Source: Peristeroidobacter soli (lineage in GTDB: Bacteria; Pseudomonadota; Gammaproteobacteria; Steroidobacterales; Steroidobacteraceae). Taken from it: a DNA stretch of 64,000 nt. This document shows, one piece after another, positions 1 to 64,000 of the stretch. Each line of letters opens with the position of its first letter. Within the stretch, counting starts at the first letter, position 1. Below the pieces are notes generated by a model. It saw nothing but the letters and a program-made list of their open reading frames with translations. It made no database searches and was not told the DNA's origin. The stretch lies in contig NZ_RYEV01000006.1 of NCBI RefSeq assembly GCF_004138485.1, positions 248,001 to 312,000 on the forward strand. The letters are read 5' to 3'. Both the position numbers and the translations under genes were made by a program.

Positions 1-2
1 AG

Positions 3-971
3 CGCGCGTCCGCACTGACGCGTCAGCTGCTCGGTTTCAGCCGGCAGGTGATTACGCAGCCCGAGGTGCTGGATCTGAACGAGGTCGTGGTCGATACCGG
101 CGACCTGCTGCGGCGATTGATTGGTTCCGACATCACACTCACGACGTTGCGCGGCCCCGGCCTTGGCGCGGTCGAAGCCGATCGCAGCCAGGTGGATCAG
201 GTGCTGATGAATCTCGCCGTCAACGCGCGCGATGCCATGCCGAGCGGGGGCGCGCTGACCATCGAGACGGCCAACGTGACGCTCGATGCGTCCAGGATCG
301 ACGCGATGTTCGATTGCCATCCCGGCCGCTATGTGATGTTGGCGGTGACCGATACTGGCAGCGGCATCCCGCCCGAGATCCAGGCGCGCATCTTCGAACC
401 TTTCTTCACGACCAAGGAAGTGGGCAAGGGAACCGGGCTGGGGCTGTCGATGGTCTTCGGCATCGTTCAGCACAGCGGCGGTTGTATCAAGGTCGAGAGC
501 GAGCCGGGTCGGGGCTCGACGTTCCGGATCTTCTTGCCGATGGTGGACGCCACGGTGGCGAAACCGGTCGAGAATCGCTTACAGGTGGGGCGCGGCACCG
601 AAACGATTCTGGTGGTCGAAGACGACGAAGGCGTTCGCGACGTGGTGACCGCCAGCCTGGAGTTGCACGGTTACGATGTGATAACCGCCTTCGACGGCCG
701 GGATGCCTTGCGCATCGCTCAGACCGCGCGCGAGCCCATCGACCTCGTCCTCACCGATATCGTCATGCCCAACATCAGCGGTTCCGAGGTGGCGCGGCAA
801 TTGCGGCAGCAGTTTCCCAACATCAAAGTGCTGTTCATGAGTGGCCACAACGAAGATGCCGTGGTCCGTGACGGCCTGCTCGACTCCACGGTGAACTTCA
901 TCCAGAAACCGTACACCCCGCTGGCGCTCGCGCAGAAAGTGCGCGACGTGCTCGATCGGGGCATCACCTAG
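3..971 (+). CDS. Hybrid sensor histidine kinase, C-terminal part (partial at window start)
   Basis: The reading frame is already open at base 3, and the residues before the first Met (RxxxLTRQLLGFSRQ) look like the second helix of a HisKA dimerisation domain, so the gene starts upstream of the window. Next comes a HATPase_c domain with an N box (NLAVNARDAM), a G1 box (DTGSGIP), an F box (FEPFFTTK) and a G2 box (GTGLGLS). A C-terminal receiver domain follows, with the acidic pair (VVEDDE), the phospho-acceptor Asp in LTDIVMP and the Lys in QKPY. Known role of this architecture: ATP-dependent His phosphorylation followed by transfer to an internal or partner Asp. The input domain is not visible, so the signal is unknown. 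It ends about 215 bp before the chemotaxis genes; a functional link is only suggested by position. Confidence 0.93.
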   Translation, partial: RASALTRQLLGFSRQVITQPEVLDLNEVVVDTGDLLRRLIGSDITLTTLRGPGLGAVEADRSQVDQVLMNLAVNARDAMPSGGALTIETANVTLDASRIDAMFDCHPGRYVMLAVTDTGSGIPPEIQARIFEPFFTTKEVGKGTGLGLSMVFGIVQHSGGCIKVESEPGRGSTFRIFLPMVDATVAKPVENRLQVGRGTETILVVEDDEGVRDVVTASLELHGYDVITAFDGRDALRIAQTAREPIDLVLTDIVMPNISGSEVARQLRQQFPNIKVLFMSGHNEDAVVRDGLLDSTVNFIQKPYTPLALAQKVRDVLDRGIT

Positions 972-1186
972 GGGTGACTCTGGAGTGACGGTGACCTCGT
1001 GCCCGACCCTTGTCGGATACTGACGGCTCCGTCGAATCGTTCACAGTCTGATCATCCAGCCCCGGTCAATTTCCCGGATCTCCTCAAGGTTATTTGGCAG
1101 CCGCCGTACTGAACTCCAGTCGGCGGCCGGTTTACGGCGCGGCGACGAATGTTTCGTGCCTGTCATCCGAGAATTGGAGTCGAACG
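972..1186. other. Intergenic region before the MCP gene
   Basis: 215 bp between the histidine kinase and the MCP. I see no gene and no clear hairpin. It presumably holds the MCP-cheW promoter. Confidence 0.4.
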
Positions 1187-3394
1187 ATGTTTGGTAAGAA
1201 CAAGATCCTGGCGCAGGCGCTGGACGCCGTGCCCGCGAGTATCCTCGTGACGGACGCGCGCGAGACGATTGTCCACCTGAATCCGGCGCTGCGGACGCTG
1301 CTGCGGTCGGTGGAAAGCGACATCAGGAAAAGCCTGCCGCAGTTTTCCGCCGACGAGTTGGTCGGCAAACCGTTGGATCTGTTCTACCGGCTCGCGAGCC
1401 ACCCGATGGAGCAGTCCGGAGCGACGCTCAAGGTTGGCGTACGAACGTTTTCTATTCAGAACGCGCCGATTCTCGACAGCAGCGGCCGGAAGACCGGCGC
1501 GGTGGTGACGTGGACCGAGCACACCGAGCGTCTGGCTCAAGAAACGCAGATCAAGAACAGCATCGGCGGCGTGGTCGCGGCCGCGGCGCAGGGCGATCTT
1601 TCCAAGCGCATCGACGCGAACGGCCTGCCGCCGCATCTCCTCGAAGTGGCGCATGGCATCGATACCTTGCTCGAGCGCATCCAGGATGTTTCCTCGGACT
1701 TGGTTCGCATGAGCGCCGAGCACGAAGCCGGCGATATCGACACCAGAATCGATGCAGGCAAATACGCTGGTCAGTTTCGTGAGCTGGCCGCCGGCATCAA
1801 CGACATGGTGGCCGGTCACATCGCGGTGAAAAAGAAGGCGATGGCTTGTATCGCCGAGTTCGGTCGCGGCAATTTCGATGCGCCGCTGGACAAGTTCCCC
1901 GGCAAGAAGGCCTTCATCAACGACACCATCGAGCAGGTTCGTGGCAACTTGCGCGGCCTGATCGCCGAGATGAACCGGATGTCGAAGGAGCACGACGCGG
2001 GCGACATCGATGTCGTCATCGATACCGACAAGTTCCAGGGCGACTTCCGCACCATGGCCGCCGGCATCAACGACATGGTGGCCGGCCACATCACGGTGAA
2101 GAAAAAGGCGATGGCTTGTATCGCCGAATTCGGTCGCGGCAATTTCGACGCGCCGCTGGACAAGTTCCCCGGCAAGAAAGCCTTCATCAACGACACCATC
2201 GAGCGGGTGCGCGCCAACCTCAAGGCGCTCATCGTCGACACCGACATGCTGGTGAAAGCCGCGGTCGAGGGACGCTTGGATGCGCGCGCCGATGCCACCA
2301 AACATCATGGCGACTTCAACCGGATCGTCGGCGGCATCAACGCCACCATGGAAGGCATGGTTCAGCCGATCCGCGATCTGATCCGCGTGTTGAGCGCGCT
2401 CGCCGAAGGCGATCTGACTCAGACCATCGACGCAGAGTATGCCGGTGCTTTCGGCGAGATGAAGGAGTACGCGAACAGCACCGTGCTCAAGCTCTCGATG
2501 ATCATCAGTGAAGTCAACGAAGCAGCGCAGTCGTTGTCGAGCGCGGCCGAGGAGGTGAGTGCGACGTCGCAAACGCTGTCCCGCTCCGCCGGAGAACAGG
2601 CTGCTGGCGTGGAAGAGACCAGCGCGTCGATCGAGCAGATGACGGCATCGATCGCCCAGAACAGCGACAATGCCAAGGTCACCGACAGCATGGCGACCAA
2701 GGCGGCCAGCGAAGCGGCCGATGGCGGCGAGGCCGTGCGCGAGACCGTTTCGGCGATGAAACAGATCGCGCAGAAGATCGGCATCATCGATGACATCGCG
2801 TATCAGACCAATTTGCTGGCGCTGAATGCGGCCATCGAAGCGGCGCGCGCGGGAGAGCATGGCAAGGGCTTCGCGGTGGTTGCCGCCGAAGTTCGCAAGC
2901 TCGCCGAGCGCAGCCAGGTGGCGGCTCAGGAGATCGGCACCGTGGCTTCCGGCAGCGTCGAGCTGGCGGAGAAAGCGGGAACCTTGCTGACGGCCATCGT
3001 GCCGTCGATCAAGAAAACATCGGACCTGGTGCAGGAGATCTCGGCGGCGTCGCAGGAACAGTCTTCGGGCGTCGGGCAGATCAATGCCGCGATGACCAAC
3101 CTGTCGCAGGCGACTCAGCAGAACGCTTCTTCGTCCGAGCAGCTGGCGGCCACGGCCGAGGAAATGAGCTCGCAGGCCGAGCAGCTTCAGCAGACGATGC
3201 AGTTCTTCAAGTTGGCTCAGGATCAGACGCTGGCGCGCCCGGCGCCGGCTCGCAAACCGGCGAATGCAGCGCCCGTCGCTGCGCCGAAATCTCGCGGTCG
3301 TGCCCCGGCGCGCTCGGCCGCTCCCGCCACGGGCGGCAGTTTCAGTGTGCCGAGCGGCGAGATCGATCCCGCTCATTTCTCGAAGTTCGGCTGA
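1187..3394 (+). CDS. Soluble methyl-accepting chemotaxis protein, PAS + tandem HAMP-like repeats + MCP signalling domain
   Basis: The start at the ATG of MFGKNK is preferred over an upstream TTG because TTGGAG lies 7 bp before it. The product is 735 aa. Residues about 8-115 form a PAS domain ([19 protein letters not shown]), and HAMP-like linkers follow. A unit of about 50 residues ([10 protein letters not shown] to NDTIE) occurs twice, at about 201 and 291, nearly identical, with a 90-residue period. The C-terminal half is the helical hairpin of MCPs with its tip at residues close to [20 protein letters not shown]. No transmembrane segment is seen, so it is probably a cytosolic receptor. The tail is Ala/Pro/Arg-rich. 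A CheW gene follows 18 bp downstream; no CheA is in the window. Confidence 0.93.
1787..2208 (+). repeat. Tandem intragenic duplication in the MCP gene (period 270 bp)
   Basis: A stretch of about 150 bp at 1787-1938 recurs at 2057-2208 with few substitutions, an offset of exactly 270 bp (90 codons). It encodes the HAMP-like unit from [10 protein letters not shown] through [20 protein letters not shown] to INDTIE. Near-identity at the nucleotide level points to a recent duplication or to gene conversion between the units. Confidence 0.9.
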
Positions 3395-3412
3395 TCGGCA
3401 GGAGCGCGGACC

Positions 3413-3979
3413 ATGGTTGATTTGTCTGCGGTGAGCGGGCCGGAGGGCTCGGCTCATTCAATGAAAACCCAACAGTATCTGACGTTCTCGCTGGGCCGGC
3501 GGGTGTATGCGATCGGTATCCTGGCCATCAAGGAGATCATCGAATACACCGAGCCGACCGAGCTGCCGATGATGCCGGCCTGCCTGCGTGGCGTGATCAA
3601 TCTTCGCGGTGCCGCCGTGCCGGTCGCCGACCTCGCGACACGTTTGCACAAGCCGTCGGCAGAGATCACCAAACGCACTTGTATCGTCGTCGTCGAAGTC
3701 GAGCGCGAAGAGCGCACTCACGTCATCGGCGTACAGGTGGACGAGGTGAATGCGGTGCTGGAGATTCCCGAGTCGGATATCGAGTCGGCGCCCAGCTTCG
3801 GTACCAACATCCGTAGCGACTTCATCGCCGGTATGGCGCGGGTGGACGGAAATTTCGTGGTGTTGCTCGATACCGCTCGCGTGCTCGCGTTCGATGATCT
3901 CGCGCTCCAGGAACTGGAACTCACACTTCCAGCCAATACGCCCGCAACCGCTCCGACTCCGCCCCCTGCATTCGCTTGA
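3413..3979 (+). CDS. cheW: CheW-like chemotaxis coupling protein
   Basis: 188 aa. The CheW fold is recognisable from LTFSLGRRVYAIGILAIKEIIEY, the PACLRGVINLRGAAVPVADL core and the VDEVNAVLEI segment. CheW links chemoreceptors to the CheA kinase. The ATG at 3413 has AGGAG 9 bp upstream and gives a 16-residue leader before the domain; a later Met at 3461 would start directly at the domain. It lies 18 bp after the MCP stop, so the two are probably co-transcribed. Its last 59 bp overlap the 3' end of the converging GGDEF-EAL gene, and that part encodes a Pro/Thr-rich tail (ANTPATAPTPPPAFA) outside the domain. Confidence 0.92.
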   Translation: MVDLSAVSGPEGSAHSMKTQQYLTFSLGRRVYAIGILAIKEIIEYTEPTELPMMPACLRGVINLRGAAVPVADLATRLHKPSAEITKRTCIVVVEVEREERTHVIGVQVDEVNAVLEIPESDIESAPSFGTNIRSDFIAGMARVDGNFVVLLDTARVLAFDDLALQELELTLPANTPATAPTPPPAFA

Positions 3980-6146
3980 GCAACTCTTCCAACGGCTCGG
4001 GCCGGCCGAACGCATAACCCTGGGCGTGATCCACGCCCAGGGTCTCCAGCTTGCGCGCCAGTGCGTCGGTCTCGACGTACTCGGCGACGCAATCCATCTG
4101 GAACTCCCGGGCCAGGCCCACCAGACTCTTGACCATGCTGACGCAGCGGGCGTTGGTCAGGATGTCTTTCACGAAGCTGCCGTCGATCTTGATGCGCGTG
4201 GCCGGCAGGGACTGGAGATAGGTGAAGTTGCTGGCGCCGGTGCCGAAGTCGTCGAGCGCCACTTTGCAGCCGGCGCGGCGCAGGCGATGCATCAGCTCCA
4301 CGGATTTTGCCAGGCAGGCCACCGCCGTCTGCTCGGTGATCTCGCAGGTCACGAGACCCGGCGGCACATTGGAAACATGCAGCTCGTTGAGCAGATATTC
4401 GATGAAGGACTCGTCGCTCAACGATTGACCTGAGATATTGATGGAGGCAGTGGCCTTCATTTCCATCAACAGGCCGCGATAGGGCGCGAGCTGCGCCAGC
4501 GTGTGCCGGACGACATAGCGATCGATCTGCGGCATCAGCTGGTAGCGTTGCGCGGCGGACATGAATGCGCCGGGCGCCACGATTTCGCCGGTGGGATCGC
4601 GCCAGCGCAGCAGGACTTCGAAGCCGGCGGACGAGCGCTCCCGGTCCAGGCGCACGATCGGTTGTGCGTGCAGAATCAGCTTCTCCTTGCGAATCGCTTC
4701 GCGCAGCTGACCGACAAGAATCATGTCGCCGCGACGGCGCATCATGCTGATGTCATCGTTCGCATACAGTTCGGTGCGATTGCGGCCGCGATCCTTCGCC
4801 GCCTTGCACGCGATCTCCGAGCAGGCCAGGGCGCGCGCAAAGCCTTTCGGTACGTCCACTACCGTCGCGACCCCGCAGCTGAGCGAGACATCGAACGTGT
4901 CTTCCGCCGGACCAATGACGATCTTCGAGGCTGCTTGCTGCAGCTTCTGCGTGAAGCCGAGCGCCGCTTGCGGCTCGCAGTTCTCCAGCATCACGGCAAA
5001 CTTGTCGCCGGAGAGTCTGCCTACCAGCGACTCGGCGGGCACCAGCTTCGAGGTGAGCAAGTCTGCGATCCGCATGATCAGCTCGTCACCGAGCTCGAAG
5101 CCGTGCTTCTCATTGCATACGTGCAGCCCGTCGATGTCGATGTACACCAGACTTCGATGGGCCTGCGTCTGCTGGCAGCGCTGCTCGACGCTGTGCTCGA
5201 GCGCGGCGCGCGTGGGCAGGCCGGTGGCCAGGTCGGATTGCGACTCGACGATGAGAGCGATCTGACGCGCCAGGTGGCTGGCAAGATAACGATGCCGCTC
5301 GGTGAACGGGTCCATCTCCAGCCCACGGAAGAACGCGAGCAGGCCCACGACGCGACCGGATGGCGCCAGCACGGGAACGATCAGCAATCGCGCCGGGACC
5401 AGCGCTCGCAAGTGCGAGGAGGGTTCATTGACCAGCAACACTTCCTTCTTGCGTACGGTCCACGCAAGCAAGTGAGGTTGAAGCTGGGGCAGCGATCGAG
5501 CGATGGGAGCCGCCGCTGTGGTGTCGATAGCCTGGATCAGTGAAATGTTCTTGTCGGGCACTGACAATGACCCGAGCGTAGCCTCGATGCGTGTGCACGC
5601 GGATGCCAGCAGGTGCTGCAGACTCAGCCATTCTCCGTCGGAGCGTTTCAGATCGGCGGAGACATGAAACAACCATTCGAGATCGGCGGTGCGTTCTGTT
5701 GCGTCGGTGACTGTTGTGATCTCCGCGGCGGGAACGAGACTGCGCTCACGCTGCAAACATTCGAACGCCGGGCGCAAGCGCTGGGCCACCTTGTCGATGA
5801 GATGATCGCCCAGTCTTCGCTTGGTTGCGGTAGTCAGGTCGATGCCGACCGCCCACAGCAGCCTGCCTTCCGAATTCAACAGGGGGAAGGCGAGTTGGTG
5901 CCGGCCGTTGACGGCCTCGCGTTCGATCGGCTTGCGCGCGCCACGTTGCTGTAGCCAGCCGCAGTCACGCAGCCAAGTGGACGCGTCACGCAGATCGTTC
6001 AGTGAGCCCGTGCCGCCTACCGGCCGCAACTGCGCATTGAAGTGAGCGCTGCCGGAGATGCCCGGCAGCAGCCCCTCGAACAGACTCGCATACGAGCGAA
6101 CGAGCGCGTCCTCTGCTTGCGTGGGACGACTTGTGCCCCCCGTCAT
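3921..6146 (-). CDS. GAF-GGDEF-EAL protein, probable c-di-GMP phosphodiesterase
   Basis: 741 aa. The N-terminal region (about 150-330) looks like a GAF-type sensor. The GGDEF domain (about 350-480) has SGDKF instead of GGDEF, so cyclase activity is unlikely. The EAL domain (about 500-735) reads EVL at the signature position and keeps the expected metal and catalytic residues: Asn of INISG, Glu of EITEQ, the DD of ALDDFGTG, Lys of IKIDGSF, Glu of AEYVE and Gln of HAQGY. Known role: cleavage of c-di-GMP to pGpG; the degenerate GGDEF may be a GTP-sensing regulatory domain (inference). No transmembrane helix is apparent. It converges on cheW with a 59-bp overlap. Confidence 0.9.
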   Translation of the reverse strand: MTGGTSRPTQAEDALVRSYASLFEGLLPGISGSAHFNAQLRPVGGTGSLNDLRDASTWLRDCGWLQQRGARKPIEREAVNGRHQLAFPLLNSEGRLLWAVGIDLTTATKRRLGDHLIDKVAQRLRPAFECLQRERSLVPAAEITTVTDATERTADLEWLFHVSADLKRSDGEWLSLQHLLASACTRIEATLGSLSVPDKNISLIQAIDTTAAAPIARSLPQLQPHLLAWTVRKKEVLLVNEPSSHLRALVPARLLIVPVLAPSGRVVGLLAFFRGLEMDPFTERHRYLASHLARQIALIVESQSDLATGLPTRAALEHSVEQRCQQTQAHRSLVYIDIDGLHVCNEKHGFELGDELIMRIADLLTSKLVPAESLVGRLSGDKFAVMLENCEPQAALGFTQKLQQAASKIVIGPAEDTFDVSLSCGVATVVDVPKGFARALACSEIACKAAKDRGRNRTELYANDDISMMRRRGDMILVGQLREAIRKEKLILHAQPIVRLDRERSSAGFEVLLRWRDPTGEIVAPGAFMSAAQRYQLMPQIDRYVVRHTLAQLAPYRGLLMEMKATASINISGQSLSDESFIEYLLNELHVSNVPPGLVTCEITEQTAVACLAKSVELMHRLRRAGCKVALDDFGTGASNFTYLQSLPATRIKIDGSFVKDILTNARCVSMVKSLVGLAREFQMDCVAEYVETDALARKLETLGVDHAQGYAFGRPEPLEELLKRMQGAESERLRAYWLEV

Positions 6147-6172
6147 TGCAGCGAAGACCCTCCTGCCTTATG

Positions 6173-6216
6173 GATCCCGTCGAAAACGGGTCACGTGCAG
6201 TATCCGTGACGGGATC
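6173..6216. repeat. Inverted repeat between divergent genes
   Basis: GATCCCGTC at 6173-6181 is mirrored exactly by GACGGGATC at 6208-6216. Nested complementary pieces (GTCACG and CGTGAC) lie inside. It sits in the 198-bp gap between the GGDEF-EAL gene and the MBL-rhodanese gene. It could be an operator or a leader hairpin; its function is unknown. Confidence 0.5.
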
Positions 6217-6344
6217 ACGGGCGAAAGATGCCGTGAGTCATGTGCGGGTCCGGCCCTGCCATTACTTCCGTCATTGGTAGTATTGCGACTCTCGGTCGCT
6301 TGCTACTACGATTCCCGACAGTGCCTGTCGGCCTGGAGCGTGTC

Positions 6345-7382
6345 ATGTTGTTCGAAACCGTGGTCTCCGGGGGCTGTCGCTCCTATTTGATCGGCTGTGA
6401 AGAGACCTGTGCCGCGGCGTTGATCGATCCGGAGCTGAGCCAGATCGATCGTTATCTGGCATTGGCCGCGCGCGATGGCCTGCGTATCAAGTATCTGGTC
6501 GATACCCATACCCACGCGGATCATTTCTCGGGCACGCAGCAGCTGGCCCGGCAGCTCAATGTGCCGGTGGTGATGCATGGCTTCAGCCCGGCGCCGTTCG
6601 TCGATTTGCGGCTGCAAAGTGGCGAGCTGCTGGTCGTCGGTAAACTTCGACTGCAGGCGATGCACACGCCCGGACACACGCGCGATTCCATGTGTCTGAC
6701 GGTGCAGGATCGAGTGTTCACCGGCGATACCTTGCTCATCGGCGGCACCGGTCGCACCGACTTGCCCAGCGGCGATGCCAGCGCGCTTCATGACAGCCTC
6801 TTCAACAATGTGCTGAAGCTGGACCCGGCGACCCTGGTGTTCCCGGCACACGAATACAAAGGTCGTTCGCACACCACGATCGGTCAGGAGCTGGCCGGGA
6901 ATCCGCGTCTTCAGCAGCGCGATCGCGGGGCCTTCATCGAGATGATGCAGAACCTCAATCTCACGATGCCGACGCATATCACCGAGGCGCTGCGCACGAA
7001 CATGACCGGAGGCAAGACGGTCGCGCAGATGTTGGCTGAAGCTGCAGCAGCGGTGCCTTTCATGTCGCTCGCGGAGTTGCGGGCAGCGGTCGAGAGCGAT
7101 AAATGCGATTTCATCGTGCTCGACGTGCGCGAGCGCGACGCGTTCCAGGAAGGTCACATTCAAGGCGCACAGCATCTGCCACGCGGCCAGCTGGAGTTGC
7201 GAGTGAACCAGGAGCTGCCGGATCCGACGCGGCGAATTCTGGTCTATTGTGAATTCGGCCGGGTCTCGACGCTGGCGACGGCCACGTTACGACAGATGGG
7301 ATTCAGGGGCGCCGTGGCCCTGGATGGCGGGATGAAGGCGTGGCGTGAGGCGGGATATCCGGTGATACCCGGAGCAAACTAA
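6345..7382 (+). CDS. Metallo-beta-lactamase-fold / rhodanese fusion, persulfide dioxygenase-like
   Basis: 345 aa from the ATG at 6345, which has TGGAG at optimal spacing; upstream in-frame starts lack one. The N-terminal MBL fold (residues 1-225) shows the metal motif THTHADH, the TPGHT His, GDTLLIGGTGRTD, and the HEYKGR/NPR signature of ETHE1-type persulfide dioxygenases. The C-terminal rhodanese domain (about 240-340) has the active-site loop CEFGRVS with its Cys, preceded by LDVRERDAFQEGHI. Fusions of these two activities (CstB-like and related proteins) oxidise or transfer sulfane sulfur from GSH or CoA persulfides. A cytosolic role in sulfide detoxification is inferred. It appears monocistronic. 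Confidence 0.88.
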   Translation: MLFETVVSGGCRSYLIGCEETCAAALIDPELSQIDRYLALAARDGLRIKYLVDTHTHADHFSGTQQLARQLNVPVVMHGFSPAPFVDLRLQSGELLVVGKLRLQAMHTPGHTRDSMCLTVQDRVFTGDTLLIGGTGRTDLPSGDASALHDSLFNNVLKLDPATLVFPAHEYKGRSHTTIGQELAGNPRLQQRDRGAFIEMMQNLNLTMPTHITEALRTNMTGGKTVAQMLAEAAAAVPFMSLAELRAAVESDKCDFIVLDVRERDAFQEGHIQGAQHLPRGQLELRVNQELPDPTRRILVYCEFGRVSTLATATLRQMGFRGAVALDGGMKAWREAGYPVIPGAN

Positions 7383-7390
7383 TCTGAATT

Positions 7391-7420
7391 GGATCGGCGG
7401 CCCCACCGTGCCGCCGATCC
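7391..7420. terminator. Perfect hairpin between convergent genes, candidate bidirectional terminator
   Basis: GGATCGGCGG (7391-7400) and CCGCCGATCC (7411-7420) form a 10-bp perfect stem with a 10-nt loop. It sits 8 bp after the MBL-rhodanese stop and 16 bp from the ilvE stop. No clear U-tract follows on either strand, so its efficiency as an intrinsic terminator is uncertain. Confidence 0.6.
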
Positions 7421-7436
7421 GATCCAGGCCGGCAGG

Positions 7437-8510
7437 TCAGACCTTGCGAACCCAGCCGCGTGAGTCGCTGATGTTGCCCTTCTGAATTCCAACCAATTGC
7501 TCTTTGAGCTTGCCGGCAACGGTTGCGCCGGTCGCGTTCTTGACGCGGAACGAGCCGGACGAGCTGACGATTTCACCGATGCTCGCAACCACCGCTGCCG
7601 TGCCGCAGGCGAATGCTTCGCTGAGCTTGCCGCTCTCCGCATCCGAGCGCCACTGGTCCATCGAGTAGGGCGCCTCGGTGACTTTCATACCCAAGTCACG
7701 TGCGATCTCGATGATGCTGGTGCGAGTGATGCCCGGCAGGATCGTGCCGGTCAGCGGCGGCGTGATCATGGAGCCGTCGCTCATCACAAAGAACAGATTC
7801 ATGCCACCCAGCTCTTCGATCCAGCGATGTTCGGCGGCGTCGAGGAACACGACCTGATCGCAACCTTTCTCAGTGGCTTCGGCTTGAGCGATGAGGCTCG
7901 CGGCATAGTTGCCGCCGCACTTCGCCGCACCGGTGCCGCCGGGCGCGGCGCGAGTGTATTTATCCGAGACCCACAGCTTCAGCGGCTTGTCGCCGCCTTT
8001 GAAATACGGGCCGACCGGGCAGGCGATCACGCAGAAGACATATTCCTGCGCCGGGCGCACGCCGAGGAATGCCTCGCTCGCAAACATGAAAGGACGCAGA
8101 TACAAGCTGCCGGCGCCGCTCGGCACCCAGTCCTTGTCGATCTTCACCAGCGCTTCCACGGCCTCGATGAACAGTGCTTCGGGAATGACCGGCATGGCCA
8201 GGCGTTCCGCCGAACGCGCCAGGCGGTTGGCATTCATGTCCGGACGAAAAAGCACGATATCGCCCTTGGCGGTGCGATACGCTTTCATGCCTTCGAAAAT
8301 TTCCTGCGCGTAGTGCAGTACCGACGCGGCGGGGTCGATGGCGATCGGTGCGCGCGCCGTGACTTTGCCGTCGTGCCAGCCGCGAGCCGCGGTCCAGCGC
8401 AGCGTGACCATGTGATCGGTGAAGACACGGCCAAAGCCGGGATCTTCCAGAGCCTTCTCGCGGGCCTGGGCGCTGACGGGCGAAGCGTGCGGTGTGATCG
8501 TAAAAGTCAT
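7437..8510 (-). CDS. ilvE: Branched-chain amino acid aminotransferase
   Basis: 357 aa from the ATG at 8510 (MTFTITPH), which has AGGATC upstream; a Met 33 bp further out lacks one. It is a fold-type IV PLP aminotransferase of the longer, eukaryotic-like BCAT subgroup: FEGMKAYR, LYLRPFMFAS, the PLP Lys in KCGGNYAAS, EELGGMNLFFV and the phosphate-binding LPGITRTS segment. It transfers amino groups between Leu/Ile/Val and 2-oxoglutarate in the cytosol. It is divergent from the XRE-cupin regulator with only 65 bp between starts, so that regulator may control it (inference). Confidence 0.93.
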   Translation of the reverse strand: MTFTITPHASPVSAQAREKALEDPGFGRVFTDHMVTLRWTAARGWHDGKVTARAPIAIDPAASVLHYAQEIFEGMKAYRTAKGDIVLFRPDMNANRLARSAERLAMPVIPEALFIEAVEALVKIDKDWVPSGAGSLYLRPFMFASEAFLGVRPAQEYVFCVIACPVGPYFKGGDKPLKLWVSDKYTRAAPGGTGAAKCGGNYAASLIAQAEATEKGCDQVVFLDAAEHRWIEELGGMNLFFVMSDGSMITPPLTGTILPGITRTSIIEIARDLGMKVTEAPYSMDQWRSDAESGKLSEAFACGTAAVVASIGEIVSSSGSFRVKNATGATVAGKLKEQLVGIQKGNISDSRGWVRKV

Positions 8511-8575
8511 GTGAGATCCTCGGGGACGCGAAGCAAGCTGCACAGGAGCAGCGCTGACGTTATGATTTGCATTGT

Positions 8576-9313
8576 ATGGTAAAGGCCAAACCCAGCCTGG
8601 GAAATATCGTTAGGCACATCCGCACCAGCAATGGCTGGACGCTCGCCGAGATGAGCCAGCACGTGGCGATTCCGCTCTCGACGCTCGCCAAGGTCGAGAA
8701 GGGTCACCTGACGCTGACCTACGACAAACTGGTGGATCTGAGCGACAAGCTCGGCATGAGTCTGTCGGACTTTCTCAACGCCTCGCCGGTCACGCCGCAG
8801 CCCAAGGGCATGGCGCGCCGAAGCGTCGGCCAGAGCGCCGACGGTCTGGGCGTGGAAACCAAGAACTACGACTATCGCTATCTGTGCACCGAGCTGCGCG
8901 GCAAGATCATGATTCCGCTCATCAGCCGCGTGCGCTCCCGGACCATGGAGGAATTCGGCGAGCTGCTGCGTCATGCGGGCGAGGAATTCGTGTACGTGCT
9001 GGAAGGCGCCATCGAAGTGCACTCGGAGTTTTACGATCCGATTACATTGCGCGCCGGCGAGTACATCTATCTGGACAGCGAAATGGGCCACGGCTACCTC
9101 GTCGCCGGCGGATTCGAGGAAGCGACCGTGCTCGCGGTATGTGCCTCGGCCGCGGCCAATCTCCAGCAGGAGCTGATTTCCCAGGCGCGCGGCGAAGCGC
9201 CGAAGCTAGCCAGGACGGACGCGGCAGGCAACGCTGAAAAGCCGAAATTGGCCAGATCTCCCACCAACAAGAAGACTCCCGCGAAACCGAAGCGGCGCGC
9301 CGGCGTGGCGTAG
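8576..9313 (+). CDS. XRE-family transcriptional regulator with C-terminal cupin domain
   Basis: 245 aa from the ATG at 8576; a TTG 9 bp upstream is also possible. The N-terminal helix-turn-helix (about 8-65) includes GWTLAEMSQHVAIPLSTLAKVEKG. The C-terminal cupin_2 domain (about 110-190) carries HAGEEFVYVLEG, GEYIYLDSEMGHGY and related strands, so it probably binds a small ligand. The tail is Lys/Pro-rich and basic (KKTPAKPKRRAG). Proteins of this layout usually regulate neighbouring metabolic genes; the obvious candidate is the divergent ilvE. The ligand is unknown. Confidence 0.88.
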   Translation: MVKAKPSLGNIVRHIRTSNGWTLAEMSQHVAIPLSTLAKVEKGHLTLTYDKLVDLSDKLGMSLSDFLNASPVTPQPKGMARRSVGQSADGLGVETKNYDYRYLCTELRGKIMIPLISRVRSRTMEEFGELLRHAGEEFVYVLEGAIEVHSEFYDPITLRAGEYIYLDSEMGHGYLVAGGFEEATVLAVCASAAANLQQELISQARGEAPKLARTDAAGNAEKPKLARSPTNKKTPAKPKRRAGVA

Positions 9314-9349
9314 CCCGTATGTTACCGTAGAGTAAGTTTGAGCCGGTAG

Positions 9350-9382
9350 TCTCCATCCAGGGCGATTTATCCTGTATGGAGA
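9350..9382. repeat. Inverted repeat before the serine-hydrolase operon promoter
   Basis: TCTCCATCCAGG (9350-9361) pairs with CCTGTATGGAGA (9371-9382) with one mismatch over 12 bp and a 9-nt spacer. It ends 8 bp before the -35 hexamer at 9391. It could be an operator for the downstream operon or the terminator hairpin of the XRE-cupin gene that ends at 9313. Confidence 0.55.
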
Positions 9383-9390
9383 AAATTCTC

Positions 9391-9418
9391 TTGACAGGGA
9401 GGGCTCGCCCCCTAGACT
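9391..9418 (+). promoter_or_regulatory. Sigma70-type promoter of the S9/S12/class A hydrolase operon
   Basis: TTGACA at 9391-9396 and TAGACT at 9413-9418 are separated by 16 bp, 35 bp upstream of the S9 peptidase start codon. The -35 is a perfect consensus and the -10 matches at four of six positions. Confidence 0.65.
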
Positions 9419-9452
9419 GGCCTGTGGGGGATACAACAATCCGGGAGTCGTA

Positions 9453-11603
9453 ATGACGCTTGCCGATTCGCCAGACCGTGCCCGGCAACGAGGCGCGGGG
9501 CTGCTGCTGTCTTTGTGCCTGTGGCTCGGCACCACTCTCGCTCCACCAGCCGACGCCGCCGATAAATCCATCACCATCGAAGACCTGTTGAGCGCGCCGT
9601 TTCCCACGGGCTTGACGGCGGCGCCCCAGGGCGAACGAGTCGCTTGGATCGCTAATCATCGGGGGGCGCGCAATGTCTATCTGGGGCAGGCAGGCAAGGA
9701 CGGAACGTTCGCCGTTCGCGCGCTCACGCGCGAGCAGGCAGACAACGGCGTCGAGCTGGCCGATCTGCAGTGGTCGCATGACGCCGCGACGCTGGTGTTC
9801 TCGCGTGGCGGCAGTCTCGAGGGCGGCGGGCCGGTCAATCCATTGAGCTCGGCGGCCGGGCCGATCGCGATGGAGATCGCGTCGGTGCGGCTCGATTCGG
9901 GCGAGATTCGTTCCTTTGGGCCGGGCAGCAACGCCGTCACTTCACCCGTCAATGACGACATTGCGTTGGTGCGTGCCGGCCAGATCTGGATCGCCAATCT
10001 GTCTCGAACCGACGCGGCGACTCAGTTGCTCCAGGATGCCGGGGTTGCCAGCGAGCTGTCATGGTCGCCGGATGGCAAGCGTCTGGCCTTTGTGAGCAAT
10101 CGCAAAGACTACGGCGTCGTCGGCGTCATCGAGATTGCGTCCAGAAACATTCAATGGCTGAGCCCGGGTGTCGACCATGACATGAGCCTGCGCTGGTCTC
10201 GCGACGGCAAACGGCTCGCGTGGGTTCGTTATCCGTCGTTGCCTATCTCATTCTGGACCGACGCGTTCTTTGCGAAGCGTGCGGGCGATCCGTGGTCCGT
10301 GTGGGTTGCCGACGTAGCCAGTGGCAATGCCAACAAGGTATGGACGGCGGATGCGGGCGCCGGCAGCGTGTTTCAGCCGATCGAAGGCAGCGCGAGTCTG
10401 CTGTGGGCCGCGGACAATCGTTTGGTGTTCCCGTGGGAGAAGACGGGTTGGCTGCGACTTTATTCCTTGGATCTATCGCAGCAGGGCGCGCGCCCGGTCG
10501 CGTTGTCACAAGACGGCGCTGAAGTGTTCGCGATGACGGTCGATCCGGCCGGTCGCGAAGTGATTTATTCGTCCAACGCCGACGATGACGATCATCGGCA
10601 TCTGTGGCGGGTGCCGGCCAAGGGCGGCAAGCCGCAGCGGACGACCAAGGGCGACAGCATCGAAGATTTCCCGGTGCTGACCGGGAGCGGCGCACTGTTC
10701 GCTCTGCATAGTACGGCGCGCAATCCGATGGCGCCCGCGCTGGTTCAGGCGGACGGCGCGCTCAAGACGATGCCGGCGAGCGGCGAAACGTTGCCCTTCC
10801 CGGGCGATCGTCTGGTCGTTCCGCAACGGGTGGTGTTCAAGAGCCCGGATGGATTGTCGGTGCACGGTCAATTGTTCGCGCCGGCTGGCAAGAAGAGCGC
10901 GAAACAACCGGCGGTGTTGTTCTTCCACGGCGGCCCGCAGCGGCAGATGCTGCTCGGTTGGCATCCGATGGGCGCATACACTCATATGTATGCGATGAAT
11001 CAGTTTCTGGCCTCGAAGGGTTACGTCGTTCTGTCGGTCAACTATCGCGGCGGCACGGGCTATGGCCTGAACTTCCGCGAGCCGGATCAATTTGCGGCCG
11101 GTGGCGGCAGCGAGGCTCGTGATATTGGTGGCGCGGTGGAGTATTTGAAGAGCCGCGGCGATATCGATCCAGCTCGCATCGGCGTGTACGGAATGAGTTA
11201 CGGCGGCATCATGACTTCGCTGGCGCTCGCGAAATTCCCGCAGGACTTCGCGGTCGGCGTCGACATGGCCGGCGTGCACAACTGGAAGTCCATTCTTCCA
11301 GACCTGACGGCACCGGGGGCTTCGGCGGAAGTCGCCGAGGTGGCCTGGCAGTCATCGGCGCTGAGCTCGGTCAAGGACTGGCGCGCGCCGGTGCTGATCG
11401 TTCATGGCGATGACGATCGCGCGGTGCCTTTCGATCAAAGCGTCGAGCTCGTGCGCGGCCTGCGCGAATACACCAAGGTCGAGCCCGAGTTGCTGGTCCT
11501 GCCCAACGAAGTGCATGATTTCATTCTGTATCGAAGCTGGCGCCGCGTGTTCGAAGCGACGCACGAATTCCTCGACCGTTATTTGCAGCAGCCCGGTTCA
11601 TAA
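9453..11603 (+). CDS. Exported S9 family (prolyl oligopeptidase-type) peptidase
   Basis: 716 aa. The N-terminal signal sequence has a hydrophobic core (GLLLSLCLWLGTTLA) and a likely cut after AADA. A WD40-like/TolB beta-propeller spans about 45-440. The alpha/beta-hydrolase catalytic domain spans about 450-710, with the nucleophile Ser in GMSYGG, Asp in HGDDDRAVPF and His in NEVHDF. S9 enzymes cut short peptides, often after Pro; the exact specificity cannot be read here. A promoter is visible at 9391. Two further exported serine hydrolases follow at 10- and 11-bp gaps, so it heads a three-gene operon. The same superfamily includes lasso-peptide isopeptidases, but nothing specific ties this protein to them. 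Confidence 0.9.
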   Translation: MTLADSPDRARQRGAGLLLSLCLWLGTTLAPPADAADKSITIEDLLSAPFPTGLTAAPQGERVAWIANHRGARNVYLGQAGKDGTFAVRALTREQADNGVELADLQWSHDAATLVFSRGGSLEGGGPVNPLSSAAGPIAMEIASVRLDSGEIRSFGPGSNAVTSPVNDDIALVRAGQIWIANLSRTDAATQLLQDAGVASELSWSPDGKRLAFVSNRKDYGVVGVIEIASRNIQWLSPGVDHDMSLRWSRDGKRLAWVRYPSLPISFWTDAFFAKRAGDPWSVWVADVASGNANKVWTADAGAGSVFQPIEGSASLLWAADNRLVFPWEKTGWLRLYSLDLSQQGARPVALSQDGAEVFAMTVDPAGREVIYSSNADDDDHRHLWRVPAKGGKPQRTTKGDSIEDFPVLTGSGALFALHSTARNPMAPALVQADGALKTMPASGETLPFPGDRLVVPQRVVFKSPDGLSVHGQLFAPAGKKSAKQPAVLFFHGGPQRQMLLGWHPMGAYTHMYAMNQFLASKGYVVLSVNYRGGTGYGLNFREPDQFAAGGGSEARDIGGAVEYLKSRGDIDPARIGVYGMSYGGIMTSLALAKFPQDFAVGVDMAGVHNWKSILPDLTAPGASAEVAEVAWQSSALSSVKDWRAPVLIVHGDDDRAVPFDQSVELVRGLREYTKVEPELLVLPNEVHDFILYRSWRRVFEATHEFLDRYLQQPGS

Positions 11604-11613
11604 GGAGAACATC

Positions 11614-13335
11614 ATGGGGATCAGCCGCCGAGAAATGTTGGTACACACCGGGTTACTTGCCGGCGCGACCGCGATGGGTCGCTTCGCCGTAGCCGATTCG
11701 ACGGGCAGCGCGGCGTCGGGCGCCGACGCGGCCCTGTTCACGCGCCTGGACGAGTTCGCTCACCAGTTCATGGCAGAAATGAAGTCGCCGGGCATGACCC
11801 TGGTGCTGGCGGATCGCAACGGTCTGCGCCGCGTCGTGAATTATGGCTTGGGCGATCTGGAGCGTCAGACGCCGGTGCGCGACGACGAGTTGTTCGAGAT
11901 CGGCTCGATCAGCAAATCGTTCGTCGGTGTCTGTCTGCTGCAGCTCCATGACGAAGGCAAGCTCGATCTGCACAAGCCGATCGTGGAGTACCTGCCTTGG
12001 TTCCGCATCGACTCGGCCTTCAAGCCCATCACCACGCACGATCTGTTGACGCACGGCTCGGGTCTGCCGGGCAATTGTCCGCTGTTCCCGTCGGATCCGA
12101 CGCTCCGCCATCGCGCCGCCTATGCGCCCGGCGAGCACTTCCATTACTGCAACATGGGCTATCAGGCGCTCGGCGAGCTCGCCGGCATTCTGGATGGCCG
12201 CGAACTGCCCGAGGTGATTCGCAAGCGCGTGCTCGAGCCGCTCGGCATGACGTTGTCCGAGCCGGTGATCACGCTGGATATTCGCGACCGCCTGGTGAAG
12301 AACTATTCGCTGTTCCAGAACGATCGTCCCAACACACGCGACGCGCGGCTCGCCGAAGCTCAAGGCCTGATCGTCACGACCGGCGCGGGCTGTGTCGCCG
12401 CGACGGCGAAAGATATGGGTGCGTACGTGCGCATGATCGCGAACGGTGGCGAAGGCCCGAACGGTCGCCGGCTGATGTCGAAGGAATCGTTCGCGCTGTT
12501 CTCCAAGGCGCACATCGTCGCCGGCGAGTTCGGCCCGACGGCGAGCTATGGCTACGGCATCGCTGTCGACAAGCTCGATGGTCACAACGTCGTGCGCCAC
12601 ACGGGTGGCATGACATCGTTCATGTCGTCGTTGCTGGTCGATATCGACAATGGCGTCGGCGCGTTTGCATCGGTCAACGCTCAGCAGGGTTATCGGCCGA
12701 CGCCGGTCACGCAGTACGCCGTGCAGCTGATGCGTGAGCAGCAGTTGTCCAAGCCGTTGCCGAGCTTGCCGGCTGCCAATCCGGCGTTTCGTGTCGCGGA
12801 TGCGGCTGATTACGCGGGTTCCTATCAGCAGAGCGGCGGCGGCAAACTGGAGATCCAGAGCAGCGGCGACAAGCTGTTCCTGGTGCGCGCTGGCAACAAA
12901 GTGCCTCTGCAACCGGCGGGGGCGCCGGGCGCATTTCTGGTCGCGGATGGCGGCAAGAGCCTGTTCCCGCTGGTGTTCGGTCGTGCCGACGCGAAAGATC
13001 CCAAGAGCGCGGTGGTCGAAGTGGCCTGGGGCAGCGACTGGTACACGAACGCCAAATACCAGGGCGAGAAGCAATTCAACGTGCCCAAGGAATGGCACAA
13101 CTATGTCGGTCACTATCGCAACGACAATCCCTGGATCGGCAGCTTTCGCATCGTGATCCGCAAGGGCAAGTTGTGGGTCGACGGCATGATGCCGCTGGAA
13201 GCCGCGGGCGATCGTTTCAATCTGCGGGACGAGCCGCACAGCCCCGAGTGGATTCAGTTCGGCGAAGTCGTCAATGGCCGTTGCATGCGACTGAAGTTCT
13301 CGGGCGAAGACATGTGGCGCGTGGCGACCGCTTGA
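11614..13335 (+). CDS. Exported S12-type serine hydrolase (beta-lactamase / D-Ala-D-Ala carboxypeptidase-like)
   Basis: 573 aa from an ATG preceded by TAAGGAG 6 bp upstream; the in-frame extension before it lies inside the S9 gene. The N-terminus SRREMLVHTGLLAGATAMG resembles a Tat signal. The class C/S12 triad motifs are present: SISK (nucleophile Ser and Lys), YCN (Tyr-x-Asn) and HTGG (the KTG-equivalent). A C-terminal region of about 170 residues is beta-rich, like the accessory domains of this family. Members act as esterases, peptidases or D-aminopeptidases; the substrate is unassigned. It is the middle gene of the operon. Confidence 0.88.
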   Translation: MGISRREMLVHTGLLAGATAMGRFAVADSTGSAASGADAALFTRLDEFAHQFMAEMKSPGMTLVLADRNGLRRVVNYGLGDLERQTPVRDDELFEIGSISKSFVGVCLLQLHDEGKLDLHKPIVEYLPWFRIDSAFKPITTHDLLTHGSGLPGNCPLFPSDPTLRHRAAYAPGEHFHYCNMGYQALGELAGILDGRELPEVIRKRVLEPLGMTLSEPVITLDIRDRLVKNYSLFQNDRPNTRDARLAEAQGLIVTTGAGCVAATAKDMGAYVRMIANGGEGPNGRRLMSKESFALFSKAHIVAGEFGPTASYGYGIAVDKLDGHNVVRHTGGMTSFMSSLLVDIDNGVGAFASVNAQQGYRPTPVTQYAVQLMREQQLSKPLPSLPAANPAFRVADAADYAGSYQQSGGGKLEIQSSGDKLFLVRAGNKVPLQPAGAPGAFLVADGGKSLFPLVFGRADAKDPKSAVVEVAWGSDWYTNAKYQGEKQFNVPKEWHNYVGHYRNDNPWIGSFRIVIRKGKLWVDGMMPLEAAGDRFNLRDEPHSPEWIQFGEVVNGRCMRLKFSGEDMWRVATA

Positions 13336-13346
13336 GGACCCATCGA

Positions 13347-14336
13347 ATGAAACAACAACTGTGTCGCTGGCGGCTGGCTCTTGTGTTGTGTGCCGTGTCG
13401 TCGTTTCATCCGGTCATGGCAGCGCCCACGCTCGAAGCCGAAATCGCCCGAGTCTCCCAACCCATCGGCGGCAAGGTCGGCGTGGCCGCCTGGAAGCTCG
13501 ATGGCAAGGGCGGGCAAGTGCTGGTGAATGCCGGCGATCGCTATCCCATGGCGAGCACGTTCAAGATCGCGGTCGCCGGTGCGATTCTGGCGCAGGTGGA
13601 TGCGGGCAAGTTGAAACTCGATCAGCTGGTTCCGGTGCAGCCGAACGACATCGTGCCTTCGGACGGGATCGCCACGCTCGCGATTCATCCCGGGATCAGC
13701 CTGTCGGTGCACAACCTGCTGGAGCTGATGCTCACATTGAGCGACAACACCGCGACCGACGTGCTGACCCGGCTCGCCGGCGGCCCGCAGGCGGCGACTG
13801 CGTGGGTGCGAAAGCAGGGCATCGAGGATCAACGCATCGATCGCGATACCGCGGCCTTGCTGCGTGCATTCTTCGACCTGCCGCCGGGGCCGTTCAATCA
13901 AGTGATCCAGGAAGCGGCCAAGAAAGATCCGCAACTCGAAGAGCGCGGCAACCATCCAAACCCGGCGTTCGACAAAGATGTGCGCGACACCTCGACACCG
14001 ACCGCGATGGCCCAGTTGCTGACCAGGATTTTCAATCAGCAGACATTGAGTGCATCGAGCACCAAGGTGCTGATCGAGATCATGCAGCGTTGTCACACCG
14101 GCGCAGGGCGGCTGCTCGGCCGGATGCCGGCGGGCACGGTCATTGCTCACAAGACCGGCACGATCGGCGGCACGGTGAACGATGTCGGCGTGATCACCTT
14201 GCCCGACGGCAAGGGCCAGGTCGTCATCGCCGTGTTCATCAAAGAGAGCGACAAATCGATGGAAGAGCGCGAGAAGGTGATCGCCGAGATCGCCCGCTCG
14301 GTGCGCGACTTCTACCTGCTCGCCGAGGCCAGCTAA
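13347..14336 (+). CDS. Class A beta-lactamase-like serine hydrolase with atypical omega loop
   Basis: 329 aa with a signal peptide (LALVLCAVSSFHPVMA). It keeps Ser70 in STFK (here residue 70), SDN at 132-134 and KTG at 269-271. The segment that aligns with the omega-loop start (RIDRDTAALL, residues 163-172) has Thr where Glu166 is expected and Leu where Asn170 is expected. About 38 extra residues then precede the conserved RDTSTP. The general base for deacylation is therefore not where class A enzymes have it. It may be a beta-lactamase-fold protein with another activity, or may use a Glu from the insert (EER at 198-200). It ends the three-gene operon. Confidence 0.85.
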   Translation: MKQQLCRWRLALVLCAVSSFHPVMAAPTLEAEIARVSQPIGGKVGVAAWKLDGKGGQVLVNAGDRYPMASTFKIAVAGAILAQVDAGKLKLDQLVPVQPNDIVPSDGIATLAIHPGISLSVHNLLELMLTLSDNTATDVLTRLAGGPQAATAWVRKQGIEDQRIDRDTAALLRAFFDLPPGPFNQVIQEAAKKDPQLEERGNHPNPAFDKDVRDTSTPTAMAQLLTRIFNQQTLSASSTKVLIEIMQRCHTGAGRLLGRMPAGTVIAHKTGTIGGTVNDVGVITLPDGKGQVVIAVFIKESDKSMEEREKVIAEIARSVRDFYLLAEAS

Positions 14337-14356
14337 CCCCGGAAAGCCGCTCGCGC

Positions 14357-14385
14357 TTGCCATGCTCCTCCTGGCTGGATAGTAT
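14357..14385 (+). promoter_or_regulatory. Sigma70-type promoter of the DUF885-epimerase operon
   Basis: TTGCCA (14357-14362) and TAGTAT (14380-14385) are separated by 17 bp, 34 bp upstream of the start codon at 14420. The -10 hexamer overlaps the left half of the palindromic operator at 14381, so repressor binding there would block polymerase. Confidence 0.55.
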
Positions 14386-14395
14386 TTCGTATACT
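14381..14395. promoter_or_regulatory. Operator site 1 of the hydroxyproline-glycoprotein island
   Basis: AGTATTTCGTATACT differs at one position from the complement of site 2 (23552-23566). It is an imperfect palindrome with AGTAT/ATACT arms, 24 bp upstream of the DUF885 start and overlapping a promoter -10. The same core is found before the deaminase/oxidase genes and the TonB receptor gene. The regulator is inferred to be the GntR protein at 31232-31882. Confidence 0.65.
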
Positions 14396-14419
14396 AAATG
14401 CCAGTGAGGAGCGTCCGGC

Positions 14420-16189
14420 ATGCGCTGGATTTTTGCGACGGCCGGAGCCCTCTGGCTATGCGCGCCCGCGGTTTTCGCCCAATCGAATGGCGCCGATGCC
14501 GCGCGTCGGCTCAACACGATCTACCAGTCCGAGTGGGAATGGTGGAAGAACGAGATGGCCGAGGAGCCCGACGACGAGCGGCCGGGCGAGGAGTCGGATC
14601 ATCTGGCTCGCGTCGATGAGGCCAGTCAGCAGGCACGGCTGAAGCATCTGCAGGCGGCGCTCGCGGGGGTGAGTCGAATCAGCACCGACTCGCTGTCCGC
14701 CGAGGAGAAAATCAACGCGGAAATATTCCGCACCATTCTCGAAGAGCGCATCTCCGACCTGCGCTTCAAAACCTATCAGGCGCCGTTCAACGCCGATTCG
14801 TTCTTCTGGACCGAATTCACGCCGCGCGAAGGATTTCCGGATCGAGAAGCCTATCGACGTTATCTCGGACGCCTCGCGGATGTGTCGCGCTTCTTCGACG
14901 AGCACATCGCCAACATGCGCGCGGGGCTGAAGCGCGGCTTCACGGTGCCGAAGGTTTCGGTCATGGGCCGCGACAAGACGATCGAGCCGTATCTCGCCAG
15001 CGACGATTCGAATCCGCTGTATCTGCCGTTCACGCAGATGCCGACCAACATTCCTGCCGCCGATCAGGAGCGCATGCGCGGTGAGGCGCGGGCGGTGCTC
15101 ACCAGGCAAGTCGTGCCGGCGTATCAAAAACTGCTGGATTTCATTCGCAACGAGTATCTGGTGAAGGCACGCACCAGCATCTCGGCGTCGAAGCTGCCGG
15201 ACGGTGCGGCGTTCTATCAAGCGCGCATCGAGAAGTTCACGACGCTCCAGCTGACCCCGCCGCAGATTCACGAGATCGGTTTGAGCGAGGTCGCGCGCAT
15301 CAAGGCGGAGCAGGAAATCACCATGCGCAAGGCGGGATTCACGGGCACGTTGCCCGAGTTCTACCAGTTCCTGCGCACCGATCCGCAGTTCTACGCCAAG
15401 ACGCCGCATCAGCTGATCGCGGAGGCTTCTTATATCGTCAAGAAGGCGGATCTGAAGCTCAAGGACACCATCGGTACGTTGCCGCGCTTCCGGCACGGCA
15501 TTCTGCCGGTGCCCGATGCGTTGGCGCCGATCTACACCGGCGGCCGCGGCGGGCTCGAGAGCTGCCTGTTCAATACATATAACCTGCCGGCGCGGCCGCT
15601 CTACACGTTGCCGTCGCTGGTGCTGCACGAGTGCACGCCGGGCCATAGCTTTCAGGCGGCCCTGGCGCTGGAAGCGCCGGAGCGCCCGAAGTTTCGCAAC
15701 GATGTTTATTTCTCGGGCTACGGCGAAGGCTGGGGTCTGTACACGGAATGGCTGGGTCGCGTCATGGGCATCTACGAGACGCCTTACGAAGAATTCGGCC
15801 AACTCACTTATGAGATGTGGCGTGCCGCGCGGCTCGTCGTCGACACCGGTATCCATCACTACGGCTGGACTCGCGATCAGGCGCTGCAGTACATGAAGGA
15901 CAACGTGGCGCTGTCGACGCACGAGATCACGACCGAAGTCGATCGTTACATCGCCTGGCCGGGTCAGGCAGTTGCGTACAAGCTGGGCGAATTGCAGATC
16001 CGCCGGCATCGTCGTGAAGCGGAGCAGGCACTCGGTCCGAAGTTCGATCAACGCAAATTCCACGACGCCATCCTCGCGCTCGGTGCGGTACCGTTGCCCG
16101 TGCTGGAGCAACGCATGGCGCAATTCATCGCGGATGGCGGCGAGAATCCGCCGACACCGTCGCGCGACCCCGCCGACCACAGCAATTGA
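14420..16189 (+). CDS. Exported DUF885 family protein, putative metallopeptidase
   Basis: 589 aa. A signal peptide (MRWIFATAGALWLCAPAVFAQ) is followed by a mostly helical DUF885 region. The family hallmark HECTPGH (a HExxPGH zinc-peptidase-like motif) lies near residue 400, and a downstream Glu-rich helix (GYGEGWGLYTEWLG) is also conserved in the family. DUF885 proteins are predicted peptidases without a settled substrate. It is the first gene of an operon with 4-hydroxyproline 2-epimerase (11 bp downstream) and a DUF5695-like protein. I infer release of hydroxyproline or short Hyp peptides, but this is untested. Operator site 1 lies just upstream. Confidence 0.85.
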   Translation: MRWIFATAGALWLCAPAVFAQSNGADAARRLNTIYQSEWEWWKNEMAEEPDDERPGEESDHLARVDEASQQARLKHLQAALAGVSRISTDSLSAEEKINAEIFRTILEERISDLRFKTYQAPFNADSFFWTEFTPREGFPDREAYRRYLGRLADVSRFFDEHIANMRAGLKRGFTVPKVSVMGRDKTIEPYLASDDSNPLYLPFTQMPTNIPAADQERMRGEARAVLTRQVVPAYQKLLDFIRNEYLVKARTSISASKLPDGAAFYQARIEKFTTLQLTPPQIHEIGLSEVARIKAEQEITMRKAGFTGTLPEFYQFLRTDPQFYAKTPHQLIAEASYIVKKADLKLKDTIGTLPRFRHGILPVPDALAPIYTGGRGGLESCLFNTYNLPARPLYTLPSLVLHECTPGHSFQAALALEAPERPKFRNDVYFSGYGEGWGLYTEWLGRVMGIYETPYEEFGQLTYEMWRAARLVVDTGIHHYGWTRDQALQYMKDNVALSTHEITTEVDRYIAWPGQAVAYKLGELQIRRHRREAEQALGPKFDQRKFHDAILALGAVPLPVLEQRMAQFIADGGENPPTPSRDPADHSN

Positions 16190-16200
16190 TCGGTACGACT

Positions 16201-17127
16201 ATGGACAGCATCCGAATTCTGGATTCCCACACCGGCGGCGAGCCGACGCGTCTGGTGCTCGAAGGCGGGCCGGACCTGGGCGCAGGTCCGCTCGACCAGC
16301 GGTTGCGGCGTTTCAGCGAACGTTTCGACGCGTTCCGTTCCGCCATCGTCAACGAGCCTCGCGGCAGCGACACGGTCGTCGGTGCCTTGCTGTGCAAGCC
16401 GCACCGTGCGGAATGCGACATCGGCGTGATCTTCTTCAATAACGTGGGCTATCTCGGCATGTGCGGTCACGGCACCATCGGCGTGATCGTTTCTTTGGCG
16501 TACCTCGGCATGTTGAAGCCGGGTGCGGTGAAGATCGATACGCCGGTCGGCGTCGTCGAAGCGCAGTTGCGCCCGGATGGATCGGTCGCTGTCGCGAATG
16601 TTCCCAGCTATCGCAAGGCGCGTGCGGTGAGCGTGGATGTGCCGGGCATTGGCGTCGTCACGGGCGATGTGGCGTATGGCGGCAACTGGTTCTTCCTCGT
16701 CGAGCACGATCGTATTCCGCTGCGACTCGCGAATGTCGAGCCGCTCACCGATCTCGCCTGGCGCATTCGCCAGGCGCTGAATGCGCAGGGTCATCCGGAA
16801 GTCGATCATGTCGAGCTGGTCGGCGCGACGCCGACGGCGAGCAGTCGGAACTTCGTGCTTTGCCCCGGCAAAGCGTATGACCGCTCTCCCTGTGGCACGG
16901 GCACCAGCGCGAAGCTCGCGTGTCTCGCTGCTGATGGCAAGCTCGCGGAAGGTGAGGAGTGGACTCAGGAGAGCGTGCTCGGGAGCGTATTCAAAGGTCA
17001 CTATCGGTGGCTGGATCGCGAGAAAGGCACGATCGCGCCGACCATCATGGGCACGGCGCACGTGACTGCCGATGCGAAGTTGCTGCTCGATCCAAAAGAT
17101 CCATTCTGCTGGGGCATCCGAGGCTGA
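16201..17127 (+). CDS. 4-hydroxyproline 2-epimerase (proline racemase family)
   Basis: 308 aa from the ATG at 16201 (MDSIRILDSHTGGEPTR). Both catalytic Cys of the epimerase/racemase type are present: Cys88 in MCGHGTIG and Cys231 in SPCGTGTSAK. This argues against the trans-3-hydroxyproline dehydratase branch, where the first Cys is replaced. The DSHTGGEPTR start is typical of the family. It converts trans-4-hydroxy-L-proline to cis-4-hydroxy-D-proline in the cytosol, the first catabolic step. The next two enzymes of the pathway are encoded nearby (22289 and 23592). It sits between the DUF885 gene (11 bp) and the DUF5695-like gene (3 bp), so it is surely co-transcribed with both. Confidence 0.92.
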   Translation: MDSIRILDSHTGGEPTRLVLEGGPDLGAGPLDQRLRRFSERFDAFRSAIVNEPRGSDTVVGALLCKPHRAECDIGVIFFNNVGYLGMCGHGTIGVIVSLAYLGMLKPGAVKIDTPVGVVEAQLRPDGSVAVANVPSYRKARAVSVDVPGIGVVTGDVAYGGNWFFLVEHDRIPLRLANVEPLTDLAWRIRQALNAQGHPEVDHVELVGATPTASSRNFVLCPGKAYDRSPCGTGTSAKLACLAADGKLAEGEEWTQESVLGSVFKGHYRWLDREKGTIAPTIMGTAHVTADAKLLLDPKDPFCWGIRG

Positions 17128-17130
17128 CCG

Positions 17131-19869
17131 ATGAGGAATGTCGTGATCGCCGTGCTGCGCGTCGGCGCGGTGCTGTTGTTCGTTCAGCCCTTGGCGATGG
17201 CGAGCACGGTGCTCAACGTGCAGAGTCGCGATTTCGACATCGTGCTCGACGGGCCGTCGCAAACGCTGGTGTCGCTGAAGCCGAAGCAGGGCGGCCGTGC
17301 GGCGGATGAAGGCGCCGGTGCGCGCGTCCCTGGATTCGATTTTGCGCCGTCGAAGTTGAGCAAAGCTCGCAGCGGCGATGGTTACTACCAATTGGGCGAT
17401 CTCGACCTGCGACTGCGCGTGGCGGGAGAAACTCAATGGCAGGACTACTCCACGGCCTATCGACGAGCGCCGGCTCGTGAGCTGCCGCGCGATGCGGCGA
17501 CGCTGGCTGCTGCTGAGCTTTCTTTGGGATTGCCAAGTAATCTGGGTCTGCGCGTCGTGCGGCGCTGGCAAGTCGGCGAGGGTGGTCATCTCTCGCTGCG
17601 GTTCGAGCTGACCAATGCGGGCAAGCGCGACGTTGAGCTCGGCGGCGTCGGGCTCGCGATGGTGTTCGACAATGTGTTGTCGGATCGTTCACTCGCGCAG
17701 GCCCACACCGAAGCGAGCTTCGCCGATCCCTACATCGGGCTCGATGCCGGCTATCTGCAAGTCACGCGACTCAACGGCCAAGGTCCGGCGCTGATCGTCA
17801 CAGGCGAAAGCGGCACGCCGTTCGAGGCGTACCGGCCCATCGCCGATAAGAAAGATGACAGCGGCAAGGCGCTGCTGCTCAACGACGCCACCAAGCGCGG
17901 TCAGACGTTCGAAGGCTTCTACAGCTGGATGGCTGTGAGCCAAGGCTTCGTGGAGCGTGAATGGAAGAACGCTCAGCAATGGAATGAGCCGACGGTCGTG
18001 ACGCTTCGACGTGGCGAGACGCGTCGGTTCGGCGTCCAGTTCCTGCTCTCCAAATCGATCCGGGAGATCGAGAGCACGCTGGCAGCGAATGCTCGGCCGG
18101 TGGCCGTGGGCATTCCGGGCTATGTGCTGCCGACGGATCTCGCCGGCGATCTTTGGGTGTCATCGCGTCAGGCTATTCGTTCGATTGCTGCTGCTCCCGT
18201 CGGCGCACTGGAAGCCGTGGCAGCTGGAGGCGTGCAGGGCTGGTCGAGATACAAAGTGACCGGCCGGCAATGGGGACGGTCACGGCTCACCATTACCTAT
18301 GCGGACGGCACGCGCCAGGCGATTCATTACTTCGTCACCAAGCCGAGCGCCACCGTGCTCGCGGACCTGGGACGATTCATTGCCACCAGACATTGGTTCG
18401 ACGATCCCTCCGATCCCTTCAAGCGCGGCCCGTCGTTCATGACGTTCGATCGCGAGAGAAATGCGTTGGTATTGCAGGACCCGCGAGTGTGGATGGCGGG
18501 GCTGAGCGATGAGGGTGGCGCCGGCGCGTGGCTCGCGCTCGTGATGAAACAACTCGGCGCGCCGGACGCCTCCGAGATCGAGAAGTTCGAGCGCTTCGTC
18601 ACGCAGACGCTGGATGGTCGCCTGCAGGTCAATCAAGGGCCGGACAAGTTCGGCGTCCGCAAGAGCCTGTTCTATTACGAGCCACAGGCGCCACGAGGCG
18701 TGCGCTATGACCCGAAGCTCGATTGGAGCACCTGGTCGGCATGGCGGAAGTCGCAAGCAGACTCGGTGGTGCGGTCGTTCAACTATGTGCACGTCGCCGC
18801 CGCGCATTGGGTTTTGTATCGGCTGGCCCGCTACCACGAGGGGTTGGTGAAGGCGCACGACTGGCGGTGGTATCTGGATCGCGCGTATCAAACAGCGTTG
18901 GCGATGCCTCGGCTCGCACCGGAGTATGCGAAGTTCGGCCAGATGGAGGGCGAGGTCTTCGTTGAAATCCTGCGCGATTTGCAGGACGAGGGCATGAAGG
19001 CAGAGGCGTCGCAGCTCGAGCAGGCCATGCGCCAGCGCGCGGATCATTGGGCTGCCGAGGAGTATCCATTCGGCAGCGAAATGCCGTGGGACTCGACCGG
19101 GCAGCCCGAGGTGTATGCGTGGATGCGGTACTTCGGAAACGCGCCGAAGGCAGATCTGACGCGTGAAGTCATCCTCGGCTACGATCCCACGATTCCGAGC
19201 TGGGGCTACAACGGCAACGCGCGGCGTTACTGGGACTTCATGTACGCCGGCAAAACTGCACAGCTCGAACGTCAGCTCCATCACTACGGGTCGGCGAACA
19301 ATGCGTTGCCTCTGCTCGATTCATTCCGCCGCGACCCTCGGGACATTCACTTGCTACGAGTGGCGTATGGCGGCCTGATGGGCACGCTCACCAACATCGA
19401 TCAGGAGGGCTTCGGTGCGGCGGCGTTTCATTCCAATCCGGACCTGATGAGATTCGATGCCTACAACGGTGACTATGGCTCGGCGTTCTACGGTTACGCG
19501 TACGGCATCGGCAGTTATCTGGCGCGGCATCCGGTGTTCGGCAATGTCGGCTTCGGCGGCTCGACGCAAGAGCGAGGCTCTATCGTCAGCTTCGCGCCGC
19601 GCGATGGTTTCAGGACGCGTGTGTTTCTCGCCGAGCCGGGGTTGTGGCTGACCTTGGATGGTGGAAAGTTCGCGCGCGTGGAATATGACAGGGGCAGCGG
19701 AAATGTCAGCGTGGTACTGGATGCCGCCGATTCGTTCACCTCGAAGGCGCATCTTCGAGTCGAGGGCTCTCGCTATGAGCCGAACGCCACGCTGAGTCAG
19801 GAGCGCGGCCGTTACGTGATTCCGCTCGGCAAGAACGAAATGTCGGTGCAGTTGAGGCCGGCGCGCTGA
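17131..19869 (+). CDS. Exported DUF5695-like protein, candidate glycoside hydrolase
   Basis: 912 aa. The signal peptide (VAVLLFVQPLAMA-like core) ends near residue 24. The first 320 residues look beta-sandwich-like (galactose-mutarotase-type strands). Residues about 400-800 are helical and rich in Trp/Tyr/Asp pairs (DWSTWSAWRK, WRWYLDRAYQ, GYDPTIPSWGYNGNARRYWDF), as in alpha/alpha-barrel glycosidases. I assign DUF5695 from general resemblance only, with moderate certainty. It is fused into the hydroxyproline epimerase operon by a 3-bp gap, which suggests an extracytoplasmic substrate bearing hydroxyproline sugars. No catalytic residues can be named with confidence. Confidence 0.72.
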   Translation: MRNVVIAVLRVGAVLLFVQPLAMASTVLNVQSRDFDIVLDGPSQTLVSLKPKQGGRAADEGAGARVPGFDFAPSKLSKARSGDGYYQLGDLDLRLRVAGETQWQDYSTAYRRAPARELPRDAATLAAAELSLGLPSNLGLRVVRRWQVGEGGHLSLRFELTNAGKRDVELGGVGLAMVFDNVLSDRSLAQAHTEASFADPYIGLDAGYLQVTRLNGQGPALIVTGESGTPFEAYRPIADKKDDSGKALLLNDATKRGQTFEGFYSWMAVSQGFVEREWKNAQQWNEPTVVTLRRGETRRFGVQFLLSKSIREIESTLAANARPVAVGIPGYVLPTDLAGDLWVSSRQAIRSIAAAPVGALEAVAAGGVQGWSRYKVTGRQWGRSRLTITYADGTRQAIHYFVTKPSATVLADLGRFIATRHWFDDPSDPFKRGPSFMTFDRERNALVLQDPRVWMAGLSDEGGAGAWLALVMKQLGAPDASEIEKFERFVTQTLDGRLQVNQGPDKFGVRKSLFYYEPQAPRGVRYDPKLDWSTWSAWRKSQADSVVRSFNYVHVAAAHWVLYRLARYHEGLVKAHDWRWYLDRAYQTALAMPRLAPEYAKFGQMEGEVFVEILRDLQDEGMKAEASQLEQAMRQRADHWAAEEYPFGSEMPWDSTGQPEVYAWMRYFGNAPKADLTREVILGYDPTIPSWGYNGNARRYWDFMYAGKTAQLERQLHHYGSANNALPLLDSFRRDPRDIHLLRVAYGGLMGTLTNIDQEGFGAAAFHSNPDLMRFDAYNGDYGSAFYGYAYGIGSYLARHPVFGNVGFGGSTQERGSIVSFAPRDGFRTRVFLAEPGLWLTLDGGKFARVEYDRGSGNVSVVLDAADSFTSKAHLRVEGSRYEPNATLSQERGRYVIPLGKNEMSVQLRPAR

Positions 19870-19884
19870 GGTCATCAGCGCGCC
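19860..19884. terminator. Perfect stem-loop at convergent junction
   Basis: GGCGCGCTGA (19860-19869) pairs with TCAGCGCGCC (19875-19884), a 10-bp perfect GC-rich stem with a 5-nt loop. It includes the stop codon of the DUF5695-like gene and lies 10 bp from the stop of the GH127 gene on the other strand. It is probably a shared terminator, although no U-run follows. Confidence 0.62.
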
Positions 19885-19894
19885 GTTCGATCTC

Positions 19895-22279
19895 TCAAGC
19901 CGAGACGGTGGCGTTCTTCGTGTAGATGCGACAGCCGAACACCGGGCCCGCCGTGTTGCCCGGTTCGGGTTCGAAGCGCACCAGTACGCTTTGCTTGCCT
20001 CGCGTGAGCGCTTCTGGAATCTCATAGTCCACGTCGAAAAACACCGGCTTGTCCGGACGCAGCGCTTGCGTCGCGATCCGCTGGCCTTCGACCAGCACGT
20101 GGAATTTCCGCGCGCGCTCGTCCGCCCAATAGGTCGCCTGCAGAATCAACGGACCTGGCTTGACCTTCATGCGGAACGCAAAGAAGCCGCCCGTGCGAGC
20201 ATCTCGACCCTGGCGGCCGCGATAGACGACTGGATAGGAAATATCCGAGGTCAGCTCGTGATCGCGCTCCGGCTGCATCTCGCCCAGATGCATCACGTCG
20301 ACCGAGCGGGCGGCGAGTTCCTTCTGTCGCGCCTGCTCGGCATTGAACGAACGTTCCTCGTTGACCCACTCGGCGTCGGTGAAGCGGCGGAAGTAAACAG
20401 CGCTGCGACGATGATAGTTCTTATAGAACGGGGAGAACGTGAGCGCCGCGGGCCTGACGATGCTGTCCGCTCGATACACCGCCTGCTGAGCATCAACCGG
20501 CTTGAAGTCGGCGAGCAGGTCGGCGCCCACGAGTGCCGGTGCCGCGGCTTCGAATGGCTGATCGGCGGAGCCGAGATCGCCTGCAAGCACCATCGGGCCG
20601 CGCAAGATCGCGATCGTGCTGTCATCGCCCGGCGTCGCTTCGATTCGAAGTTCCAGCGGCAATGTGAATGCCAGCGCATCGCCTTCCCGCCAACGACGGC
20701 GGACGATCAGGTAGCCGGCGTCCTTCGTCGTTTCGGCAGGTTTGCCATTGACGGTCAGCTGAGCGTCCCTGGCCCAGCCCGGAACGCGCAGGGCGACGGC
20801 GAACTCCTGCGGCTTCTGCAACGACGCAACCTTGACGTTCACTCCGCCTTCGTACGGATACCGCGTCGTCATTTCCAGCTGCGCGCCACGCGCTTTCCAG
20901 GTCGCGCGCGAAGGGATGAACAGGTTGACCAGCAACGTGTCACCGTTCTCCCACCAGATCGATTCGCCATGCTTGGAGTGGCTTTCCATACCCGAGCCGA
21001 CGCAACACCAGAAGCTGTCGGTGGGTGAGGAGAACTCGCGATTGATGCCGGACATCAGCGGCGTCATGTACGTGAACATGCCGGTCGCCGGATCCTGATG
21101 CGCCAGGATGTGATTGAGATGCGCGCGCTCGTAGTAGTCGAACAGCGCGCCCGAGGGTTGCCACGCGAACAGATGACGCGTCAGCTTGAGCATGTTGTAC
21201 GTGTTGCAGGCTTCGCAGGTCTGTTCGGTGATATGTCTCGAGACCGTGCGCGGTTCGGAGAAGTATTCGCGATCCGAGTTGCCGCCGATGACGTAGCTGT
21301 GCTCGGTCGTGACCGTCTTCCAGAAGAAGCGGGGCGCGGTGGCCTGATCGCTCTTGCCTGTGATCTCGTGCAGGCGGGCGAGGCCGATGAGTTTAGGAAT
21401 CTGGGTGTTCGCGTGACGTTGGGCCAGCTCATCGCGCTGAGCGGTCAGCGGATCGAGCACGCGCTTGTGATAGAGACGCTCGGCAAGTTGCAGCCAGCGG
21501 CGATCGTTCGTGCGGGTGTAGAGCTCCGCGAAGCTTTCGTTGATGCCGCCGTGCTCGCAATCCAGGACCGTCTGGACTTGCTCGTCATTCAGCGCGCTGA
21601 AGACTTTCTCGATGTAGCCGCCGAGGCCGACGGAGACTGCGATGGCGCGCTTGTTGCCGCCGCAGTACGTGTCGACGTCCATCAGGCCGGCAAACAGCTT
21701 GTGCCAGTTGTAGAGCGGCACCCAGCAGCCGTTGAGGTCGAAGCCTGCCGAGCGGATCTCGCCACGCATGATCTCGGGAAAGATCTCTTTGCCGTCGACG
21801 ATCGTGCCGTCCTTGCGCTTGCGCGTGAAGCCCGCGACGTAGCCATCGCCTTGCTTGGCTTGAACCTCGGCCAGTTCCGCGACGATATATTCGGCACGGC
21901 GCTTTGCCTCGGGCTCGCCGGTTTGCGCATGGATCAACGCCAGCGCGGAGAGATAGTGACCGAGGCTGTGGCCGGCAATCGTGTCCGCTTCCCAGCCGCC
22001 ATACACCTCACCTTTTGGCGTGAGCCCGGCGAACTTGCGGAAGTTGTGGAGCAGGCGGTCCGGCTCCAGCGCCAGCAGATATTTGCGATTCGCTGCCACT
22101 GCATCGGCGAACGGCGACGGCAATAACCGCACGTCGCCGAGCGGCAATGACTTCGCGGTTCCAGGCAGCACACCCGTGTTCGCCCAGGCGCCCGCCCAAG
22201 GCAGTCCGGCGCAGAGCGCACCGGCCGCTGCACCTTTCAGCAGTGCGCGACGATCGGTGATCAGCGTAGATCGAGTCAT
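19895..22279 (-). CDS. GH127-type beta-L-arabinofuranosidase (DUF1680 family), exported
   Basis: 794 aa with a twin-arginine-like signal (DRRALLKGAAAGALCAGLPWAGAWA). The alpha/alpha barrel family is recognised by EHGGINESFAELY, YVIGGNSDREYF and the zinc-thiolate site: E-A-C in EQTCEACNTYNML and the Cys pair in WCCVGSGMESHSKHGE, 67-68 residues apart, matching the Glu/Cys and Cys/Cys set of HypBA1. Known members (GH127, related GH146) release beta-linked L-arabinofuranose from hydroxyproline-bound arabinosides. Its start is 9 bp from the end of the D-hydroxyproline dehydrogenase gene, so the two share one transcript. Confidence 0.9.
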   Translation of the reverse strand: MTRSTLITDRRALLKGAAAGALCAGLPWAGAWANTGVLPGTAKSLPLGDVRLLPSPFADAVAANRKYLLALEPDRLLHNFRKFAGLTPKGEVYGGWEADTIAGHSLGHYLSALALIHAQTGEPEAKRRAEYIVAELAEVQAKQGDGYVAGFTRKRKDGTIVDGKEIFPEIMRGEIRSAGFDLNGCWVPLYNWHKLFAGLMDVDTYCGGNKRAIAVSVGLGGYIEKVFSALNDEQVQTVLDCEHGGINESFAELYTRTNDRRWLQLAERLYHKRVLDPLTAQRDELAQRHANTQIPKLIGLARLHEITGKSDQATAPRFFWKTVTTEHSYVIGGNSDREYFSEPRTVSRHITEQTCEACNTYNMLKLTRHLFAWQPSGALFDYYERAHLNHILAHQDPATGMFTYMTPLMSGINREFSSPTDSFWCCVGSGMESHSKHGESIWWENGDTLLVNLFIPSRATWKARGAQLEMTTRYPYEGGVNVKVASLQKPQEFAVALRVPGWARDAQLTVNGKPAETTKDAGYLIVRRRWREGDALAFTLPLELRIEATPGDDSTIAILRGPMVLAGDLGSADQPFEAAAPALVGADLLADFKPVDAQQAVYRADSIVRPAALTFSPFYKNYHRRSAVYFRRFTDAEWVNEERSFNAEQARQKELAARSVDVMHLGEMQPERDHELTSDISYPVVYRGRQGRDARTGGFFAFRMKVKPGPLILQATYWADERARKFHVLVEGQRIATQALRPDKPVFFDVDYEIPEALTRGKQSVLVRFEPEPGNTAGPVFGCRIYTKNATVSA

Positions 22280-22288
22280 CGTGGCTCC

Positions 22289-23518
22289 TCAAGAGAAACG
22301 TTGCAGATCGAAGGGCGCCAGGCTCACAGTCGTGGGCGACTGTGTCGCGAGCTGCGCGATCAAATCGCCGGTGATGGCTGCAAGCGTGAGCCCGAGATGT
22401 TGGTGACCGAATGCGTAAAGAATGTTGGGTGCGTGCGGCAGACGACCGATCGCGGGCAAATAGTCCGGCAAGGTCGGACGCGCGCCCATCCACTGCCGCG
22501 CTGGCTCGTTGCAGGGCAGGCCCAGCGCAGCGACGTGACTCCGCAAGCGCTGCCACTTGCGCTCGTCGGGTGGCGCATCGAGGTGGCTGAATTCCACGAA
22601 GCTTGCAGCGCGCAGGCCTGATTCGAAGCGAGTGACGATCATCGAGCGGTCTTCAAACACGACGGGCGGCAGGTCGGGCCAGCGATGGTCCGTCATCTGC
22701 AGGTGATAGCCGCGCTCGGCGATGATCGGCACCGATTCACAGTAAGGCTCCATCAATTCACGGGAACGAACGCCGGCGGCGACAACAGTGAAATCCGCTT
22801 CGGTGGTGCTGCCGTCATCCAGCGTCACACTGACCGATCGCTCGCGATGGGTGATCGCGCGGGCTTTGGCATTCACGATGCGGCCACTCCGCGCCGTGAT
22901 CGAAGTGCGCAGCGAGTCCGCGAGCTTGGGCAGATCGGCGATTTGCGCCGTGTTCTCGAATCGAATGGCGCCGCCCGGCGCTCGTTTCATGAGACCGGCG
23001 AGCTGTCGCATCTCATCGGCATCGCATTCGTGAAATCGAGCGGTGCCGATGTCGGTGGATCGCCACGCCGCGAGCCCCGCGGCAGCGCTGACGGCGGACT
23101 CCCATACGACGAAATGTCCGGTCTCGCGCACCAGGCCTGGCATGCCGAGCTGTTCGCTCAGAGATTTCCATGCGGGCAGCGCATTTGTGAGTAACGAGCG
23201 AAGCGCCGCGCGCCCGTGCTCGACTCGGTTGGCCGCACTCGCCATTCGAAGGGCGAACGGTAGCCAACGTTTGATTTGCGAGGGCGGCAGACCCAGCGCG
23301 CCGCCTCTACTAAAGAGTCGGCGCGGCGCGGCGCGGATCACCGGCCACGAGGCCAGCGGCTCCACTTGCTCGATCGCGATGTGCCCGGCATTTCCCCACG
23401 ACGCCGCGCCGAGCGCAGGGGCTGTGTCGATCACAGTCACCTCGACGCCCACGCGTTGCAGGCCCGTCGCGATACTGAGTCCCACGACGCCGCCGCCTAG
23501 AATCAATGCCCGTTGCAT
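22289..23518 (-). CDS. FAD-dependent D-amino acid dehydrogenase, probable cis-4-hydroxy-D-proline dehydrogenase (DadA-like)
   Basis: 409 aa. The N-terminal Rossmann FAD motif is ILGGGVVGLSIATGLQRVG with a following acidic residue (VTVID). GAASWGNAGHI is the DadA-family segment, and the C-terminal FAD contact is GHQHLGLTLAAITG. The DAO/DadA family oxidises D-amino acids at the membrane face with quinones as acceptors. Context (epimerase and Pyr4H2C deaminase nearby) assigns cis-4-hydroxy-D-proline as substrate, giving delta1-pyrroline-4-hydroxy-2-carboxylate. It is divergent from the deaminase gene across a 73-bp region that holds operator site 2, and is followed by GH127 in the same operon. 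Confidence 0.88.
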   Translation of the reverse strand: MQRALILGGGVVGLSIATGLQRVGVEVTVIDTAPALGAASWGNAGHIAIEQVEPLASWPVIRAAPRRLFSRGGALGLPPSQIKRWLPFALRMASAANRVEHGRAALRSLLTNALPAWKSLSEQLGMPGLVRETGHFVVWESAVSAAAGLAAWRSTDIGTARFHECDADEMRQLAGLMKRAPGGAIRFENTAQIADLPKLADSLRTSITARSGRIVNAKARAITHRERSVSVTLDDGSTTEADFTVVAAGVRSRELMEPYCESVPIIAERGYHLQMTDHRWPDLPPVVFEDRSMIVTRFESGLRAASFVEFSHLDAPPDERKWQRLRSHVAALGLPCNEPARQWMGARPTLPDYLPAIGRLPHAPNILYAFGHQHLGLTLAAITGDLIAQLATQSPTTVSLAPFDLQRFS

Positions 23519-23551
23519 AGGACCCGCAGATTACACTGGCTAAGGCCGAAT

Positions 23552-23566
23552 AGTATACGATATACT
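23552..23566. promoter_or_regulatory. Operator site 2 in the divergent dehydrogenase/deaminase promoter region
   Basis: AGTATACGATATACT is a palindrome with perfect 6-bp arms (AGTATA/TATACT) around CGA. Each arm reads TATACT on one strand, so it could also serve as the -10 box of a promoter in each direction. It lies 25 bp from the deaminase start and 33 bp from the dehydrogenase start. It is the best-formed of three related sites in the island. Confidence 0.72.
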
Positions 23567-23591
23567 TAAAGCTCCAGTAGACGAGGCTATC

Positions 23592-24494
23592 ATGACACCG
23601 ACCTGGCAGGGCGTTTATCCGGCGGCGACCACTCAGTTCAAGGAGGATCTGTCCATCGATCTGCCAGCGAGTCAGCGGGTGATCGACAACCTGGTCAAGG
23701 ACGGCGTCCACGGCATCATTGCCATGGGCACGTGCGGTGAGAACAATTCGCTCGACCCCGGTGAGAAACAAACATTGCTGCGTGCGGTGACTGAAGTCGT
23801 CGCGGGCCGCGTGCCGGTCGTCACTGGCGTTTCCGAATTCGACACGCGCCGCGCGGTGGCTTTCGCCAAAGATGCGAAGAAGGCCGGCGCCGATGGTTTG
23901 ATGGTGTTGCCCGCGATGGTCTATGTGCCCACCGAGGAAGAGCTGATCATGCACTTCCGCGCCGTGGCCGAGGCGACCGATCTGCCGGTGATGTTGTACA
24001 ACAACCCGCCTGCGTACCGGGTCAACATTTCAGTAGCCGTGCTCGAAGCGCTGCGCGAGGTGAAGAACATCGTCGCAGTGAAGGAATCGGCGCCGGATCC
24101 ACGCCGCTTTACCGATCTCATCAATGCATTCGGCGACCGCTATGTGCTGATGGCCGGTCTCGATGACGTTGCGTTGGAAGGTTTGCTGCTCGGTGCGACG
24201 GGCTGGGTGTCCGGACTCACGAGCGCGTTCCCGCGCGAGTCGACTCAGCTGATCGAGGCGGTCAACGCCGGCGATCTGAATCGGGCCCGCGCGATCTATC
24301 GCTGGTTCATGCCGTTGTTACATCTGGACGCCGAGCACGATCTGGTTCAATCCATCAAGCTCGCCGAACAAATCATGGGACGCGGCTCGGAACGAGTGCG
24401 CCCGCCACGTTTGCCGTTGGCGGGGGCGCGCCGTCGCGAGGTGATCGCAATGGTCGAACGCGCGGCCGCTACCCGGCCGACGCTTCGCGCATAG
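23592..24494 (+). CDS. DHDPS-family lyase, probable delta1-pyrroline-4-hydroxy-2-carboxylate deaminase
   Basis: 300 aa (beta/alpha)8 barrel of the DapA/NAL superfamily. The Schiff-base Lys164 is in VAVKES, the Tyr136 of the proton relay is in MLYNNPPAY, and the phosphate/carboxylate loop is GTCGE (46-50). True DapA usually has GTTGE. In hydroxyproline catabolism this family member deaminates and dehydrates Pyr4H2C to 2,5-dioxopentanoate (alpha-ketoglutarate semialdehyde). The assignment over dapA rests on the neighbours: epimerase, D-hydroxyproline dehydrogenase and permease. Operator site 2 is upstream; the permease gene follows 45 bp downstream. Confidence 0.88.
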   Translation: MTPTWQGVYPAATTQFKEDLSIDLPASQRVIDNLVKDGVHGIIAMGTCGENNSLDPGEKQTLLRAVTEVVAGRVPVVTGVSEFDTRRAVAFAKDAKKAGADGLMVLPAMVYVPTEEELIMHFRAVAEATDLPVMLYNNPPAYRVNISVAVLEALREVKNIVAVKESAPDPRRFTDLINAFGDRYVLMAGLDDVALEGLLLGATGWVSGLTSAFPRESTQLIEAVNAGDLNRARAIYRWFMPLLHLDAEHDLVQSIKLAEQIMGRGSERVRPPRLPLAGARRREVIAMVERAAATRPTLRA

Positions 24495-24539
24495 GCCAAG
24501 ACACAAGTAACGCCGGCGGCGATTACAGGGGAGTCGAGC

Positions 24540-25952
24540 ATGGGAATATTCGGCCGGCGTAAGTCGCTGCACCACTCGGACGACCTGGACGAGGGCAAGC
24601 GACTCGCGAAGACTTTGAGCTGGCCGCATCTGATCGCGCTAGGTGTCGGTGCCATCGTCGGCACCGGCATCTACACACTGACCGGCGTCGGTGCCGATCG
24701 AGCCGGCCCGGCGGTGATCTTCGCGTTCGCCATTGCCGGCGCCGTGTGTGCCTGCGCCGCGCTTGCGTACGCCGAAGTGGCGACGCTGATGCCGGCTGCT
24801 GGCGGCGCGTACACGTACACCTATGTCGCTATCGGCGAGCGACTGGCCTGGGTGGTGGGCTGGAGCTTGATCCTGGAATATTCGCTCGCCTGCAGTACTG
24901 TCGCGGTTGGATGGTCTGCGTATCTGGTCGGATGGCTGCAAACCGCAGGCATCCATCTGCCTCCCGAATTACTCAGCGGTCCACACGGCGGAGGCATCAT
25001 CAACCTGCCGGCCGTGCTCGTCGCACTCATCATCACCGGCATGCTGGTCGCGGGCACGCGGGAGAGCGCGACGTTCAATATTTTTCTGGTGATCATCAAG
25101 CTGACGGCGCTGACTTGTTTCGTCGCCATCGCCCTGCCGGCGTTCAATGCGGGCAATCTCGAGCCGTTCATGCCTTATGGCTTTGCCAGTCACGAGGACG
25201 GTGGGGCGAAGCGGGGTGTGATGGCGGCGGCGGCCATCGTGTTCTTTGCGTTCTATGGCTTCGATGCCGTCGCCACGTCGGCGGAGGAGGCGAAGAATCC
25301 GGGGCGGGATTTGAAGATTGGCATCATTGGCTCGATGGCGGTTTGTACGCTGATCTACATGTTGGTGGCGGTGTCGGCGGTGGGCGCGGTGAAACATACC
25401 GAGCTGGCTGCGTCGGCTGAGCCGTTGGCGTATGTTTTGCGATCACTTCAGCATCCGGTCGCGGCGTGGGCGGTTGGGTTGGCGGCACTGATTGCTCTGC
25501 CCTCGGTGATTCTGGTGATGATGTACGGGCAGAGTCGCATTTTCTTCGTGATGGCCCGCGATGGGCTGCTGCCGAAGCGATTGAGTGCGGTGTCGGCGAA
25601 GACGGGGACGCCGGTGTTGATCACGGCGGTGACGGGGACCTTTGTGGCGTTCGCTGCGGGGTTGTTTCGTCTGGATGAGATTGCCGAGCTGGCCAATGCG
25701 GGGACGTTGCTGGCGTTTGTGACGACGGCGGCGTCGATGATGGTGCTGCGGCGGACTGCGCCCGATACGCCGCGCGTGTTTCGATGTCCTGCGCCGAATG
25801 TGGTGGGGATGTTGGCGATTCTTGGTTGTTTCTATCTGTTCCTCAGCCTGCCTGGGCTCACTATTCAGCGCTTCCTGCTGTGGAATGCGGTTGGCTTTGC
25901 GATTTATTTGCTGCTGCAGTGGTTGCGGGGGCGGGTTGTCGCTGTGGCCTGA
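24540..25952 (+). CDS. APC-superfamily amino acid permease
   Basis: 470 aa with about 12 predicted transmembrane helices. The first helix carries the unwound substrate-site motif GVGAIVGTGIYTLTG typical of YfnA/CAT-type transporters, preceded by an amphipathic N-terminus (KSLHHSDDLDEGKRLAKTL). GGAYTYTYVAIGE and FFAFYGFDAVATSAEEAKNPGRDLKIGI are further family signatures. GGGGAG precedes the ATG. As second gene after the Pyr4H2C deaminase it most likely imports hydroxyproline or proline-like amino acids; the substrate is inferred from context only. Confidence 0.9.
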   Translation: MGIFGRRKSLHHSDDLDEGKRLAKTLSWPHLIALGVGAIVGTGIYTLTGVGADRAGPAVIFAFAIAGAVCACAALAYAEVATLMPAAGGAYTYTYVAIGERLAWVVGWSLILEYSLACSTVAVGWSAYLVGWLQTAGIHLPPELLSGPHGGGIINLPAVLVALIITGMLVAGTRESATFNIFLVIIKLTALTCFVAIALPAFNAGNLEPFMPYGFASHEDGGAKRGVMAAAAIVFFAFYGFDAVATSAEEAKNPGRDLKIGIIGSMAVCTLIYMLVAVSAVGAVKHTELAASAEPLAYVLRSLQHPVAAWAVGLAALIALPSVILVMMYGQSRIFFVMARDGLLPKRLSAVSAKTGTPVLITAVTGTFVAFAAGLFRLDEIAELANAGTLLAFVTTAASMMVLRRTAPDTPRVFRCPAPNVVGMLAILGCFYLFLSLPGLTIQRFLLWNAVGFAIYLLLQWLRGRVVAVA

Positions 25953-25976
25953 TTCGGCTTCGGCTTCGGCTTCGGA
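25953..25976. repeat. Short tandem repeat TTCGGC
   Basis: Four near-perfect TTCGGC units follow the permease stop directly, and the run continues into a small hairpin CGGCTtcggAGCCG. It may act as a 3'-end structure for the deaminase-permease transcript. Confidence 0.5.
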
Positions 25977-26002
25977 GCCGGAGTCGGAGGCGTGGGTGGT
26001 CC

Positions 26003-26270
26003 GGCGTCGCCAGGGTGGGGGATCTCCTCCCCGGCACCGCGACACAGGCCTGCGCACGCTTCGCTCCCGCTGTCGCGGGCGCCCTGCTGCACATTGCCCT
26101 GCGCAGTCCTGCTCCGGGCAAGCCCAGGGTGCACGTCCATGTACACCCGCTCGGCGGAGCGAAGCCGTGCTTCGCCGAAAGGCCCCGCCGAGCCCTTGTG
26201 GCTGCTATAGGACCGCCATCCCTGGACGGATCCAATTGCCGGGGAGGAGAGCCCCCACCCTGCCGCCGCC
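26003..26270. mobile_element. Candidate MITE/REPIN-like element with 33-bp terminal inverted repeats
   Basis: The left arm 26003-26035 and the right arm 26238-26270 are inverted copies with three mismatches over 33 bp. The interior holds further stem-loops, for example CTCGGCGG...CCGCCGAG around GCGAAGC-cgt-GCTTCGC near 26150-26200. There is no convincing coding sequence. A 268-bp, structured, gene-free unit with inverted ends fits a non-autonomous element or REPIN. No target-site duplication is clear. Confidence 0.5.
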
Positions 26271-26642
26271 CGCTGTGTCAACTGCGCGTTGCGCGTGACT
26301 CGGCTCCGACCCTGCAACCCTCAATGGGTGCCTTCACGCTTGCTCGACAACGAGCAAACGCAAAAGCACCCGCTAACGGTCGCACGGTGGGAGAAGAGTC
26401 ACGCGCGAATGCGCTGTGACATCGCGGCGACGCGGACTACCGAGGCTTCTGGCAGCAACGGAGGGCGTATACAAAGCGCGGCGACGTTGACTACCGAAGA
26501 CCTCTGAGCAGCCAACGCCGGAGAGCGCCGCACTCTCGGCGACACAGACGAGCCTCCGACGCCCGTCGCGAATAACGGACGCTCCAACACCGTCCGGTCT
26601 CACTTCGACTCAGTAAAAACAACCACTTGTAAACTATCTCCA
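26271..26642. other. Non-coding stretch upstream of the TonB receptor gene
   Basis: I see no credible gene here. An imperfect direct duplication is present: 26424-26460 and 26478-26518 both read GCGGCGACG..GACTACCGA..CTCT/CTTCT..GCAGC..AACG, offset 54 bp. The last 50 bp become AT-rich towards the promoter and operator of the receptor gene. Confidence 0.5.
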
Positions 26643-26657
26643 GTTATATCGTATAAC
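26643..26657. promoter_or_regulatory. Operator site 3 upstream of the TonB receptor/alpha-galactosidase operon
   Basis: GTTATATCGTATAAC is a palindrome with GTTATA/TATAAC arms and the same ATATCGTATA core as sites 1 and 2; it differs from them only symmetrically at the outer bases. A possible -35 TTGTAA (26627-26632) lies 19 bp before TATAAC (26652-26657). The leader to the start codon is about 80 nt. Confidence 0.6.
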
Positions 26658-26736
26658 GTATTTGATTTATTAACTCAGACATGTCTTAAATGTCAGCAAG
26701 CTCGACTGGCTGAAAACAACATCGTTGGGGGCTGAC

Positions 26737-29712
26737 ATGCACACTAAAAACATAGGACTGCCAGTGTCGGCAGTCCGCTTGAAACTGGCGTCGTTGAATG
26801 GCAAGGCTGCAATCGCCGCGTGCGCGATCGGATTGTTTGCTCCGATCGGCAGTCATGCTCAACAACAGGGAGCCGAAGGGGCTCCGCTCGAGGAAGTTGT
26901 CATTACCGGCTCGCGTATCAAGCGGGCCAATCTGGAAACGGCGAGTCCGATTACCGCGTTGCCTCAGGAAGAGTTCAAATATCAGGGCACGTCGACGGTG
27001 GAATCCGTCTTGAATCGCATGCCTCAGTTCACCGCGGACTCGAACGAAAACGGCTCGAACGGTTCCGACGGCACGGCTCGTGTGAATCTTCGCAATTTGG
27101 GTTCGTCACGCGTGCTGGTGCTCATCGATGGTCAGCGGATGCTGCCCGTCGAAACCGCGGACGTGAATTTCATTCCCAGCGCGTTGATCGAACGCGTCGA
27201 CGTGGTCACGGGCGGCGCCTCCGCCGTGTACGGCTCCGACGCCGTCGCTGGTGTGGTGAACTTCGTGCTCGACAAGAATCTCGAAGGCGTGCGTTTCTCC
27301 GCGCAATACGGTTCCGCCTGGCACAGCAACGACAATTCCTACGCGCGTTCCGTCGTCAAGGACGCGAATTACAACCTGGCCAAGTCATCGGTGTGGGACG
27401 GCGGACGGGCCGACTTCAACGTGGCGATGGGCTTGAACAGCGCGGACGGCAAAGGCAACGCGACATTCTACCTCGGCTATCGCAAGCTCGAGCCCGTGAC
27501 TCAGGACATGCGGGACTATTCCGCGTGCGGCCTGAATCTTGGCGGGGATGCCGATCGACTGGTGTGCGGCGGATCGAGCAACAATCAGTGGGGCAGCTTC
27601 GTGATGCTGGGCGGGCCGAATAACGGCCGTACGTTCAACAACACGAAGGACGGCGCCGCCACCTGGGTGCCGTACGACAGCTCGTTTCTGTACAACTACG
27701 CGCCGACCAACTACATCCAGCGCCAGGACAAGCGCATCACCGCCGGCGGCTTCGCGCACTACGACTACAACGATCACGTGAAGTTGTATGGCGGCGTGAT
27801 GTTCATGGACGACCACACGTACTCGCAGGCGGCACCCAGCGCGTACTTCCAGGGCAATGTCTATCCCATCAACTGCGACAACCCGTTGATGTCCGCGCAG
27901 CAGGCGTCGATTCTTTGCGGAGCGGCCGCGGGCACGCCGACGAACATCAATACGTTCGTCGGTTATCGCTTCGCCGGTGCCGGCGGGGCGCGACGGGATG
28001 ATCTGCGCCACACCGACTATCGATTGAACTTCGGCTCGCGAGGTGACATCGCCAAGGGCTGGACTTACGACACCAGCTACCTGTACTCCACCGTCATCTA
28101 CGACGAGAGCTACAAGAACGACCTCGACCTGACCAAAGGCGCTCGCGCCTTGCAGGTCGTGAGTGTGGACGGTGTGCCGACGTGTCGCTCGGTCGTCGAT
28201 GGCACCGATCCCGATTGCGTGCCCGCCAACGTGTTCAACGCCTTTGGCATCAGCGACGACGCGTATGGATACATGCTGACGCCGACGTTCACGCACGGCG
28301 TGCAGACGGAGAAGGTCGCGAACCTGACCGTCAACGGCGATCTGGAGCAGTACGGCTTGCGCAGCCCGCTGGCCTCCAGCGGCATTGCCATCGCGACCGG
28401 CGCTGAATATCGCACCGAAGAGCTGACGTTCGAGGCCGACGCGCTGGCGCAGTTGAAGGGCACGAAGGAGAACGCCGGCAAGTTCGATGTGAGGGAGCTG
28501 TTCATCGAAGCGGACGTGCCGCTGGTGTCGAACAAGCCGTTCGTCGATGAGCTGGCCATCAACCTCGGTTATCGTTACTCAGACTATTCGATCCAGGGTG
28601 GCACGGGCTTCACGGCGGACACCTACAAATTCGAGCTGCGTTACGCGCCTGTGTCCTCGTTCCGCCTGCGTGGCAGTTACAACCGGGCGGTGCGTGCGCC
28701 GAATATCACTGAGTTATTCGCCGCGCAGGCACTCGGCAACGTCGCGGCCCAGGATCCGTGCTCGGGCGCTGATCCGACATCGAGCCTGGAGGACTGCATC
28801 CGCAGCGGTGTGACCCAGGCGCAGTACGGATTCATTCCGGAGTGCCCGGCGGACACTTGCGTGACGCTCGGTGGCGGCAACCTCGCTCTGCAGCCTGAGA
28901 TCGCCGACACCTACACCTACGGCTTCGTGCTGGAACCCTCGTTCCTGCCGGGCTTCACGTTCTCGGCGGACTATTTCGACATCTTCGTGGATGGTTACAT
29001 CGGCGCGGTCGATGCGCCGACGGTCATCAATCAATGTATCCAGACCGGCTCGCAGTTCTTCTGCGATCTGTTCCATCGCGACCCCGCGTCGGGTGTGTTG
29101 TTCGGCACGAACGGTTACATCACGGCCACCAACCAGAACACCGGCTACCTGCAGACCTCCGGCATGGACTTCACGTCCAGCTACGGCTTCGATCTGGGCA
29201 GCATTCTGCCCGGCTCGAGGGAGGTGGGTTCGATCGATGTGTCCTTTGTCGGCACCTGGCTGAACAGCCGTCGTATCGAGCAACTGCCGGGCCTGGGCAG
29301 CTACAACTGCGTCGGCTTGTTTGGTCCGACCTGCGGTCAGCCCACGCCGACCTGGCGTCACAACGTGCGTGCGACCTGGACCTCGCCGCAGCGGACCACC
29401 ACTGTGTCGGCCAACTGGCGCTACTTCGGCGCGGCCTCGTTGTCCTCGAACCAGAGCAATGAGTTCCTGCAGGGAGACGATTACATCTCCATCAACCGTC
29501 GCATCGCTGCGTACAACTACTTCGACCTGGCCGCGACCTGGAAGTTTGTGGATTCGGTCGAGTTCCGCGCCGGCATCAACAACGTGTTCGATCGGGATCC
29601 GCCGGTGATCGCCGCGGGCCTGCTCAGCTCGTTCGGCAACGGCAACACCTATCCGGGCGTCTACGATCCGATGGGTCGGCTGGTGTACTTCGGCATGACG
29701 GTGGAGTTCTGA
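26737..29712 (+). CDS. TonB-dependent receptor (outer membrane importer)
   Basis: 991 aa from the ATG at 26737 with a G-rich RBS (GGGG, 6 bp). A signal peptide ends at SHAQQQ, and the TonB box is EEVVITGSR. The plug domain (about 60-170) contains LRNLGSSRVLVLIDGQRM and GGASAVYGSDAVAGVVNFVLDK. A long 22-strand barrel follows, ending in an aromatic C-terminus (MTVEF). It belongs to the large-receptor group common in polymer-degrading gammaproteobacteria for oligosaccharides or peptides. The alpha-galactosidase gene begins 6 bp after its stop, and operator site 3 precedes it, tying import to the hydroxyproline island. The substrate is inferred as a glycosylated fragment. Confidence 0.92.
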   Translation: MHTKNIGLPVSAVRLKLASLNGKAAIAACAIGLFAPIGSHAQQQGAEGAPLEEVVITGSRIKRANLETASPITALPQEEFKYQGTSTVESVLNRMPQFTADSNENGSNGSDGTARVNLRNLGSSRVLVLIDGQRMLPVETADVNFIPSALIERVDVVTGGASAVYGSDAVAGVVNFVLDKNLEGVRFSAQYGSAWHSNDNSYARSVVKDANYNLAKSSVWDGGRADFNVAMGLNSADGKGNATFYLGYRKLEPVTQDMRDYSACGLNLGGDADRLVCGGSSNNQWGSFVMLGGPNNGRTFNNTKDGAATWVPYDSSFLYNYAPTNYIQRQDKRITAGGFAHYDYNDHVKLYGGVMFMDDHTYSQAAPSAYFQGNVYPINCDNPLMSAQQASILCGAAAGTPTNINTFVGYRFAGAGGARRDDLRHTDYRLNFGSRGDIAKGWTYDTSYLYSTVIYDESYKNDLDLTKGARALQVVSVDGVPTCRSVVDGTDPDCVPANVFNAFGISDDAYGYMLTPTFTHGVQTEKVANLTVNGDLEQYGLRSPLASSGIAIATGAEYRTEELTFEADALAQLKGTKENAGKFDVRELFIEADVPLVSNKPFVDELAINLGYRYSDYSIQGGTGFTADTYKFELRYAPVSSFRLRGSYNRAVRAPNITELFAAQALGNVAAQDPCSGADPTSSLEDCIRSGVTQAQYGFIPECPADTCVTLGGGNLALQPEIADTYTYGFVLEPSFLPGFTFSADYFDIFVDGYIGAVDAPTVINQCIQTGSQFFCDLFHRDPASGVLFGTNGYITATNQNTGYLQTSGMDFTSSYGFDLGSILPGSREVGSIDVSFVGTWLNSRRIEQLPGLGSYNCVGLFGPTCGQPTPTWRHNVRATWTSPQRTTTVSANWRYFGAASLSSNQSNEFLQGDDYISINRRIAAYNYFDLAATWKFVDSVEFRAGINNVFDRDPPVIAAGLLSSFGNGNTYPGVYDPMGRLVYFGMTVEF

Positions 29713-29718
29713 TTCGAC

Positions 29719-31248
29719 ATGCTGAGAGCGATTGTTTCGATGGTTCTGATGACCGGCGCGCTGGTTTCCAGCGCGTCGGAGCGGCGGTCCCCGGTGGGCG
29801 GCGCGTGGGTCTTCGACAACGCGCCGCCTTATCCTGGCGTGACGATGCTGGAGGTCACGACGCGCGGCGGTCGCACGACAGGGAACGTCACGACGGCCTG
29901 GTACGGGCCGATGGTCATGCAGAATGTGAAAGTCGAAGGCGATCAGGTGAGCTTCGACCTGCGCAATCTGAATGACAAGGCCAATGCCACACGTCGATGG
30001 ACGGCGAGGTTGAGCGGCGATCGGGTCTCTCTCGTCGGCGACATGTGGTACGCGCATGTCGAGCAGGCCGGCCGTCGCGCTTCAGCCGATGACGTGACGG
30101 CGCGGCGCTTCAAATTCACCGAATTGCCGGCGCTCGGAACGATCGCACCCGATGGTCAGGCGAAGGCGCCGCCGATGGGCTGGAGCAGTTGGAATAAATT
30201 CGCCGAACATATCGACGACGCCACCGTGCGTGCGATGGCCGATTATCTGGCGAGCTCCGGTCTGCGCGACGCAGGTTATATCCACGTGAACATCGACGAC
30301 GGCTGGCAAGGCCGGCGTGACAGCAGCGGCGTCCTGCAGCCGAACGAAAAATTCCCGGATATGAAGGCGCTGGCCGACTACGTGCACAGTCGCGGTTTGA
30401 AGTTGGGGATTTACAGCTCGCCAGGACCGAGAACCTGCGCGGGCTACCAGGGCAGCTATGGTCACGTCGCCCAAGACGCGCGCACATTCGCCGCGTGGGG
30501 CATCGACTATCTCAAATACGATTTGTGCTCCGGCGAATGGTTCTACTCCGACGCCGACACGGTAAAGCGCACCTACTACGAAATGGGCGCGGCGTTGCAG
30601 GCCACCGGGCGGCCCGTGATTTATTCCCTATGCGAATACGGCCGCTTCGATGTGGGCGAGTGGGGCCGTTCGGTGGGCGGACATCTGTGGCGAACCACCG
30701 GTGACATCACCGATCAATATTCGAGCATGGCGGCGATAGGTTTCGAGAAGAACGGCAACGCGGCTCATGCGGGGCCGGGCGGTTGGAACGATCCCGATAT
30801 GCTGGAGGTCGGCAATGGCGGCATGTCGGACGACGAATACCGGACGCACATGACGTTGTGGGCGATGTCGGCGGCGCCGTTGCTGATGGGGCACGATTTG
30901 CGCCAGACCAGTCCTGCGATGCTGGAGTTGCTGACCAATCGCGAAGTGATCGCGGTGGATCAGGATGCCAGAGGCGTGCAGGGCAGGGCGGTTTACAAGG
31001 ACGGTGCCACTGAAATCTGGGCCAAGCCGCTGCGGGATGGCTCGGTCGCGATCGCGTTGTTCAACCGGAGTGAGTCGGCGGCGCAGATGTCATTCGCACC
31101 GGCCGACGCGGGGCTGGCATCGCTGCAGTCCATTCGCAATCTGTGGCAGGCGACGGAGCTGAAGGTGGGCGAGACGCGCTTCACTGTGCCGGCGCATGGC
31201 GCCGTGATGCTTCGGGTTCGCGGGCAGCCGCTCAGTCGGAATCTTTGA
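29719..31248 (+). CDS. GH27 alpha-galactosidase, exported
   Basis: 509 aa. A signal-like N-terminus (IVSMVLMTGALVSSAS) is followed by about 130 residues of beta-rich domain. The GH27 barrel begins at PPMGWSSWNKF (about 151); Asp268 in YLKYDLC is the expected nucleophile and Asp329 in WRTTGDI the acid/base, with GGWNDPDML following. A C-terminal beta domain is present. GH27 removes alpha-D-galactose, and some members remove beta-L-arabinopyranose. It is co-transcribed with the TonB receptor (6 bp). In an extensin-degrading locus, serine-linked alpha-galactose would be a fitting target (inference). Its last 17 bp overlap the 3' end of the convergent GntR gene. Confidence 0.92.
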   Translation: MLRAIVSMVLMTGALVSSASERRSPVGGAWVFDNAPPYPGVTMLEVTTRGGRTTGNVTTAWYGPMVMQNVKVEGDQVSFDLRNLNDKANATRRWTARLSGDRVSLVGDMWYAHVEQAGRRASADDVTARRFKFTELPALGTIAPDGQAKAPPMGWSSWNKFAEHIDDATVRAMADYLASSGLRDAGYIHVNIDDGWQGRRDSSGVLQPNEKFPDMKALADYVHSRGLKLGIYSSPGPRTCAGYQGSYGHVAQDARTFAAWGIDYLKYDLCSGEWFYSDADTVKRTYYEMGAALQATGRPVIYSLCEYGRFDVGEWGRSVGGHLWRTTGDITDQYSSMAAIGFEKNGNAAHAGPGGWNDPDMLEVGNGGMSDDEYRTHMTLWAMSAAPLLMGHDLRQTSPAMLELLTNREVIAVDQDARGVQGRAVYKDGATEIWAKPLRDGSVAIALFNRSESAAQMSFAPADAGLASLQSIRNLWQATELKVGETRFTVPAHGAVMLRVRGQPLSRNL

Positions 31249-31882
31249 GCTGAGCTCGAAGATCCTTGAGGGTGCCCTGGATGTGCTCTTTCAACAGCTT
31301 TTCGACCTTGCGCTTGTCACGGTCGAGCCAGGCGCCGAAGAGAGCCTCGTGTTCGATGTGAGCGCGGGCGTCGCGGCCGGCCGGTTCGAGGTGCGCGATG
31401 ACATAACGTTCAGCGAGCACCGCGAGGCGTTCGACGAGTTGGGTGGTGAGCACCTTGCGGCCGGGTTCCACCAGCGCGATATGAAACTGGCGGTTGCGAA
31501 CCGCCACGTCGGCGAGGTTGCTGTGAGCGGCGGTGTCGAGCGCGGTGAACGCCTGCTTTGCGAGCGCCCGGTCGTCGTCCGTCGCCACACCCGATGCATA
31601 GGCCGCCGCTTGCGGTTCGATGGAAAGGCGCAACGCGTAGATCTCGTCGACCTGATCGCGCGACATCGCCTGCACGTAATAGCCGCGATTCGGGTGATTG
31701 ATCAGCAGGCCTTCCTGCTCCAGCCGGGCCAGCGCTTCACGCAGCGGGATCTTGCTGATGCCGAGCTCGTTGGCCAGCGCGTCCTGCCGGATGGGCTCGC
31801 CGTTGGGCAGCTGACCCTTGAGGATCTGCTCGCGGACGATTTCGAACACGCGATCGGAAAGCGTGCGGACGACGATGCTCAT
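31232..31882 (-). CDS. GntR-family (FCD/FadR type) transcriptional regulator
   Basis: 216 aa if started at MSIVVRTLSDRV (31882), where family similarity begins; in-frame ATGs at 31927 and 32005 would add 15 or 41 residues of non-family sequence. The winged helix (residues 8-75) has the GntR signature LANELGISKIPLREALARLEQEGLL. The C-terminal FCD domain (about 85-210) carries the metal/ligand His/Asp pattern (RLSIEPQAA, NRQFHIAL, EHEALFGAWLDRD). FCD regulators respond to organic acids or amino-acid-derived ligands. It adjoins the hydroxyproline island and is the best candidate to bind the three palindromes. A weak version of the site lies 26-40 bp upstream of this start. Confidence 0.88.
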   Translation of the reverse strand: MSIVVRTLSDRVFEIVREQILKGQLPNGEPIRQDALANELGISKIPLREALARLEQEGLLINHPNRGYYVQAMSRDQVDEIYALRLSIEPQAAAYASGVATDDDRALAKQAFTALDTAAHSNLADVAVRNRQFHIALVEPGRKVLTTQLVERLAVLAERYVIAHLEPAGRDARAHIEHEALFGAWLDRDKRKVEKLLKEHIQGTLKDLRAQLKDSD

Positions 31883-31907
31883 GGCGGTGAAGACGCGGTC
31901 CTCGGAT

Positions 31908-31922
31908 GGAATACCGTAGACG
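31908..31922. promoter_or_regulatory. Weak candidate operator before the GntR gene
   Basis: The stretch GAATACCGTAGAC (31909-31921) matches 10 of 13 central positions of the consensus from sites 1 and 2 (GTATATCGTATAC). It lies 26-40 bp upstream of the start codon at 31882. It would allow autoregulation, but three mismatches make chance possible. Confidence 0.3.
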
Positions 31923-32044
31923 ATCATACCCGAACCGGCGGCGGGATGGTCGTGCGCCGCAGCCCCGGGCTGGCGAGGGTCAGCGACGCGAATGAAGGAG
32001 TCCATGCACGTAGGGGTTAGTGGTTATGGCATTCACAACGACTC

Positions 32045-34873
32045 ATGGTCATTTCATGGAAGAGCACGGGCTACTTCTTGCTACTCGCTGTGAACCTGGC
32101 CGCTTCGCCCGCTTCACCCGCCGAGCAGGAAGAGCGATTCTCGTTGCGCGCGGATATCGCCCCGGCCCGCGAACAATCGAACGAGCTCAGGCAGTTGACG
32201 GGGTACGAGGCGGATCCAGGCGAATGCGGCGATGTGATGCTCGGGCCCCTGCCGCAGGGCGAGTACACCGGACGAGAGGCCTGGCTCAAGCTGGTCGAAA
32301 CGGCGTGTCGTTTGAAGCGTCCGGAAGGCGCTTCCGGAGGCACGGAGCTGTTTGCCGACATGACCGAGTGCACGTGCAACTTTGGATTCCCCCGGTTTGC
32401 CCGCTTGCAGGAGGACAGCATGGTGGTGACGACCACGTCCACGCCGGAGCTCGGCAAGTACAGTCCGGTGCCCGTGGTCGTGATCAATCGCAGGCGCATC
32501 CACGAAACGGGAGCGGGGACCGTGCCCGATCTGTTGCGCTATATCTCCCAGACCGCGTTTCATCGTGGCAGCGGCTACCGTGCGTCCGGTGCTCAGTATG
32601 CCGAGCTGCGTGGACTCGGCGCCTCCTACACGTTGGTGATGTTGAATGGCCGTCGCACGCTCGGCACGGCCGCCGATCTGTCGAACAGCGCGTTCGATCT
32701 TTCCACCATTCCGATCAGTGCGGTGGAGCGAGTGGAGATCAGCATGGACGCCAACTCCCTCAAGCACGGCATGGATGCGATCGGTGGCATCGTCAACATA
32801 GTGCTCCGTGACAGCGTCGATCCAGTGCTCTATGTGAGATATGGTTCGGCGAGCGGCGGCGCGTCGCAAAGTCAGGCCGCGATCAGTGGCGGCGCGAAAT
32901 ACCAGCGTGGTCGAATCTCGGTCTTTCTGGATGCGCAGCGCTGGGGCGAACTGCTCGGTCGCGAACGTGAGCGCTGGAACGACCAGGACTTCACTCGTTT
33001 CGGCGGGCTGGACTATCGCTCGACACTGGCAACGCCGCCCAACGTGCGATCGTTGGACGGTGCGAATCTGCCGGGCCTCGACGCGCCCGTGGCCGCCGCC
33101 AGATTGAATCCGGACACAGGCATGTTCGATTTCGTCGGCGGGCAACTCAATAGCAGCAGCTTGCGCGCGTATCAGTCGATCGTTCCGGACGTCTCACGGT
33201 TGTCGATGCTGGTGAATGGTTCTCTCGAGTTGAGGGAGTCGACGACGGTTTCCCTGGAGCTGCTGGGCTTCAAGCGCGAGAGCGAGCTGCAGCTCATGCC
33301 GGCGGTCGTCGCCGAAGCCACGTGGGGAGCCGCTCACCCGGAGAATCCATTCGGCATGCCGGTCGCGATCGACGCATTGCTCACCGGACTGCCGCCGATG
33401 AAGTACCGCTACGGAACGAGTTCGACGCGTGCCGTTGCGGCCATCGAGGGACCATTGGGTCGGTGGAGATACTCGGCATTCGTGGCTCGCAGCGACGAAA
33501 GAGTCGACGTGAGTTTTCGTGACGTCGCGGATCCTGACGCCATTGCCCGTGCGCTCCAGGGCGACGCTCCGGGCGGGTGGCTGAGTATTTACAGCACGGT
33601 CGGGCGGACTGCGGTCCCGACGGATGTGTTCGCTGACATGCCGGCAACCCGATATTCCGCGGACGCCACGCATTTTCATGTGTCCACGCAGGGCTCGCTC
33701 GGGCAGCTCCCGGCGGGCAAGGTCATGCTGACTGTCGGCTTTGAGCAGCGCAGTGAGAACATGGATTTCGATCCCACCATCGACGCCGCCAGTCGGGATA
33801 TCCGATCACGCTTCGTGCATCTGCGTTGGCCCCTGATCGGGCCCGCGATGAACGTTCCAGCCGCCAAGGATCTGACACTGTTGTTCGGCGCTCGACGCGA
33901 CGACTATAGCGATATCGGATCCATCACCCGGGGGCAGCTCGGTTTTGTCTGGAGTCCGATCGGATCGGTCAAGGTCCATGCCGCAACCAGTCAGTCGTTC
34001 CGGCCGCCCTCGCTGGTGGACATGAATCAGCCGCGTATCCAGACGCCGACCCAGATCTACGATCCGAAGCGGGCCGAGGTGACTCCGGTCGATGTGGTGC
34101 TGGGAGGAAACCGCGAGCTGCGGCCCAGCACCGGGCGTTCCAGCAGCGTCGCTGTTTCATTCCAGTCCGACGACGGTTGGCGGTTGTCCGCCGAATATTG
34201 GCGAGTCCGGGTTCGCGAACAGATTTCTGCATTGGCCGCCTCGTCGTTGCTGGCTCAGGAGGACTCGATCACGCCCGGGCGCGTGCTTCGCGATGCTCCG
34301 AGCGTCGCGGACGAGGCAGCCAACCTGCCGGGAAAGTTGTTGCTGTTGGACATCTCCAGAGCGAATGCCGGGGCGGCGACGACCGAGGGCGTGGATCTCG
34401 CGGCGCAGAGGGAGTTTCAGACGCGCTGGGGCTGGCTCATGCCGGCTTTACAGGTCACGCTGACGGATGAGTTCAAATACGGCGATCAACCGAGCACTCG
34501 AGTCCGGATGGAAAACCGGCTGGGCGTGGCTTCGGAGCTCGGCACCGTTCCAAAACAAAGAGCGGTGGCCTCGCTGAGCTGGGAAAACGATGCGTGGCGC
34601 GTCTCGGTGCACGCCCGGATCATTTCGTCCTATCGTGATCGCAGCGATGTGACCGGCCAGCCACTGTCACAATCGGTGCGCGGCGGCGCCGTGTGGGACG
34701 TGAACATTGCCAGGAGGCTGGGGGCCAGCAATCTTCGTTTGATGCTGGGAGCGGTCAATGCGCTGAACAGGGAACCGCCGTTTGCTCACGCCGGAGGTTC
34801 CCTGGGCTACGATGCCTCGCAGAGTGACCTACAGATGAGACAGTTCTACGGGACGATCAGCGGCACCTTCTAG
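32045..34873 (+). CDS. TonB-dependent receptor with STN-like N-terminal signalling domain
   Basis: 942 aa. The signal sequence (YFLLLAVNLAASPASPA) is followed by about 65 residues resembling a secretin/TonB short N-terminal (STN) domain (FSLRADIAPAREQSNELRQLTGYEAD). The plug contains VPDLLRYISQTAFH, ELRGLGASYTLVMLNGRRTLG and KHGMDAIGGIVNIVLRD, and the barrel ends in ISGTF. STN domains pass a substrate signal to FecR-type proteins; a FecR-like gene lies 370 bp downstream. It is divergent from the GntR gene. The 3' end overlaps a small minus-strand ORF by 45 bp. The ligand is unknown. Confidence 0.88.
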   Translation: MVISWKSTGYFLLLAVNLAASPASPAEQEERFSLRADIAPAREQSNELRQLTGYEADPGECGDVMLGPLPQGEYTGREAWLKLVETACRLKRPEGASGGTELFADMTECTCNFGFPRFARLQEDSMVVTTTSTPELGKYSPVPVVVINRRRIHETGAGTVPDLLRYISQTAFHRGSGYRASGAQYAELRGLGASYTLVMLNGRRTLGTAADLSNSAFDLSTIPISAVERVEISMDANSLKHGMDAIGGIVNIVLRDSVDPVLYVRYGSASGGASQSQAAISGGAKYQRGRISVFLDAQRWGELLGRERERWNDQDFTRFGGLDYRSTLATPPNVRSLDGANLPGLDAPVAAARLNPDTGMFDFVGGQLNSSSLRAYQSIVPDVSRLSMLVNGSLELRESTTVSLELLGFKRESELQLMPAVVAEATWGAAHPENPFGMPVAIDALLTGLPPMKYRYGTSSTRAVAAIEGPLGRWRYSAFVARSDERVDVSFRDVADPDAIARALQGDAPGGWLSIYSTVGRTAVPTDVFADMPATRYSADATHFHVSTQGSLGQLPAGKVMLTVGFEQRSENMDFDPTIDAASRDIRSRFVHLRWPLIGPAMNVPAAKDLTLLFGARRDDYSDIGSITRGQLGFVWSPIGSVKVHAATSQSFRPPSLVDMNQPRIQTPTQIYDPKRAEVTPVDVVLGGNRELRPSTGRSSSVAVSFQSDDGWRLSAEYWRVRVREQISALAASSLLAQEDSITPGRVLRDAPSVADEAANLPGKLLLLDISRANAGAATTEGVDLAAQREFQTRWGWLMPALQVTLTDEFKYGDQPSTRVRMENRLGVASELGTVPKQRAVASLSWENDAWRVSVHARIISSYRDRSDVTGQPLSQSVRGGAVWDVNIARRLGASNLRLMLGAVNALNREPPFAHAGGSLGYDASQSDLQMRQFYGTISGTF

Positions 34874-35002
34874 GAAGCCCGGATAGCGGCCGCGCCCGAA
34901 GATATGATCCGGAAATTCGAGCGACGGGGCAATCTGCCGGGTCTCCTCCGTGACGTCGCCGAAATCCAGCAGCTCGATGACATCGCATCGTTGCGCGTTC
35001 AT
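34829..35002 (-). CDS. Small ORF resembling a lasso-peptide precursor (orphan)
   Basis: 57 aa. The ATG at 35002 is preceded by AAAGGAGGG at 7 bp, a near-perfect ribosome-binding site, which argues that it is translated. The N-terminal part VIELLDFGDVTEETR fits the lasso leader pattern Lx3Gx5Tx (Leu11, Gly15, Thr21). A core would start at Gln23, with Glu7 of the core as possible ring acceptor; position 1 is normally Gly. The putative core and tail continue for 35 residues, long for this class, and the last 14 codons are antisense to the TonB receptor gene. No B or C processing genes are adjacent. It may be an orphan precursor, a relic or an unrelated small protein. Confidence 0.45.
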   Translation of the reverse strand: MNAQRCDVIELLDFGDVTEETRQIAPSLEFPDHIFGRGRYPGFLEGAADRPVELSHL

Positions 35003-35082
35003 ATGCAAACCCTCCTTTGATTGAAGATCGCGCTCGCTACAGTGTCGAGTCGGGCGTTGCATGGTCAATAGGTAGATAGGTG

Positions 35083-35110
35083 GCTTCGTCGCACTAGCTT
35101 CGTCGCACTG
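35083..35110. repeat. Tandem 14-bp direct repeat
   Basis: GCTTCGTCGCACTA (35083-35096) is followed at once by GCTTCGTCGCACTG (35097-35110). It lies in the 243-bp gap between the small minus-strand ORF and the FecR-like gene, upstream of both. It may be a slippage duplication or a tandem binding site. The same gap also holds the palindrome CCCCTAGGGG (35178-35187). Confidence 0.6.
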
Positions 35111-35245
35111 GAAGCTTGGCGCGATGCAGAGGCTGCGCCCCCGGGTCGGCCGATCTATTTCGAAGTTGCCAATAAAACCCCTAGGGGATGTCAAAAGAAC
35201 GAGCGCCCGGCGCCGGATGCATGATCGTATAACAAAGGTATTTCA

Positions 35246-35806
35246 ATGACTGGTGTCCGAAAATTCCGCGGCCGGTGGCTCGTCGCGATGCTGCTCGTGG
35301 GTGGGCTCGCCGTGCTCTGGATGATCGAGTCGGAGCGTGGCGGCCTCGTCGCCAGCAATGGGGTCACCATCAGCGAAATCCGCGGTGAAGTGGTTGCAGC
35401 GGCGAACAACGAGCTGCGCAACGAACGTCTGCCGGATGGCAGCCTGGTGGCGATGGCTCCCGGAACCAGGATGCAATTCGATTTCGCGGGCACGCGTCGT
35501 CTCGTGAATCTGCAGCGGGGCAGGGCAACGTTCACGGTGGCACACAATCCAGCGAAACCGTTCGTCGTACAAACGGATCGAATCGAGGCCATCGCCCTTG
35601 GAACGAGCTTTACTGTGTCGGTTACATGGGACTGCGTGAGAGTGGATGTCCACGGCGGCACCGTACAGACCAATCATCGCGGCGCCTTCGTCAGGACCCT
35701 GGAGACGGGCGATACTCAGGACTCGCCCAAGAACTGTTCTTCCCGGGTACTTGCCGAGGCCGCGACGCCACCCGCAAGCTCAAACTCCACCAGTACTGGA
35801 AAGTGA
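35246..35806 (+). CDS. FecR-domain protein lacking the cytosolic anti-sigma region
   Basis: 186 aa. It starts with a basic stretch and a single transmembrane helix (WLVAMLLVGGLAVLWMI, about 11-27). The FecR periplasmic core follows: GEVVAAANNELRNERLPDGSLVAMAPGT, RRLVNLQRGRATFTVAHNPAKPFVVQT and AIALGTSFTVSV. The usual N-terminal segment of about 80 residues that binds an ECF sigma factor is absent, and no sigma factor gene is nearby. It probably senses the STN domain of the TonB receptor upstream, but its output is unclear. AAGG lies 6 bp before the ATG. Its 3' 91 bp overlap the converging EEP gene. Confidence 0.8.
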   Translation: MTGVRKFRGRWLVAMLLVGGLAVLWMIESERGGLVASNGVTISEIRGEVVAAANNELRNERLPDGSLVAMAPGTRMQFDFAGTRRLVNLQRGRATFTVAHNPAKPFVVQTDRIEAIALGTSFTVSVTWDCVRVDVHGGTVQTNHRGAFVRTLETGDTQDSPKNCSSRVLAEAATPPASSNSTSTGK

Positions 35807-36612
35807 TCCGACGGAAAGCGTCCGTCACGTTGGGTCGTTACGGTGCGCGCCCGGTTCGTCTGCAACCCACGAAACAATATCCAATCGATCCGCCGCTCGG
35901 GTTTTCCAGTGAAGCCGTGAAACGTGCCTTCCGGCCCGCTGCGTTCCGCCGCTGCAGTCCAGGCATCCATGAGAAAGTTGCCGAGAGTCGCGTGTGCCTG
36001 GCTCTCCGGTGTCGTGTTGAAGTCGCCGACCAGGATCACGCGTTCCCTGGGGGATAACTCGCCGAGACGATCGCGGATGAGCTGGGCGCAGCGAACGCGT
36101 GTCGGCTCGTCGCTGTCACGATAGGGGAAGTGAGTGTTGTAGAACGTGAATGTCGCGCCGTCGGCGATGCGTTCGAAGCGTGCCCAGGTCACCATGCGGG
36201 GATAAAGATTTCCCCAGGTGCGGCTGCCGGCCACCTCGGGCGTATCCGACAGCCAGAAGTTACCGGACTCGAGCACGCGCAAGCGGTCCTTGCGATAGAA
36301 CACGCCCATGTGTTCGTCCTCATCGCCGCCGCGACGGCCCTCGCCGAACCAGACAAATTGCGGCAGACGCTCGACGATGTCGTCGCCCTGGCGTTTGAAG
36401 AGTTCCTGCGTGCCGATGACGTCAGGATCTTCCGCACTCAGCATCTCCGCGACCAGATCCCGCCGGGCATCCCATCTGTTCACGCCATCGTCGCCGGTGA
36501 GCAAACGAACGTTGAATGTCATGACACGCAGCGGCTGCGCCTGTGCCGGTAGAGCGAGCGGCAGCCATGCAACGAGGCACAACAGGAATCGTCGGCTCAT
36601 GATTGAGGTCAT
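35716..36612 (-). CDS. Exported endonuclease/exonuclease/phosphatase (EEP) family hydrolase
   Basis: 298 aa with a signal peptide (RRFLLCLVAWLPLALPAQAQ); starts at 36612 and 36600 are both possible. EEP motifs in order: TFNVRLLTGDD, IGTQE (metal Glu), NTHFPYRDSDE (His), VGDFNTTPE (Asp/Asn), RIDWILFRG and SDHFPV (catalytic Asp-His). EEP proteins hydrolyse phosphodiesters (nucleases, sphingomyelinase-like enzymes, phosphatases). It is the third gene after GH105 and DUF4861, 53 bp apart, and exported EEP proteins often accompany polysaccharide loci. The substrate is unknown. Confidence 0.87.
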   Translation of the reverse strand: MTSIMSRRFLLCLVAWLPLALPAQAQPLRVMTFNVRLLTGDDGVNRWDARRDLVAEMLSAEDPDVIGTQELFKRQGDDIVERLPQFVWFGEGRRGGDEDEHMGVFYRKDRLRVLESGNFWLSDTPEVAGSRTWGNLYPRMVTWARFERIADGATFTFYNTHFPYRDSDEPTRVRCAQLIRDRLGELSPRERVILVGDFNTTPESQAHATLGNFLMDAWTAAAERSGPEGTFHGFTGKPERRIDWILFRGLQTNRARTVTTQRDGRFPSDHFPVLVEFELAGGVAASASTREEQFLGES

Positions 36613-36665
36613 CGGGCATGCCCTTGCTGTCGAGCCGACAGATTACAGCAACAGGGCCTCGAGCT

Positions 36666-37916
36666 TTAAGGCACGCCCGATCTGAGCGGCACGCCATTGA
36701 TCTCCACTCGAATCGGCGTCGCGAGCCGCCTGGCCTTCGACGCCAGATAGACATTCCAGTCTGCGGCCGTCGTGATCTTGCCGGCCGGCTTCCAGGCGCC
36801 GCCGGCGAAATAGCGGATGGTTTCACCCGGCTTCACTTTGACGAGCAGCAGACTGTCAGGTCGGCCTTTGGCAGGGGGCGTCGTGCGAGCGAAGCCGGCG
36901 AGCTTCGCCTCGGGCGCGAGCACGATGCCCGTACCGAGCTCGTCGTGCGACGGCTGATCCGTATATTTCTCCCAGATCGCCATGAATTTGTTGCTCGCAT
37001 CGGTTTTCACTTGCACGTCCGCGGCGGCGGGATGTTCGGTGAGTCCGATGCCCACGGTCAGCGTGCCGTCACTGCCAGCTGCGGGTGTGAAGTCGAACGT
37101 GCTCTGCACTTCGTCGAGCTGTTGACCGGCGTCGACGATGAAACGCTTGCGCTCGGTGACTTGCACTCCATTGCCCGCATCCCACGAATCGTAGGTGAGC
37201 TCGAAGATGGCTCGCACCGGGCCGTTGGCATAGAGGTGATGAGTCTGCCAATTGGCCGACACCGCCAATTGCTGTCCGTCCCAGAGACCCACGCCGCCAA
37301 CGCCGCGACCGCGACCGACTTCATAGAAATCCAGGCCTTCGCCCGTGTCCGTGTGCAGACCGTCGTGGCCTTTGCGATACCAGCGATCCGCCACCAGGTA
37401 GGGCACTTTCTTGGTCCACAGATCGATGCCGCTGCTGGTCATCTGATCCTTGCCGGCGAGAGGTTCCGCGAGTGCCGGGCCGTACGCCCGGTGCGCGACC
37501 ACATCGTTTTCCCAGGCAAAGTCGTCCCAGCGTTCCGGCACGTAGGCCGCCCGGACTTTGCTGGCGAACGGCGGCTGGGGCGTGCGGGTGGATTCGATGG
37601 TGACGGTCACGCGCTGATCGTTCCCGCCAAGCTCATGTTGGAAGATCAGGTCGTCGTATTCGGCCGGGCCTTTGTGGATGTGTTTCATCGCCGTGACTTG
37701 CGACGGAACGATCGCGCCCTTGGCGTCGCGCACGATGACTTGATCGAATATCAAGTCGGGCAGCGCTTCCCTGACTGCCGCGAAGGGAATGACGACGGTC
37801 TCAGCGGGGCGCGCGAGTTTCCCTTCGTTGTAAAGAACGACGGTCGCCTTCGCGGCGAGGACCGCGGTCGGCTGCAAGCTCAGCGCCGTAGCGATCAAGA
37901 GTGCGTGCTTCGTCAT
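36666..37916 (-). CDS. DUF4861 domain protein, exported, pectin-locus associated
   Basis: 416 aa from the ATG at 37916, which overlaps the GH105 stop as ATGA, so translation is probably coupled. A signal peptide (MTKHALLIATALSLQPTAVLA) is followed by one long beta-rich domain. Recognisable family pieces are YDDLIFQHELGG, YGPALAEPLAG and DLWTKKVPYLVADRWY, and GLDFYEVGRGRGVGGVGLWDG. DUF4861 proteins occur with GH105/GH88 enzymes in pectin and rhamnogalacturonan loci. A role in handling unsaturated uronides is inferred; no catalytic residue is known to me. Confidence 0.82.
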   Translation of the reverse strand: MTKHALLIATALSLQPTAVLAAKATVVLYNEGKLARPAETVVIPFAAVREALPDLIFDQVIVRDAKGAIVPSQVTAMKHIHKGPAEYDDLIFQHELGGNDQRVTVTIESTRTPQPPFASKVRAAYVPERWDDFAWENDVVAHRAYGPALAEPLAGKDQMTSSGIDLWTKKVPYLVADRWYRKGHDGLHTDTGEGLDFYEVGRGRGVGGVGLWDGQQLAVSANWQTHHLYANGPVRAIFELTYDSWDAGNGVQVTERKRFIVDAGQQLDEVQSTFDFTPAAGSDGTLTVGIGLTEHPAAADVQVKTDASNKFMAIWEKYTDQPSHDELGTGIVLAPEAKLAGFARTTPPAKGRPDSLLLVKVKPGETIRYFAGGAWKPAGKITTAADWNVYLASKARRLATPIRVEINGVPLRSGVP

Positions 37917-39073
37917 CGCAGTAACGCCGCAGCCGTCCACATCATCGGCGACTGCCCGTGCAGGTCACCGGTCTTGCGCGGACGATCGAAGTAATATTTC
38001 TTCTGCACGTCGAGGTCCGGACCGACTTCTTTCGACGCCTTGTTGGTACCGACCACGGTTTCGCGAACATTCGCTGACGTATCGACATAGGACACCAGAC
38101 CGAGCCAGGCCTTGCGAGCGGCCGGCCCGTAGGTCGGCGCTTCGAGCCAGCCGCGCTTCACGCCCTCGACCAGCGCGAATGTGAACATCGCGCTGCCCGA
38201 GGTCTCGGGCCAGAAGTCCGGCTGATCGATCAGCTGCAGCCACAAACCATCGGTCTTCTGATACTTCATCAGTCCAGCCATCATCGATCGATAGCCCTGC
38301 ATGATTCGAGCGTAGTGTCGATGTGCCGGCGGCAGCACCGACAGCACCTCGGCCATGCCGGCCGCGACCCAGCCGTTGCCGCGTCCCCAATAGAAGGGCG
38401 AGTCGGGGCTGTGCAGGAACAGGCCGTTCGGCTGTTGCAGCTGGTCGAGGTACGCCACCATGGTCAGGGCGACGCGATCCAGATATTTCGGATCTTTGGT
38501 CGCGCGATATGCTTGGACCTGCAACACCGGCAACATATAAAGATCGTCGGACCAGTAACGCGCCTCGGTCGTGATGCCGTCGGGCGTCGTGCTTTCCCAT
38601 TGCTTGTCGGCGAAGTCGCGGCCCAGGCTGAGATACGACGCGTCGCCGTTGATCAAATAGATTTCCAGAGGAACGACGCCGGTGATCCGGTAGTCGACGT
38701 GCGAGCGGGGGCTGAGCCGGTCCGCGCCCTCGGGCGTGCGGAACTGATCGAACTTGCCGATGAGCTGTTGTTGCAGGCTCCGATCCGCAGTGAGCTGCGC
38801 GACCTGCAACGCGCCGTACCAGGCGCAAACCTCGGGATAGATGATCCAGCGATGCGAAGGATTCAGCTGGAAGTCGAAGCCGCGCGCCACGAAGTTATTG
38901 GCGATCCGGCGGCCGACCCTGGCGGGATCGGCTTCTTCCGGCCAGTCGGAGAAATAGTTCTTCTTGGCGAGCGTGGCCGGCTGAGGCTCAGCCGATGTCG
39001 TGGAGCATCCGGTCAGCATCGCGAGGCTGGCAAGGAACGTCGCGAAGAGTCCTGCATTGCGTGTGGCGATCAT
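37913..39073 (-). CDS. GH105/GH88-type unsaturated glucuronyl or rhamnogalacturonyl hydrolase, lipoprotein
   Basis: 386 aa. The lipobox LTGC near residue 23 suggests a lipid-anchored protein. The alpha/alpha barrel is identified by TEARYWSDDLYMLPVL (with the acidic pair expected at the active site), SPFYWGRGNGWVAAGMAEVL and SGSAMFTFALVEGVKRGWL. GH105 enzymes hydrate the 4,5-double bond of unsaturated uronates left by pectate or rhamnogalacturonan lyases. It is the first gene of the minus-strand operon GH105-DUF4861-EEP. Confidence 0.9.
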   Translation of the reverse strand: MIATRNAGLFATFLASLAMLTGCSTTSAEPQPATLAKKNYFSDWPEEADPARVGRRIANNFVARGFDFQLNPSHRWIIYPEVCAWYGALQVAQLTADRSLQQQLIGKFDQFRTPEGADRLSPRSHVDYRITGVVPLEIYLINGDASYLSLGRDFADKQWESTTPDGITTEARYWSDDLYMLPVLQVQAYRATKDPKYLDRVALTMVAYLDQLQQPNGLFLHSPDSPFYWGRGNGWVAAGMAEVLSVLPPAHRHYARIMQGYRSMMAGLMKYQKTDGLWLQLIDQPDFWPETSGSAMFTFALVEGVKRGWLEAPTYGPAARKAWLGLVSYVDTSANVRETVVGTNKASKEVGPDLDVQKKYYFDRPRKTGDLHGQSPMMWTAAALLR

Positions 39074-39332
39074 GGGTCCGCTCGATGATCGATGAGGGCC
39101 CTGAGATTGTCATGAACGTGGTTGCCGGTGACAACCCTGCGGCCAGGCTTTATCCAGTGCAGTCACGCATTGCTCGATGCGTGAATTGGATCGATGCATG
39201 CGCACCCGGAACGGGCTCATGCAAAAGCGCTACGCCAGCATCAACGATCTGCCGATCGCCGAAGCCGAGCGCAAGTATCGTTGGCCGCAAGGCCGGCGGC
39301 CCGACGATCATCCGGGGTTGAGCGATCTTGGT
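39074..39332. other. Intergenic stretch upstream of GH105
   Basis: 259 bp separate the GH105 start from the cupin stop on the minus strand. It presumably holds the promoter of the GH105 operon, but no convincing hexamers were found. A 46-codon plus-strand ORF (39198-39338) exists; it has no recognisable domain and no good RBS, so it is not annotated as a gene. Confidence 0.4.
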
Positions 39333-39773
39333 CTATGAGCGGGGCGTTGCCGCCGACGTCCAGTTGATGACGTGATACGTCGCCGGTCCGTCGCCGACAT
39401 TGCGCAGCGAATGCATCTGGTTCGAGGCGTTGAACACGACCGAGCCCGGGCCGACGCGTTTCAATTGTCCATCGACCAACACTTCGACCGTGCCTTCCTT
39501 GACAATCACCAGCTCCTCGTTGGGATGTTTGTGAGGAGCGTGTGAGGTCGCACCGGCAGGCAAGGTCGTGACGTGCAATTCCAGTTCGTTGAGCGTGGCG
39601 GTCGGTGCGCGGAAGAATTGACGGACGGCACGCACTTCCTCCTGTTTGAGCGGAACGTCGTTCCATTCGATGGCCACGGAACCCATGGTTTTCGCGCCCG
39701 AAGCGGCGAGGGTGACGCCGACGGTCGCGGTGACGGAAAGCGCGGCAATGGTCATATCGCGGAGAGTGATCAC
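39333..39773 (-). CDS. Exported small cupin-domain protein
   Basis: 146 aa from a GTG at 39773 with AGGAG 8 bp upstream; the ATG start at 39812 lacks an RBS. The N-terminus ([22 protein letters not shown]) is a signal sequence or anchor. The cupin_2 barrel follows, with metal-type His/Glu residues in [16 protein letters not shown] and NQMHSLRN. The function is unknown; small cupins bind sugars or act as isomerases. It lies between the GH105 operon and the GH10 gene, same strand as both, 63 bp after the xylanase stop. Confidence 0.8.
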
Positions 39774-39836
39774 AATGGGCTCCTGTGACTGCAAAGCGGA
39801 GCCGACCGCCATGGCCGGCTCCGCGTCTGACGATAG

Positions 39837-41723
39837 TTATCGGACGTCGATGAACACTTTGTTGGGCTTGCTACGTTGATAGCCGTCCCACACGGATAGA
39901 TACAACTTCAGCTGCGTGCCTTTCTTCACGGCCTGCAGGGCGGCCGGGTCGGCGACGGTGATCGCTCCGGTGTCGGCGTCGACTACGAAGATTCCGCCGC
40001 TGGAATATTCCGTTTGCCACTGCGAGAACGTGGTGCCCGCATCAGCGTCGGTGGCCTGCGCTGTACCGACGACGGTGCCCGCAGCGGCGTTCCGCGCAAC
40101 GGAGAACCACTGATACGGAACCTCGGCCAGGTTGTTTCGAACGTAACGTTGTAGCCACTGCATCGCCGGACGCTCGGCGCCGTTCTCATAAGTGAGCCAC
40201 GCGCCCTGTGCCGTTCGCCAATGGCCCGGGCGATAGCCCCACAATGTGATGCCTTTGACCGCTTCATGCTCCCAGAACAGCGGGAAGATCTTATGATAGC
40301 CCGCGAGTTGCACCGGATCGTCGTTGCCATCGATGTCCAGCTCGGTCACATAGATCGGCAGTTGCGACTTGTTCGCCAGATAGTCGAGATTGGCGCGGAA
40401 ATTCGGCATCGGCGCCGGCTCGGTGGTGGAGAACGCGTGGCCCTGGATGCCGACCAGATCGATCAGGCCGCGAGCCTTCAGCAACTTGATGATGCCGAGA
40501 TAACTCTCCGTGGCATGCCGATCGTTGGTGATGCTGTAGTCGTTGAGCATCAGCCTGGCGTTTGGAAAATACTGCCGCGCCAGGGCGAATGCGTTGATGA
40601 TCCAATCCCAGCCCGTGGCTCCAGCGCCGCCCAGGGCTTCATAGTAGTTGCCACAACCGCCGCAGGATTGGCCGGGCGGTGTATTCGCCGGGGTCAGCGG
40701 CGGATCGTGCAGCGGCTCGTTCACGACTTCGATCTGCTCCAGATCGGGATAACGCTCGGCGATGGCTGCGAACCATTCGTGCAGTTCTTCGAGTTGTTCG
40801 GCCGGCGGCAGGTTCTGCAGCCATTCCGGTTGCTGATTGCCCCACACGAGCACGTGCCACTTGAAGGTGAACCCATGGGTGCGCGCCATTTGATGAGCCG
40901 CATCCGACTGCGTCCAGTCCATCACGTCGCGGGTGCTTTCGACCGTGGCCCACTTGCCGCCGTTTTCCGGCGTGACTTGATTCCAATACGCGGCGAAGTT
41001 GGGTGTTTGCGCCGGGCTGTGCGCGCTGCCCAGATATTTCGGCTTGCCCGTCGCGATGGGCGGGCCAGGCGGCGTGTAGGGTGGCGGCGGCGGAGGGGGC
41101 GGTGTGCCGGTGGCGGCCGAGCCCGTGTCCAGATCGTTGACCGTGTACCACGAGCCTTGCCGGCCGAATGTAAACTTGTCGATGAAGTTGCCGGTTTCGC
41201 GACCGCCGATGGAAAGCGTGTGGGTGAGCGCGCCCTCAGGCACGGTCCAGGTCGCGGGGCCCGCGAAGCCCGTGATCCTGAACCACTTGAACACGTTGGT
41301 CGTTGCCGGCCCGCCGTTGCGAACAGTGTCGGCGGGCGCGGTGAAGCCGCCGCCGTCCACTTGATTGATCAGCACCCACTGGCTGGTGCCGACCTTGTCG
41401 CCAAATCCATTGCCGACATAGAAACTATCGTCGCTGCCGCCTCCGGGGCCGACGCGGAAGCGCGCATATAGGTCATAATTTCCGGCCGCTGGAAACGTGA
41501 CTGAGTAGGTGAGCGCACCGTCGGCAGTCGCGGGTGGACCGAAGCCGGGCGAATCGTTGACGATGGTGACGTAAGTGGTGCCTTCGGTACTGCCGATGCT
41601 ATAGGCGGGGCTGATGCTGGCGGATTCCGCTTCGACGACGATGGGCTCGGTCTGCGCCGCCGCGGTGAGCGGCACGGCCAAGATTACAAACGCACCAAGG
41701 AACGCACGAAAATCCATGCTCAT
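39837..41723 (-). CDS. GH10 endo-beta-1,4-xylanase with N-terminal carbohydrate-binding-like module, exported
   Basis: 628 aa from the ATG at 41723 (MSMDFRAF), which has GGGGG upstream; the longer in-frame extension is not signal-like. The signal peptide ends at TAAAQ. Residues about 25-190 are a beta-sandwich CBM-like module (VVEAESASISPAYSIG). A Pro-rich linker (TPPPPPPPPYTPPGPP) follows. The GH10 barrel has WHVLVWGNQQPEWL, acid/base Glu in VVNEPLHDP and nucleophile Glu in VTELDIDG. The last 90 residues resemble a cadherin-like domain (GIFVVDADTGAITVAD). It cleaves xylan outside the cytoplasm. It is divergent from the GntP permease. Confidence 0.92.
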   Translation of the reverse strand: MSMDFRAFLGAFVILAVPLTAAAQTEPIVVEAESASISPAYSIGSTEGTTYVTIVNDSPGFGPPATADGALTYSVTFPAAGNYDLYARFRVGPGGGSDDSFYVGNGFGDKVGTSQWVLINQVDGGGFTAPADTVRNGGPATTNVFKWFRITGFAGPATWTVPEGALTHTLSIGGRETGNFIDKFTFGRQGSWYTVNDLDTGSAATGTPPPPPPPPYTPPGPPIATGKPKYLGSAHSPAQTPNFAAYWNQVTPENGGKWATVESTRDVMDWTQSDAAHQMARTHGFTFKWHVLVWGNQQPEWLQNLPPAEQLEELHEWFAAIAERYPDLEQIEVVNEPLHDPPLTPANTPPGQSCGGCGNYYEALGGAGATGWDWIINAFALARQYFPNARLMLNDYSITNDRHATESYLGIIKLLKARGLIDLVGIQGHAFSTTEPAPMPNFRANLDYLANKSQLPIYVTELDIDGNDDPVQLAGYHKIFPLFWEHEAVKGITLWGYRPGHWRTAQGAWLTYENGAERPAMQWLQRYVRNNLAEVPYQWFSVARNAAAGTVVGTAQATDADAGTTFSQWQTEYSSGGIFVVDADTGAITVADPAALQAVKKGTQLKLYLSVWDGYQRSKPNKVFIDVR

Positions 41724-41914
41724 GACTGATCCCCCAGAATGGTTTGGTCGCGTTGATCGGGCGCTTTGGCCGGCCAACGCTAGCACCGATTGACTGTGAC
41801 TGGTAGCGGTATCATCATGGCCACGGAACCGGCCGGTCGAGCCGGGCCACAACTGCAGGAAACATCGAGCGGGGGAGACCTTTTGCGCACGATTCAGACG
41901 AGCGCCGCGCGCGC

Positions 41915-43225
41915 ATGACGATTCTCGGTGTGGTATTCGCAGTGGCGCTGCTGATCGCCTTGATCGCGATCCTGCGGGTTCAGCCTTTCGTCGCGTTCAT
42001 CGTGACGTCGTTGATCGCGGCCCTGGTGCTGGGCCTGCCGATCGAGAAAATTCCCAAGACCATCGAGCGTGGCATCGGCGACATGCTGGGCTCGCTGTCG
42101 ATCGTGATCTGCCTGGGTGCGATGTTCGGCAAGTTGATCGCGGACAGCGGCGCCGCGCAGCGGATTTCCGAGACGCTGATGCATTTGTTCGGTCCCAGCC
42201 GCGTGCCGCTCGCAATGGCGCTCACCGGCTTCATCGTCGGCATTCCGCTGTTCTACAACGTCGGCTTCGTGCTGATGGTGCCGCTGGTGTTTTCGGTGGT
42301 TTATCGCTCCAGGCTGCCGCCGATGCTGGTGGGCATTCCGATGCTGACCGGCCTGTCGATCGCGCATGGCTTTCTGCCGCCCCATCCATCGCCGACCGCG
42401 CTGGTGGCGCAGTTCGGCGCCGACATGGGAATGACATTGATGTATGGCTGTTTGATCAGCATCCCGACGCTGCTCATCGCCGGTCCGTTGTTCGCACGTA
42501 CTTTGACCAAAATCGCGGGCGGTCCCTCGGAGCTGTTCAAACCGACGACGCTCGCCGATGACCAGCTGCCCGGCGCGTTCAACAGTTTCGCCTGCGCGTT
42601 GCTGCCGGTGGTGTTGATCAGCGGCGCGACGGCACTCAGTTACGCGAACGTCGATGCAACGACGCGCACGCTCATCGAGTTTCTGGGCAATCCGATGCTG
42701 GTGATGCTGGTGTCGTTGTTCGTCGGCTCGATCACGCTCGGCGTGGCGCGGGGCCGGAAGCTCGGGCAATTGATGGATGGCTACGGTCATGCCATTCGCG
42801 ACATCGCGGGCATCCTGCTCATCATCGCCGGTGCCGGCGCGCTGAAGCAGGTGTTCGTCGACAGCGGCGTCAACACAGAGCTGGGGAATTTGCTCGCCAA
42901 CGCGCCGATTCATCCCTTGGTGCTGGGCTGGCTGGTGGCCTTCGCCATCCGGATCGCGCTCGGCTCGGCGACCGTCGCGGGCCTGACAGCGGCGGGCATC
43001 GTTGCGCCGCTGATCGAAATCAGCGGTGTCGACGCGAATCTGATGGTGCTGGCGGTCGGGGCCGGCAGCTTGATGTGTTCGCACGTCAACGATTCGGCGT
43101 TCTGGATGTTCAAGGAGTATTTCCAGGTCAGCCTGCGCGACACCTTCCGTTCCTGGACCCTGATGGAAACATTGGTGGGCAGTCTCGGGCTGGTTTTCGT
43201 ACTGCTGCTGAACGCGCTGCTGTAG
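41915..43225 (+). CDS. GntP-family permease (gluconate/aldonate:H+ symporter)
   Basis: 436 aa with about 12 hydrophobic helices. GntP hallmarks are GIPLFYNVGFVLMVPLVF, SIAHGFLPPHPSPTAL, GSATVAGLTAAGIVAPL and AGSLMCSHVNDSAFWMFKEYF. The family imports gluconate, idonate, glycerate or similar sugar acids. It is divergent from the xylanase gene and near GH105, so an aldonate or uronate-derived acid is plausible; the exact substrate is not readable. Confidence 0.92.
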   Translation: MTILGVVFAVALLIALIAILRVQPFVAFIVTSLIAALVLGLPIEKIPKTIERGIGDMLGSLSIVICLGAMFGKLIADSGAAQRISETLMHLFGPSRVPLAMALTGFIVGIPLFYNVGFVLMVPLVFSVVYRSRLPPMLVGIPMLTGLSIAHGFLPPHPSPTALVAQFGADMGMTLMYGCLISIPTLLIAGPLFARTLTKIAGGPSELFKPTTLADDQLPGAFNSFACALLPVVLISGATALSYANVDATTRTLIEFLGNPMLVMLVSLFVGSITLGVARGRKLGQLMDGYGHAIRDIAGILLIIAGAGALKQVFVDSGVNTELGNLLANAPIHPLVLGWLVAFAIRIALGSATVAGLTAAGIVAPLIEISGVDANLMVLAVGAGSLMCSHVNDSAFWMFKEYFQVSLRDTFRSWTLMETLVGSLGLVFVLLLNALL

Positions 43226-43324
43226 TCGGGGCACGAATTCGAACACGCGGAACGTATTGACGCCGCGTCCGGTTACATTTCATGCCCGCTTTAGGGTGGC
43301 GGCTGCAGGGCAACGTCGGTGAAA

Positions 43325-46300
43325 ATGCCGGCCATGAGTACCGTCAAGCGGCTGGCCGCGCCCCTCATTGCCCTGCTCCGGCTGCACCTGGTCGCGGTCA
43401 TGATCGTTGTGACCCTGGTGATGCTGTACACGCTGCTGGGCTTTTTCGCAGTCCCGCGAATTGCTCGCGCGCAACTGGAGAGCTACGTCACCGAACAGTT
43501 GCATCGCCAAGTGTCGGTGGGCGAGATCCGTTTCAATCCCTTTGCTTTCGATACCAGCGTCGCCGGTCTGACGCTGCGTGAGGCCGACGGCTCGCCGGTC
43601 GTCTCTTTCCGGCACCTTTATGTCAACGCCGAGCTGGCGTCGTCGCTCTGGCAGCGCGCGGTGGTCTTGAAGGAAGTGGAGCTTTCCGCGCCGGACATCA
43701 ACGCAATCATCGCCAAGGACGGCACCGTGAATCTCGCGAAGCTGACTCCGGAGTCCAAGGAGCCGCCGAGCGAAGAGGCGGAAACGCCGCTGCCGAAAGT
43801 GCGGATCGGAAAGCTGGCCATTCGCGACGGTCGCATCGGCTTCACCGATAACACGCGCGCGGACCCGTTCACCGCGGTCATCGCGCCGATCAAGTTCACG
43901 CTCACGGATTTCAAGACCGATCTGAACTACGAGAATGTCTATGACTTCTCCGGGACCACGATGTCCGGCGAGCAGCTGTCGTGGGCCGGCCTCTTTACGG
44001 TGCAGCCGTTGGGATCGACCGGCAAGTTCCGGGTCGCTGGTCTCAAAGCGGCGACCATCGATTCTTATGCCGAGGACATGCTGCCGTTTCAGCTCGCCTC
44101 CGGTCATGCCACGCTCGATGGCAGCTATCGTCTGGCGATGACGCCGACGCTCAGCCTCGAAGCCGCGCTGCCTTCGTTGCAGGTTCGGGATTTGTCGATC
44201 AAGCAGCGCAAGGCGAAGGAGACGCCGATAAAATTGCCGGCGTTGGATATTCATGATGTTGCTCTTTCTTATGAAAAGCGCGACGTGGGGATGAAGCGGA
44301 TCGATGTGCGGGGCGCACACGTCGACGTGGCGCTCGAGCCGGATGGGTCGATCAGCTTGATGCGTTTGTTCGGTGAGGCGTCGGGTAAGAATGGTGCGCA
44401 AACGGCGAGTGCGAAGCCGGCGGCCGCGAACCCTGACTCATCGATATCAGCGAAAGAGCCAGCGCCGCTCGGTTCGCAGGCTGACGATGGCGATTGGCGC
44501 ATTCACGCCGAGACCATCCAGTTGAGCGAGGGCACGGTGCTTGCCGAGGACCGCAGCGTGAAGCCGGTCGCGAAGTTCGAGCTCACACCGATTGCGCTCA
44601 CGGTCAACGGCTGGAGTACGGATGCGGCGGCGAAGGTGCAGGTCGACGCGGATGTGACGATAAACAAGAAGGGCAAGTTTCTCGGCAAGGGCGACGTGCA
44701 GTTGGAGCCGCTGAGCGCGGAGCTTGCGGTGGACTTGAAGGACTTCGAGCTGCCTGCGATCCAGTCGTATCTCAATGAGATGACGGCGATGACGTTGCAT
44801 TCCGGTCGCCTCGGCGCCAAGGGCAATGTGTCATACGCCGCGATGCCGGAGTCGGCGCCACCGATGAAATTCAAAGGCGAGGTGCTGGTCGCCGATGTGC
44901 GTACCACGGATGAGCTGGTCAACGAAGACTTCGTCAAGTGGCGCAGCCTGGCTGTGACCGGCATCGACTTCTCGCACAACCCGGACAAGCTGGATATCAA
45001 TCGGATCGTGGCCCGGCAGCCGTATGGCAAGGTGGTGATCGCGAGGGATCAGACGCTGAATGTGACCAAGGTGCTGAGTCCGAACGGTACGCCGGCGCCG
45101 GCAAACGAGGATCAACAAACCGATGACGGCTCAGGCACGGGCAAACAGGCCGCTGCCACGAAAGCTGACGAGAACTCCACGATCACCGAAAAGGCGGCAT
45201 CGACGAAGGCTGACGAAAACTCCAAGGCCACCCAACAGGCGACCGCGAACACAGCTGACGATAAGTCCGACAGCAAACAGGCGGCCGCGAAGCGGCCTGC
45301 CGGTAAGCAGCCGAACGAGAAGCAAGCGGCTGCGAAGCAGGCCGCGGCGAAAGAGGCTGCCAGCGGCAGCGATGTGAAGCGCGACGGCGCGGCGTCGAAG
45401 AAGTCTGCGGTGGCTGCTGGCAACGACGCGGCCTCGGGGCCGATGTTCCCCGTCCGCATCAAGACCGTCCAATTCATCGACGGCTCGGCGAACTTCGCCG
45501 ACTACTCCATCGAACCCTCCTTCGCCACCGGCATTCTCGAACTCAACGGCACCGTCACCGGCCTGTCGAGCGACCCGAAGTCGCGCGCCAAGGTGAAGCT
45601 CGATGGCAAGGTCGACAAGTACGCGCCGGTGGACATCAACGGCGAGGTCAACCTGCTGTCGGCGACCGCGTTCACCGATCTCTCCATGAACTTCCGTAAC
45701 ATGGAGCTGACCACGTTCAATCCCTATTCGGGCAAGTTCGCCGGCTACAACATCAGCAAGGGCAAACTGTCGACCGAGCTGAAATACCTGGTGCAGGATC
45801 GCAAGCTCGACGCGGCTCATCACGTCGTCATCGACAATCTGGAGTTCGGCGACAAGACCGACTCCAAGGACGCCGCGCCCATTCCATTGAAGCTCGCGGT
45901 GGCGTTGCTGAAAGACCGTCACGGCATCATCGATCTCAACCTGCCGGTGAGCGGTACGCTCGACGATCCCAAGTTCCGCCTCGGTCCCATCATTTGGAAA
46001 GCAGTATTGAATCTGCTGACCAAGATCGTGACCGCGCCGTTCGCCGCGCTCGGCGCTCTGTTCGGCGGCGGCGAGGAGATGCAGTTTGTCGACTTCGACC
46101 CGGGCAAGGCCGAGCTGCAGGTGTCACAAACCGAGAACCTGAACAAGCTCGCCAAGGCGTTGGTCGAGCGTCCTCAGTTGAAGCTCAGCGTGCCGCTGAC
46201 TGTCGTTTCCGCGCAGGACAGTGAAGCGATCGCTCGCGCCGCCTTGAACGAAAAGCTGCCGCCCGTCGAGGAGCTGAAAGACGACGCTGCGAAACGTCGG

Positions 46301-46609
46301 CGAATCACGGCGATGGAGAAGGTCTACAAGGAAGCGACCAGGTCGGCGCCGGCGTATCCGCCGGAGACTCAAACCGACCAAGGCATCGACTTCGACGCGC
46401 GGCTGAAATTCCTGGAACAGTCGCTGCTCGATCGCATGAAGCCCGACGATGCGGCGTTGACGGCGCTGGCTCAGCAACGGGCCCGGGCCGTGCAAGACAC
46501 GTTGCTCGCCAACACCGAATTGAATCCCGAGCGTGTCTTCATCACCGCCGAGCGTAGCGAAGGAAAATCCGAATCCAACCGGGTGCGGATGGAGTTGAAG
46601 CTGGAATAG
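43325..46609 (+). CDS. DUF748/AsmA-like giant inner-membrane protein
   Basis: 1094 aa from the ATG at 43325; GTG 43319 and ATG 43334 are alternatives. One N-terminal transmembrane helix (LVAVMIVVTLVMLYTLLGFFAV) anchors a long periplasmic beta-rich body with DUF748 repeats (VSVGEIRFNPFAFDTSVAGLTLREADG, DLSMNFRNMELTTFNPYSGKFAGY, KGKLSTELKY). Residues about 595-710 form a low-complexity Lys/Ala/Asp insert with repeated KADENS motifs. The C-terminal 170 residues (FVDFDPGKAELQ..LNKLAKAL) are OmpA-like in pattern. AsmA-type proteins are thought to bridge inner and outer membrane and move lipids; direct evidence for DUF748 is limited. Confidence 0.85.
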   Translation: MPAMSTVKRLAAPLIALLRLHLVAVMIVVTLVMLYTLLGFFAVPRIARAQLESYVTEQLHRQVSVGEIRFNPFAFDTSVAGLTLREADGSPVVSFRHLYVNAELASSLWQRAVVLKEVELSAPDINAIIAKDGTVNLAKLTPESKEPPSEEAETPLPKVRIGKLAIRDGRIGFTDNTRADPFTAVIAPIKFTLTDFKTDLNYENVYDFSGTTMSGEQLSWAGLFTVQPLGSTGKFRVAGLKAATIDSYAEDMLPFQLASGHATLDGSYRLAMTPTLSLEAALPSLQVRDLSIKQRKAKETPIKLPALDIHDVALSYEKRDVGMKRIDVRGAHVDVALEPDGSISLMRLFGEASGKNGAQTASAKPAAANPDSSISAKEPAPLGSQADDGDWRIHAETIQLSEGTVLAEDRSVKPVAKFELTPIALTVNGWSTDAAAKVQVDADVTINKKGKFLGKGDVQLEPLSAELAVDLKDFELPAIQSYLNEMTAMTLHSGRLGAKGNVSYAAMPESAPPMKFKGEVLVADVRTTDELVNEDFVKWRSLAVTGIDFSHNPDKLDINRIVARQPYGKVVIARDQTLNVTKVLSPNGTPAPANEDQQTDDGSGTGKQAAATKADENSTITEKAASTKADENSKATQQATANTADDKSDSKQAAAKRPAGKQPNEKQAAAKQAAAKEAASGSDVKRDGAASKKSAVAAGNDAASGPMFPVRIKTVQFIDGSANFADYSIEPSFATGILELNGTVTGLSSDPKSRAKVKLDGKVDKYAPVDINGEVNLLSATAFTDLSMNFRNMELTTFNPYSGKFAGYNISKGKLSTELKYLVQDRKLDAAHHVVIDNLEFGDKTDSKDAAPIPLKLAVALLKDRHGIIDLNLPVSGTLDDPKFRLGPIIWKAVLNLLTKIVTAPFAALGALFGGGEEMQFVDFDPGKAELQVSQTENLNKLAKALVERPQLKLSVPLTVVSAQDSEAIARAALNEKLPPVEELKDDAAKRRRITAMEKVYKEATRSAPAYPPETQTDQGIDFDARLKFLEQSLLDRMKPDDAALTALAQQRARAVQDTLLANTELNPERVFITAERSEGKSESNRVRMELKLE

Positions 46610-46678
46610 CCGAGGGCTGGGGCATCTATGCGCACGGCTGGGCGACGTACTCGGGCGACGGCGGCATAGGCGGTCGAC

Positions 46679-46692
46679 CCGATTCGAATCGG
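46679..46692. repeat. 14-bp perfect palindrome between convergent genes
   Basis: CCGATTCGAATCGG is fully self-complementary and lies 11 bp from the stop of the LtaS-like gene, between two converging genes. It may be a termination structure or a protein site; no loop is left for a stable hairpin. Confidence 0.4.
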
Positions 46693-46702
46693 AGGAGCAG
46701 GG

Positions 46703-48475
46703 TCAGTTCAAAGTGTCGAGCAGACCGAGGCGGCTGTCGAATTGCAGCCGGGCGAGCACTTTCAGGACATCGAACGGCACGCGACTCTCGGCGTCCGAAA
46801 ATCCCAGGTCGGTGAGCTCCGAGAAATAGCGGGACGTGGCGAGGCCGGTCTTTTCGATCAGCAAGGTCGGCAGCAACCAGGCCGGGCCCTCCTGGACACG
46901 TGGCTCGCGCGAACGATTGTCGATGAGCAGCCAGGGCACCGGTTGTTCCTCCGGCCGGCGGCCATCGCGAAAGCCGAGCTGCGCGTACACATCGTTCATC
47001 GCCGGCAGGTGATCGCCATAGACCAGCAGGATCGTGTCGCGCGAGCGGTTGTCGACGAACTCGAGCAGGCGGGCGAGCGCCTGGTCGGACGCTCGAACCA
47101 GCGTCATGTAGGTTTCCAGTGCGTGGGTGGAGGAAGCGTCGAGGCTCGCCTGGACCCGTCCGGGGTTTTCCGGGGAGGGCAGCGGCACCGTTTCATACGG
47201 GCCGTGATTCTGAATGCTGATCGCCATGATCATCTGCGGCGGATCGTCGTCGCGCAGCTCGGCGATGACGCGATCCACGAGCGATGAGTCGCTGACATAC
47301 CAACCATAGCGCTCCGCGCCTTCGAACGCGTCGGCATCGAGGAACTGATCGAAGCCCAGCGCGCGAAACGCATGATTGCGATTCCAGAACGCGCCGCCGT
47401 TCGGATGGATGGCCACTGTGCGATAGCCATTCGAGCGCAGCTCTCGCACGATGCTCGGGATCTCGGCATGGGCGAGCTGCAGGTAGGGGTATCTCACGTG
47501 TGGAAATGCGGCGAGCGGCAACCCGGTGAGGAACTCGAACTCGGTGCGGATCGTGCCGCCGCCGAAGGTCGGCACTCGCAGCTCGCCGGACCAACCTCGG
47601 CTCGCGGCCGCACGCAGGGTCGGCATGACGTCGGTGTCGATGCCTTTCAGTCGCGTCACATCGAACAACGATTCGCTCTGCACGACGATGATGTCCGGCA
47701 GCGGCGAGCGCGCCTGTAACGCCGCAGGCATCGACGTGAGTCCGTAATCACGCAGCAGCTGGATGGATGCATCGAGATTCGGTTGCAGTTGCGAGTCGCC
47801 GCGCAACTCCCAATGCAACAGAATCATGTTGGTGATGAGGCCGGTACGCGCGGCGCTATCACGTGGCGCCCAGGGTTCGAACTGCAATTGCCCGGGGTAG
47901 TAAACGGTTTTCCACGGCGCGCTGCCTTGGACCAGCGTGCTCCACAGAATGACGGTCAGGACCGCCGCGCCCCAGCGAACACCGCCCTTGATCGAGCCGA
48001 TCGGCCGCTCCCGATACAGCAGCAACGTGACCGCGAGAACACCGATCGCGAACAGCAGTTGCAACCGTGACGAGGCGAGGTACTGAGCAAAGAAGGCATA
48101 GTTGACGCCGATGGCCTTCAAGAAGTGAAAATCGTCCGGCAGCAGGGGCGTTGCGAGCTCTTTGAGCTTTATATAGTTGATGAAGTACAGCGCACCGAGC
48201 GCGAGCACGGTGAGCCAGCACGAGAGCAGCAGGCGACGCGTGACGATCAGCAGCGCCCCGTGCAGGATCAAGACGGGAACCAGATTGAGGAACACCAGCG
48301 CCCACGGCTCGGCGCGCGAAAACGAGATCGGCCAGGGCAGGGCGGGATCGAGATAGCTGACCAGCAATGTCAGGCCGATCGCCACCAGCGCCGCCCAGCC
48401 TGCGATGACTTTGTTCGATGAAACCGCGGCCGGCGGCGCTGCCAGTGCACTGTATTGATGCTGTGTCGACCTCAC
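46703..48475 (-). CDS. LTA synthase/sulfatase-superfamily membrane transferase
   Basis: 590 aa. Five or so N-terminal transmembrane helices (residues 20-190) are followed by a periplasmic sulfatase-fold domain. Metal and nucleophile motifs of the LtaS/OpgB group are present: VVQSESLFD, Thr in GGGTIRTEFEFLTG, the segment SIQNHGPYE and VYGDHLPA. Such enzymes transfer phosphoglycerol or phosphoethanolamine from phospholipids to glycans or lipids. In a Gram-negative cell an osmoregulated-glucan or lipid A-like acceptor is likely (inference). It is divergent from the membrane protein at 48672 with a 196-bp promoter region. Confidence 0.85.
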   Translation of the reverse strand: MRSTQHQYSALAAPPAAVSSNKVIAGWAALVAIGLTLLVSYLDPALPWPISFSRAEPWALVFLNLVPVLILHGALLIVTRRLLLSCWLTVLALGALYFINYIKLKELATPLLPDDFHFLKAIGVNYAFFAQYLASSRLQLLFAIGVLAVTLLLYRERPIGSIKGGVRWGAAVLTVILWSTLVQGSAPWKTVYYPGQLQFEPWAPRDSAARTGLITNMILLHWELRGDSQLQPNLDASIQLLRDYGLTSMPAALQARSPLPDIIVVQSESLFDVTRLKGIDTDVMPTLRAAASRGWSGELRVPTFGGGTIRTEFEFLTGLPLAAFPHVRYPYLQLAHAEIPSIVRELRSNGYRTVAIHPNGGAFWNRNHAFRALGFDQFLDADAFEGAERYGWYVSDSSLVDRVIAELRDDDPPQMIMAISIQNHGPYETVPLPSPENPGRVQASLDASSTHALETYMTLVRASDQALARLLEFVDNRSRDTILLVYGDHLPAMNDVYAQLGFRDGRRPEEQPVPWLLIDNRSREPRVQEGPAWLLPTLLIEKTGLATSRYFSELTDLGFSDAESRVPFDVLKVLARLQFDSRLGLLDTLN

Positions 48476-48671
48476 CCGCCGCGCCCCGTAAATCTTGCCA
48501 GTAGGTTTAAGTTGCTCGCGACGCCGATAAGTTCCCAGTCGCGAGGCGCAGACAGCTTACGGTCGCGGGCAGCTGCCACAATTGATCATAAACTCTGCAC
48601 CGCAGAGTACTTGACGGCTTGCGGGCCGCGCTCGTAATTTGGACGGCGAGCGCACTTGCGAGGCTGCAACC
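48476..48671. promoter_or_regulatory. Divergent promoter region
   Basis: The 196 bp between the LtaS-like gene and the membrane-protein operon must contain both promoters. The centre is AT-rich for this genome (around 48490-48610). No exact consensus hexamers or palindromes were picked out by eye. Confidence 0.35.
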
Positions 48672-49262
48672 ATGCCGTCAGCGAAAACCGTCAGTCTGGA
48701 TTCTCACGCGATGGCGACGCTGCGATACATCCGGGAATCGATGGATGCGGCGGGCTGTGTTGCGGTGCCGGGCTCGGCCGGGATCGCCATGGGCATGGTG
48801 GGACTGGCGGCGACGGTCATGTCGTTGTTGCCGGATCTGGCGCCTCACTGGTTCGCCATCTGGGTGGCGGCGGGTCCTATCGCCGCGCTCGCGGGCGCAC
48901 TGCTGATGACCCGCTCGACCTCGGTCGTTTCTTTCATCGCCATGGGCACGCCGGGTCGCAAGCTGTTGCTCGGGCTGATTCCCTGTCTGTTCGCCGGCGC
49001 CGTGCTGAGCGGCGTGCTGTGGAAGGCGAATGACATCGCCGCCATCCCGGGCGCCTGGCTGCTGTTGTATGGATGCTCGCTGATTTCGGCGAGCGCCTTC
49101 ATCAAGATGATCGTGGCGTGGATGGGCGTCTGTTTCGTCGTGTTGGGCGTCATCGCCTTCATGGTGCCGGCGTCGTTTCACATCCCACTGCTCGGACTGG
49201 GCTTCGGCGGCCTGCACATCCTGTTCGGCATCCTGATCGGTCGAGACGTCCATGGCCGCTAA
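48672..49262 (+). CDS. Multi-pass membrane protein, function unknown
   Basis: 196 aa from the ATG at 48672 (MPSAKTVSLDSHAMATLRYIRESMDAAG); an upstream TTG would add 11 residues. A short cytosolic N-terminus precedes about six hydrophobic helices (GIAMGMVGLAATVMSLL, WFAIWVAAGPIAALAGALLM and others). No named domain is recognised. The next gene, a winged-helix regulator, starts inside its last 11 bp, so the pair is translationally coupled; this membrane protein plus regulator pairing is recurrent in proteobacteria. Confidence 0.8.
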   Translation: MPSAKTVSLDSHAMATLRYIRESMDAAGCVAVPGSAGIAMGMVGLAATVMSLLPDLAPHWFAIWVAAGPIAALAGALLMTRSTSVVSFIAMGTPGRKLLLGLIPCLFAGAVLSGVLWKANDIAAIPGAWLLLYGCSLISASAFIKMIVAWMGVCFVVLGVIAFMVPASFHIPLLGLGFGGLHILFGILIGRDVHGR

Positions 49263-49638
49263 AGCTAAAGCACGAACGCCCGCCGGCGCGAGCGCGCATC
49301 AACAACGCAAGCTCGCCACGGTGGCATCGACGACGCGCGACGGCGGCGAGTCGAAATTCGATCGTCTGATCTACGAACGGGTCCGGCTGGGCATCATGAG
49401 CGCGCTCGCGGTTCGCGAAGAAATGACGTTCAACGAGCTCAAGAGCCTGTTCGACATCAGCGACGGCAACCTCGGCGGGCACGCCCGCAAGCTCGAGGAT
49501 GCGGGTTATCTGAGCTGCACCAAGTCGTTCGAAGACCGCCGGCCGCGCACCGCGTATCAAATCACCGCGCAGGGCAGGGCGGCGTTGAATCGCTATCTCG
49601 ATCACGTGGAAGCGGTCATTCGCGCGACCCGCGGCTGA
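49252..49638 (+). CDS. Winged-helix transcriptional regulator (HTH_34-like)
   Basis: 128 aa. A basic N-terminal tail (AAKAKARTPAGASAHQQRK) precedes a compact winged helix: YERVRLGIMSALAVREEMTFNELKSLFDISDGNLGGHARKLEDAG followed by a wing with DRRPRTAYQITAQGRAAL. This matches the MarR-like/PadR-like winged-helix family used in two-gene units with a membrane protein. It overlaps the membrane protein gene by 11 bp. The target is probably its own operon (inference). Confidence 0.87.
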   Translation: MAAKAKARTPAGASAHQQRKLATVASTTRDGGESKFDRLIYERVRLGIMSALAVREEMTFNELKSLFDISDGNLGGHARKLEDAGYLSCTKSFEDRRPRTAYQITAQGRAALNRYLDHVEAVIRATRG

Positions 49639-49677
49639 TTTCCGGTTCATTCGCTCTGTAATGTAGAGTACTCGCCA

Positions 49678-50406
49678 ATGCATGTGGCAATCATCATGGA
49701 CGGCAACGGACGTTGGGCGACCCAACGCGGTCTGCCGCGAACGGCGGGGCATCGCGCTGGAGCGCAAGCCGTCGATCGCGTCGTCACGGCGGCGGCGCGC
49801 CAGGGGGTCGACGTGCTGACGCTGTACGCATTCTCGCAGGCGAACTGGCAGCGGCCGCGAGGGGAAGTGCGGGCGTTGTTCGGGCTGTTTCGCCGCTATT
49901 TGAAGGAGCAGACCAGTCGCTGTCTGGAACAGTCGATCCGCCTGAACATCATCGGCCGGCGCGACCGGCTCGAGTCTCGCTTGCTGGCGCTCATCCAGGC
50001 GTCCGAGCAGGCCACGGCCCATTGCACCGGAATGATTCTGCGCATCGCGATCGACTACTCCGCGCAATGGAGTTTGATGCAGGTGTGCCGCTCGTTCGGT
50101 CTGCTCGTTTCCACCGATCACGAGCGCTTCGCGCGCCAGCTCGCGGTGGTCGACAATTCCATTCCGGTCGGCGCGGTCGACCTGCTGATCCGCACCGGCG
50201 GCGAGCAGCGCATGAGCGATTTCCTGTTGTGGGAGTGCGCATACGCCGAGCTGCATTTCGTGGCGCGGGCGTGGCCGGACTTCGACGAGGAGGATTTTCA
50301 GGCGGCGCTTGCCGAGTTCTCGCGCCGGGATCGACGCTTTGGGTGTATAGAGACGACGGAGCCCGTGCGGCTTCAGATGCAACAAGGTGCCGGCATCGGG
50401 CGTTGA
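49678..50406 (+). CDS. Isoprenyl transferase, divergent UppS paralogue
   Basis: 242 aa. Cis-prenyltransferase motifs are clear: IIMDGNGRWA with the catalytic Asp, LTLYAFSQANWQRPRGEV, and RTGGEQRMSDFLLWECAYAEL near the C-terminus. The normally strong NYGGR segment reads DYSAQ here (in LRIAIDYSAQWSLM). The usual neighbours of housekeeping uppS (frr, cdsA, dxr) are absent, so this is probably a second copy making undecaprenyl or another cis-polyprenyl diphosphate. It is 39 bp after the winged-helix gene and 31 bp before the DUF1223 gene. Confidence 0.85.
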   Translation: MHVAIIMDGNGRWATQRGLPRTAGHRAGAQAVDRVVTAAARQGVDVLTLYAFSQANWQRPRGEVRALFGLFRRYLKEQTSRCLEQSIRLNIIGRRDRLESRLLALIQASEQATAHCTGMILRIAIDYSAQWSLMQVCRSFGLLVSTDHERFARQLAVVDNSIPVGAVDLLIRTGGEQRMSDFLLWECAYAELHFVARAWPDFDEEDFQAALAEFSRRDRRFGCIETTEPVRLQMQQGAGIGR

Positions 50407-50437
50407 TGGACCGGCGGGGGATCACCGGGACCGATTC

Positions 50438-51133
50438 GTGAGAAGCCTAGTCAAGGCGTGGCTGGCCGGGTTCGGCCTGGTTGTGTCGGCGGGTGCGCCG
50501 GCGCAACCGGTGGTCGTGGAGCTGTTTACTTCGGAGGGGTGCAGCTCGTGTCCGCCGGCCGATGCCTTGTTGGGCGAGCTGGCCAGAAAGCCCGGCATCA
50601 TCGCGCTGGCCTATCACGTCGACTATTGGGACGACCAGGGCTGGCAGGACCCATTCTCGATTCCCGAAGCCACCCAGCGTCAGCGCGGTTACGTCCGGCG
50701 CTTGTCCCGGAGCGGCGCCTTTACTCCACAGATCGTGGTGAGCGGCGATACCAGTCTGGTGGGCTCGAATCGCACCGAAGTGGAGCGTGCCGTCAAAGGC
50801 GATCGGGATTCGCTGCGGCTGTCGCTGGCGAAGGAAGGCGACACGCTGTACATCCACTTCCTGGAAGCCTGGCGCGAAGCCATGGACGTGTACCTGGTCG
50901 GCTATCTGAAGGAAGCGACCGCCCGGGTCGAGAGCGGCGAAAACGCCCATCGCACCCTGAAACATTTCAACGTGGTGCGCTCGTTCAAGCAGTTGGGTAC
51001 GTGGAACGGGCGGCCGCAACGCAAGGTAGTGTCGCTCGCGGACCTGCCGCGCGATGCTAGTGTTGTGGCTGTAATACTCCAGCGTAAGAATCAGGGCGCG
51101 GTCGCGGGAGCAGCGACGCTGGCATTGCGCTGA
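50438..51133 (+). CDS. DUF1223 thioredoxin-like exported protein
   Basis: 231 aa from a GTG at 50438 (MRSLVKAWLAGFGLVVSAGAPAQP), which gives a clean signal peptide; an earlier GTG at 50387 would overlap uppS. DUF1223 is recognised by VVVELFTSEGCSSCPPADALL with a CxxC pair, AYHVDYWDDQGWQDPFS and YVRRL...FTPQIVVSG. The CxxC thioredoxin fold suggests a periplasmic redox role, but the family is uncharacterised. Confidence 0.86.
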   Translation: MRSLVKAWLAGFGLVVSAGAPAQPVVVELFTSEGCSSCPPADALLGELARKPGIIALAYHVDYWDDQGWQDPFSIPEATQRQRGYVRRLSRSGAFTPQIVVSGDTSLVGSNRTEVERAVKGDRDSLRLSLAKEGDTLYIHFLEAWREAMDVYLVGYLKEATARVESGENAHRTLKHFNVVRSFKQLGTWNGRPQRKVVSLADLPRDASVVAVILQRKNQGAVAGAATLALR

Positions 51134-51212
51134 GTCGGAACACGCTCTCAGACTGTAGTGTCCGGCCCTGCTTCTACTCTCCCTTCCTCAACCTGCGCAA
51201 GTGAGCCACATC

Positions 51213-52040
51213 ATGAGCAAGATCACAGTCAAAGACGGCACCGAGATTTTTTACAAAGACTGGGGCACCGGACAGCCTCTGGTATTCCATCACGGCTGGC
51301 CGCTGAGCGCGGACGATTGGGACAACCAGATGATGTTCTTCCTGAGCAAGGGTTATCGGGTCATTGCTCACGATCGCCGCGGTCACGGTCGTTCGTCGCA
51401 AACGTTCGACGGCAATGAGATGGACACCTATGCGGCCGACGTTGCCGCGCTGGCCGATCATCTCGGCCTCAAAGGGGCGGTGCATATCGGTCACTCCACT
51501 GGCGGCGGTGAAGTCGCGCGCTACGTGGCCCGTTACGGCGGTGGTGGACGTGTGGCCAAAGCCGTCCTGATCGGCGCGGTGCCGCCGGTCATGGTCAAGT
51601 CGGACAAGAATCCCGGCGGTCTGCCGCTCGAAGTGTTCGACGGTTTTCGCGCCGCCCTGGTGGCGAACCGGGCGCAGTTCTATCGCGACGTGCCGTCCGG
51701 TCCGTTCTACGGTTTCAATCGTCCGGGTGCGAAAGTTTCCGAGGGTGTGATCGGCAACTGGTGGCGTCAGGGCATGATCGGCGGCATCAAGGCCCAGTAC
51801 GATTGCATCAAGGCCTTCTCCGAGACCGACTTCACCGAGGATCTGAAGAAGATCGAGTGCCCGGTGTTCGTCATGCATGGTGACGACGATCAGATCGTGC
51901 CGATTGCGGACTCGGCGCTGCTGTCGTCGAAGCTGTTGAAGAACGGCACCTTGAAAGTGTACCCGGGTCTGCCGCACGGCATGTGCACGACGCATCCGGA
52001 CATCATCAACGAAGACTTGTTGAAGTTCATTCGCGGCTGA
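51213..52040 (+). CDS. Alpha/beta hydrolase, non-haem haloperoxidase/esterase type
   Basis: 275 aa from the ATG at 51213. The fold is of the cofactor-free chloroperoxidase/aryl-esterase group: [15 protein letters not shown] (oxyanion HG), [11 protein letters not shown], nucleophile Ser in GHSTGG, Asp in HGDDDQIVP and His in [10 protein letters not shown]. These enzymes are esterases that also form peracids. It is cytosolic as no signal peptide is present. The gene stands alone. Confidence 0.9.
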
Positions 52041-52080
52041 GCTGGCGCACCGGCGTTGCCAGGTCGGGATGAGCCCGGCA

Positions 52081-52109
52081 CGATAGAGACCGCCCGCGGG
52101 TCTCTATCG
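52081..52109. repeat. 11-bp perfect stem-loop in the 5' leader of the next gene
   Basis: CGATAGAGACC (52081-52091) pairs with GGTCTCTATCG (52099-52109), with a 7-nt loop. The GGAG ribosome-binding site (52109-52112) abuts the stem and shares one base with it. It could terminate the preceding hydrolase gene or modulate translation of the next one; no U-run follows. Confidence 0.6.
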
Positions 52110-52119
52110 GAGCGGCCTC

Positions 52120-53202
52120 ATGACTCGACCTGGATTGTTGTTGCTGCTGAGCTGGTTGGCGTTACCAGGCGCCTTCGCGCAGACGAGCGTTCCGGCGCCG
52201 GTCGAAGGCGACGTGGTCGTCAAGAATTTCCGGTTCCAGTCGAACGAAGTGCTGCCCGAGTTGCGGCTGCATTACCGAACGGTCGGCAAGCTCGAGCGCG
52301 ATGCGCAGGGCAAGGCGAAGAACGCCGTGCTGGTCATGCACGGCACGGGCGGCAGCGGCGCTCAATTTCTGCGCCCGGATTTCTCGGAACGATTGTTTCG
52401 TGCCGGCGGCGTCCTCGACGCGACCCGATATTTCATCGTTCTGCCGGACGGCATCGGGCACGGCAAATCCAGCAAACCCAGTGACGGCCTGCGCGCCGGC
52501 TTTCCGAAGTACGGCTATCGCGACATGGTCGAGGCTCAGCATCGACTGCTGCAGGAACTGGGCGTCAATCATCTGCGCCTGGTGATGGGCACCTCGATGG
52601 GCGGCATGCAGACCTGGCTGTGGGGCGAGCAGTACCCGCACTTCATGGATGCGCTCATGCCGCTGGCCAGCCTGCCCGGGCCGATCTCCGGTCGCAACCG
52701 GGTCTGGCGCCGCGTGATCATCGATGCCATTCGCAACGATCCGCAATGGCAGCAGGGCAATTACAAACAACAGCCGCAATCGCTGCGGACGGCGGAGCAG
52801 ATGCTGTTCCTGATGGGCAGCAATCCAGTGATCCGTCAGCAGAACATGCCGACGCTCCAGCGCAGCGATGCAGTGCTCGATGCGTATGTCGCCGATGCAT
52901 TCAAGACAGCCGATGCCAACGATGTTCTGTATCAACTCTCGGCGTCGCAGGACTACGACCCCTCGCCGTCGCTCGAGAAGATCCGGGCGCCGCTGGTCGC
53001 GATCAACTCCGCGGATGATCTGATCAATCCGCCGGAACTGCAGATTCTGGAGCGCGAAATCAAGCGCGTCCCCAACGCTAAGGCCATCCTCATTCCACTC
53101 GGCCCCGACACGGTCGGGCATGGTACGCATACGATCGCCAAGGTGTGGGAACAGCATCTGATCGAGCTGTTGCAGGATTCGGAGGGCGGTCCCGGGAGGT
53201 AG
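52120..53202 (+). CDS. Exported alpha/beta hydrolase of the homoserine O-acetyltransferase-like family
   Basis: 360 aa with a signal peptide (GLLLLLSWLALPGAFAQ). MetX-like features are LRLHYRTVGKL, VMHGTGGSG, the nucleophile elbow GTSMGGMQTW, Asp in NSADDLINP and His in GHGTHTIA. Exported members are not methionine biosynthetic enzymes but act as esterases or acyltransferases of unknown substrate. A hairpin precedes the RBS. Confidence 0.86.
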   Translation: MTRPGLLLLLSWLALPGAFAQTSVPAPVEGDVVVKNFRFQSNEVLPELRLHYRTVGKLERDAQGKAKNAVLVMHGTGGSGAQFLRPDFSERLFRAGGVLDATRYFIVLPDGIGHGKSSKPSDGLRAGFPKYGYRDMVEAQHRLLQELGVNHLRLVMGTSMGGMQTWLWGEQYPHFMDALMPLASLPGPISGRNRVWRRVIIDAIRNDPQWQQGNYKQQPQSLRTAEQMLFLMGSNPVIRQQNMPTLQRSDAVLDAYVADAFKTADANDVLYQLSASQDYDPSPSLEKIRAPLVAINSADDLINPPELQILEREIKRVPNAKAILIPLGPDTVGHGTHTIAKVWEQHLIELLQDSEGGPGR

Positions 53203-53299
53203 CGGAGAAGAGGGATTCCACCCTGGTATAGGTACACCGGGCCAGCTCAGTCCGTCTATCCTGCCGAAACGTTAAGGTTTGCGCAGGCGTAAGAAAAGA

Positions 53300-53776
53300 A
53301 TGGAAACCGAGAAGCTAAAGGCCGCTTATGCACAAAACAAGGTTGTGCAAGCGATCTGTGACCACCTCGCAGAGCGAGACAAGAACCAGAACGAGACCAA
53401 GCTGCATCGTATGCTTCGACACTTGGCAAATGACGGTTTTGACCTGAAGAAGAGCGAGGTGATCGCGGCATTCCGAGCACTCGAGGAATCGGGATGTGGG
53501 CAATATGTCGAGGGCCGTCACGGCTGGCCATCGAGGTTCGTTTGGGAGGTCAAGACTCTCGAGGTGTCGGCTGCCGCCAGGGGTAAGCAGGCACTGGAAC
53601 GAGACCCAGTGGAGAACGGTGATGTCCTGGCTGAGGACGTTGAGTTGCTGGAGCACTCATTTGTTCTCCGTCCAGATATGGTCATTACGCTGGAGTTACC
53701 GACGGACCTCACCAGAGGCGAGGCGACTCGCTTAGCCGCTTTTGTTCAGGCACTTCCATTCGAGCAGGCGGGTTAA
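53300..53776 (+). CDS. Hypothetical cytosolic protein
   Basis: 158 aa from the ATG at 53300 (METEKLKAAYAQNK). The N-terminal half is helical and charged (VVQAICDHLAERDKNQNETKLHRML, FDLKKSEVIAAFRALEESG) and looks winged-helix-like. The C-terminal half ends in a beta-alpha unit (MVITLELPTDLTRGEATRLAAFVQALPF). No domain is recognised. Its lower GC than the neighbours and the adjacent toxin-antitoxin pair suggest an accessory segment. Confidence 0.7.
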   Translation: METEKLKAAYAQNKVVQAICDHLAERDKNQNETKLHRMLRHLANDGFDLKKSEVIAAFRALEESGCGQYVEGRHGWPSRFVWEVKTLEVSAAARGKQALERDPVENGDVLAEDVELLEHSFVLRPDMVITLELPTDLTRGEATRLAAFVQALPFEQAG

Positions 53777-53803
53777 CTATGCACGGAAGGCACGGACTGG
53801 ACA

Positions 53804-53822
53804 TGTAGTTACACTGTAGTTA
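53804..53822 (+). promoter_or_regulatory. Direct repeats in the brnTA promoter region
   Basis: TGTAGTTA occurs at 53804-53811 and again at 53815-53822, 11 bp apart, 15-33 bp before the brnT start; the second copy runs into TATAGT, a possible -10. Autoregulatory BrnA binding sites would be expected here. Confidence 0.5.
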
Positions 53823-53836
53823 TAGTGGATCCGCCC

Positions 53837-54130
53837 ATGACCGACTTGGTGTTCGAATGGGATGAGGGAAAGAGCCGTGCAAATCGTAAGAAGCACGGGA
53901 TCTCATTCGAGGAGGCACGCAGTGCCTTTCTTGACGAGAATGCCCGGGTCATACCTGACCCTGAGCATTCGGACGAAGAGGATCGCTTCGTTCTGCTTGG
54001 TCTGAGCTCAGCTCTGCGCATTCTTGTCGTGTGCCACTGCTATCGGGAAGATGAGTCGGTCATACGCATCATTTCCGCTCGGAAAGCAGACCGGGAGGAA
54101 CAACATCAGTATCGTTGGTGGCTGCGATGA
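53837..54130 (+). CDS. brnT: BrnT-family type II toxin (RelE-like ribonuclease)
   Basis: 97 aa from the ATG at 53837 (MTDLVFEW); a GTG at 53825 would add 4 residues. BrnT signatures are FEWDEGKSRANRKKHGISFEEA, the strand RFVLLGLSSALRILVVCHCYRE and the C-terminal RIISARKA. BrnT cleaves RNA and halts translation until neutralised by BrnA. The antitoxin gene overlaps its stop codon (ATGA). Confidence 0.92.
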   Translation: MTDLVFEWDEGKSRANRKKHGISFEEARSAFLDENARVIPDPEHSDEEDRFVLLGLSSALRILVVCHCYREDESVIRIISARKADREEQHQYRWWLR

Positions 54131-54336
54131 AGAAACGTTACGACTTCTCGAAATCCGTAAAGAATCCATACCTTCGCAAGCCGAAGAAGCAGCTCACCAT
54201 TCGCTTGGACGAAGACACTATCGACTACTTTCGCGGTTTGGCCGAGAAGAACGGCATTCCGTATCAGAACCTCATCAATTTGTATCTGAGGGATTGCGCC
54301 CAGTCGGATCGGAAGCTGAGCATGAAGTGGGAGTGA
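54127..54336 (+). CDS. brnA: BrnA-family antitoxin (ribbon-helix-helix)
   Basis: 69 aa from the ATG at 54127, which overlaps the brnT stop by four bases. The N-terminus KRYDFSKSVKNPYLRKPKK is the BrnT-binding part. The C-terminal ribbon-helix-helix (QLTIRLDEDTIDYFRGLAEKNGIPYQNLINLYLRDCA) dimerises and binds DNA. BrnA neutralises BrnT and represses the operon; toxin-first order is typical of this family. Confidence 0.93.
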   Translation: MKKRYDFSKSVKNPYLRKPKKQLTIRLDEDTIDYFRGLAEKNGIPYQNLINLYLRDCAQSDRKLSMKWE

Positions 54337-54432
54337 CTTCCAGCCGGCACATCGCTCAGCTGCGTTGACGCGGAGTTGTGCTCGGGATAGCTTCGCCGGC
54401 GAGTCTGTTCGTCTCGTCGGTCGAATCACTCC

Positions 54433-54752
54433 ATGCGCGACTCCATTCTCGTTCGCCCATCGAGCGGCCCGACTATGCTGGCTGGCGGCCGCTTTGGGAT
54501 GGCTATAACGCGTTCTATGGCCGGGTTGGGGAGACGGCGCTGGCCGAGTCGATTACTGCCGCCACGTGGGAACGTTTCTTCACGGCCCAGGGCGTCGGCC
54601 GCAAGCTCATCCTGGCGGTCTACGAAGCGGCCCGCGAGGCGGGGTGCTCGCGTGTGTACTGGCAGACGCACACATCCAATGACAAGGGTCGGGCGCTGTA
54701 CGATAAGGTCGCCGAGCACCAGGGCTTTATCGTTTACGCACACGAGCTGTAG
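54433..54752 (+). pseudogene. Degraded GNAT-family N-acetyltransferase gene
   Basis: The expected N-terminus (MRDSILVRPS) is in one frame from 54433. The following GNAT segment (DYAGWRPLWDGYNAFYG) and the rest are in another frame, so a frameshift lies near 54455-54470. After TWERFF the sequence jumps directly to GVGRKLILAVYEAAREAG, the acetyl-CoA loop, lacking roughly 40-50 residues of the central sheet present in this family. The end (VYWQTHTSNDKGRALYDKVAEHQGFIVY) is intact. An internal deletion plus frameshift make it almost certainly inactive. Confidence 0.78.
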
Positions 54753-54755
54753 CGA

Positions 54756-55178
54756 TTGAAATCGATTGAAACATCCCGCAGCCGGTTGTGGCTGCTCGTC
54801 TGCGTGGTCGCGGTTATTGCGCTGGGACTGGCTTCGCGGCGGTTCCCATCTTTGTTTCCCGCGGTCCTCGGTAAGTATCCCGGCGATGCGCTGTGGGCGA
54901 TGATGGTTTTTGTCGGGCTGGCTTTCATCAAGCCCAGAGCCTCGACTGCCGGTCTTGCGGTTCTCGCTTTTGCCATCTCGTGTGCCGTAGAGTTCCTGCA
55001 GCTCTATCAGGCGCCATGGCTCAACGCGATTCGAGCTACGACGCTCGGTCACCTGGCGCTTGGCTCCACTTTTTCGTGGGGCGACATCGTGGCTTATGGC
55101 GTTGGGATTCTGATCGCGGCGCTGGTCGATGCTTTGTTGGTGGGGCGTGAATGGAGTTCGGGAGAGAGGGAAGAATGA
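54756..55178 (+). CDS. DUF2809 small membrane protein
   Basis: 140 aa, apparently starting at a TTG, as no ATG precedes the first helix. Four hydrophobic helices are visible (LWLLVCVVAVIALGLAS, LWAMMVFVGLAFI, LAVLAFAISCAVEFLQLY, IVAYGVGILIAALVDALL). The motifs FPAVLGKYPGDALWA and EFLQLYQAPWLNAIRATTLGHLALG identify DUF2809, an uncharacterised inner-membrane family. The next gene begins in its stop codon (ATGA). Confidence 0.82.
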   Translation: MKSIETSRSRLWLLVCVVAVIALGLASRRFPSLFPAVLGKYPGDALWAMMVFVGLAFIKPRASTAGLAVLAFAISCAVEFLQLYQAPWLNAIRATTLGHLALGSTFSWGDIVAYGVGILIAALVDALLVGREWSSGEREE

Positions 55179-55792
55179 CCAGGTTTCGCGTGGTGTTTTT
55201 CGTGGTCTTCTCACTCATGCTTGCAATCAGCGTGCAGGCGCAGACGAGAGCGGTGATAAAGGCGAATACCGAAGGCAATCGTGCCTATGACGCAGCGAGA
55301 TACGAGCTGGCCGTGGAGAAGTATCAGAACGCGCTGGGTCTCGCGGAGAAAGCGGGTGATGCGCAGTACCGGGCCATAGCAACCTACGGACTGGCGCGAT
55401 CGAATGCGCAGCTATGCAGGACGGCTGAAGCGGATGCTTTGTTTCGCGAATCGATCTCGATGCGAGCGAGCATTCCAGAGGATCCGAACAAAGCATACCT
55501 GACGCAAAACTGGATCGAGTTCGGTCGGTTCCTGGTTGCGACCAAGCGGCCCGCGGAGGCCGTTACATACTTCGCCAAGGCGATGCCCAGACTCGAAAGT
55601 CTGGGCATCGAGCAAACAGATCCGGTTGCCTACGCCGATTTTCTGTGGATCTATGCCGCCGCCTCGCGAGCGTCGGCAGACGTCGAGACGGCGAAATCCC
55701 TGGAGTTGAAATCGATCGAACTTCGGGCCAGGCATCCCGGACAGGTCCCGCGATTCAAACCTGTCTCGTATCGGGAGGACTGTGGAGAATAA
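55175..55792 (+). CDS. Exported TPR-like protein
   Basis: 205 aa from the ATG at 55175, coupled to the DUF2809 stop. A signal peptide (RFRVVFFVVFSLMLAISVQAQ) is followed by tetratricopeptide-like helix pairs: NRAYDAARYELAVEKYQNALGLAE and IATYGLARSNAQLCRTAEADALFRE. TPRs mediate protein contacts; no partner is evident. Confidence 0.78.
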   Translation: MTRFRVVFFVVFSLMLAISVQAQTRAVIKANTEGNRAYDAARYELAVEKYQNALGLAEKAGDAQYRAIATYGLARSNAQLCRTAEADALFRESISMRASIPEDPNKAYLTQNWIEFGRFLVATKRPAEAVTYFAKAMPRLESLGIEQTDPVAYADFLWIYAAASRASADVETAKSLELKSIELRARHPGQVPRFKPVSYREDCGE

Positions 55793-55833
55793 GCCTCCGC
55801 TTTCATCAGCGAGCTGATTGCCATGAGCGCACC

Positions 55834-56355
55834 ATGACGGAGATTCTGAAAGACAGCCTCGAGCTTCGCATGGCGGTGGTGTTCTGTGGCACGGCGGTTG
55901 GCACCCGATCGGCGCTTCGGGGTGCTTACTATGCGGGTGTCGGTAATGCGTTCTGGAGAACGCTGCATGAGATCGGGCTCACGCCCAGCCGGTTTGAGCC
56001 CGAGCAATATCTGAGGGCCGCGGCGTTGGGGATTGGCTTCACGGATCTGGCCAAAAATGTTTCCGGGAATGACGTGATCCTTCGGCAAGAGCATTTCGGC
56101 AGAGATGCATTACGTCAGAAGGTCTTGAAGTTCGAGCCGGCGGTTGTCGCGTTCACCAGCAAGCGCGCGGCGGAGGAGTTCCTCGAAAGGCCGGTCGAGT
56201 ACGGTCTGCTCGAAGAAACTATCGGTTCGTCGATGTTATTCGTGCTGCCGTCACCGTCCGGTGCGGCTCGTCGCTGGTGGCAGGTTGAGCGGTGGCATGA
56301 GCTTGCAGAGTTGGTGCGGAACCGGCACGGAACAGTGACCACGGAGATCTCATGA
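55834..56355 (+). CDS. Uracil-DNA glycosylase superfamily protein (MUG-like)
   Basis: 173 aa from the ATG at 55834; in-frame sequence upstream lies in the TPR gene and is not domain-like. MUG/TDG-type features are AVVFCGTAVGTRSALRGAYYAGVGNAFWRTL, IGFTDLAKNVSGND, VVAFTSKRAAEEFL and LPSPSGAARRWW. Family members excise uracil or other deaminated or alkylated bases from DNA mispairs. The catalytic loop is GTAVG here rather than GINPG, so exact activity is unsure. Confidence 0.86.
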   Translation: MTEILKDSLELRMAVVFCGTAVGTRSALRGAYYAGVGNAFWRTLHEIGLTPSRFEPEQYLRAAALGIGFTDLAKNVSGNDVILRQEHFGRDALRQKVLKFEPAVVAFTSKRAAEEFLERPVEYGLLEETIGSSMLFVLPSPSGAARRWWQVERWHELAELVRNRHGTVTTEIS

Positions 56356-56365
56356 TCTGGCTTGA

Positions 56366-57064
56366 ATGGATGATGGACCAGGACAGAGGGGGCTGAACGA
56401 AGTGTCAGAGCATCTGCAGATACTTCGCCGCGTCGGTTGGACCCTGGTGGTCATCGGGCTGCTGGATATCGGCTTCATGATCTACTGCATCGTCAACGGG
56501 CTCAGCTACTCGTCGAGTCTGAATATCTTCGCTGTCGTGGCCGGCATCTTTCTGCTGAGAGGCAGCCTGAGCGCGGCGCGCCTGGTGTGCTGGTTCAGTG
56601 CTTTCATGCTTTCAGGCTTTGTGCTCGGAATCCTATTCGTGCTCCCATGGATGTGGCCGTTGGATTATTGGCAGTTCACCCTTCGTCAGGCGCCGGTCGG
56701 TTCCTTCCTCGCGATCGTTCTGATCACCGCGATGCTGGTAGCGTTCTTTTGGGTGTATCGGACGCTGCGCGCTCCGCCGGTTCTCGCAGCTCGCGCAGCG
56801 GCGGGACAAAGCATCGGCGTGCCGAAGTCGGCCTTCGCTGCGGGTGGGGCATTGGCAATCGCCATGGCAGGGTTGCTTCAATTCACATTGAAGGGTGAGA
56901 CGGCTGAAAAGGCGATGCGTCTGGCGGCTGAGCAGCACGGGGCTGAGTACAGGTATGTCGTCTCGAGTATCGACTGGGCCGGGCAACACGTATCGGCACG
57001 CCTCACTGCGTACAACCAGCAGGAATCACGAGAAGTTGAGGTCGAGTGGGAGGACTTGGAGTGA
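56366..57064 (+). CDS. Hypothetical membrane protein
   Basis: 232 aa from the ATG at 56366; a GTG at 56402 with AGGGGG upstream is an alternative. Four transmembrane helices (WTLVVIGLLDIGFMIYCIV, LNIFAVVAGIFLLRGSL, FSAFMLSGFVLGILFVL, FLAIVLITAMLVAFFWVY) are followed by a fifth near 170 and a soluble C-terminal domain of about 50 residues ending in EVEVEWEDLE. No family is recognised. Confidence 0.75.
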   Translation: MDDGPGQRGLNEVSEHLQILRRVGWTLVVIGLLDIGFMIYCIVNGLSYSSSLNIFAVVAGIFLLRGSLSAARLVCWFSAFMLSGFVLGILFVLPWMWPLDYWQFTLRQAPVGSFLAIVLITAMLVAFFWVYRTLRAPPVLAARAAAGQSIGVPKSAFAAGGALAIAMAGLLQFTLKGETAEKAMRLAAEQHGAEYRYVVSSIDWAGQHVSARLTAYNQQESREVEVEWEDLE

Positions 57065-57263
57065 GCCGAGTTCCACGCTGACCTTTCCGCCGAAACCGCC
57101 CCAATCCCACCCCCTGTCACGTCGCGCACCAATCGTGGCGTGATCCGCCTCCCCCCGCACCCTCCTGGCCCAGCCGGATGGGCCAAACTGCCCGCTACAA
57201 ATGAGTCGTGCGCCGGACCTCGGGGCCGGGGCGGCTACGAGGTTGTTACGGGGAGATTTTCGG

Positions 57264-59612
57264 ATGCGGACGGGCGTTTCGTTTGGCTTGGCGGTGGGGT
57301 CATTGGCCGGGTTGCTGGGGTCGACGGCGGTCATGGCCCAGGAGACTGCGGGCGCGGCGGTCGATAGCGGCGGGGAACTGGAGCAGGTCGTCGTGACGGC
57401 CCGGCGCCGGGCGGAAGCGCTGGCGGATGTGCCGGTGGCGGTTTCCGTGTTGAGCGCGGCCGCGCTGGAGACGCGAGGGATCAAGACTGAGGCCGACCTG
57501 CAGCTGGCCATGCCGGGCGTCGTCGTGCGTTCGTCGAACAACAGCAATCAGCTGAACTACGTGATTCGAGGCGAGTCGGTCGACGCGTACTCCGGTTCGC
57601 CGCCGGGTGTGCAGCCGTACATCAACGAAGTGCCGTTTCCGGTGATGTCGTCCACGCCGTTCTACGATCTGCAGAGCGTGCAGGCTGTGAAAGGTCCGCA
57701 AGGCACGCTGTTCGGTCGCAACTCGACCGGTGGCGCGGTGCTGTTCCAGACGGCGACGCCCGGCAGTGAGTTCGGCGGGTACGCGTCGGTTCAGTACGGC
57801 AATTTCGATCGCATGATCAGCGAAGCAGCACTCGACGCGCCGCTGGTCGCCGACAAGTTGCTGGTGCGTTTCGCCGGCACGGTGACGTCGGGCGGCGCCT
57901 TTGTGCGCAATCTCTACGACAACCAGAAGCTGGGCGACAAGCAGGAACGCTCGGGTCGCATCACTATCGATGCGCGGCCGTTCGATGGCTTGAGCAACGT
58001 GACGACGGTGCAGCTGGGCAAGACGACCGGCACCAATGCGCCGAACACGGCGTATTACACGATTCCGTGCGGTGAGCCGTCCGGCTTCAACTCGTGCACC
58101 TATTCGCCGGCCAACCAGCCGTTCTTCAACGATCTGTTGAGCGGCGCGCTGTTCCCCGGCTACCCGAACGGCTACGTCTACCCGGGCGGCTTCCAATCGT
58201 TGCCGGAGTTCCAGCGTTCGCAAGGCAAGTACGTCATCAATCAGAACGGCGACTTCACGCACGAAGCCAACAGCGACATGGTCATCAACAAGACCACGCT
58301 GGAAGTGTCGCCCAAGGTTTCGATCAAGAACATCTTCGGTTACTCGTACTCGAAGAACGCCATCAGCTACGACACGGACTACTCGCCGTATCCGTTCATC
58401 CAGCAGTACTCGCCGAGCGCGCCGCTGACCGGCGGCGAGCTGCCGATCGAAACCAGCACCACCAAAACATATTCGGACGAGCTGCAGCTGCAGGGCACGG
58501 CGTTCGATGAGCGGCTGGAATATCTGGTCGGTGTGTTCTATCTCGACTCGAAGGAAACGTACTTCTCGCCGCTGTGGCTCGGGGCCGCGAACGTCGCCGT
58601 GGCTTATAACGCCACCACCGGCAACGAAACTTACGCAGGTTTCGCGCAGGGCACGTACAAGCTCACCGACCGGTTGAATTTCACGCTCGGTGGCCGCTAC
58701 ACGTCGGAGAAGATCACGATGCGGCAGGACGCCCGCTCGCTGTTCGGCGCGGGCAATCCGCAGGAAGTGACGCAGGAAGATCCGAGCTGGACCGTGTCGC
58801 TCGACTATCGCATCAACCCCGATGTGCTGGTCTATGCAACGACGCGCGGCAGCTGGCGTCGCGGCGGTTTCAATCCGTTCAATCCGCCGACCGCAACGCC
58901 GCTGACCGCGGCCAACGATCCGGGCGGCAACTACTTCGAGCCGGAAGAAGTGCGTGACCTGGAAGGCGGCGTCAAGTTCGACGGCGGCATTGCCGACGTG
59001 CCGGTGCGTGCCAACCTCGCCGTGTACAAGAGCTGGGTGAAGGACATTCAGAAGACGGCCTATGTCGTGATCGGCGGCACGGCGTCGTCCGCCACCATCA
59101 ACGTGCCGAAGACCGAGATCTGGGGCGTCGAGACGGACGTGGATGTGCACGCACTCGACTGGCTGCGTCTGGGCGGTTCGGTCACCTATACCAATGCCGA
59201 GTTCACCGACGCGGATTCGCGTCTGTTCGGCAGCACGGTGACCTACGGTCCGTTCGGCGACGTGCCGGAGTTCTCCAGCTCGATCTATGCCGATGCGACC
59301 TGGCACCTGCCGAACGACAAAGGCTCGCTCAGCTATCACGTCGATGTTTACAACCAGTCGTCGTTCTATTTCTCAAATCTCGGCGGCACGATTCAGCCTG
59401 GCACCAAGCTGCCCTCGTACACGCTGTTGAACATGCGCATCGATTGGGCCGAGATGTTCGGCAGCCGGATCAAGGTCAGCCTGTACGGCAAGAACCTGAC
59501 CGAGAAGCTGTACTACACCGGCGGCTCGGCGGGCGCGCAGAATTTCTCGGTGGAATCCGCCACGTTCGGCATGCCGCGCACCTACGGCATCGCCATTCGC
59601 ACGGAATTCTGA
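57264..59612 (+). CDS. TonB-dependent receptor of the alcohol/ketone operon
   Basis: 782 aa from the ATG at 57264 with GGGGAG upstream; an ATG at 57201 would add 21 residues before the signal peptide (FGLAVGSLAGLLGSTAVMAQ). TonB box LEQVVVTARR. The plug contains DVPVAVSVLSAAALE and VKGPQGTLFGRNSTGGAV, typical of the FecA/CirA-like COG1629 receptors common in sphingomonads and Steroidobacter-like bacteria. The barrel ends in RTEF. It starts an operon with ABM, PQQ dehydrogenase and flavin monooxygenase genes (9 bp to the next), so it probably imports their hydrophobic substrate. Confidence 0.9.
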   Translation: MRTGVSFGLAVGSLAGLLGSTAVMAQETAGAAVDSGGELEQVVVTARRRAEALADVPVAVSVLSAAALETRGIKTEADLQLAMPGVVVRSSNNSNQLNYVIRGESVDAYSGSPPGVQPYINEVPFPVMSSTPFYDLQSVQAVKGPQGTLFGRNSTGGAVLFQTATPGSEFGGYASVQYGNFDRMISEAALDAPLVADKLLVRFAGTVTSGGAFVRNLYDNQKLGDKQERSGRITIDARPFDGLSNVTTVQLGKTTGTNAPNTAYYTIPCGEPSGFNSCTYSPANQPFFNDLLSGALFPGYPNGYVYPGGFQSLPEFQRSQGKYVINQNGDFTHEANSDMVINKTTLEVSPKVSIKNIFGYSYSKNAISYDTDYSPYPFIQQYSPSAPLTGGELPIETSTTKTYSDELQLQGTAFDERLEYLVGVFYLDSKETYFSPLWLGAANVAVAYNATTGNETYAGFAQGTYKLTDRLNFTLGGRYTSEKITMRQDARSLFGAGNPQEVTQEDPSWTVSLDYRINPDVLVYATTRGSWRRGGFNPFNPPTATPLTAANDPGGNYFEPEEVRDLEGGVKFDGGIADVPVRANLAVYKSWVKDIQKTAYVVIGGTASSATINVPKTEIWGVETDVDVHALDWLRLGGSVTYTNAEFTDADSRLFGSTVTYGPFGDVPEFSSSIYADATWHLPNDKGSLSYHVDVYNQSSFYFSNLGGTIQPGTKLPSYTLLNMRIDWAEMFGSRIKVSLYGKNLTEKLYYTGGSAGAQNFSVESATFGMPRTYGIAIRTEF

Positions 59613-59621
59613 GATCGTGCC

Positions 59622-59915
59622 ATGACGGATCTATCGAACATCGTTCTGCTGAAAGCCCGCGCTGGCAAATCCGATCAGCTCGGCGCGGCCTTGCGGGAAC
59701 TCGTGAAGCCGACGCGTCAGGAGCCAGGCTGCGCGATCTGTGAATTGAACCAATCGGGCGACGAGCCGAATACCTGGATGGTGTACGAACGCTGGGCCGG
59801 GCAGGCGGCGTTCGACAGCCACATGAAACAACCCTACGTCGCGCGCTTTCTACAGCAGCTCGACGAGCTGGTCAGCGAGCCTCCGGAAGTGCGGCCCTTT
59901 CAGCACCGCTATTGA
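59622..59915 (+). CDS. ABM-domain monooxygenase (YgiN-like putative quinol monooxygenase)
   Basis: 97 aa ferredoxin-like alpha/beta-barrel. The ABM pattern is LLKARAGKSDQLGAALRELVKPTRQEPGCAICELNQS, then WMVYERWAGQAAFDSHMKQPYVARF. Such dimeric proteins act as cofactor-free monooxygenases or as small accessory proteins. Its stop overlaps the ATG of the PQQ dehydrogenase gene (TGATG). Confidence 0.87.
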   Translation: MTDLSNIVLLKARAGKSDQLGAALRELVKPTRQEPGCAICELNQSGDEPNTWMVYERWAGQAAFDSHMKQPYVARFLQQLDELVSEPPEVRPFQHRY

Positions 59916-62017
59916 TGATCTCCGCCATGCCGATATCCCGCGTCCGTACTCTTTCCGGCGGCGTCGCGCTGTTGAGCCTGTGGCTCGCAACCAGCGCACA
60001 CGCCGATCAACCGTCGGTCGATTGGCCCGTCCATGGTGGGACCGATCTCGAACAGCGCTTCAGTCCGATCAAGCAGATCAATGCCGACAACGTCGGCAAG
60101 CTCGGTCTCGCGTGGTCGGTCGAGTTCGATTCGAATCGAGGGCAGGAAGCCACGCCCATCGTGACCGGCGGTGTGATGTATGTATCGACTGCGTGGTCGC
60201 GCGTGTATGCGATCGATGCAGTCACCGGCCGTGAGCTGTGGCGCTACGATCCCAAGATCGCGGGCAAGGTCGGATTCGATGCTTGTTGTGACGTCGTTAC
60301 CCGCGGTGTGGCCGTGGCAAACGGGCGCGTGTTCCTGGCTGCGCTCGATGGCCGATTGATCGCGCTCGATGCGAAGACGGGCAAGCCGGCTTGGTCCGCG
60401 CAGACCACCGATCCCGCGAAGCCGTACACGATCACCGGCGCCCCACGCGTCGTGAAAGACAAAGTGATCATCGGCAATGCCGGTGCCGAATACGGCGTGC
60501 GCGGCTATGTCACTGCGTACTCGATCGCCACGGGCAAACAGCTGTGGCGTTTCTATACCGTGCCCGGCGATCCGAAAGCGCCTCCCGACGGCGCCGCGTC
60601 CGATGCCATTCTGAAGAAGGCGGCACTGAGCACCTGGAATGGCCGCTGGTATGACTATGGCGGCGGCGGCACTGTGTGGGACGCCATCGTTTACGACCCG
60701 GAGCTCGATCAACTCTACATCGGCGTCGGCAACGGCAGTCCGTGGAATCACAAAGTGCGCTCGGAGGGCAAGGGCGACAATTTGTTTCTGTCGTCGGTGG
60801 TTGCGCTCGATCCAAACACCGGCGCGTACAAGTGGCATTACCAGCAAACGCCCGCTGAGAGCTGGGACTTCACCGCCACGCAGCCCATCATCCTCGCGAC
60901 GCTGAAGCTCGAAGGCCGCGACCGCAAGGTGTTGATGCAGGCACCGAAGAACGGCTTTTTCTATGTCATCGATCGGGTCAGCGGAAAACTGGTTTCCGCC
61001 AGGAATTATGTGTCGGTGAATTGGGCAAGTGGCATCGACCTGACCACCGGTCGCCCCATCGAGAATCCAGCCGCCCGCTACGACGAGAAGCCCTTCGCCA
61101 TGTATCCGTCGGCGCTCGGCGGACACAGCTGGCATCCGATGGCGTTCGATCCACGCACTCAGATCGTCTACCTGCCGACGTATCAGTTCGTGATGATGTA
61201 CGGCAACGATCCGATGTTCACGTTCCGACCGGGCACGTGGAATACGGCGATCAGTTCGGAGCTGCAAACGCCGCCGGACGATCCGCTCGAATTGAAGAAT
61301 GCGACGTCGAGTTTCCAGGGCCGCCTGGTCGCGTGGGATCCGGTCGCGCAAAAAGAAGTCTGGTCGATCGCGCACGACAGTTTGCAGAACGGCGGCGTGT
61401 TGGCCACGGCGGGCAATCTGGTGTTCCAAGGCACGGGCGCCGGACGCTTCGAAGCTCGTCGCGCCAACGACGGTCAATTGCTGTGGAATTTCCAGGCTCA
61501 GGACGGAATCATCGCCGGCCCGGTGAGCTATGAGATCGGTGGCACCCAGTACGTCGCGGTCGTGGCCGGCTACGGCGGCGGCTTCGGTATCGGCGAAGGC
61601 GCGGAGAAGCCGACGTTCCGGCCCAATGGTCGCGTGCTGGCGTTTCGTCTCGAGGGTCAGGCGCAATTGCCCAAGGTCGAGGGTGGGATTGCACCGTTGA
61701 ATCCGCCGACGGAACGTTTCACCGACACGCAAGTGAACAGCGGCCGACTGCTCTACACCCAGAACTGCTATCGCTGCCACGGCGCCGGCGCTCAATCGGC
61801 GGGCGTGCTTCCGGACCTGCGTCGCTCCGGCGCACTGGCCAGTCGCGACGCGTGGCGCGCGATCGTGAGAGACGGCGCGCTCGAATCGAGAGGCATGATC
61901 GGGTTCTCTCGCTGGCTGTCGCCGGAGCAAGTTGAGGACATTCGCTCCTACATTGCGTTGAAGGCGAAGATCGCCGCGAGCGTATCGGCCCAGCAACCGA
62001 CTGCGACGCAGCCGTGA
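59915..62017 (+). CDS. PQQ-dependent quinohaemoprotein alcohol dehydrogenase with C-terminal cytochrome c
   Basis: 700 aa with a signal peptide (TLSGGVALLSLWLATSAHAD). The eight-bladed propeller carries family motifs: the vicinal Cys pair in FDACCDVVTRG that forms the PQQ disulfide, LAALDGRLIALDAKTGK, YGGGGTVWDAIVYDPELD and YVAVVAGYGGG. The C-terminal haem c site is CYRCHG, as in type II alcohol dehydrogenases. It oxidises alcohols in the periplasm and passes electrons to the respiratory chain. Coupled by overlap to the ABM gene upstream and the flavin monooxygenase downstream (GTGA). Confidence 0.92.
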   Translation: MISAMPISRVRTLSGGVALLSLWLATSAHADQPSVDWPVHGGTDLEQRFSPIKQINADNVGKLGLAWSVEFDSNRGQEATPIVTGGVMYVSTAWSRVYAIDAVTGRELWRYDPKIAGKVGFDACCDVVTRGVAVANGRVFLAALDGRLIALDAKTGKPAWSAQTTDPAKPYTITGAPRVVKDKVIIGNAGAEYGVRGYVTAYSIATGKQLWRFYTVPGDPKAPPDGAASDAILKKAALSTWNGRWYDYGGGGTVWDAIVYDPELDQLYIGVGNGSPWNHKVRSEGKGDNLFLSSVVALDPNTGAYKWHYQQTPAESWDFTATQPIILATLKLEGRDRKVLMQAPKNGFFYVIDRVSGKLVSARNYVSVNWASGIDLTTGRPIENPAARYDEKPFAMYPSALGGHSWHPMAFDPRTQIVYLPTYQFVMMYGNDPMFTFRPGTWNTAISSELQTPPDDPLELKNATSSFQGRLVAWDPVAQKEVWSIAHDSLQNGGVLATAGNLVFQGTGAGRFEARRANDGQLLWNFQAQDGIIAGPVSYEIGGTQYVAVVAGYGGGFGIGEGAEKPTFRPNGRVLAFRLEGQAQLPKVEGGIAPLNPPTERFTDTQVNSGRLLYTQNCYRCHGAGAQSAGVLPDLRRSGALASRDAWRAIVRDGALESRGMIGFSRWLSPEQVEDIRSYIALKAKIAASVSAQQPTATQP

Positions 62018-63831
62018 GCGATCGAGGTAGCGACGTGAGTTCCAGTTCGGAGAACATCGGCATCGATGTCGACGCGCTGGAGCGGAAATACGCCGAGGAG
62101 CGCGAGAAGCGTCGGCGCACCGATGCGATGGCGCAGTTTCAAGCGCTGCAGGGACGCTTCGCGGACTTTGCCAAGGATCCGCATGCCAACCCGGACTTCA
62201 AGCGCGACGCTTTGAAAGAAGACGTCGATGTATTGATCATCGGCGGCGGCTTCGCGGGCTTGCTGGCGGGCGGCCGGCTGCGCGAGCGTGGCGTGAAGCG
62301 AATCCGGATCGTGGAGAAGGGCGCCGACTTTGGCGGCACCTGGTATTGGAATCGCTATCCGGGTGCCGCCTGCGACGTTGAGTCGTACATCTACTTGCCG
62401 ATGCTCGAAGAGCTGGGCTATCTGCCCTCGCAGCGCTATCCCAACGCGCCCGAAATCCGCGAGCACTGTCACAAGCTCGCCGAGCGCTTCGATCTCTATC
62501 CGTCCGCGCTATTCCAGACGCAAGTGTCGAGCGTGCAGTGGGATGAGCAACGAGGACGCTGGGACGTTCGCACCGATCGAGGCGACTCGATTTCCGCGCG
62601 CTTCGTCGTGTCCTGCACCGGCTTGCTCAGCAATCCGAAGCTGCCCGGCATTCCCGGCATCGAAGATTTCGAAGGTCATGCCTTCCACACCAGCCGCTGG
62701 GACTACGGTTACACGGGCGGCGATGAGCGCGGCAATATGACCGGCCTTGCGAACAAGCGAGTCGGCATCATCGGCACCGGCTCGACCGGCATTCAGGTCA
62801 TTCCGCAACTCGCCGCCGCGGCTGGACACCTCTATGTGTTTCAGCGCACGCCATCCTCCGTCGATGTCCGTAATAACGGACCGACCGATCCACGATTGAT
62901 GGAAACGTTCCAACCCGGCTGGCAGCGCGAACGCCGTGACAACTTCACCGCGCTCGTCGGTGGAGAGTATGTGCCCGTCGATCTCGTGCAGGACAGCTGG
63001 ACGGACATCATTCGCAATGTGATGCCTCGTCTCGAGAATGGCACGCCCGTTGCGGATGCGGACGCAGTGAAGCTCGCGGAAATGAGCAAGATGGAAGGCG
63101 TGCGCCGGCGCGTCGAGGCGATCGTGAAGGACAAGGCCACCGCTGAAGCGCTCAAGCCTTACTTCCATTACTTCTGCAAGCGGCCGTGCTTTCATGACGA
63201 GTATCTCGAGGCCTTCAATCGCCCCAATGTGTCGCTGATCGACACGCAGGGCAAAGGTGTCGAACGGATTACCGCGCGCGGCGTGGTCGTGCAGGGGCGG
63301 GAATATCCGCTCGACTGCCTGATCTTCGCGACGGGCTTCGACTTTCTGACCGAGTACTGCCGTGAAGCGGGCATGGAAGTGACCGGCCCGGGCGCGGTGA
63401 CGCTCTCCAAGCATTGGGAGCAGGGCCGTCGAACGCTCTACGGCATCATGACCCGCGGCTTTCCGAACTTCTTCATGGTGAGCATCGCGCAGGCGGGGGC
63501 GGCGGTGAACTACGTGCACATCGCCGATGAACAGACCAAGACCATCGTGCACATGATCACCGAAGCGTTACGGCGCGATGTGGCGACACTGCAACCGACG
63601 CTCGAAGCGCAGAACGAGTGGGTCCAGCAGATTGCCGACGGCGCCGCCGCCCGACAGGCGTTTCTCGAAACCTGCACCCCGGGGTACTACAACTACGAGG
63701 GCCAGCGCCCGCGCCACGTGGCGCTCAACGATTTCTACGCTCCCGGACCCATGGCCTACATTCGTGTGCTTGACAATTGGCGACAAAAAGCCGACCTGGC
63801 CGGACTGGAGTTGTCGCCCGCCGCCGGTTGA
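62014..63831 (+). CDS. Flavin-containing monooxygenase, Baeyer-Villiger type
   Basis: 605 aa. A charged N-terminal extension of about 70 residues precedes the FAD site IIGGGFAGLLAGGRL and GGTWYWNRYPGAACD. The Baeyer-Villiger fingerprint FxGxxxHxxxW is met by FEGHAFHTSRWD, and the NADPH site is IIGTGSTGIQV. BVMOs insert oxygen next to a ketone to give an ester or lactone. The length and N-terminal extension resemble enzymes acting on large or macrocyclic ketones, but the substrate is inferred only. The GTG start overlaps the PQQ dehydrogenase stop. Confidence 0.93.
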   Translation: MSDRGSDVSSSSENIGIDVDALERKYAEEREKRRRTDAMAQFQALQGRFADFAKDPHANPDFKRDALKEDVDVLIIGGGFAGLLAGGRLRERGVKRIRIVEKGADFGGTWYWNRYPGAACDVESYIYLPMLEELGYLPSQRYPNAPEIREHCHKLAERFDLYPSALFQTQVSSVQWDEQRGRWDVRTDRGDSISARFVVSCTGLLSNPKLPGIPGIEDFEGHAFHTSRWDYGYTGGDERGNMTGLANKRVGIIGTGSTGIQVIPQLAAAAGHLYVFQRTPSSVDVRNNGPTDPRLMETFQPGWQRERRDNFTALVGGEYVPVDLVQDSWTDIIRNVMPRLENGTPVADADAVKLAEMSKMEGVRRRVEAIVKDKATAEALKPYFHYFCKRPCFHDEYLEAFNRPNVSLIDTQGKGVERITARGVVVQGREYPLDCLIFATGFDFLTEYCREAGMEVTGPGAVTLSKHWEQGRRTLYGIMTRGFPNFFMVSIAQAGAAVNYVHIADEQTKTIVHMITEALRRDVATLQPTLEAQNEWVQQIADGAAARQAFLETCTPGYYNYEGQRPRHVALNDFYAPGPMAYIRVLDNWRQKADLAGLELSPAAG

Positions 63832-63920
63832 TTGACAGGGTGCCAAGCGGGTTGCTCAAATGTCGCGCAAAGTCGTGATGACACCACAACGACGCCCGAC
63901 AGCACGGGGGAGCTTGGCCC

Positions 63921-64000
63921 ATGTTCAGACCGTCGAAGCTGCGCACGCACCTGTTGCAAGCCCAGCAAGCCGGCTATTGCCCGGACGAGATTCTCGATGG
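63921..64000 (+). CDS. Start of a probable AraC-type regulator (partial at window end)
   Basis: Only 26 residues are visible, beginning MFRPSKLRTHLLQAQQAGY and continuing CPDEILDG. GGGGGAG precedes the ATG. The pattern (short helix, then a long helix ending in xxILxG) is like the N-terminus of AraC regulators with an arabinose-binding-like domain that often sit beside degradation operons. The assignment is tentative. Confidence 0.4.
   Translation, partial: MFRPSKLRTHLLQAQQAGYCPDEILD

What the first reader, a model, noticed from the sequence alone, without database searches (positions are those of the whole stretch)
14381..31922. Candidate utilisation locus for hydroxyproline-rich plant glycoproteins (extensin/AGP)
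Seen: one island combines GH127 beta-L-arabinofuranosidase, GH27 alpha-galactosidase, a DUF5695-like candidate glycosidase, an HExxPGH peptidase, 4-hydroxyproline 2-epimerase, DadA-like dehydrogenase, DHDPS-type deaminase, amino-acid permease, TonB receptor and GntR regulator. The GH127 and D-hydroxyproline dehydrogenase genes share one operon 9 bp apart. Known: GH127/GH146 act on hydroxyproline-linked arabinose, extensins carry serine-linked alpha-galactose, and the three enzymes form the hydroxyproline pathway. Inference: the cell uses both the sugar and the amino acid of the same glycoprotein. I know of GH clusters for Hyp-arabinosides, but not of one joined to hydroxyproline catabolism and a shared operator.
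Basis: partly seen in the sequence, partly recalled or inferred. Interest (0 to 1): 0.85.

Follow-up and report, generated by a model that had tools for sequence, protein, structure and literature searches.

The report
Locus for eating plant wall glycoprotein
A bacterium carries, under what looks like one shared DNA switch, genes that should strip arabinose from hydroxyproline-rich plant wall proteins and burn the hydroxyproline itself, and the same linked and co-switched set recurs in several other genera.

Summary
The window (closest relatives: Steroidobacter, Peristeroidobacter) carries a GH127/GH146-family arabinofuranosidase, GH27, DUF5695, DUF885 (HECTPGH), a hydroxyproline-epimerase-type racemase, DAO, DHDPS, APC permease, TonB receptor and GntR/FCD regulator. 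A shared operator, AGTATACGATATACT, lies before DUF885, DAO/DHDPS and the TonB receptor, with a weak copy before GntR. Of 59 non-Duganella GH127 loci, 30 have at least two of the epimerase, dehydrogenase and deaminase genes within 10 kb, against 0 of 20 Duganella-type loci, in varying order. An operator matrix trained only on GH127 promoters finds a site before 18 of 18 newly fetched deaminase genes, 6 on another contig. In the own genome, the one other close operator sits before a DPP-IV gene 65-69% identical to those inside relatives' clusters. The exact GH127-dehydrogenase pairing is narrow, and the fourth enzyme is not in the locus. I read it as a regulon for using hydroxyproline-rich glycoprotein. 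Eight searches of open papers showed none joining both halves. Substrate, reactions and regulator binding are inferred.

The parts
14381..14395 (.). operator copy 1 (AGTATTTCGTATACT), 24 bp before the DUF885 start
   Evidence: a copy at the matching place in L008 and L009
14420..16189 (+). DUF885 metallopeptidase-like protein with a signal-peptide-like N-terminus, HECTPGH at residue 403
   Evidence: Pfam PF05960 477 bits; residues; N-terminus; homologue near GH127 in 49 of 59 non-Duganella loci
16186..17127 (+). 4-hydroxyproline 2-epimerase-type proline racemase family protein, dyad Cys93/Cys236
   Evidence: Pfam PF05544, NCBIfam NF052296 404 bits, cut-off 450, PDB 2azp; dyad
17131..19869 (+). 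DUF5695 protein with a signal-peptide-like N-terminus, function unknown; candidate glycoside hydrolase
   Evidence: PF18951 1177 bits; near GH127 in 35 of 59 non-Duganella loci; no PDB relative detected
19895..22279 (-). GH127/GH146-family beta-L-arabinofuranosidase, RR-type signal sequence, Zn-site pattern E356, C358, C425, C426
   Evidence: PF07944, PF20736, PF20620; PDB best 5opj 472 bits, GH127 entries 4qjy 93 and 3wkw 60 bits; residues
22289..23518 (-). DAO-family FAD dehydrogenase, candidate cis-4-hydroxy-D-proline dehydrogenase
   Evidence: PF01266 158 bits; no NCBIfam model over its cut-off; otherwise context
23552..23566 (.). operator copy 2 (AGTATACGATATACT) between the divergent DAO and DHDPS genes
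23592..24494 (+). [quoted passage not shown]
   Evidence: PF00701; G-x-x-G-E, Tyr and Lys motifs; relatives 64-94% identical at or near GH127 loci
24540..25952 (+). APC-family amino-acid permease, candidate hydroxyproline importer
   Evidence: PF13520; below all NCBIfam cut-offs shown; near GH127 in 21 of 59 non-Duganella loci
26643..26664 (.). operator copy 3, two overlapping sites before the TonB receptor
   Evidence: scores 17.2 and 16.9 with the GH127-trained matrix
26725..29712 (+). TonB-dependent receptor
   Evidence: PF00593, PF07715; 17 of 18 counted relatives carry the operator upstream
29719..31248 (+). GH27 alpha-galactosidase-family enzyme with a signal-peptide-like N-terminus
   Evidence: PF16499; PDB best 6f4c and 1uas, named alpha-galactosidase; GH27 arabinopyranosidase 4nx0 lower, 111 bits
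31232..31882 (-). GntR/FCD regulator, start placed at the internal ATG 31882 (longest ORF reaches 32005)
   Evidence: PF00392 and PF07729 whole in the shorter form; starts
31908..31922 (.). weak operator copy 4, upstream of the proposed GntR start (inside the longest ORF)
   Evidence: score 12.7; a site scoring 10.4 stands before GntR in L008

Best explanation
This is a regulon for eating hydroxyproline-rich plant glycoprotein (extensin-type, possibly also AGP). Glycopeptides enter through the TonB receptor. Exported enzymes remove the sugars: the GH127/GH146-type enzyme takes beta-L-arabinofuranose off hydroxyproline, GH27 takes alpha-galactose, and DUF5695 is an unassigned candidate glycosidase. 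DUF885 and, elsewhere in the genome, DPP-IV and prolidase-type enzymes cut the Pro/Hyp peptides. Hydroxyproline enters the cytoplasm by the APC permease, then goes through epimerase, DAO dehydrogenase and DHDPS-type deaminase to alpha-ketoglutarate semialdehyde. The GntR/FCD regulator binds the AGTATACGATATACT operator on both the sugar and the amino-acid genes, probably as a repressor relieved by hydroxyproline or a derivative. Shown by sequence: gene content, linkage, and the shared operator across genera. Inferred: substrate, compartments, each reaction, regulator identity and inducer. A further inference: this genome has no AraA match but has an arabinose-oxidation-type locus with a divergent aldehyde dehydrogenase, so arabinose and hydroxyproline would meet at the same semialdehyde and may share its dehydrogenase.
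For: Pfam content. Of 59 non-Duganella GH127 loci, 30 have at least 2 of the three Hyp genes within 10 kb. Of 31 lacking the deaminase there, 23 were searched genome-wide: 13 have it on the same contig about 10-29 kb away, 6 on another contig, 4 none found. Order varies. The epimerase of most other loci is 32-41% identical to the window's; its one scanned representative passes NCBIfam's 4-hydroxyproline epimerase cut-off (530 of 376 bits), with the same Cys-Cys dyad. Operator at score 14: TonB receptor 17 of 18, DHDPS 15 of 21, DAO 9 of 23, DUF5695 15 of 35, against 1 of 228 non-GH127 Duganella genes; 18 of 18 newly fetched deaminase genes. The only other own-genome operator with up to 1 mismatch precedes a cluster-type DPP-IV gene. 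The enzyme XeHypBA1 of this superfamily cleaves Araf-Hyp (PMC6085000, PMC10850190, passages). Arabinose-type locus.
Against: No activity, binding or growth data. Epimerase, permease and DAO miss the NCBIfam cut-offs. The closest solved GH is, as I recall, BT0349, an arabinan-type enzyme. GH27 near only 7 of 59. No GH121 or GH43 among window ORFs scanned. In a same-family genome (L007, 14 kb fetched) GH127, GntR, GH27 and DUF5695 occur with no Hyp gene and only sites scoring 10.3. DUF5695 is in 2 of 100 family genomes, the window's own included. Duganella-type GH127 relatives have no Hyp genes nearby and no operator at score 14 (0 of 19; 1 of 19 at score 10). Other genes of the non-Duganella loci carry sites in 18 of 303. 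Operator seeds came from the window's own sites, and 30 of 59 loci are Sphingomonas, so counts are not independent.
Confidence: 0.75

Rival explanations
1. A hydroxyproline and Pro/Hyp-peptide regulon of general use (free hydroxyproline, collagen or any Hyp peptide), with plant-wall glycosidases merely placed nearby.
For: Published HypR regulons of Alteromonadales include collagenases and prolidases (PMC5343134 section 11). M24 and DPP-IV peptidases recur here. In 6 genomes the hydroxyproline genes stand on a contig other than the GH127 one.
Against: A site stands before 36 of 60 GH127 genes (the training set) and 15 of 35 DUF5695 genes, and before the deaminase also in the 6 genomes where it is on another contig.
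Confidence: 0.1
2. The sugar enzymes serve pectic arabinan or rhamnogalacturonan, and hydroxyproline genes are co-regulated only because both signal plant debris.
For: Nearest solved enzyme is, as recalled, the arabinan-type GH146 BT0349 (PMC10850190 passages). GH43 recurs in 17 loci, and its scanned representative weakly matches endo-arabinanase models. GH88, DUF4861 and GH10 lie next door in the window. A GH28 gene starts on the other side of the third own-genome operator.
Against: The recurring partners include Pro-type peptidases and hydroxyproline genes, and the operator ties GH127 to the hydroxyproline deaminase in particular. The GH43 subfamily was not determined; a GH43 of the same length acts on Ara4-Hyp in Xanthomonas (PMC6085000).
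Confidence: 0.12
3. Arabinogalactan protein rather than extensin is the main target.
For: GH2 (13 loci) and GH43 (17 loci) recur in relatives, and some GH43 enzymes are AGP exo-galactanases; AGPs also carry beta-arabinofuranose (PMC10850190 passages).
Against: Weak: the GH43 subfamily was not determined, and only the commonest neighbour clusters were scanned. The GH127-superfamily enzyme XeHypBA1 has Ara-Hyp activity.
Confidence: 0.15

Closest known systems
HypR regulon for hydroxyproline/proline use in Proteobacteria (Leyn et al. 2016, PMC5343134; section 11 read, other passages seen)
   Same: GntR regulator, epimerase, oxidase, deaminase; prolidases, permeases and a TonB transporter as lineage-specific members; in Alteromonadales an upstream protein source (collagenases) is included
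   Different: No glycosidase is named in the section read and 'arabinofuranosidase' is not in its main text; its core hypH (aldehyde dehydrogenase) is not in our locus; the source protein here would be plant glycoprotein
hypBA1-hypBA2-hypAA genes of Bifidobacterium and Xanthomonas (Nakamura et al. 2018, PMC6085000; passages seen)
   Same: beta-L-arabinofuranosidase on Ara-Hyp; relatives here also carry a GH43, representative 528 aa
   Different: No hydroxyproline catabolism in the passages seen; no GH121 found among window ORFs scanned; DUF5695 present instead; regulation of two of the genes there by HrpX
Genome-neighbourhood study of the proline racemase superfamily (eLife 2014, PMC4113996; passages seen)
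   Same: Epimerase, D-amino acid oxidase, DHDPS and aldehyde dehydrogenase as the pathway
   Different: Words beginning arabino- or glycos- do not occur in its main text
GH146 beta-L-arabinofuranosidases BT0349 and Bll3HypBA1 (PMC10850190; passages seen)
   Same: Catalytic and beta-sandwich domains, Zn-site pattern
   Different: Those sit in RG-I or AGP gene clusters in the passages seen
In silico extensin use by Latescibacteria (PMC4454575; passages seen)
   Same: GH127 taken to act on extensin, with peptidases in the same genome
   Different: Gene inventory; no hydroxyproline catabolism, linkage or shared operator in the passages seen

Membership tests
Hydroxyproline catabolic cassette (4HypE, DAAO, DHDPS, alpha-KGSA dehydrogenase) | First three enzyme families together | tested here: met
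   relatives
Hydroxyproline catabolic cassette (4HypE, DAAO, DHDPS, alpha-KGSA dehydrogenase) | Aldehyde dehydrogenase in the locus | tested here: not met
   Absent among window ORFs scanned and among the neighbour clusters scanned; 31 Aldedh matches elsewhere in the genome, one in an arabinose-type locus
Hydroxyproline catabolic cassette (4HypE, DAAO, DHDPS, alpha-KGSA dehydrogenase) | Cys-Cys dyad of an epimerase, not Ser/Thr of a dehydratase | tested here: met
   Cys93/Cys236; six relatives printed, all Cys-Cys, five of the other epimerase type
Hydroxyproline catabolic cassette (4HypE, DAAO, DHDPS, alpha-KGSA dehydrogenase) | Activity on trans-4-hydroxy-L-proline | not testable with these tools
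   needs assay
GH127/GH146 beta-L-arabinofuranosidase | GH127 catalytic domain and E-x-C / C-C Zn site | tested here: met
   site pattern as described in PMC10850190
GH127/GH146 beta-L-arabinofuranosidase | Closer to GH146 than to GH127 | tested here: inconclusive
   5opj 472 bits; 4qjy 93 and 3wkw 60 bits; that 5opj is BT0349 and 3wkw HypBA1 is recalled; no tree made
HypBA/HypAA HRGP glycosidase set | GH43 plus GH121 plus GH127/146 | tested here: not met
   Only the GH127/146 member found among window ORFs scanned
SusCD-type polysaccharide utilisation locus | SusC and SusD pair | tested here: not met
   TonB receptors but no SusD among window ORFs scanned
HypR orthologue | Orthology and binding motif of published HypR | not tested
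   No HypR sequence or motif at hand; only the GntR/FCD architecture is known

The most novel reading that the evidence does not exclude
An unnamed class of regulon, spread over Alpha- and Gammaproteobacteria, consumes both halves of Hyp-arabinosides, with DUF5695 as a new glycoside hydrolase family that does the work of GH121 (or another step on Hyp-linked glycans), and with arabinose and hydroxyproline both ending at alpha-ketoglutarate semialdehyde and sharing its dehydrogenase.
Probability: 0.35. Interest if true: 0.75.

Novelty: new variant of a known kind. Interest (0 to 1): 0.62.

Why it matters
Extensins and AGPs are major plant wall glycoproteins, and little is known of how soil and leaf bacteria recycle them (general knowledge, not from a call). 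A regulon that ties sugar removal to hydroxyproline use gives ready candidates: an operator, a TonB receptor, and two families without an assigned role here (DUF5695, DUF885). All can be tested in named, cultured relatives such as Steroidobacter agaridevorans or Sphingomonas and Asticcacaulis strains.

Tried and rejected
Tried without result: profile search of DUF5695 against PDB sequences (best E 0.23) and DUF5695 against GH127 by profile-profile (probability about 1%), so its fold class stays open. Papers on DUF5695 (one paper on fungi, listing only) and DUF885 (six, listing only) gave no function. Rfam and tRNA scans of the window were empty. A TTGT-type GntR box search gave only sites inside genes; the AGTATA palindrome is the candidate site.

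Considered and rejected: that the linkage is chance (recurrence in varying order); that the epimerase is a trans-3-hydroxyproline dehydratase (Cys-Cys dyad; NCBIfam ranking); that the second own-genome epimerase locus (L006) is the true hydroxyproline locus (it has M24, S9, S15 and a TonB receptor but no DAO or DHDPS hit and no operator).

Literature searches for the combination: open PMC text only; one search found 241 papers and listed 20. Opened in part: PMC4113996, PMC5343134, PMC10850190, PMC4494728, PMC6085000, PMC4454575. Listing only: PMC5928203, PMC7263609, PMC12312396, PMC11163044, PMC6608401, PMC4364671, PMC11602996, PMC7226260 and the others listed. In what I saw, none joins hydroxyproline catabolism to Hyp-arabinosidases. 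Subscription papers and preprints were not covered.

Full report
Observation. Nine bases lie between the DAO and GH127 genes on the minus strand. DUF885 carries HECTPGH. The coordinates 14381-31922 are the outer ends of the first and last copies of a palindromic operator. The copies at 23552 (AGTATACGATATACT) and 14381 (one mismatch) are the only ones in the window with up to 2 mismatches, against 0.1 expected. A double site lies at 26643-26664 before the TonB receptor, and a weak copy at 31908 before the GntR gene if the regulator starts at its internal ATG.

Who it is. The window is part of a 9.37-Mb genome. The closest GH127 relatives, 92% identical, are in Peristeroidobacter agariperforans and Steroidobacter agaridevorans, with nearly the same gene order. 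In 100 genomes of the same family DUF5695 was found in 2, one of them the window's own, so the locus is patchy there.

Conservation. By my label 20 are Duganella-type and 59 are not; 30 of the 59 are Sphingomonas. In the 59, homologues of window genes above identity limits that I set after seeing one search are near GH127 as follows: DUF885 49, DUF5695 35, DAO 29, epimerase family 29, GntR 29, DHDPS 28, TonB receptor 23, APC 21, GH27 7. At least two of the three hydroxyproline genes are near in 30 of 59, any one in 34. In the 20 Duganella-type loci none of the nine is near. A whole-genome search of 40 genomes with the deaminase at E up to 1e-60 gave, for 25 non-Duganella genomes, a 66-94% identical gene in 21; for 15 Duganella-type genomes only 41-43% matches in 5 and none in 10. 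Putting together for the 59: 28 have the deaminase within 10 kb, 13 more on the same contig (equal contig length) at about 10-29 kb, 6 on another contig, 4 none found, 8 not searched. By my estimate a single-copy gene would fall within 10 kb by chance in about half a percent of 4-Mb genomes.

What varies supports the link. Gene order around GH127 differs between and within genera, so the set has been reshuffled yet stayed together. The epimerase of most other loci is only 32-41% identical to the window's. The one representative scanned, from Sphingomonas deserti, scores 530 bits for NCBIfam's 4-hydroxyproline epimerase (cut-off 376); the window's type scores 404 (cut-off 450). Two different enzymes with the same Cys-Cys dyad seem to fill one slot. 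The tight GH127-DAO pair is not general: it was seen in two Steroidobacter-type loci and, with a 35-36% identical DAO, in two Nitrospirillum loci.

More members. Clustering of ORFs from the loci and Pfam on representatives show an M24 peptidase with creatinase/prolidase N-domain in 32 loci, Ldh_2 in 24, a DPP-IV type S9 peptidase in 20, GH43 in 17 and GH2 in 13. Proline-type peptidases beside hydroxyproline genes and arabinosidases point to a Pro/Hyp-rich glycoprotein. The GH43 representative weakly matches endo-arabinanase models and is 528 aa long, the length of the Xanthomonas GH43 that acts on Ara4-Hyp; its subfamily was not determined.

Operator. Sites with up to 2 mismatches number 49 in the non-Duganella loci and L007 (2.4 expected) and 0 in Duganella-type loci (0.4 expected). 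A matrix was trained only on 43 sites before non-Duganella GH127 genes. At score 14 it finds sites before: TonB receptor 17 of 18, DHDPS 15 of 21, GH127 36 of 60 (training set), GntR 13 of 30, DUF5695 15 of 35, DAO 9 of 23, DPP-IV 4 of 20, DUF885 9 of 52, GH2 1 of 9, M24 2 of 32, Ldh_2 1 of 24, epimerase 1 of 25, GH43 0 of 17, APC 0 of 17, GH27 0 of 6; other genes 18 of 303; Duganella-type other genes 1 of 228 and GH127 0 of 19. Epimerase and APC genes are probably read from promoters further upstream. In 21 further fetched regions, 18 hold a deaminase gene over 55% identical, and 18 of 18 have a site within 200 bp upstream; in 6 of these (L106-L111) the deaminase lies on a contig of another length than the GH127 contig. 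Limits: the seed half-sites came from the window's own DHDPS and DUF885 operators, some GH127 promoters of the same genomes were in the training set, and most loci are from few genera. That GntR/FCD is the binder is inferred from its recurrence beside the sites.

Test in the own genome. With up to 1 mismatch the operator occurs at three places, two here and one at C1:1974128; the reversed control pattern occurs at two. The third place lies between a GH28 gene and a DPP-IV gene, provided that both start at their internal ATGs, where signal sequences begin; the longest DPP-IV ORF would run over the site. The DPP-IV protein is 65-69% identical to four inside Sphingomonas and Pacificimonas clusters. 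The motif thus led to a gene that relatives keep inside the cluster.

Enzymes. The GH127-domain protein matches solved 5opj with 472 bits, and the GH127 entries 4qjy with 93 and 3wkw with 60. Glu338, E356, C358, C425, C426 and an RR signal pair are invariant in 21 aligned sequences, the window's included. XeHypBA1 of Xanthomonas, filed as GH127 in one paper and GH146 in a later one, cleaves Araf-Hyp (PMC6085000 and PMC10850190, passages). I did not have its sequence, so orthology is untested. DUF5695 has no relative detected among PDB sequences and none to GH127 by profile comparison.

The missing step. No aldehyde dehydrogenase was found among the scanned window ORFs. The genome has no AraA_N match, 7 IlvD/EDD-type dehydratases and 31 Aldedh matches. 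One locus, C2 at about 517-536 kb, holds a dihydroxy-acid dehydratase, an AraD1/GguC protein, a Gfo/Idh-type oxidoreductase, a divergent 526-aa Aldedh, an arabinofuranosidase, a GntR/FCD gene, ABC transport genes and the second GH127-family gene. From recalled biochemistry, oxidative arabinose use can end at alpha-ketoglutarate semialdehyde, the product of the hydroxyproline pathway. I propose, without proof, that one dehydrogenase serves both.

Against. No experiment; names below cut-offs; GH27 rare; one same-family genome shows GH127, GntR, GH27 and DUF5695 without hydroxyproline genes in the 14 kb fetched and without a good operator (L007); pectin and xylan genes lie beside the locus; GH43 could act on arabinan or AGP; extensin and AGP cannot be told apart.

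Novelty. Hydroxyproline regulons with GntR control, prolidases and even collagenases are published (PMC5343134), and Hyp-arabinoside glycosidase genes are published (PMC6085000). Their union under one operator did not show in eight searches of open papers. I file it as a new variant of a known kind, with DUF5695 as the main unknown.

Noticed in passing
window 32045-41852: Next to the locus: second TonB receptor, endonuclease/phosphatase-family protein, DUF4861, GH88-type hydrolase and GH10 gene, which look like a separate plant-wall set.
   Followed up: partly
window 9453-14336: An S9 peptidase and two beta-lactamase-family ORFs lie upstream in the same direction and are kept in L008 and L009; the two beta-lactamase-family ones had no hit in the other loci.
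   Followed up: partly
window 26291-26406: A 56-nt, 77% complementary inverted repeat in the 772-bp gap before the TonB receptor.
   Followed up: no
L006 8263-13761 (own genome C3): A second 4-hydroxyproline epimerase-type gene beside an M24 peptidase about 68% identical to those of the relatives' clusters, an S9 peptidase and a TonB receptor, with an S15 peptidase further on, and no operator.
   Followed up: partly
L005 8223-11419 (own genome C3): Two neighbouring proline racemase-family genes, the first short, closest to trans-3-hydroxyproline dehydratase but below cut-off.
   Followed up: partly
L107 and L063 (Steroidobacter gossypii): The cluster is split: GntR, DUF885, epimerase, DAO, DHDPS and APC on one contig, GH127 beside its own GntR on another, with operators before the deaminase and before GH127.
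   Followed up: partly
Duganella-type loci among L013-L077: Their GH127 relatives (62-67% identical) have no hydroxyproline genes nearby and no operator at score 14; a CE2-type esterase gene is near in 12 loci, suggesting another role.
   Followed up: no
L116 9309-18950 and L117 1509-8116 (own genome C2): Arabinose-oxidation-type locus with a second GH127-family gene.
   Followed up: partly
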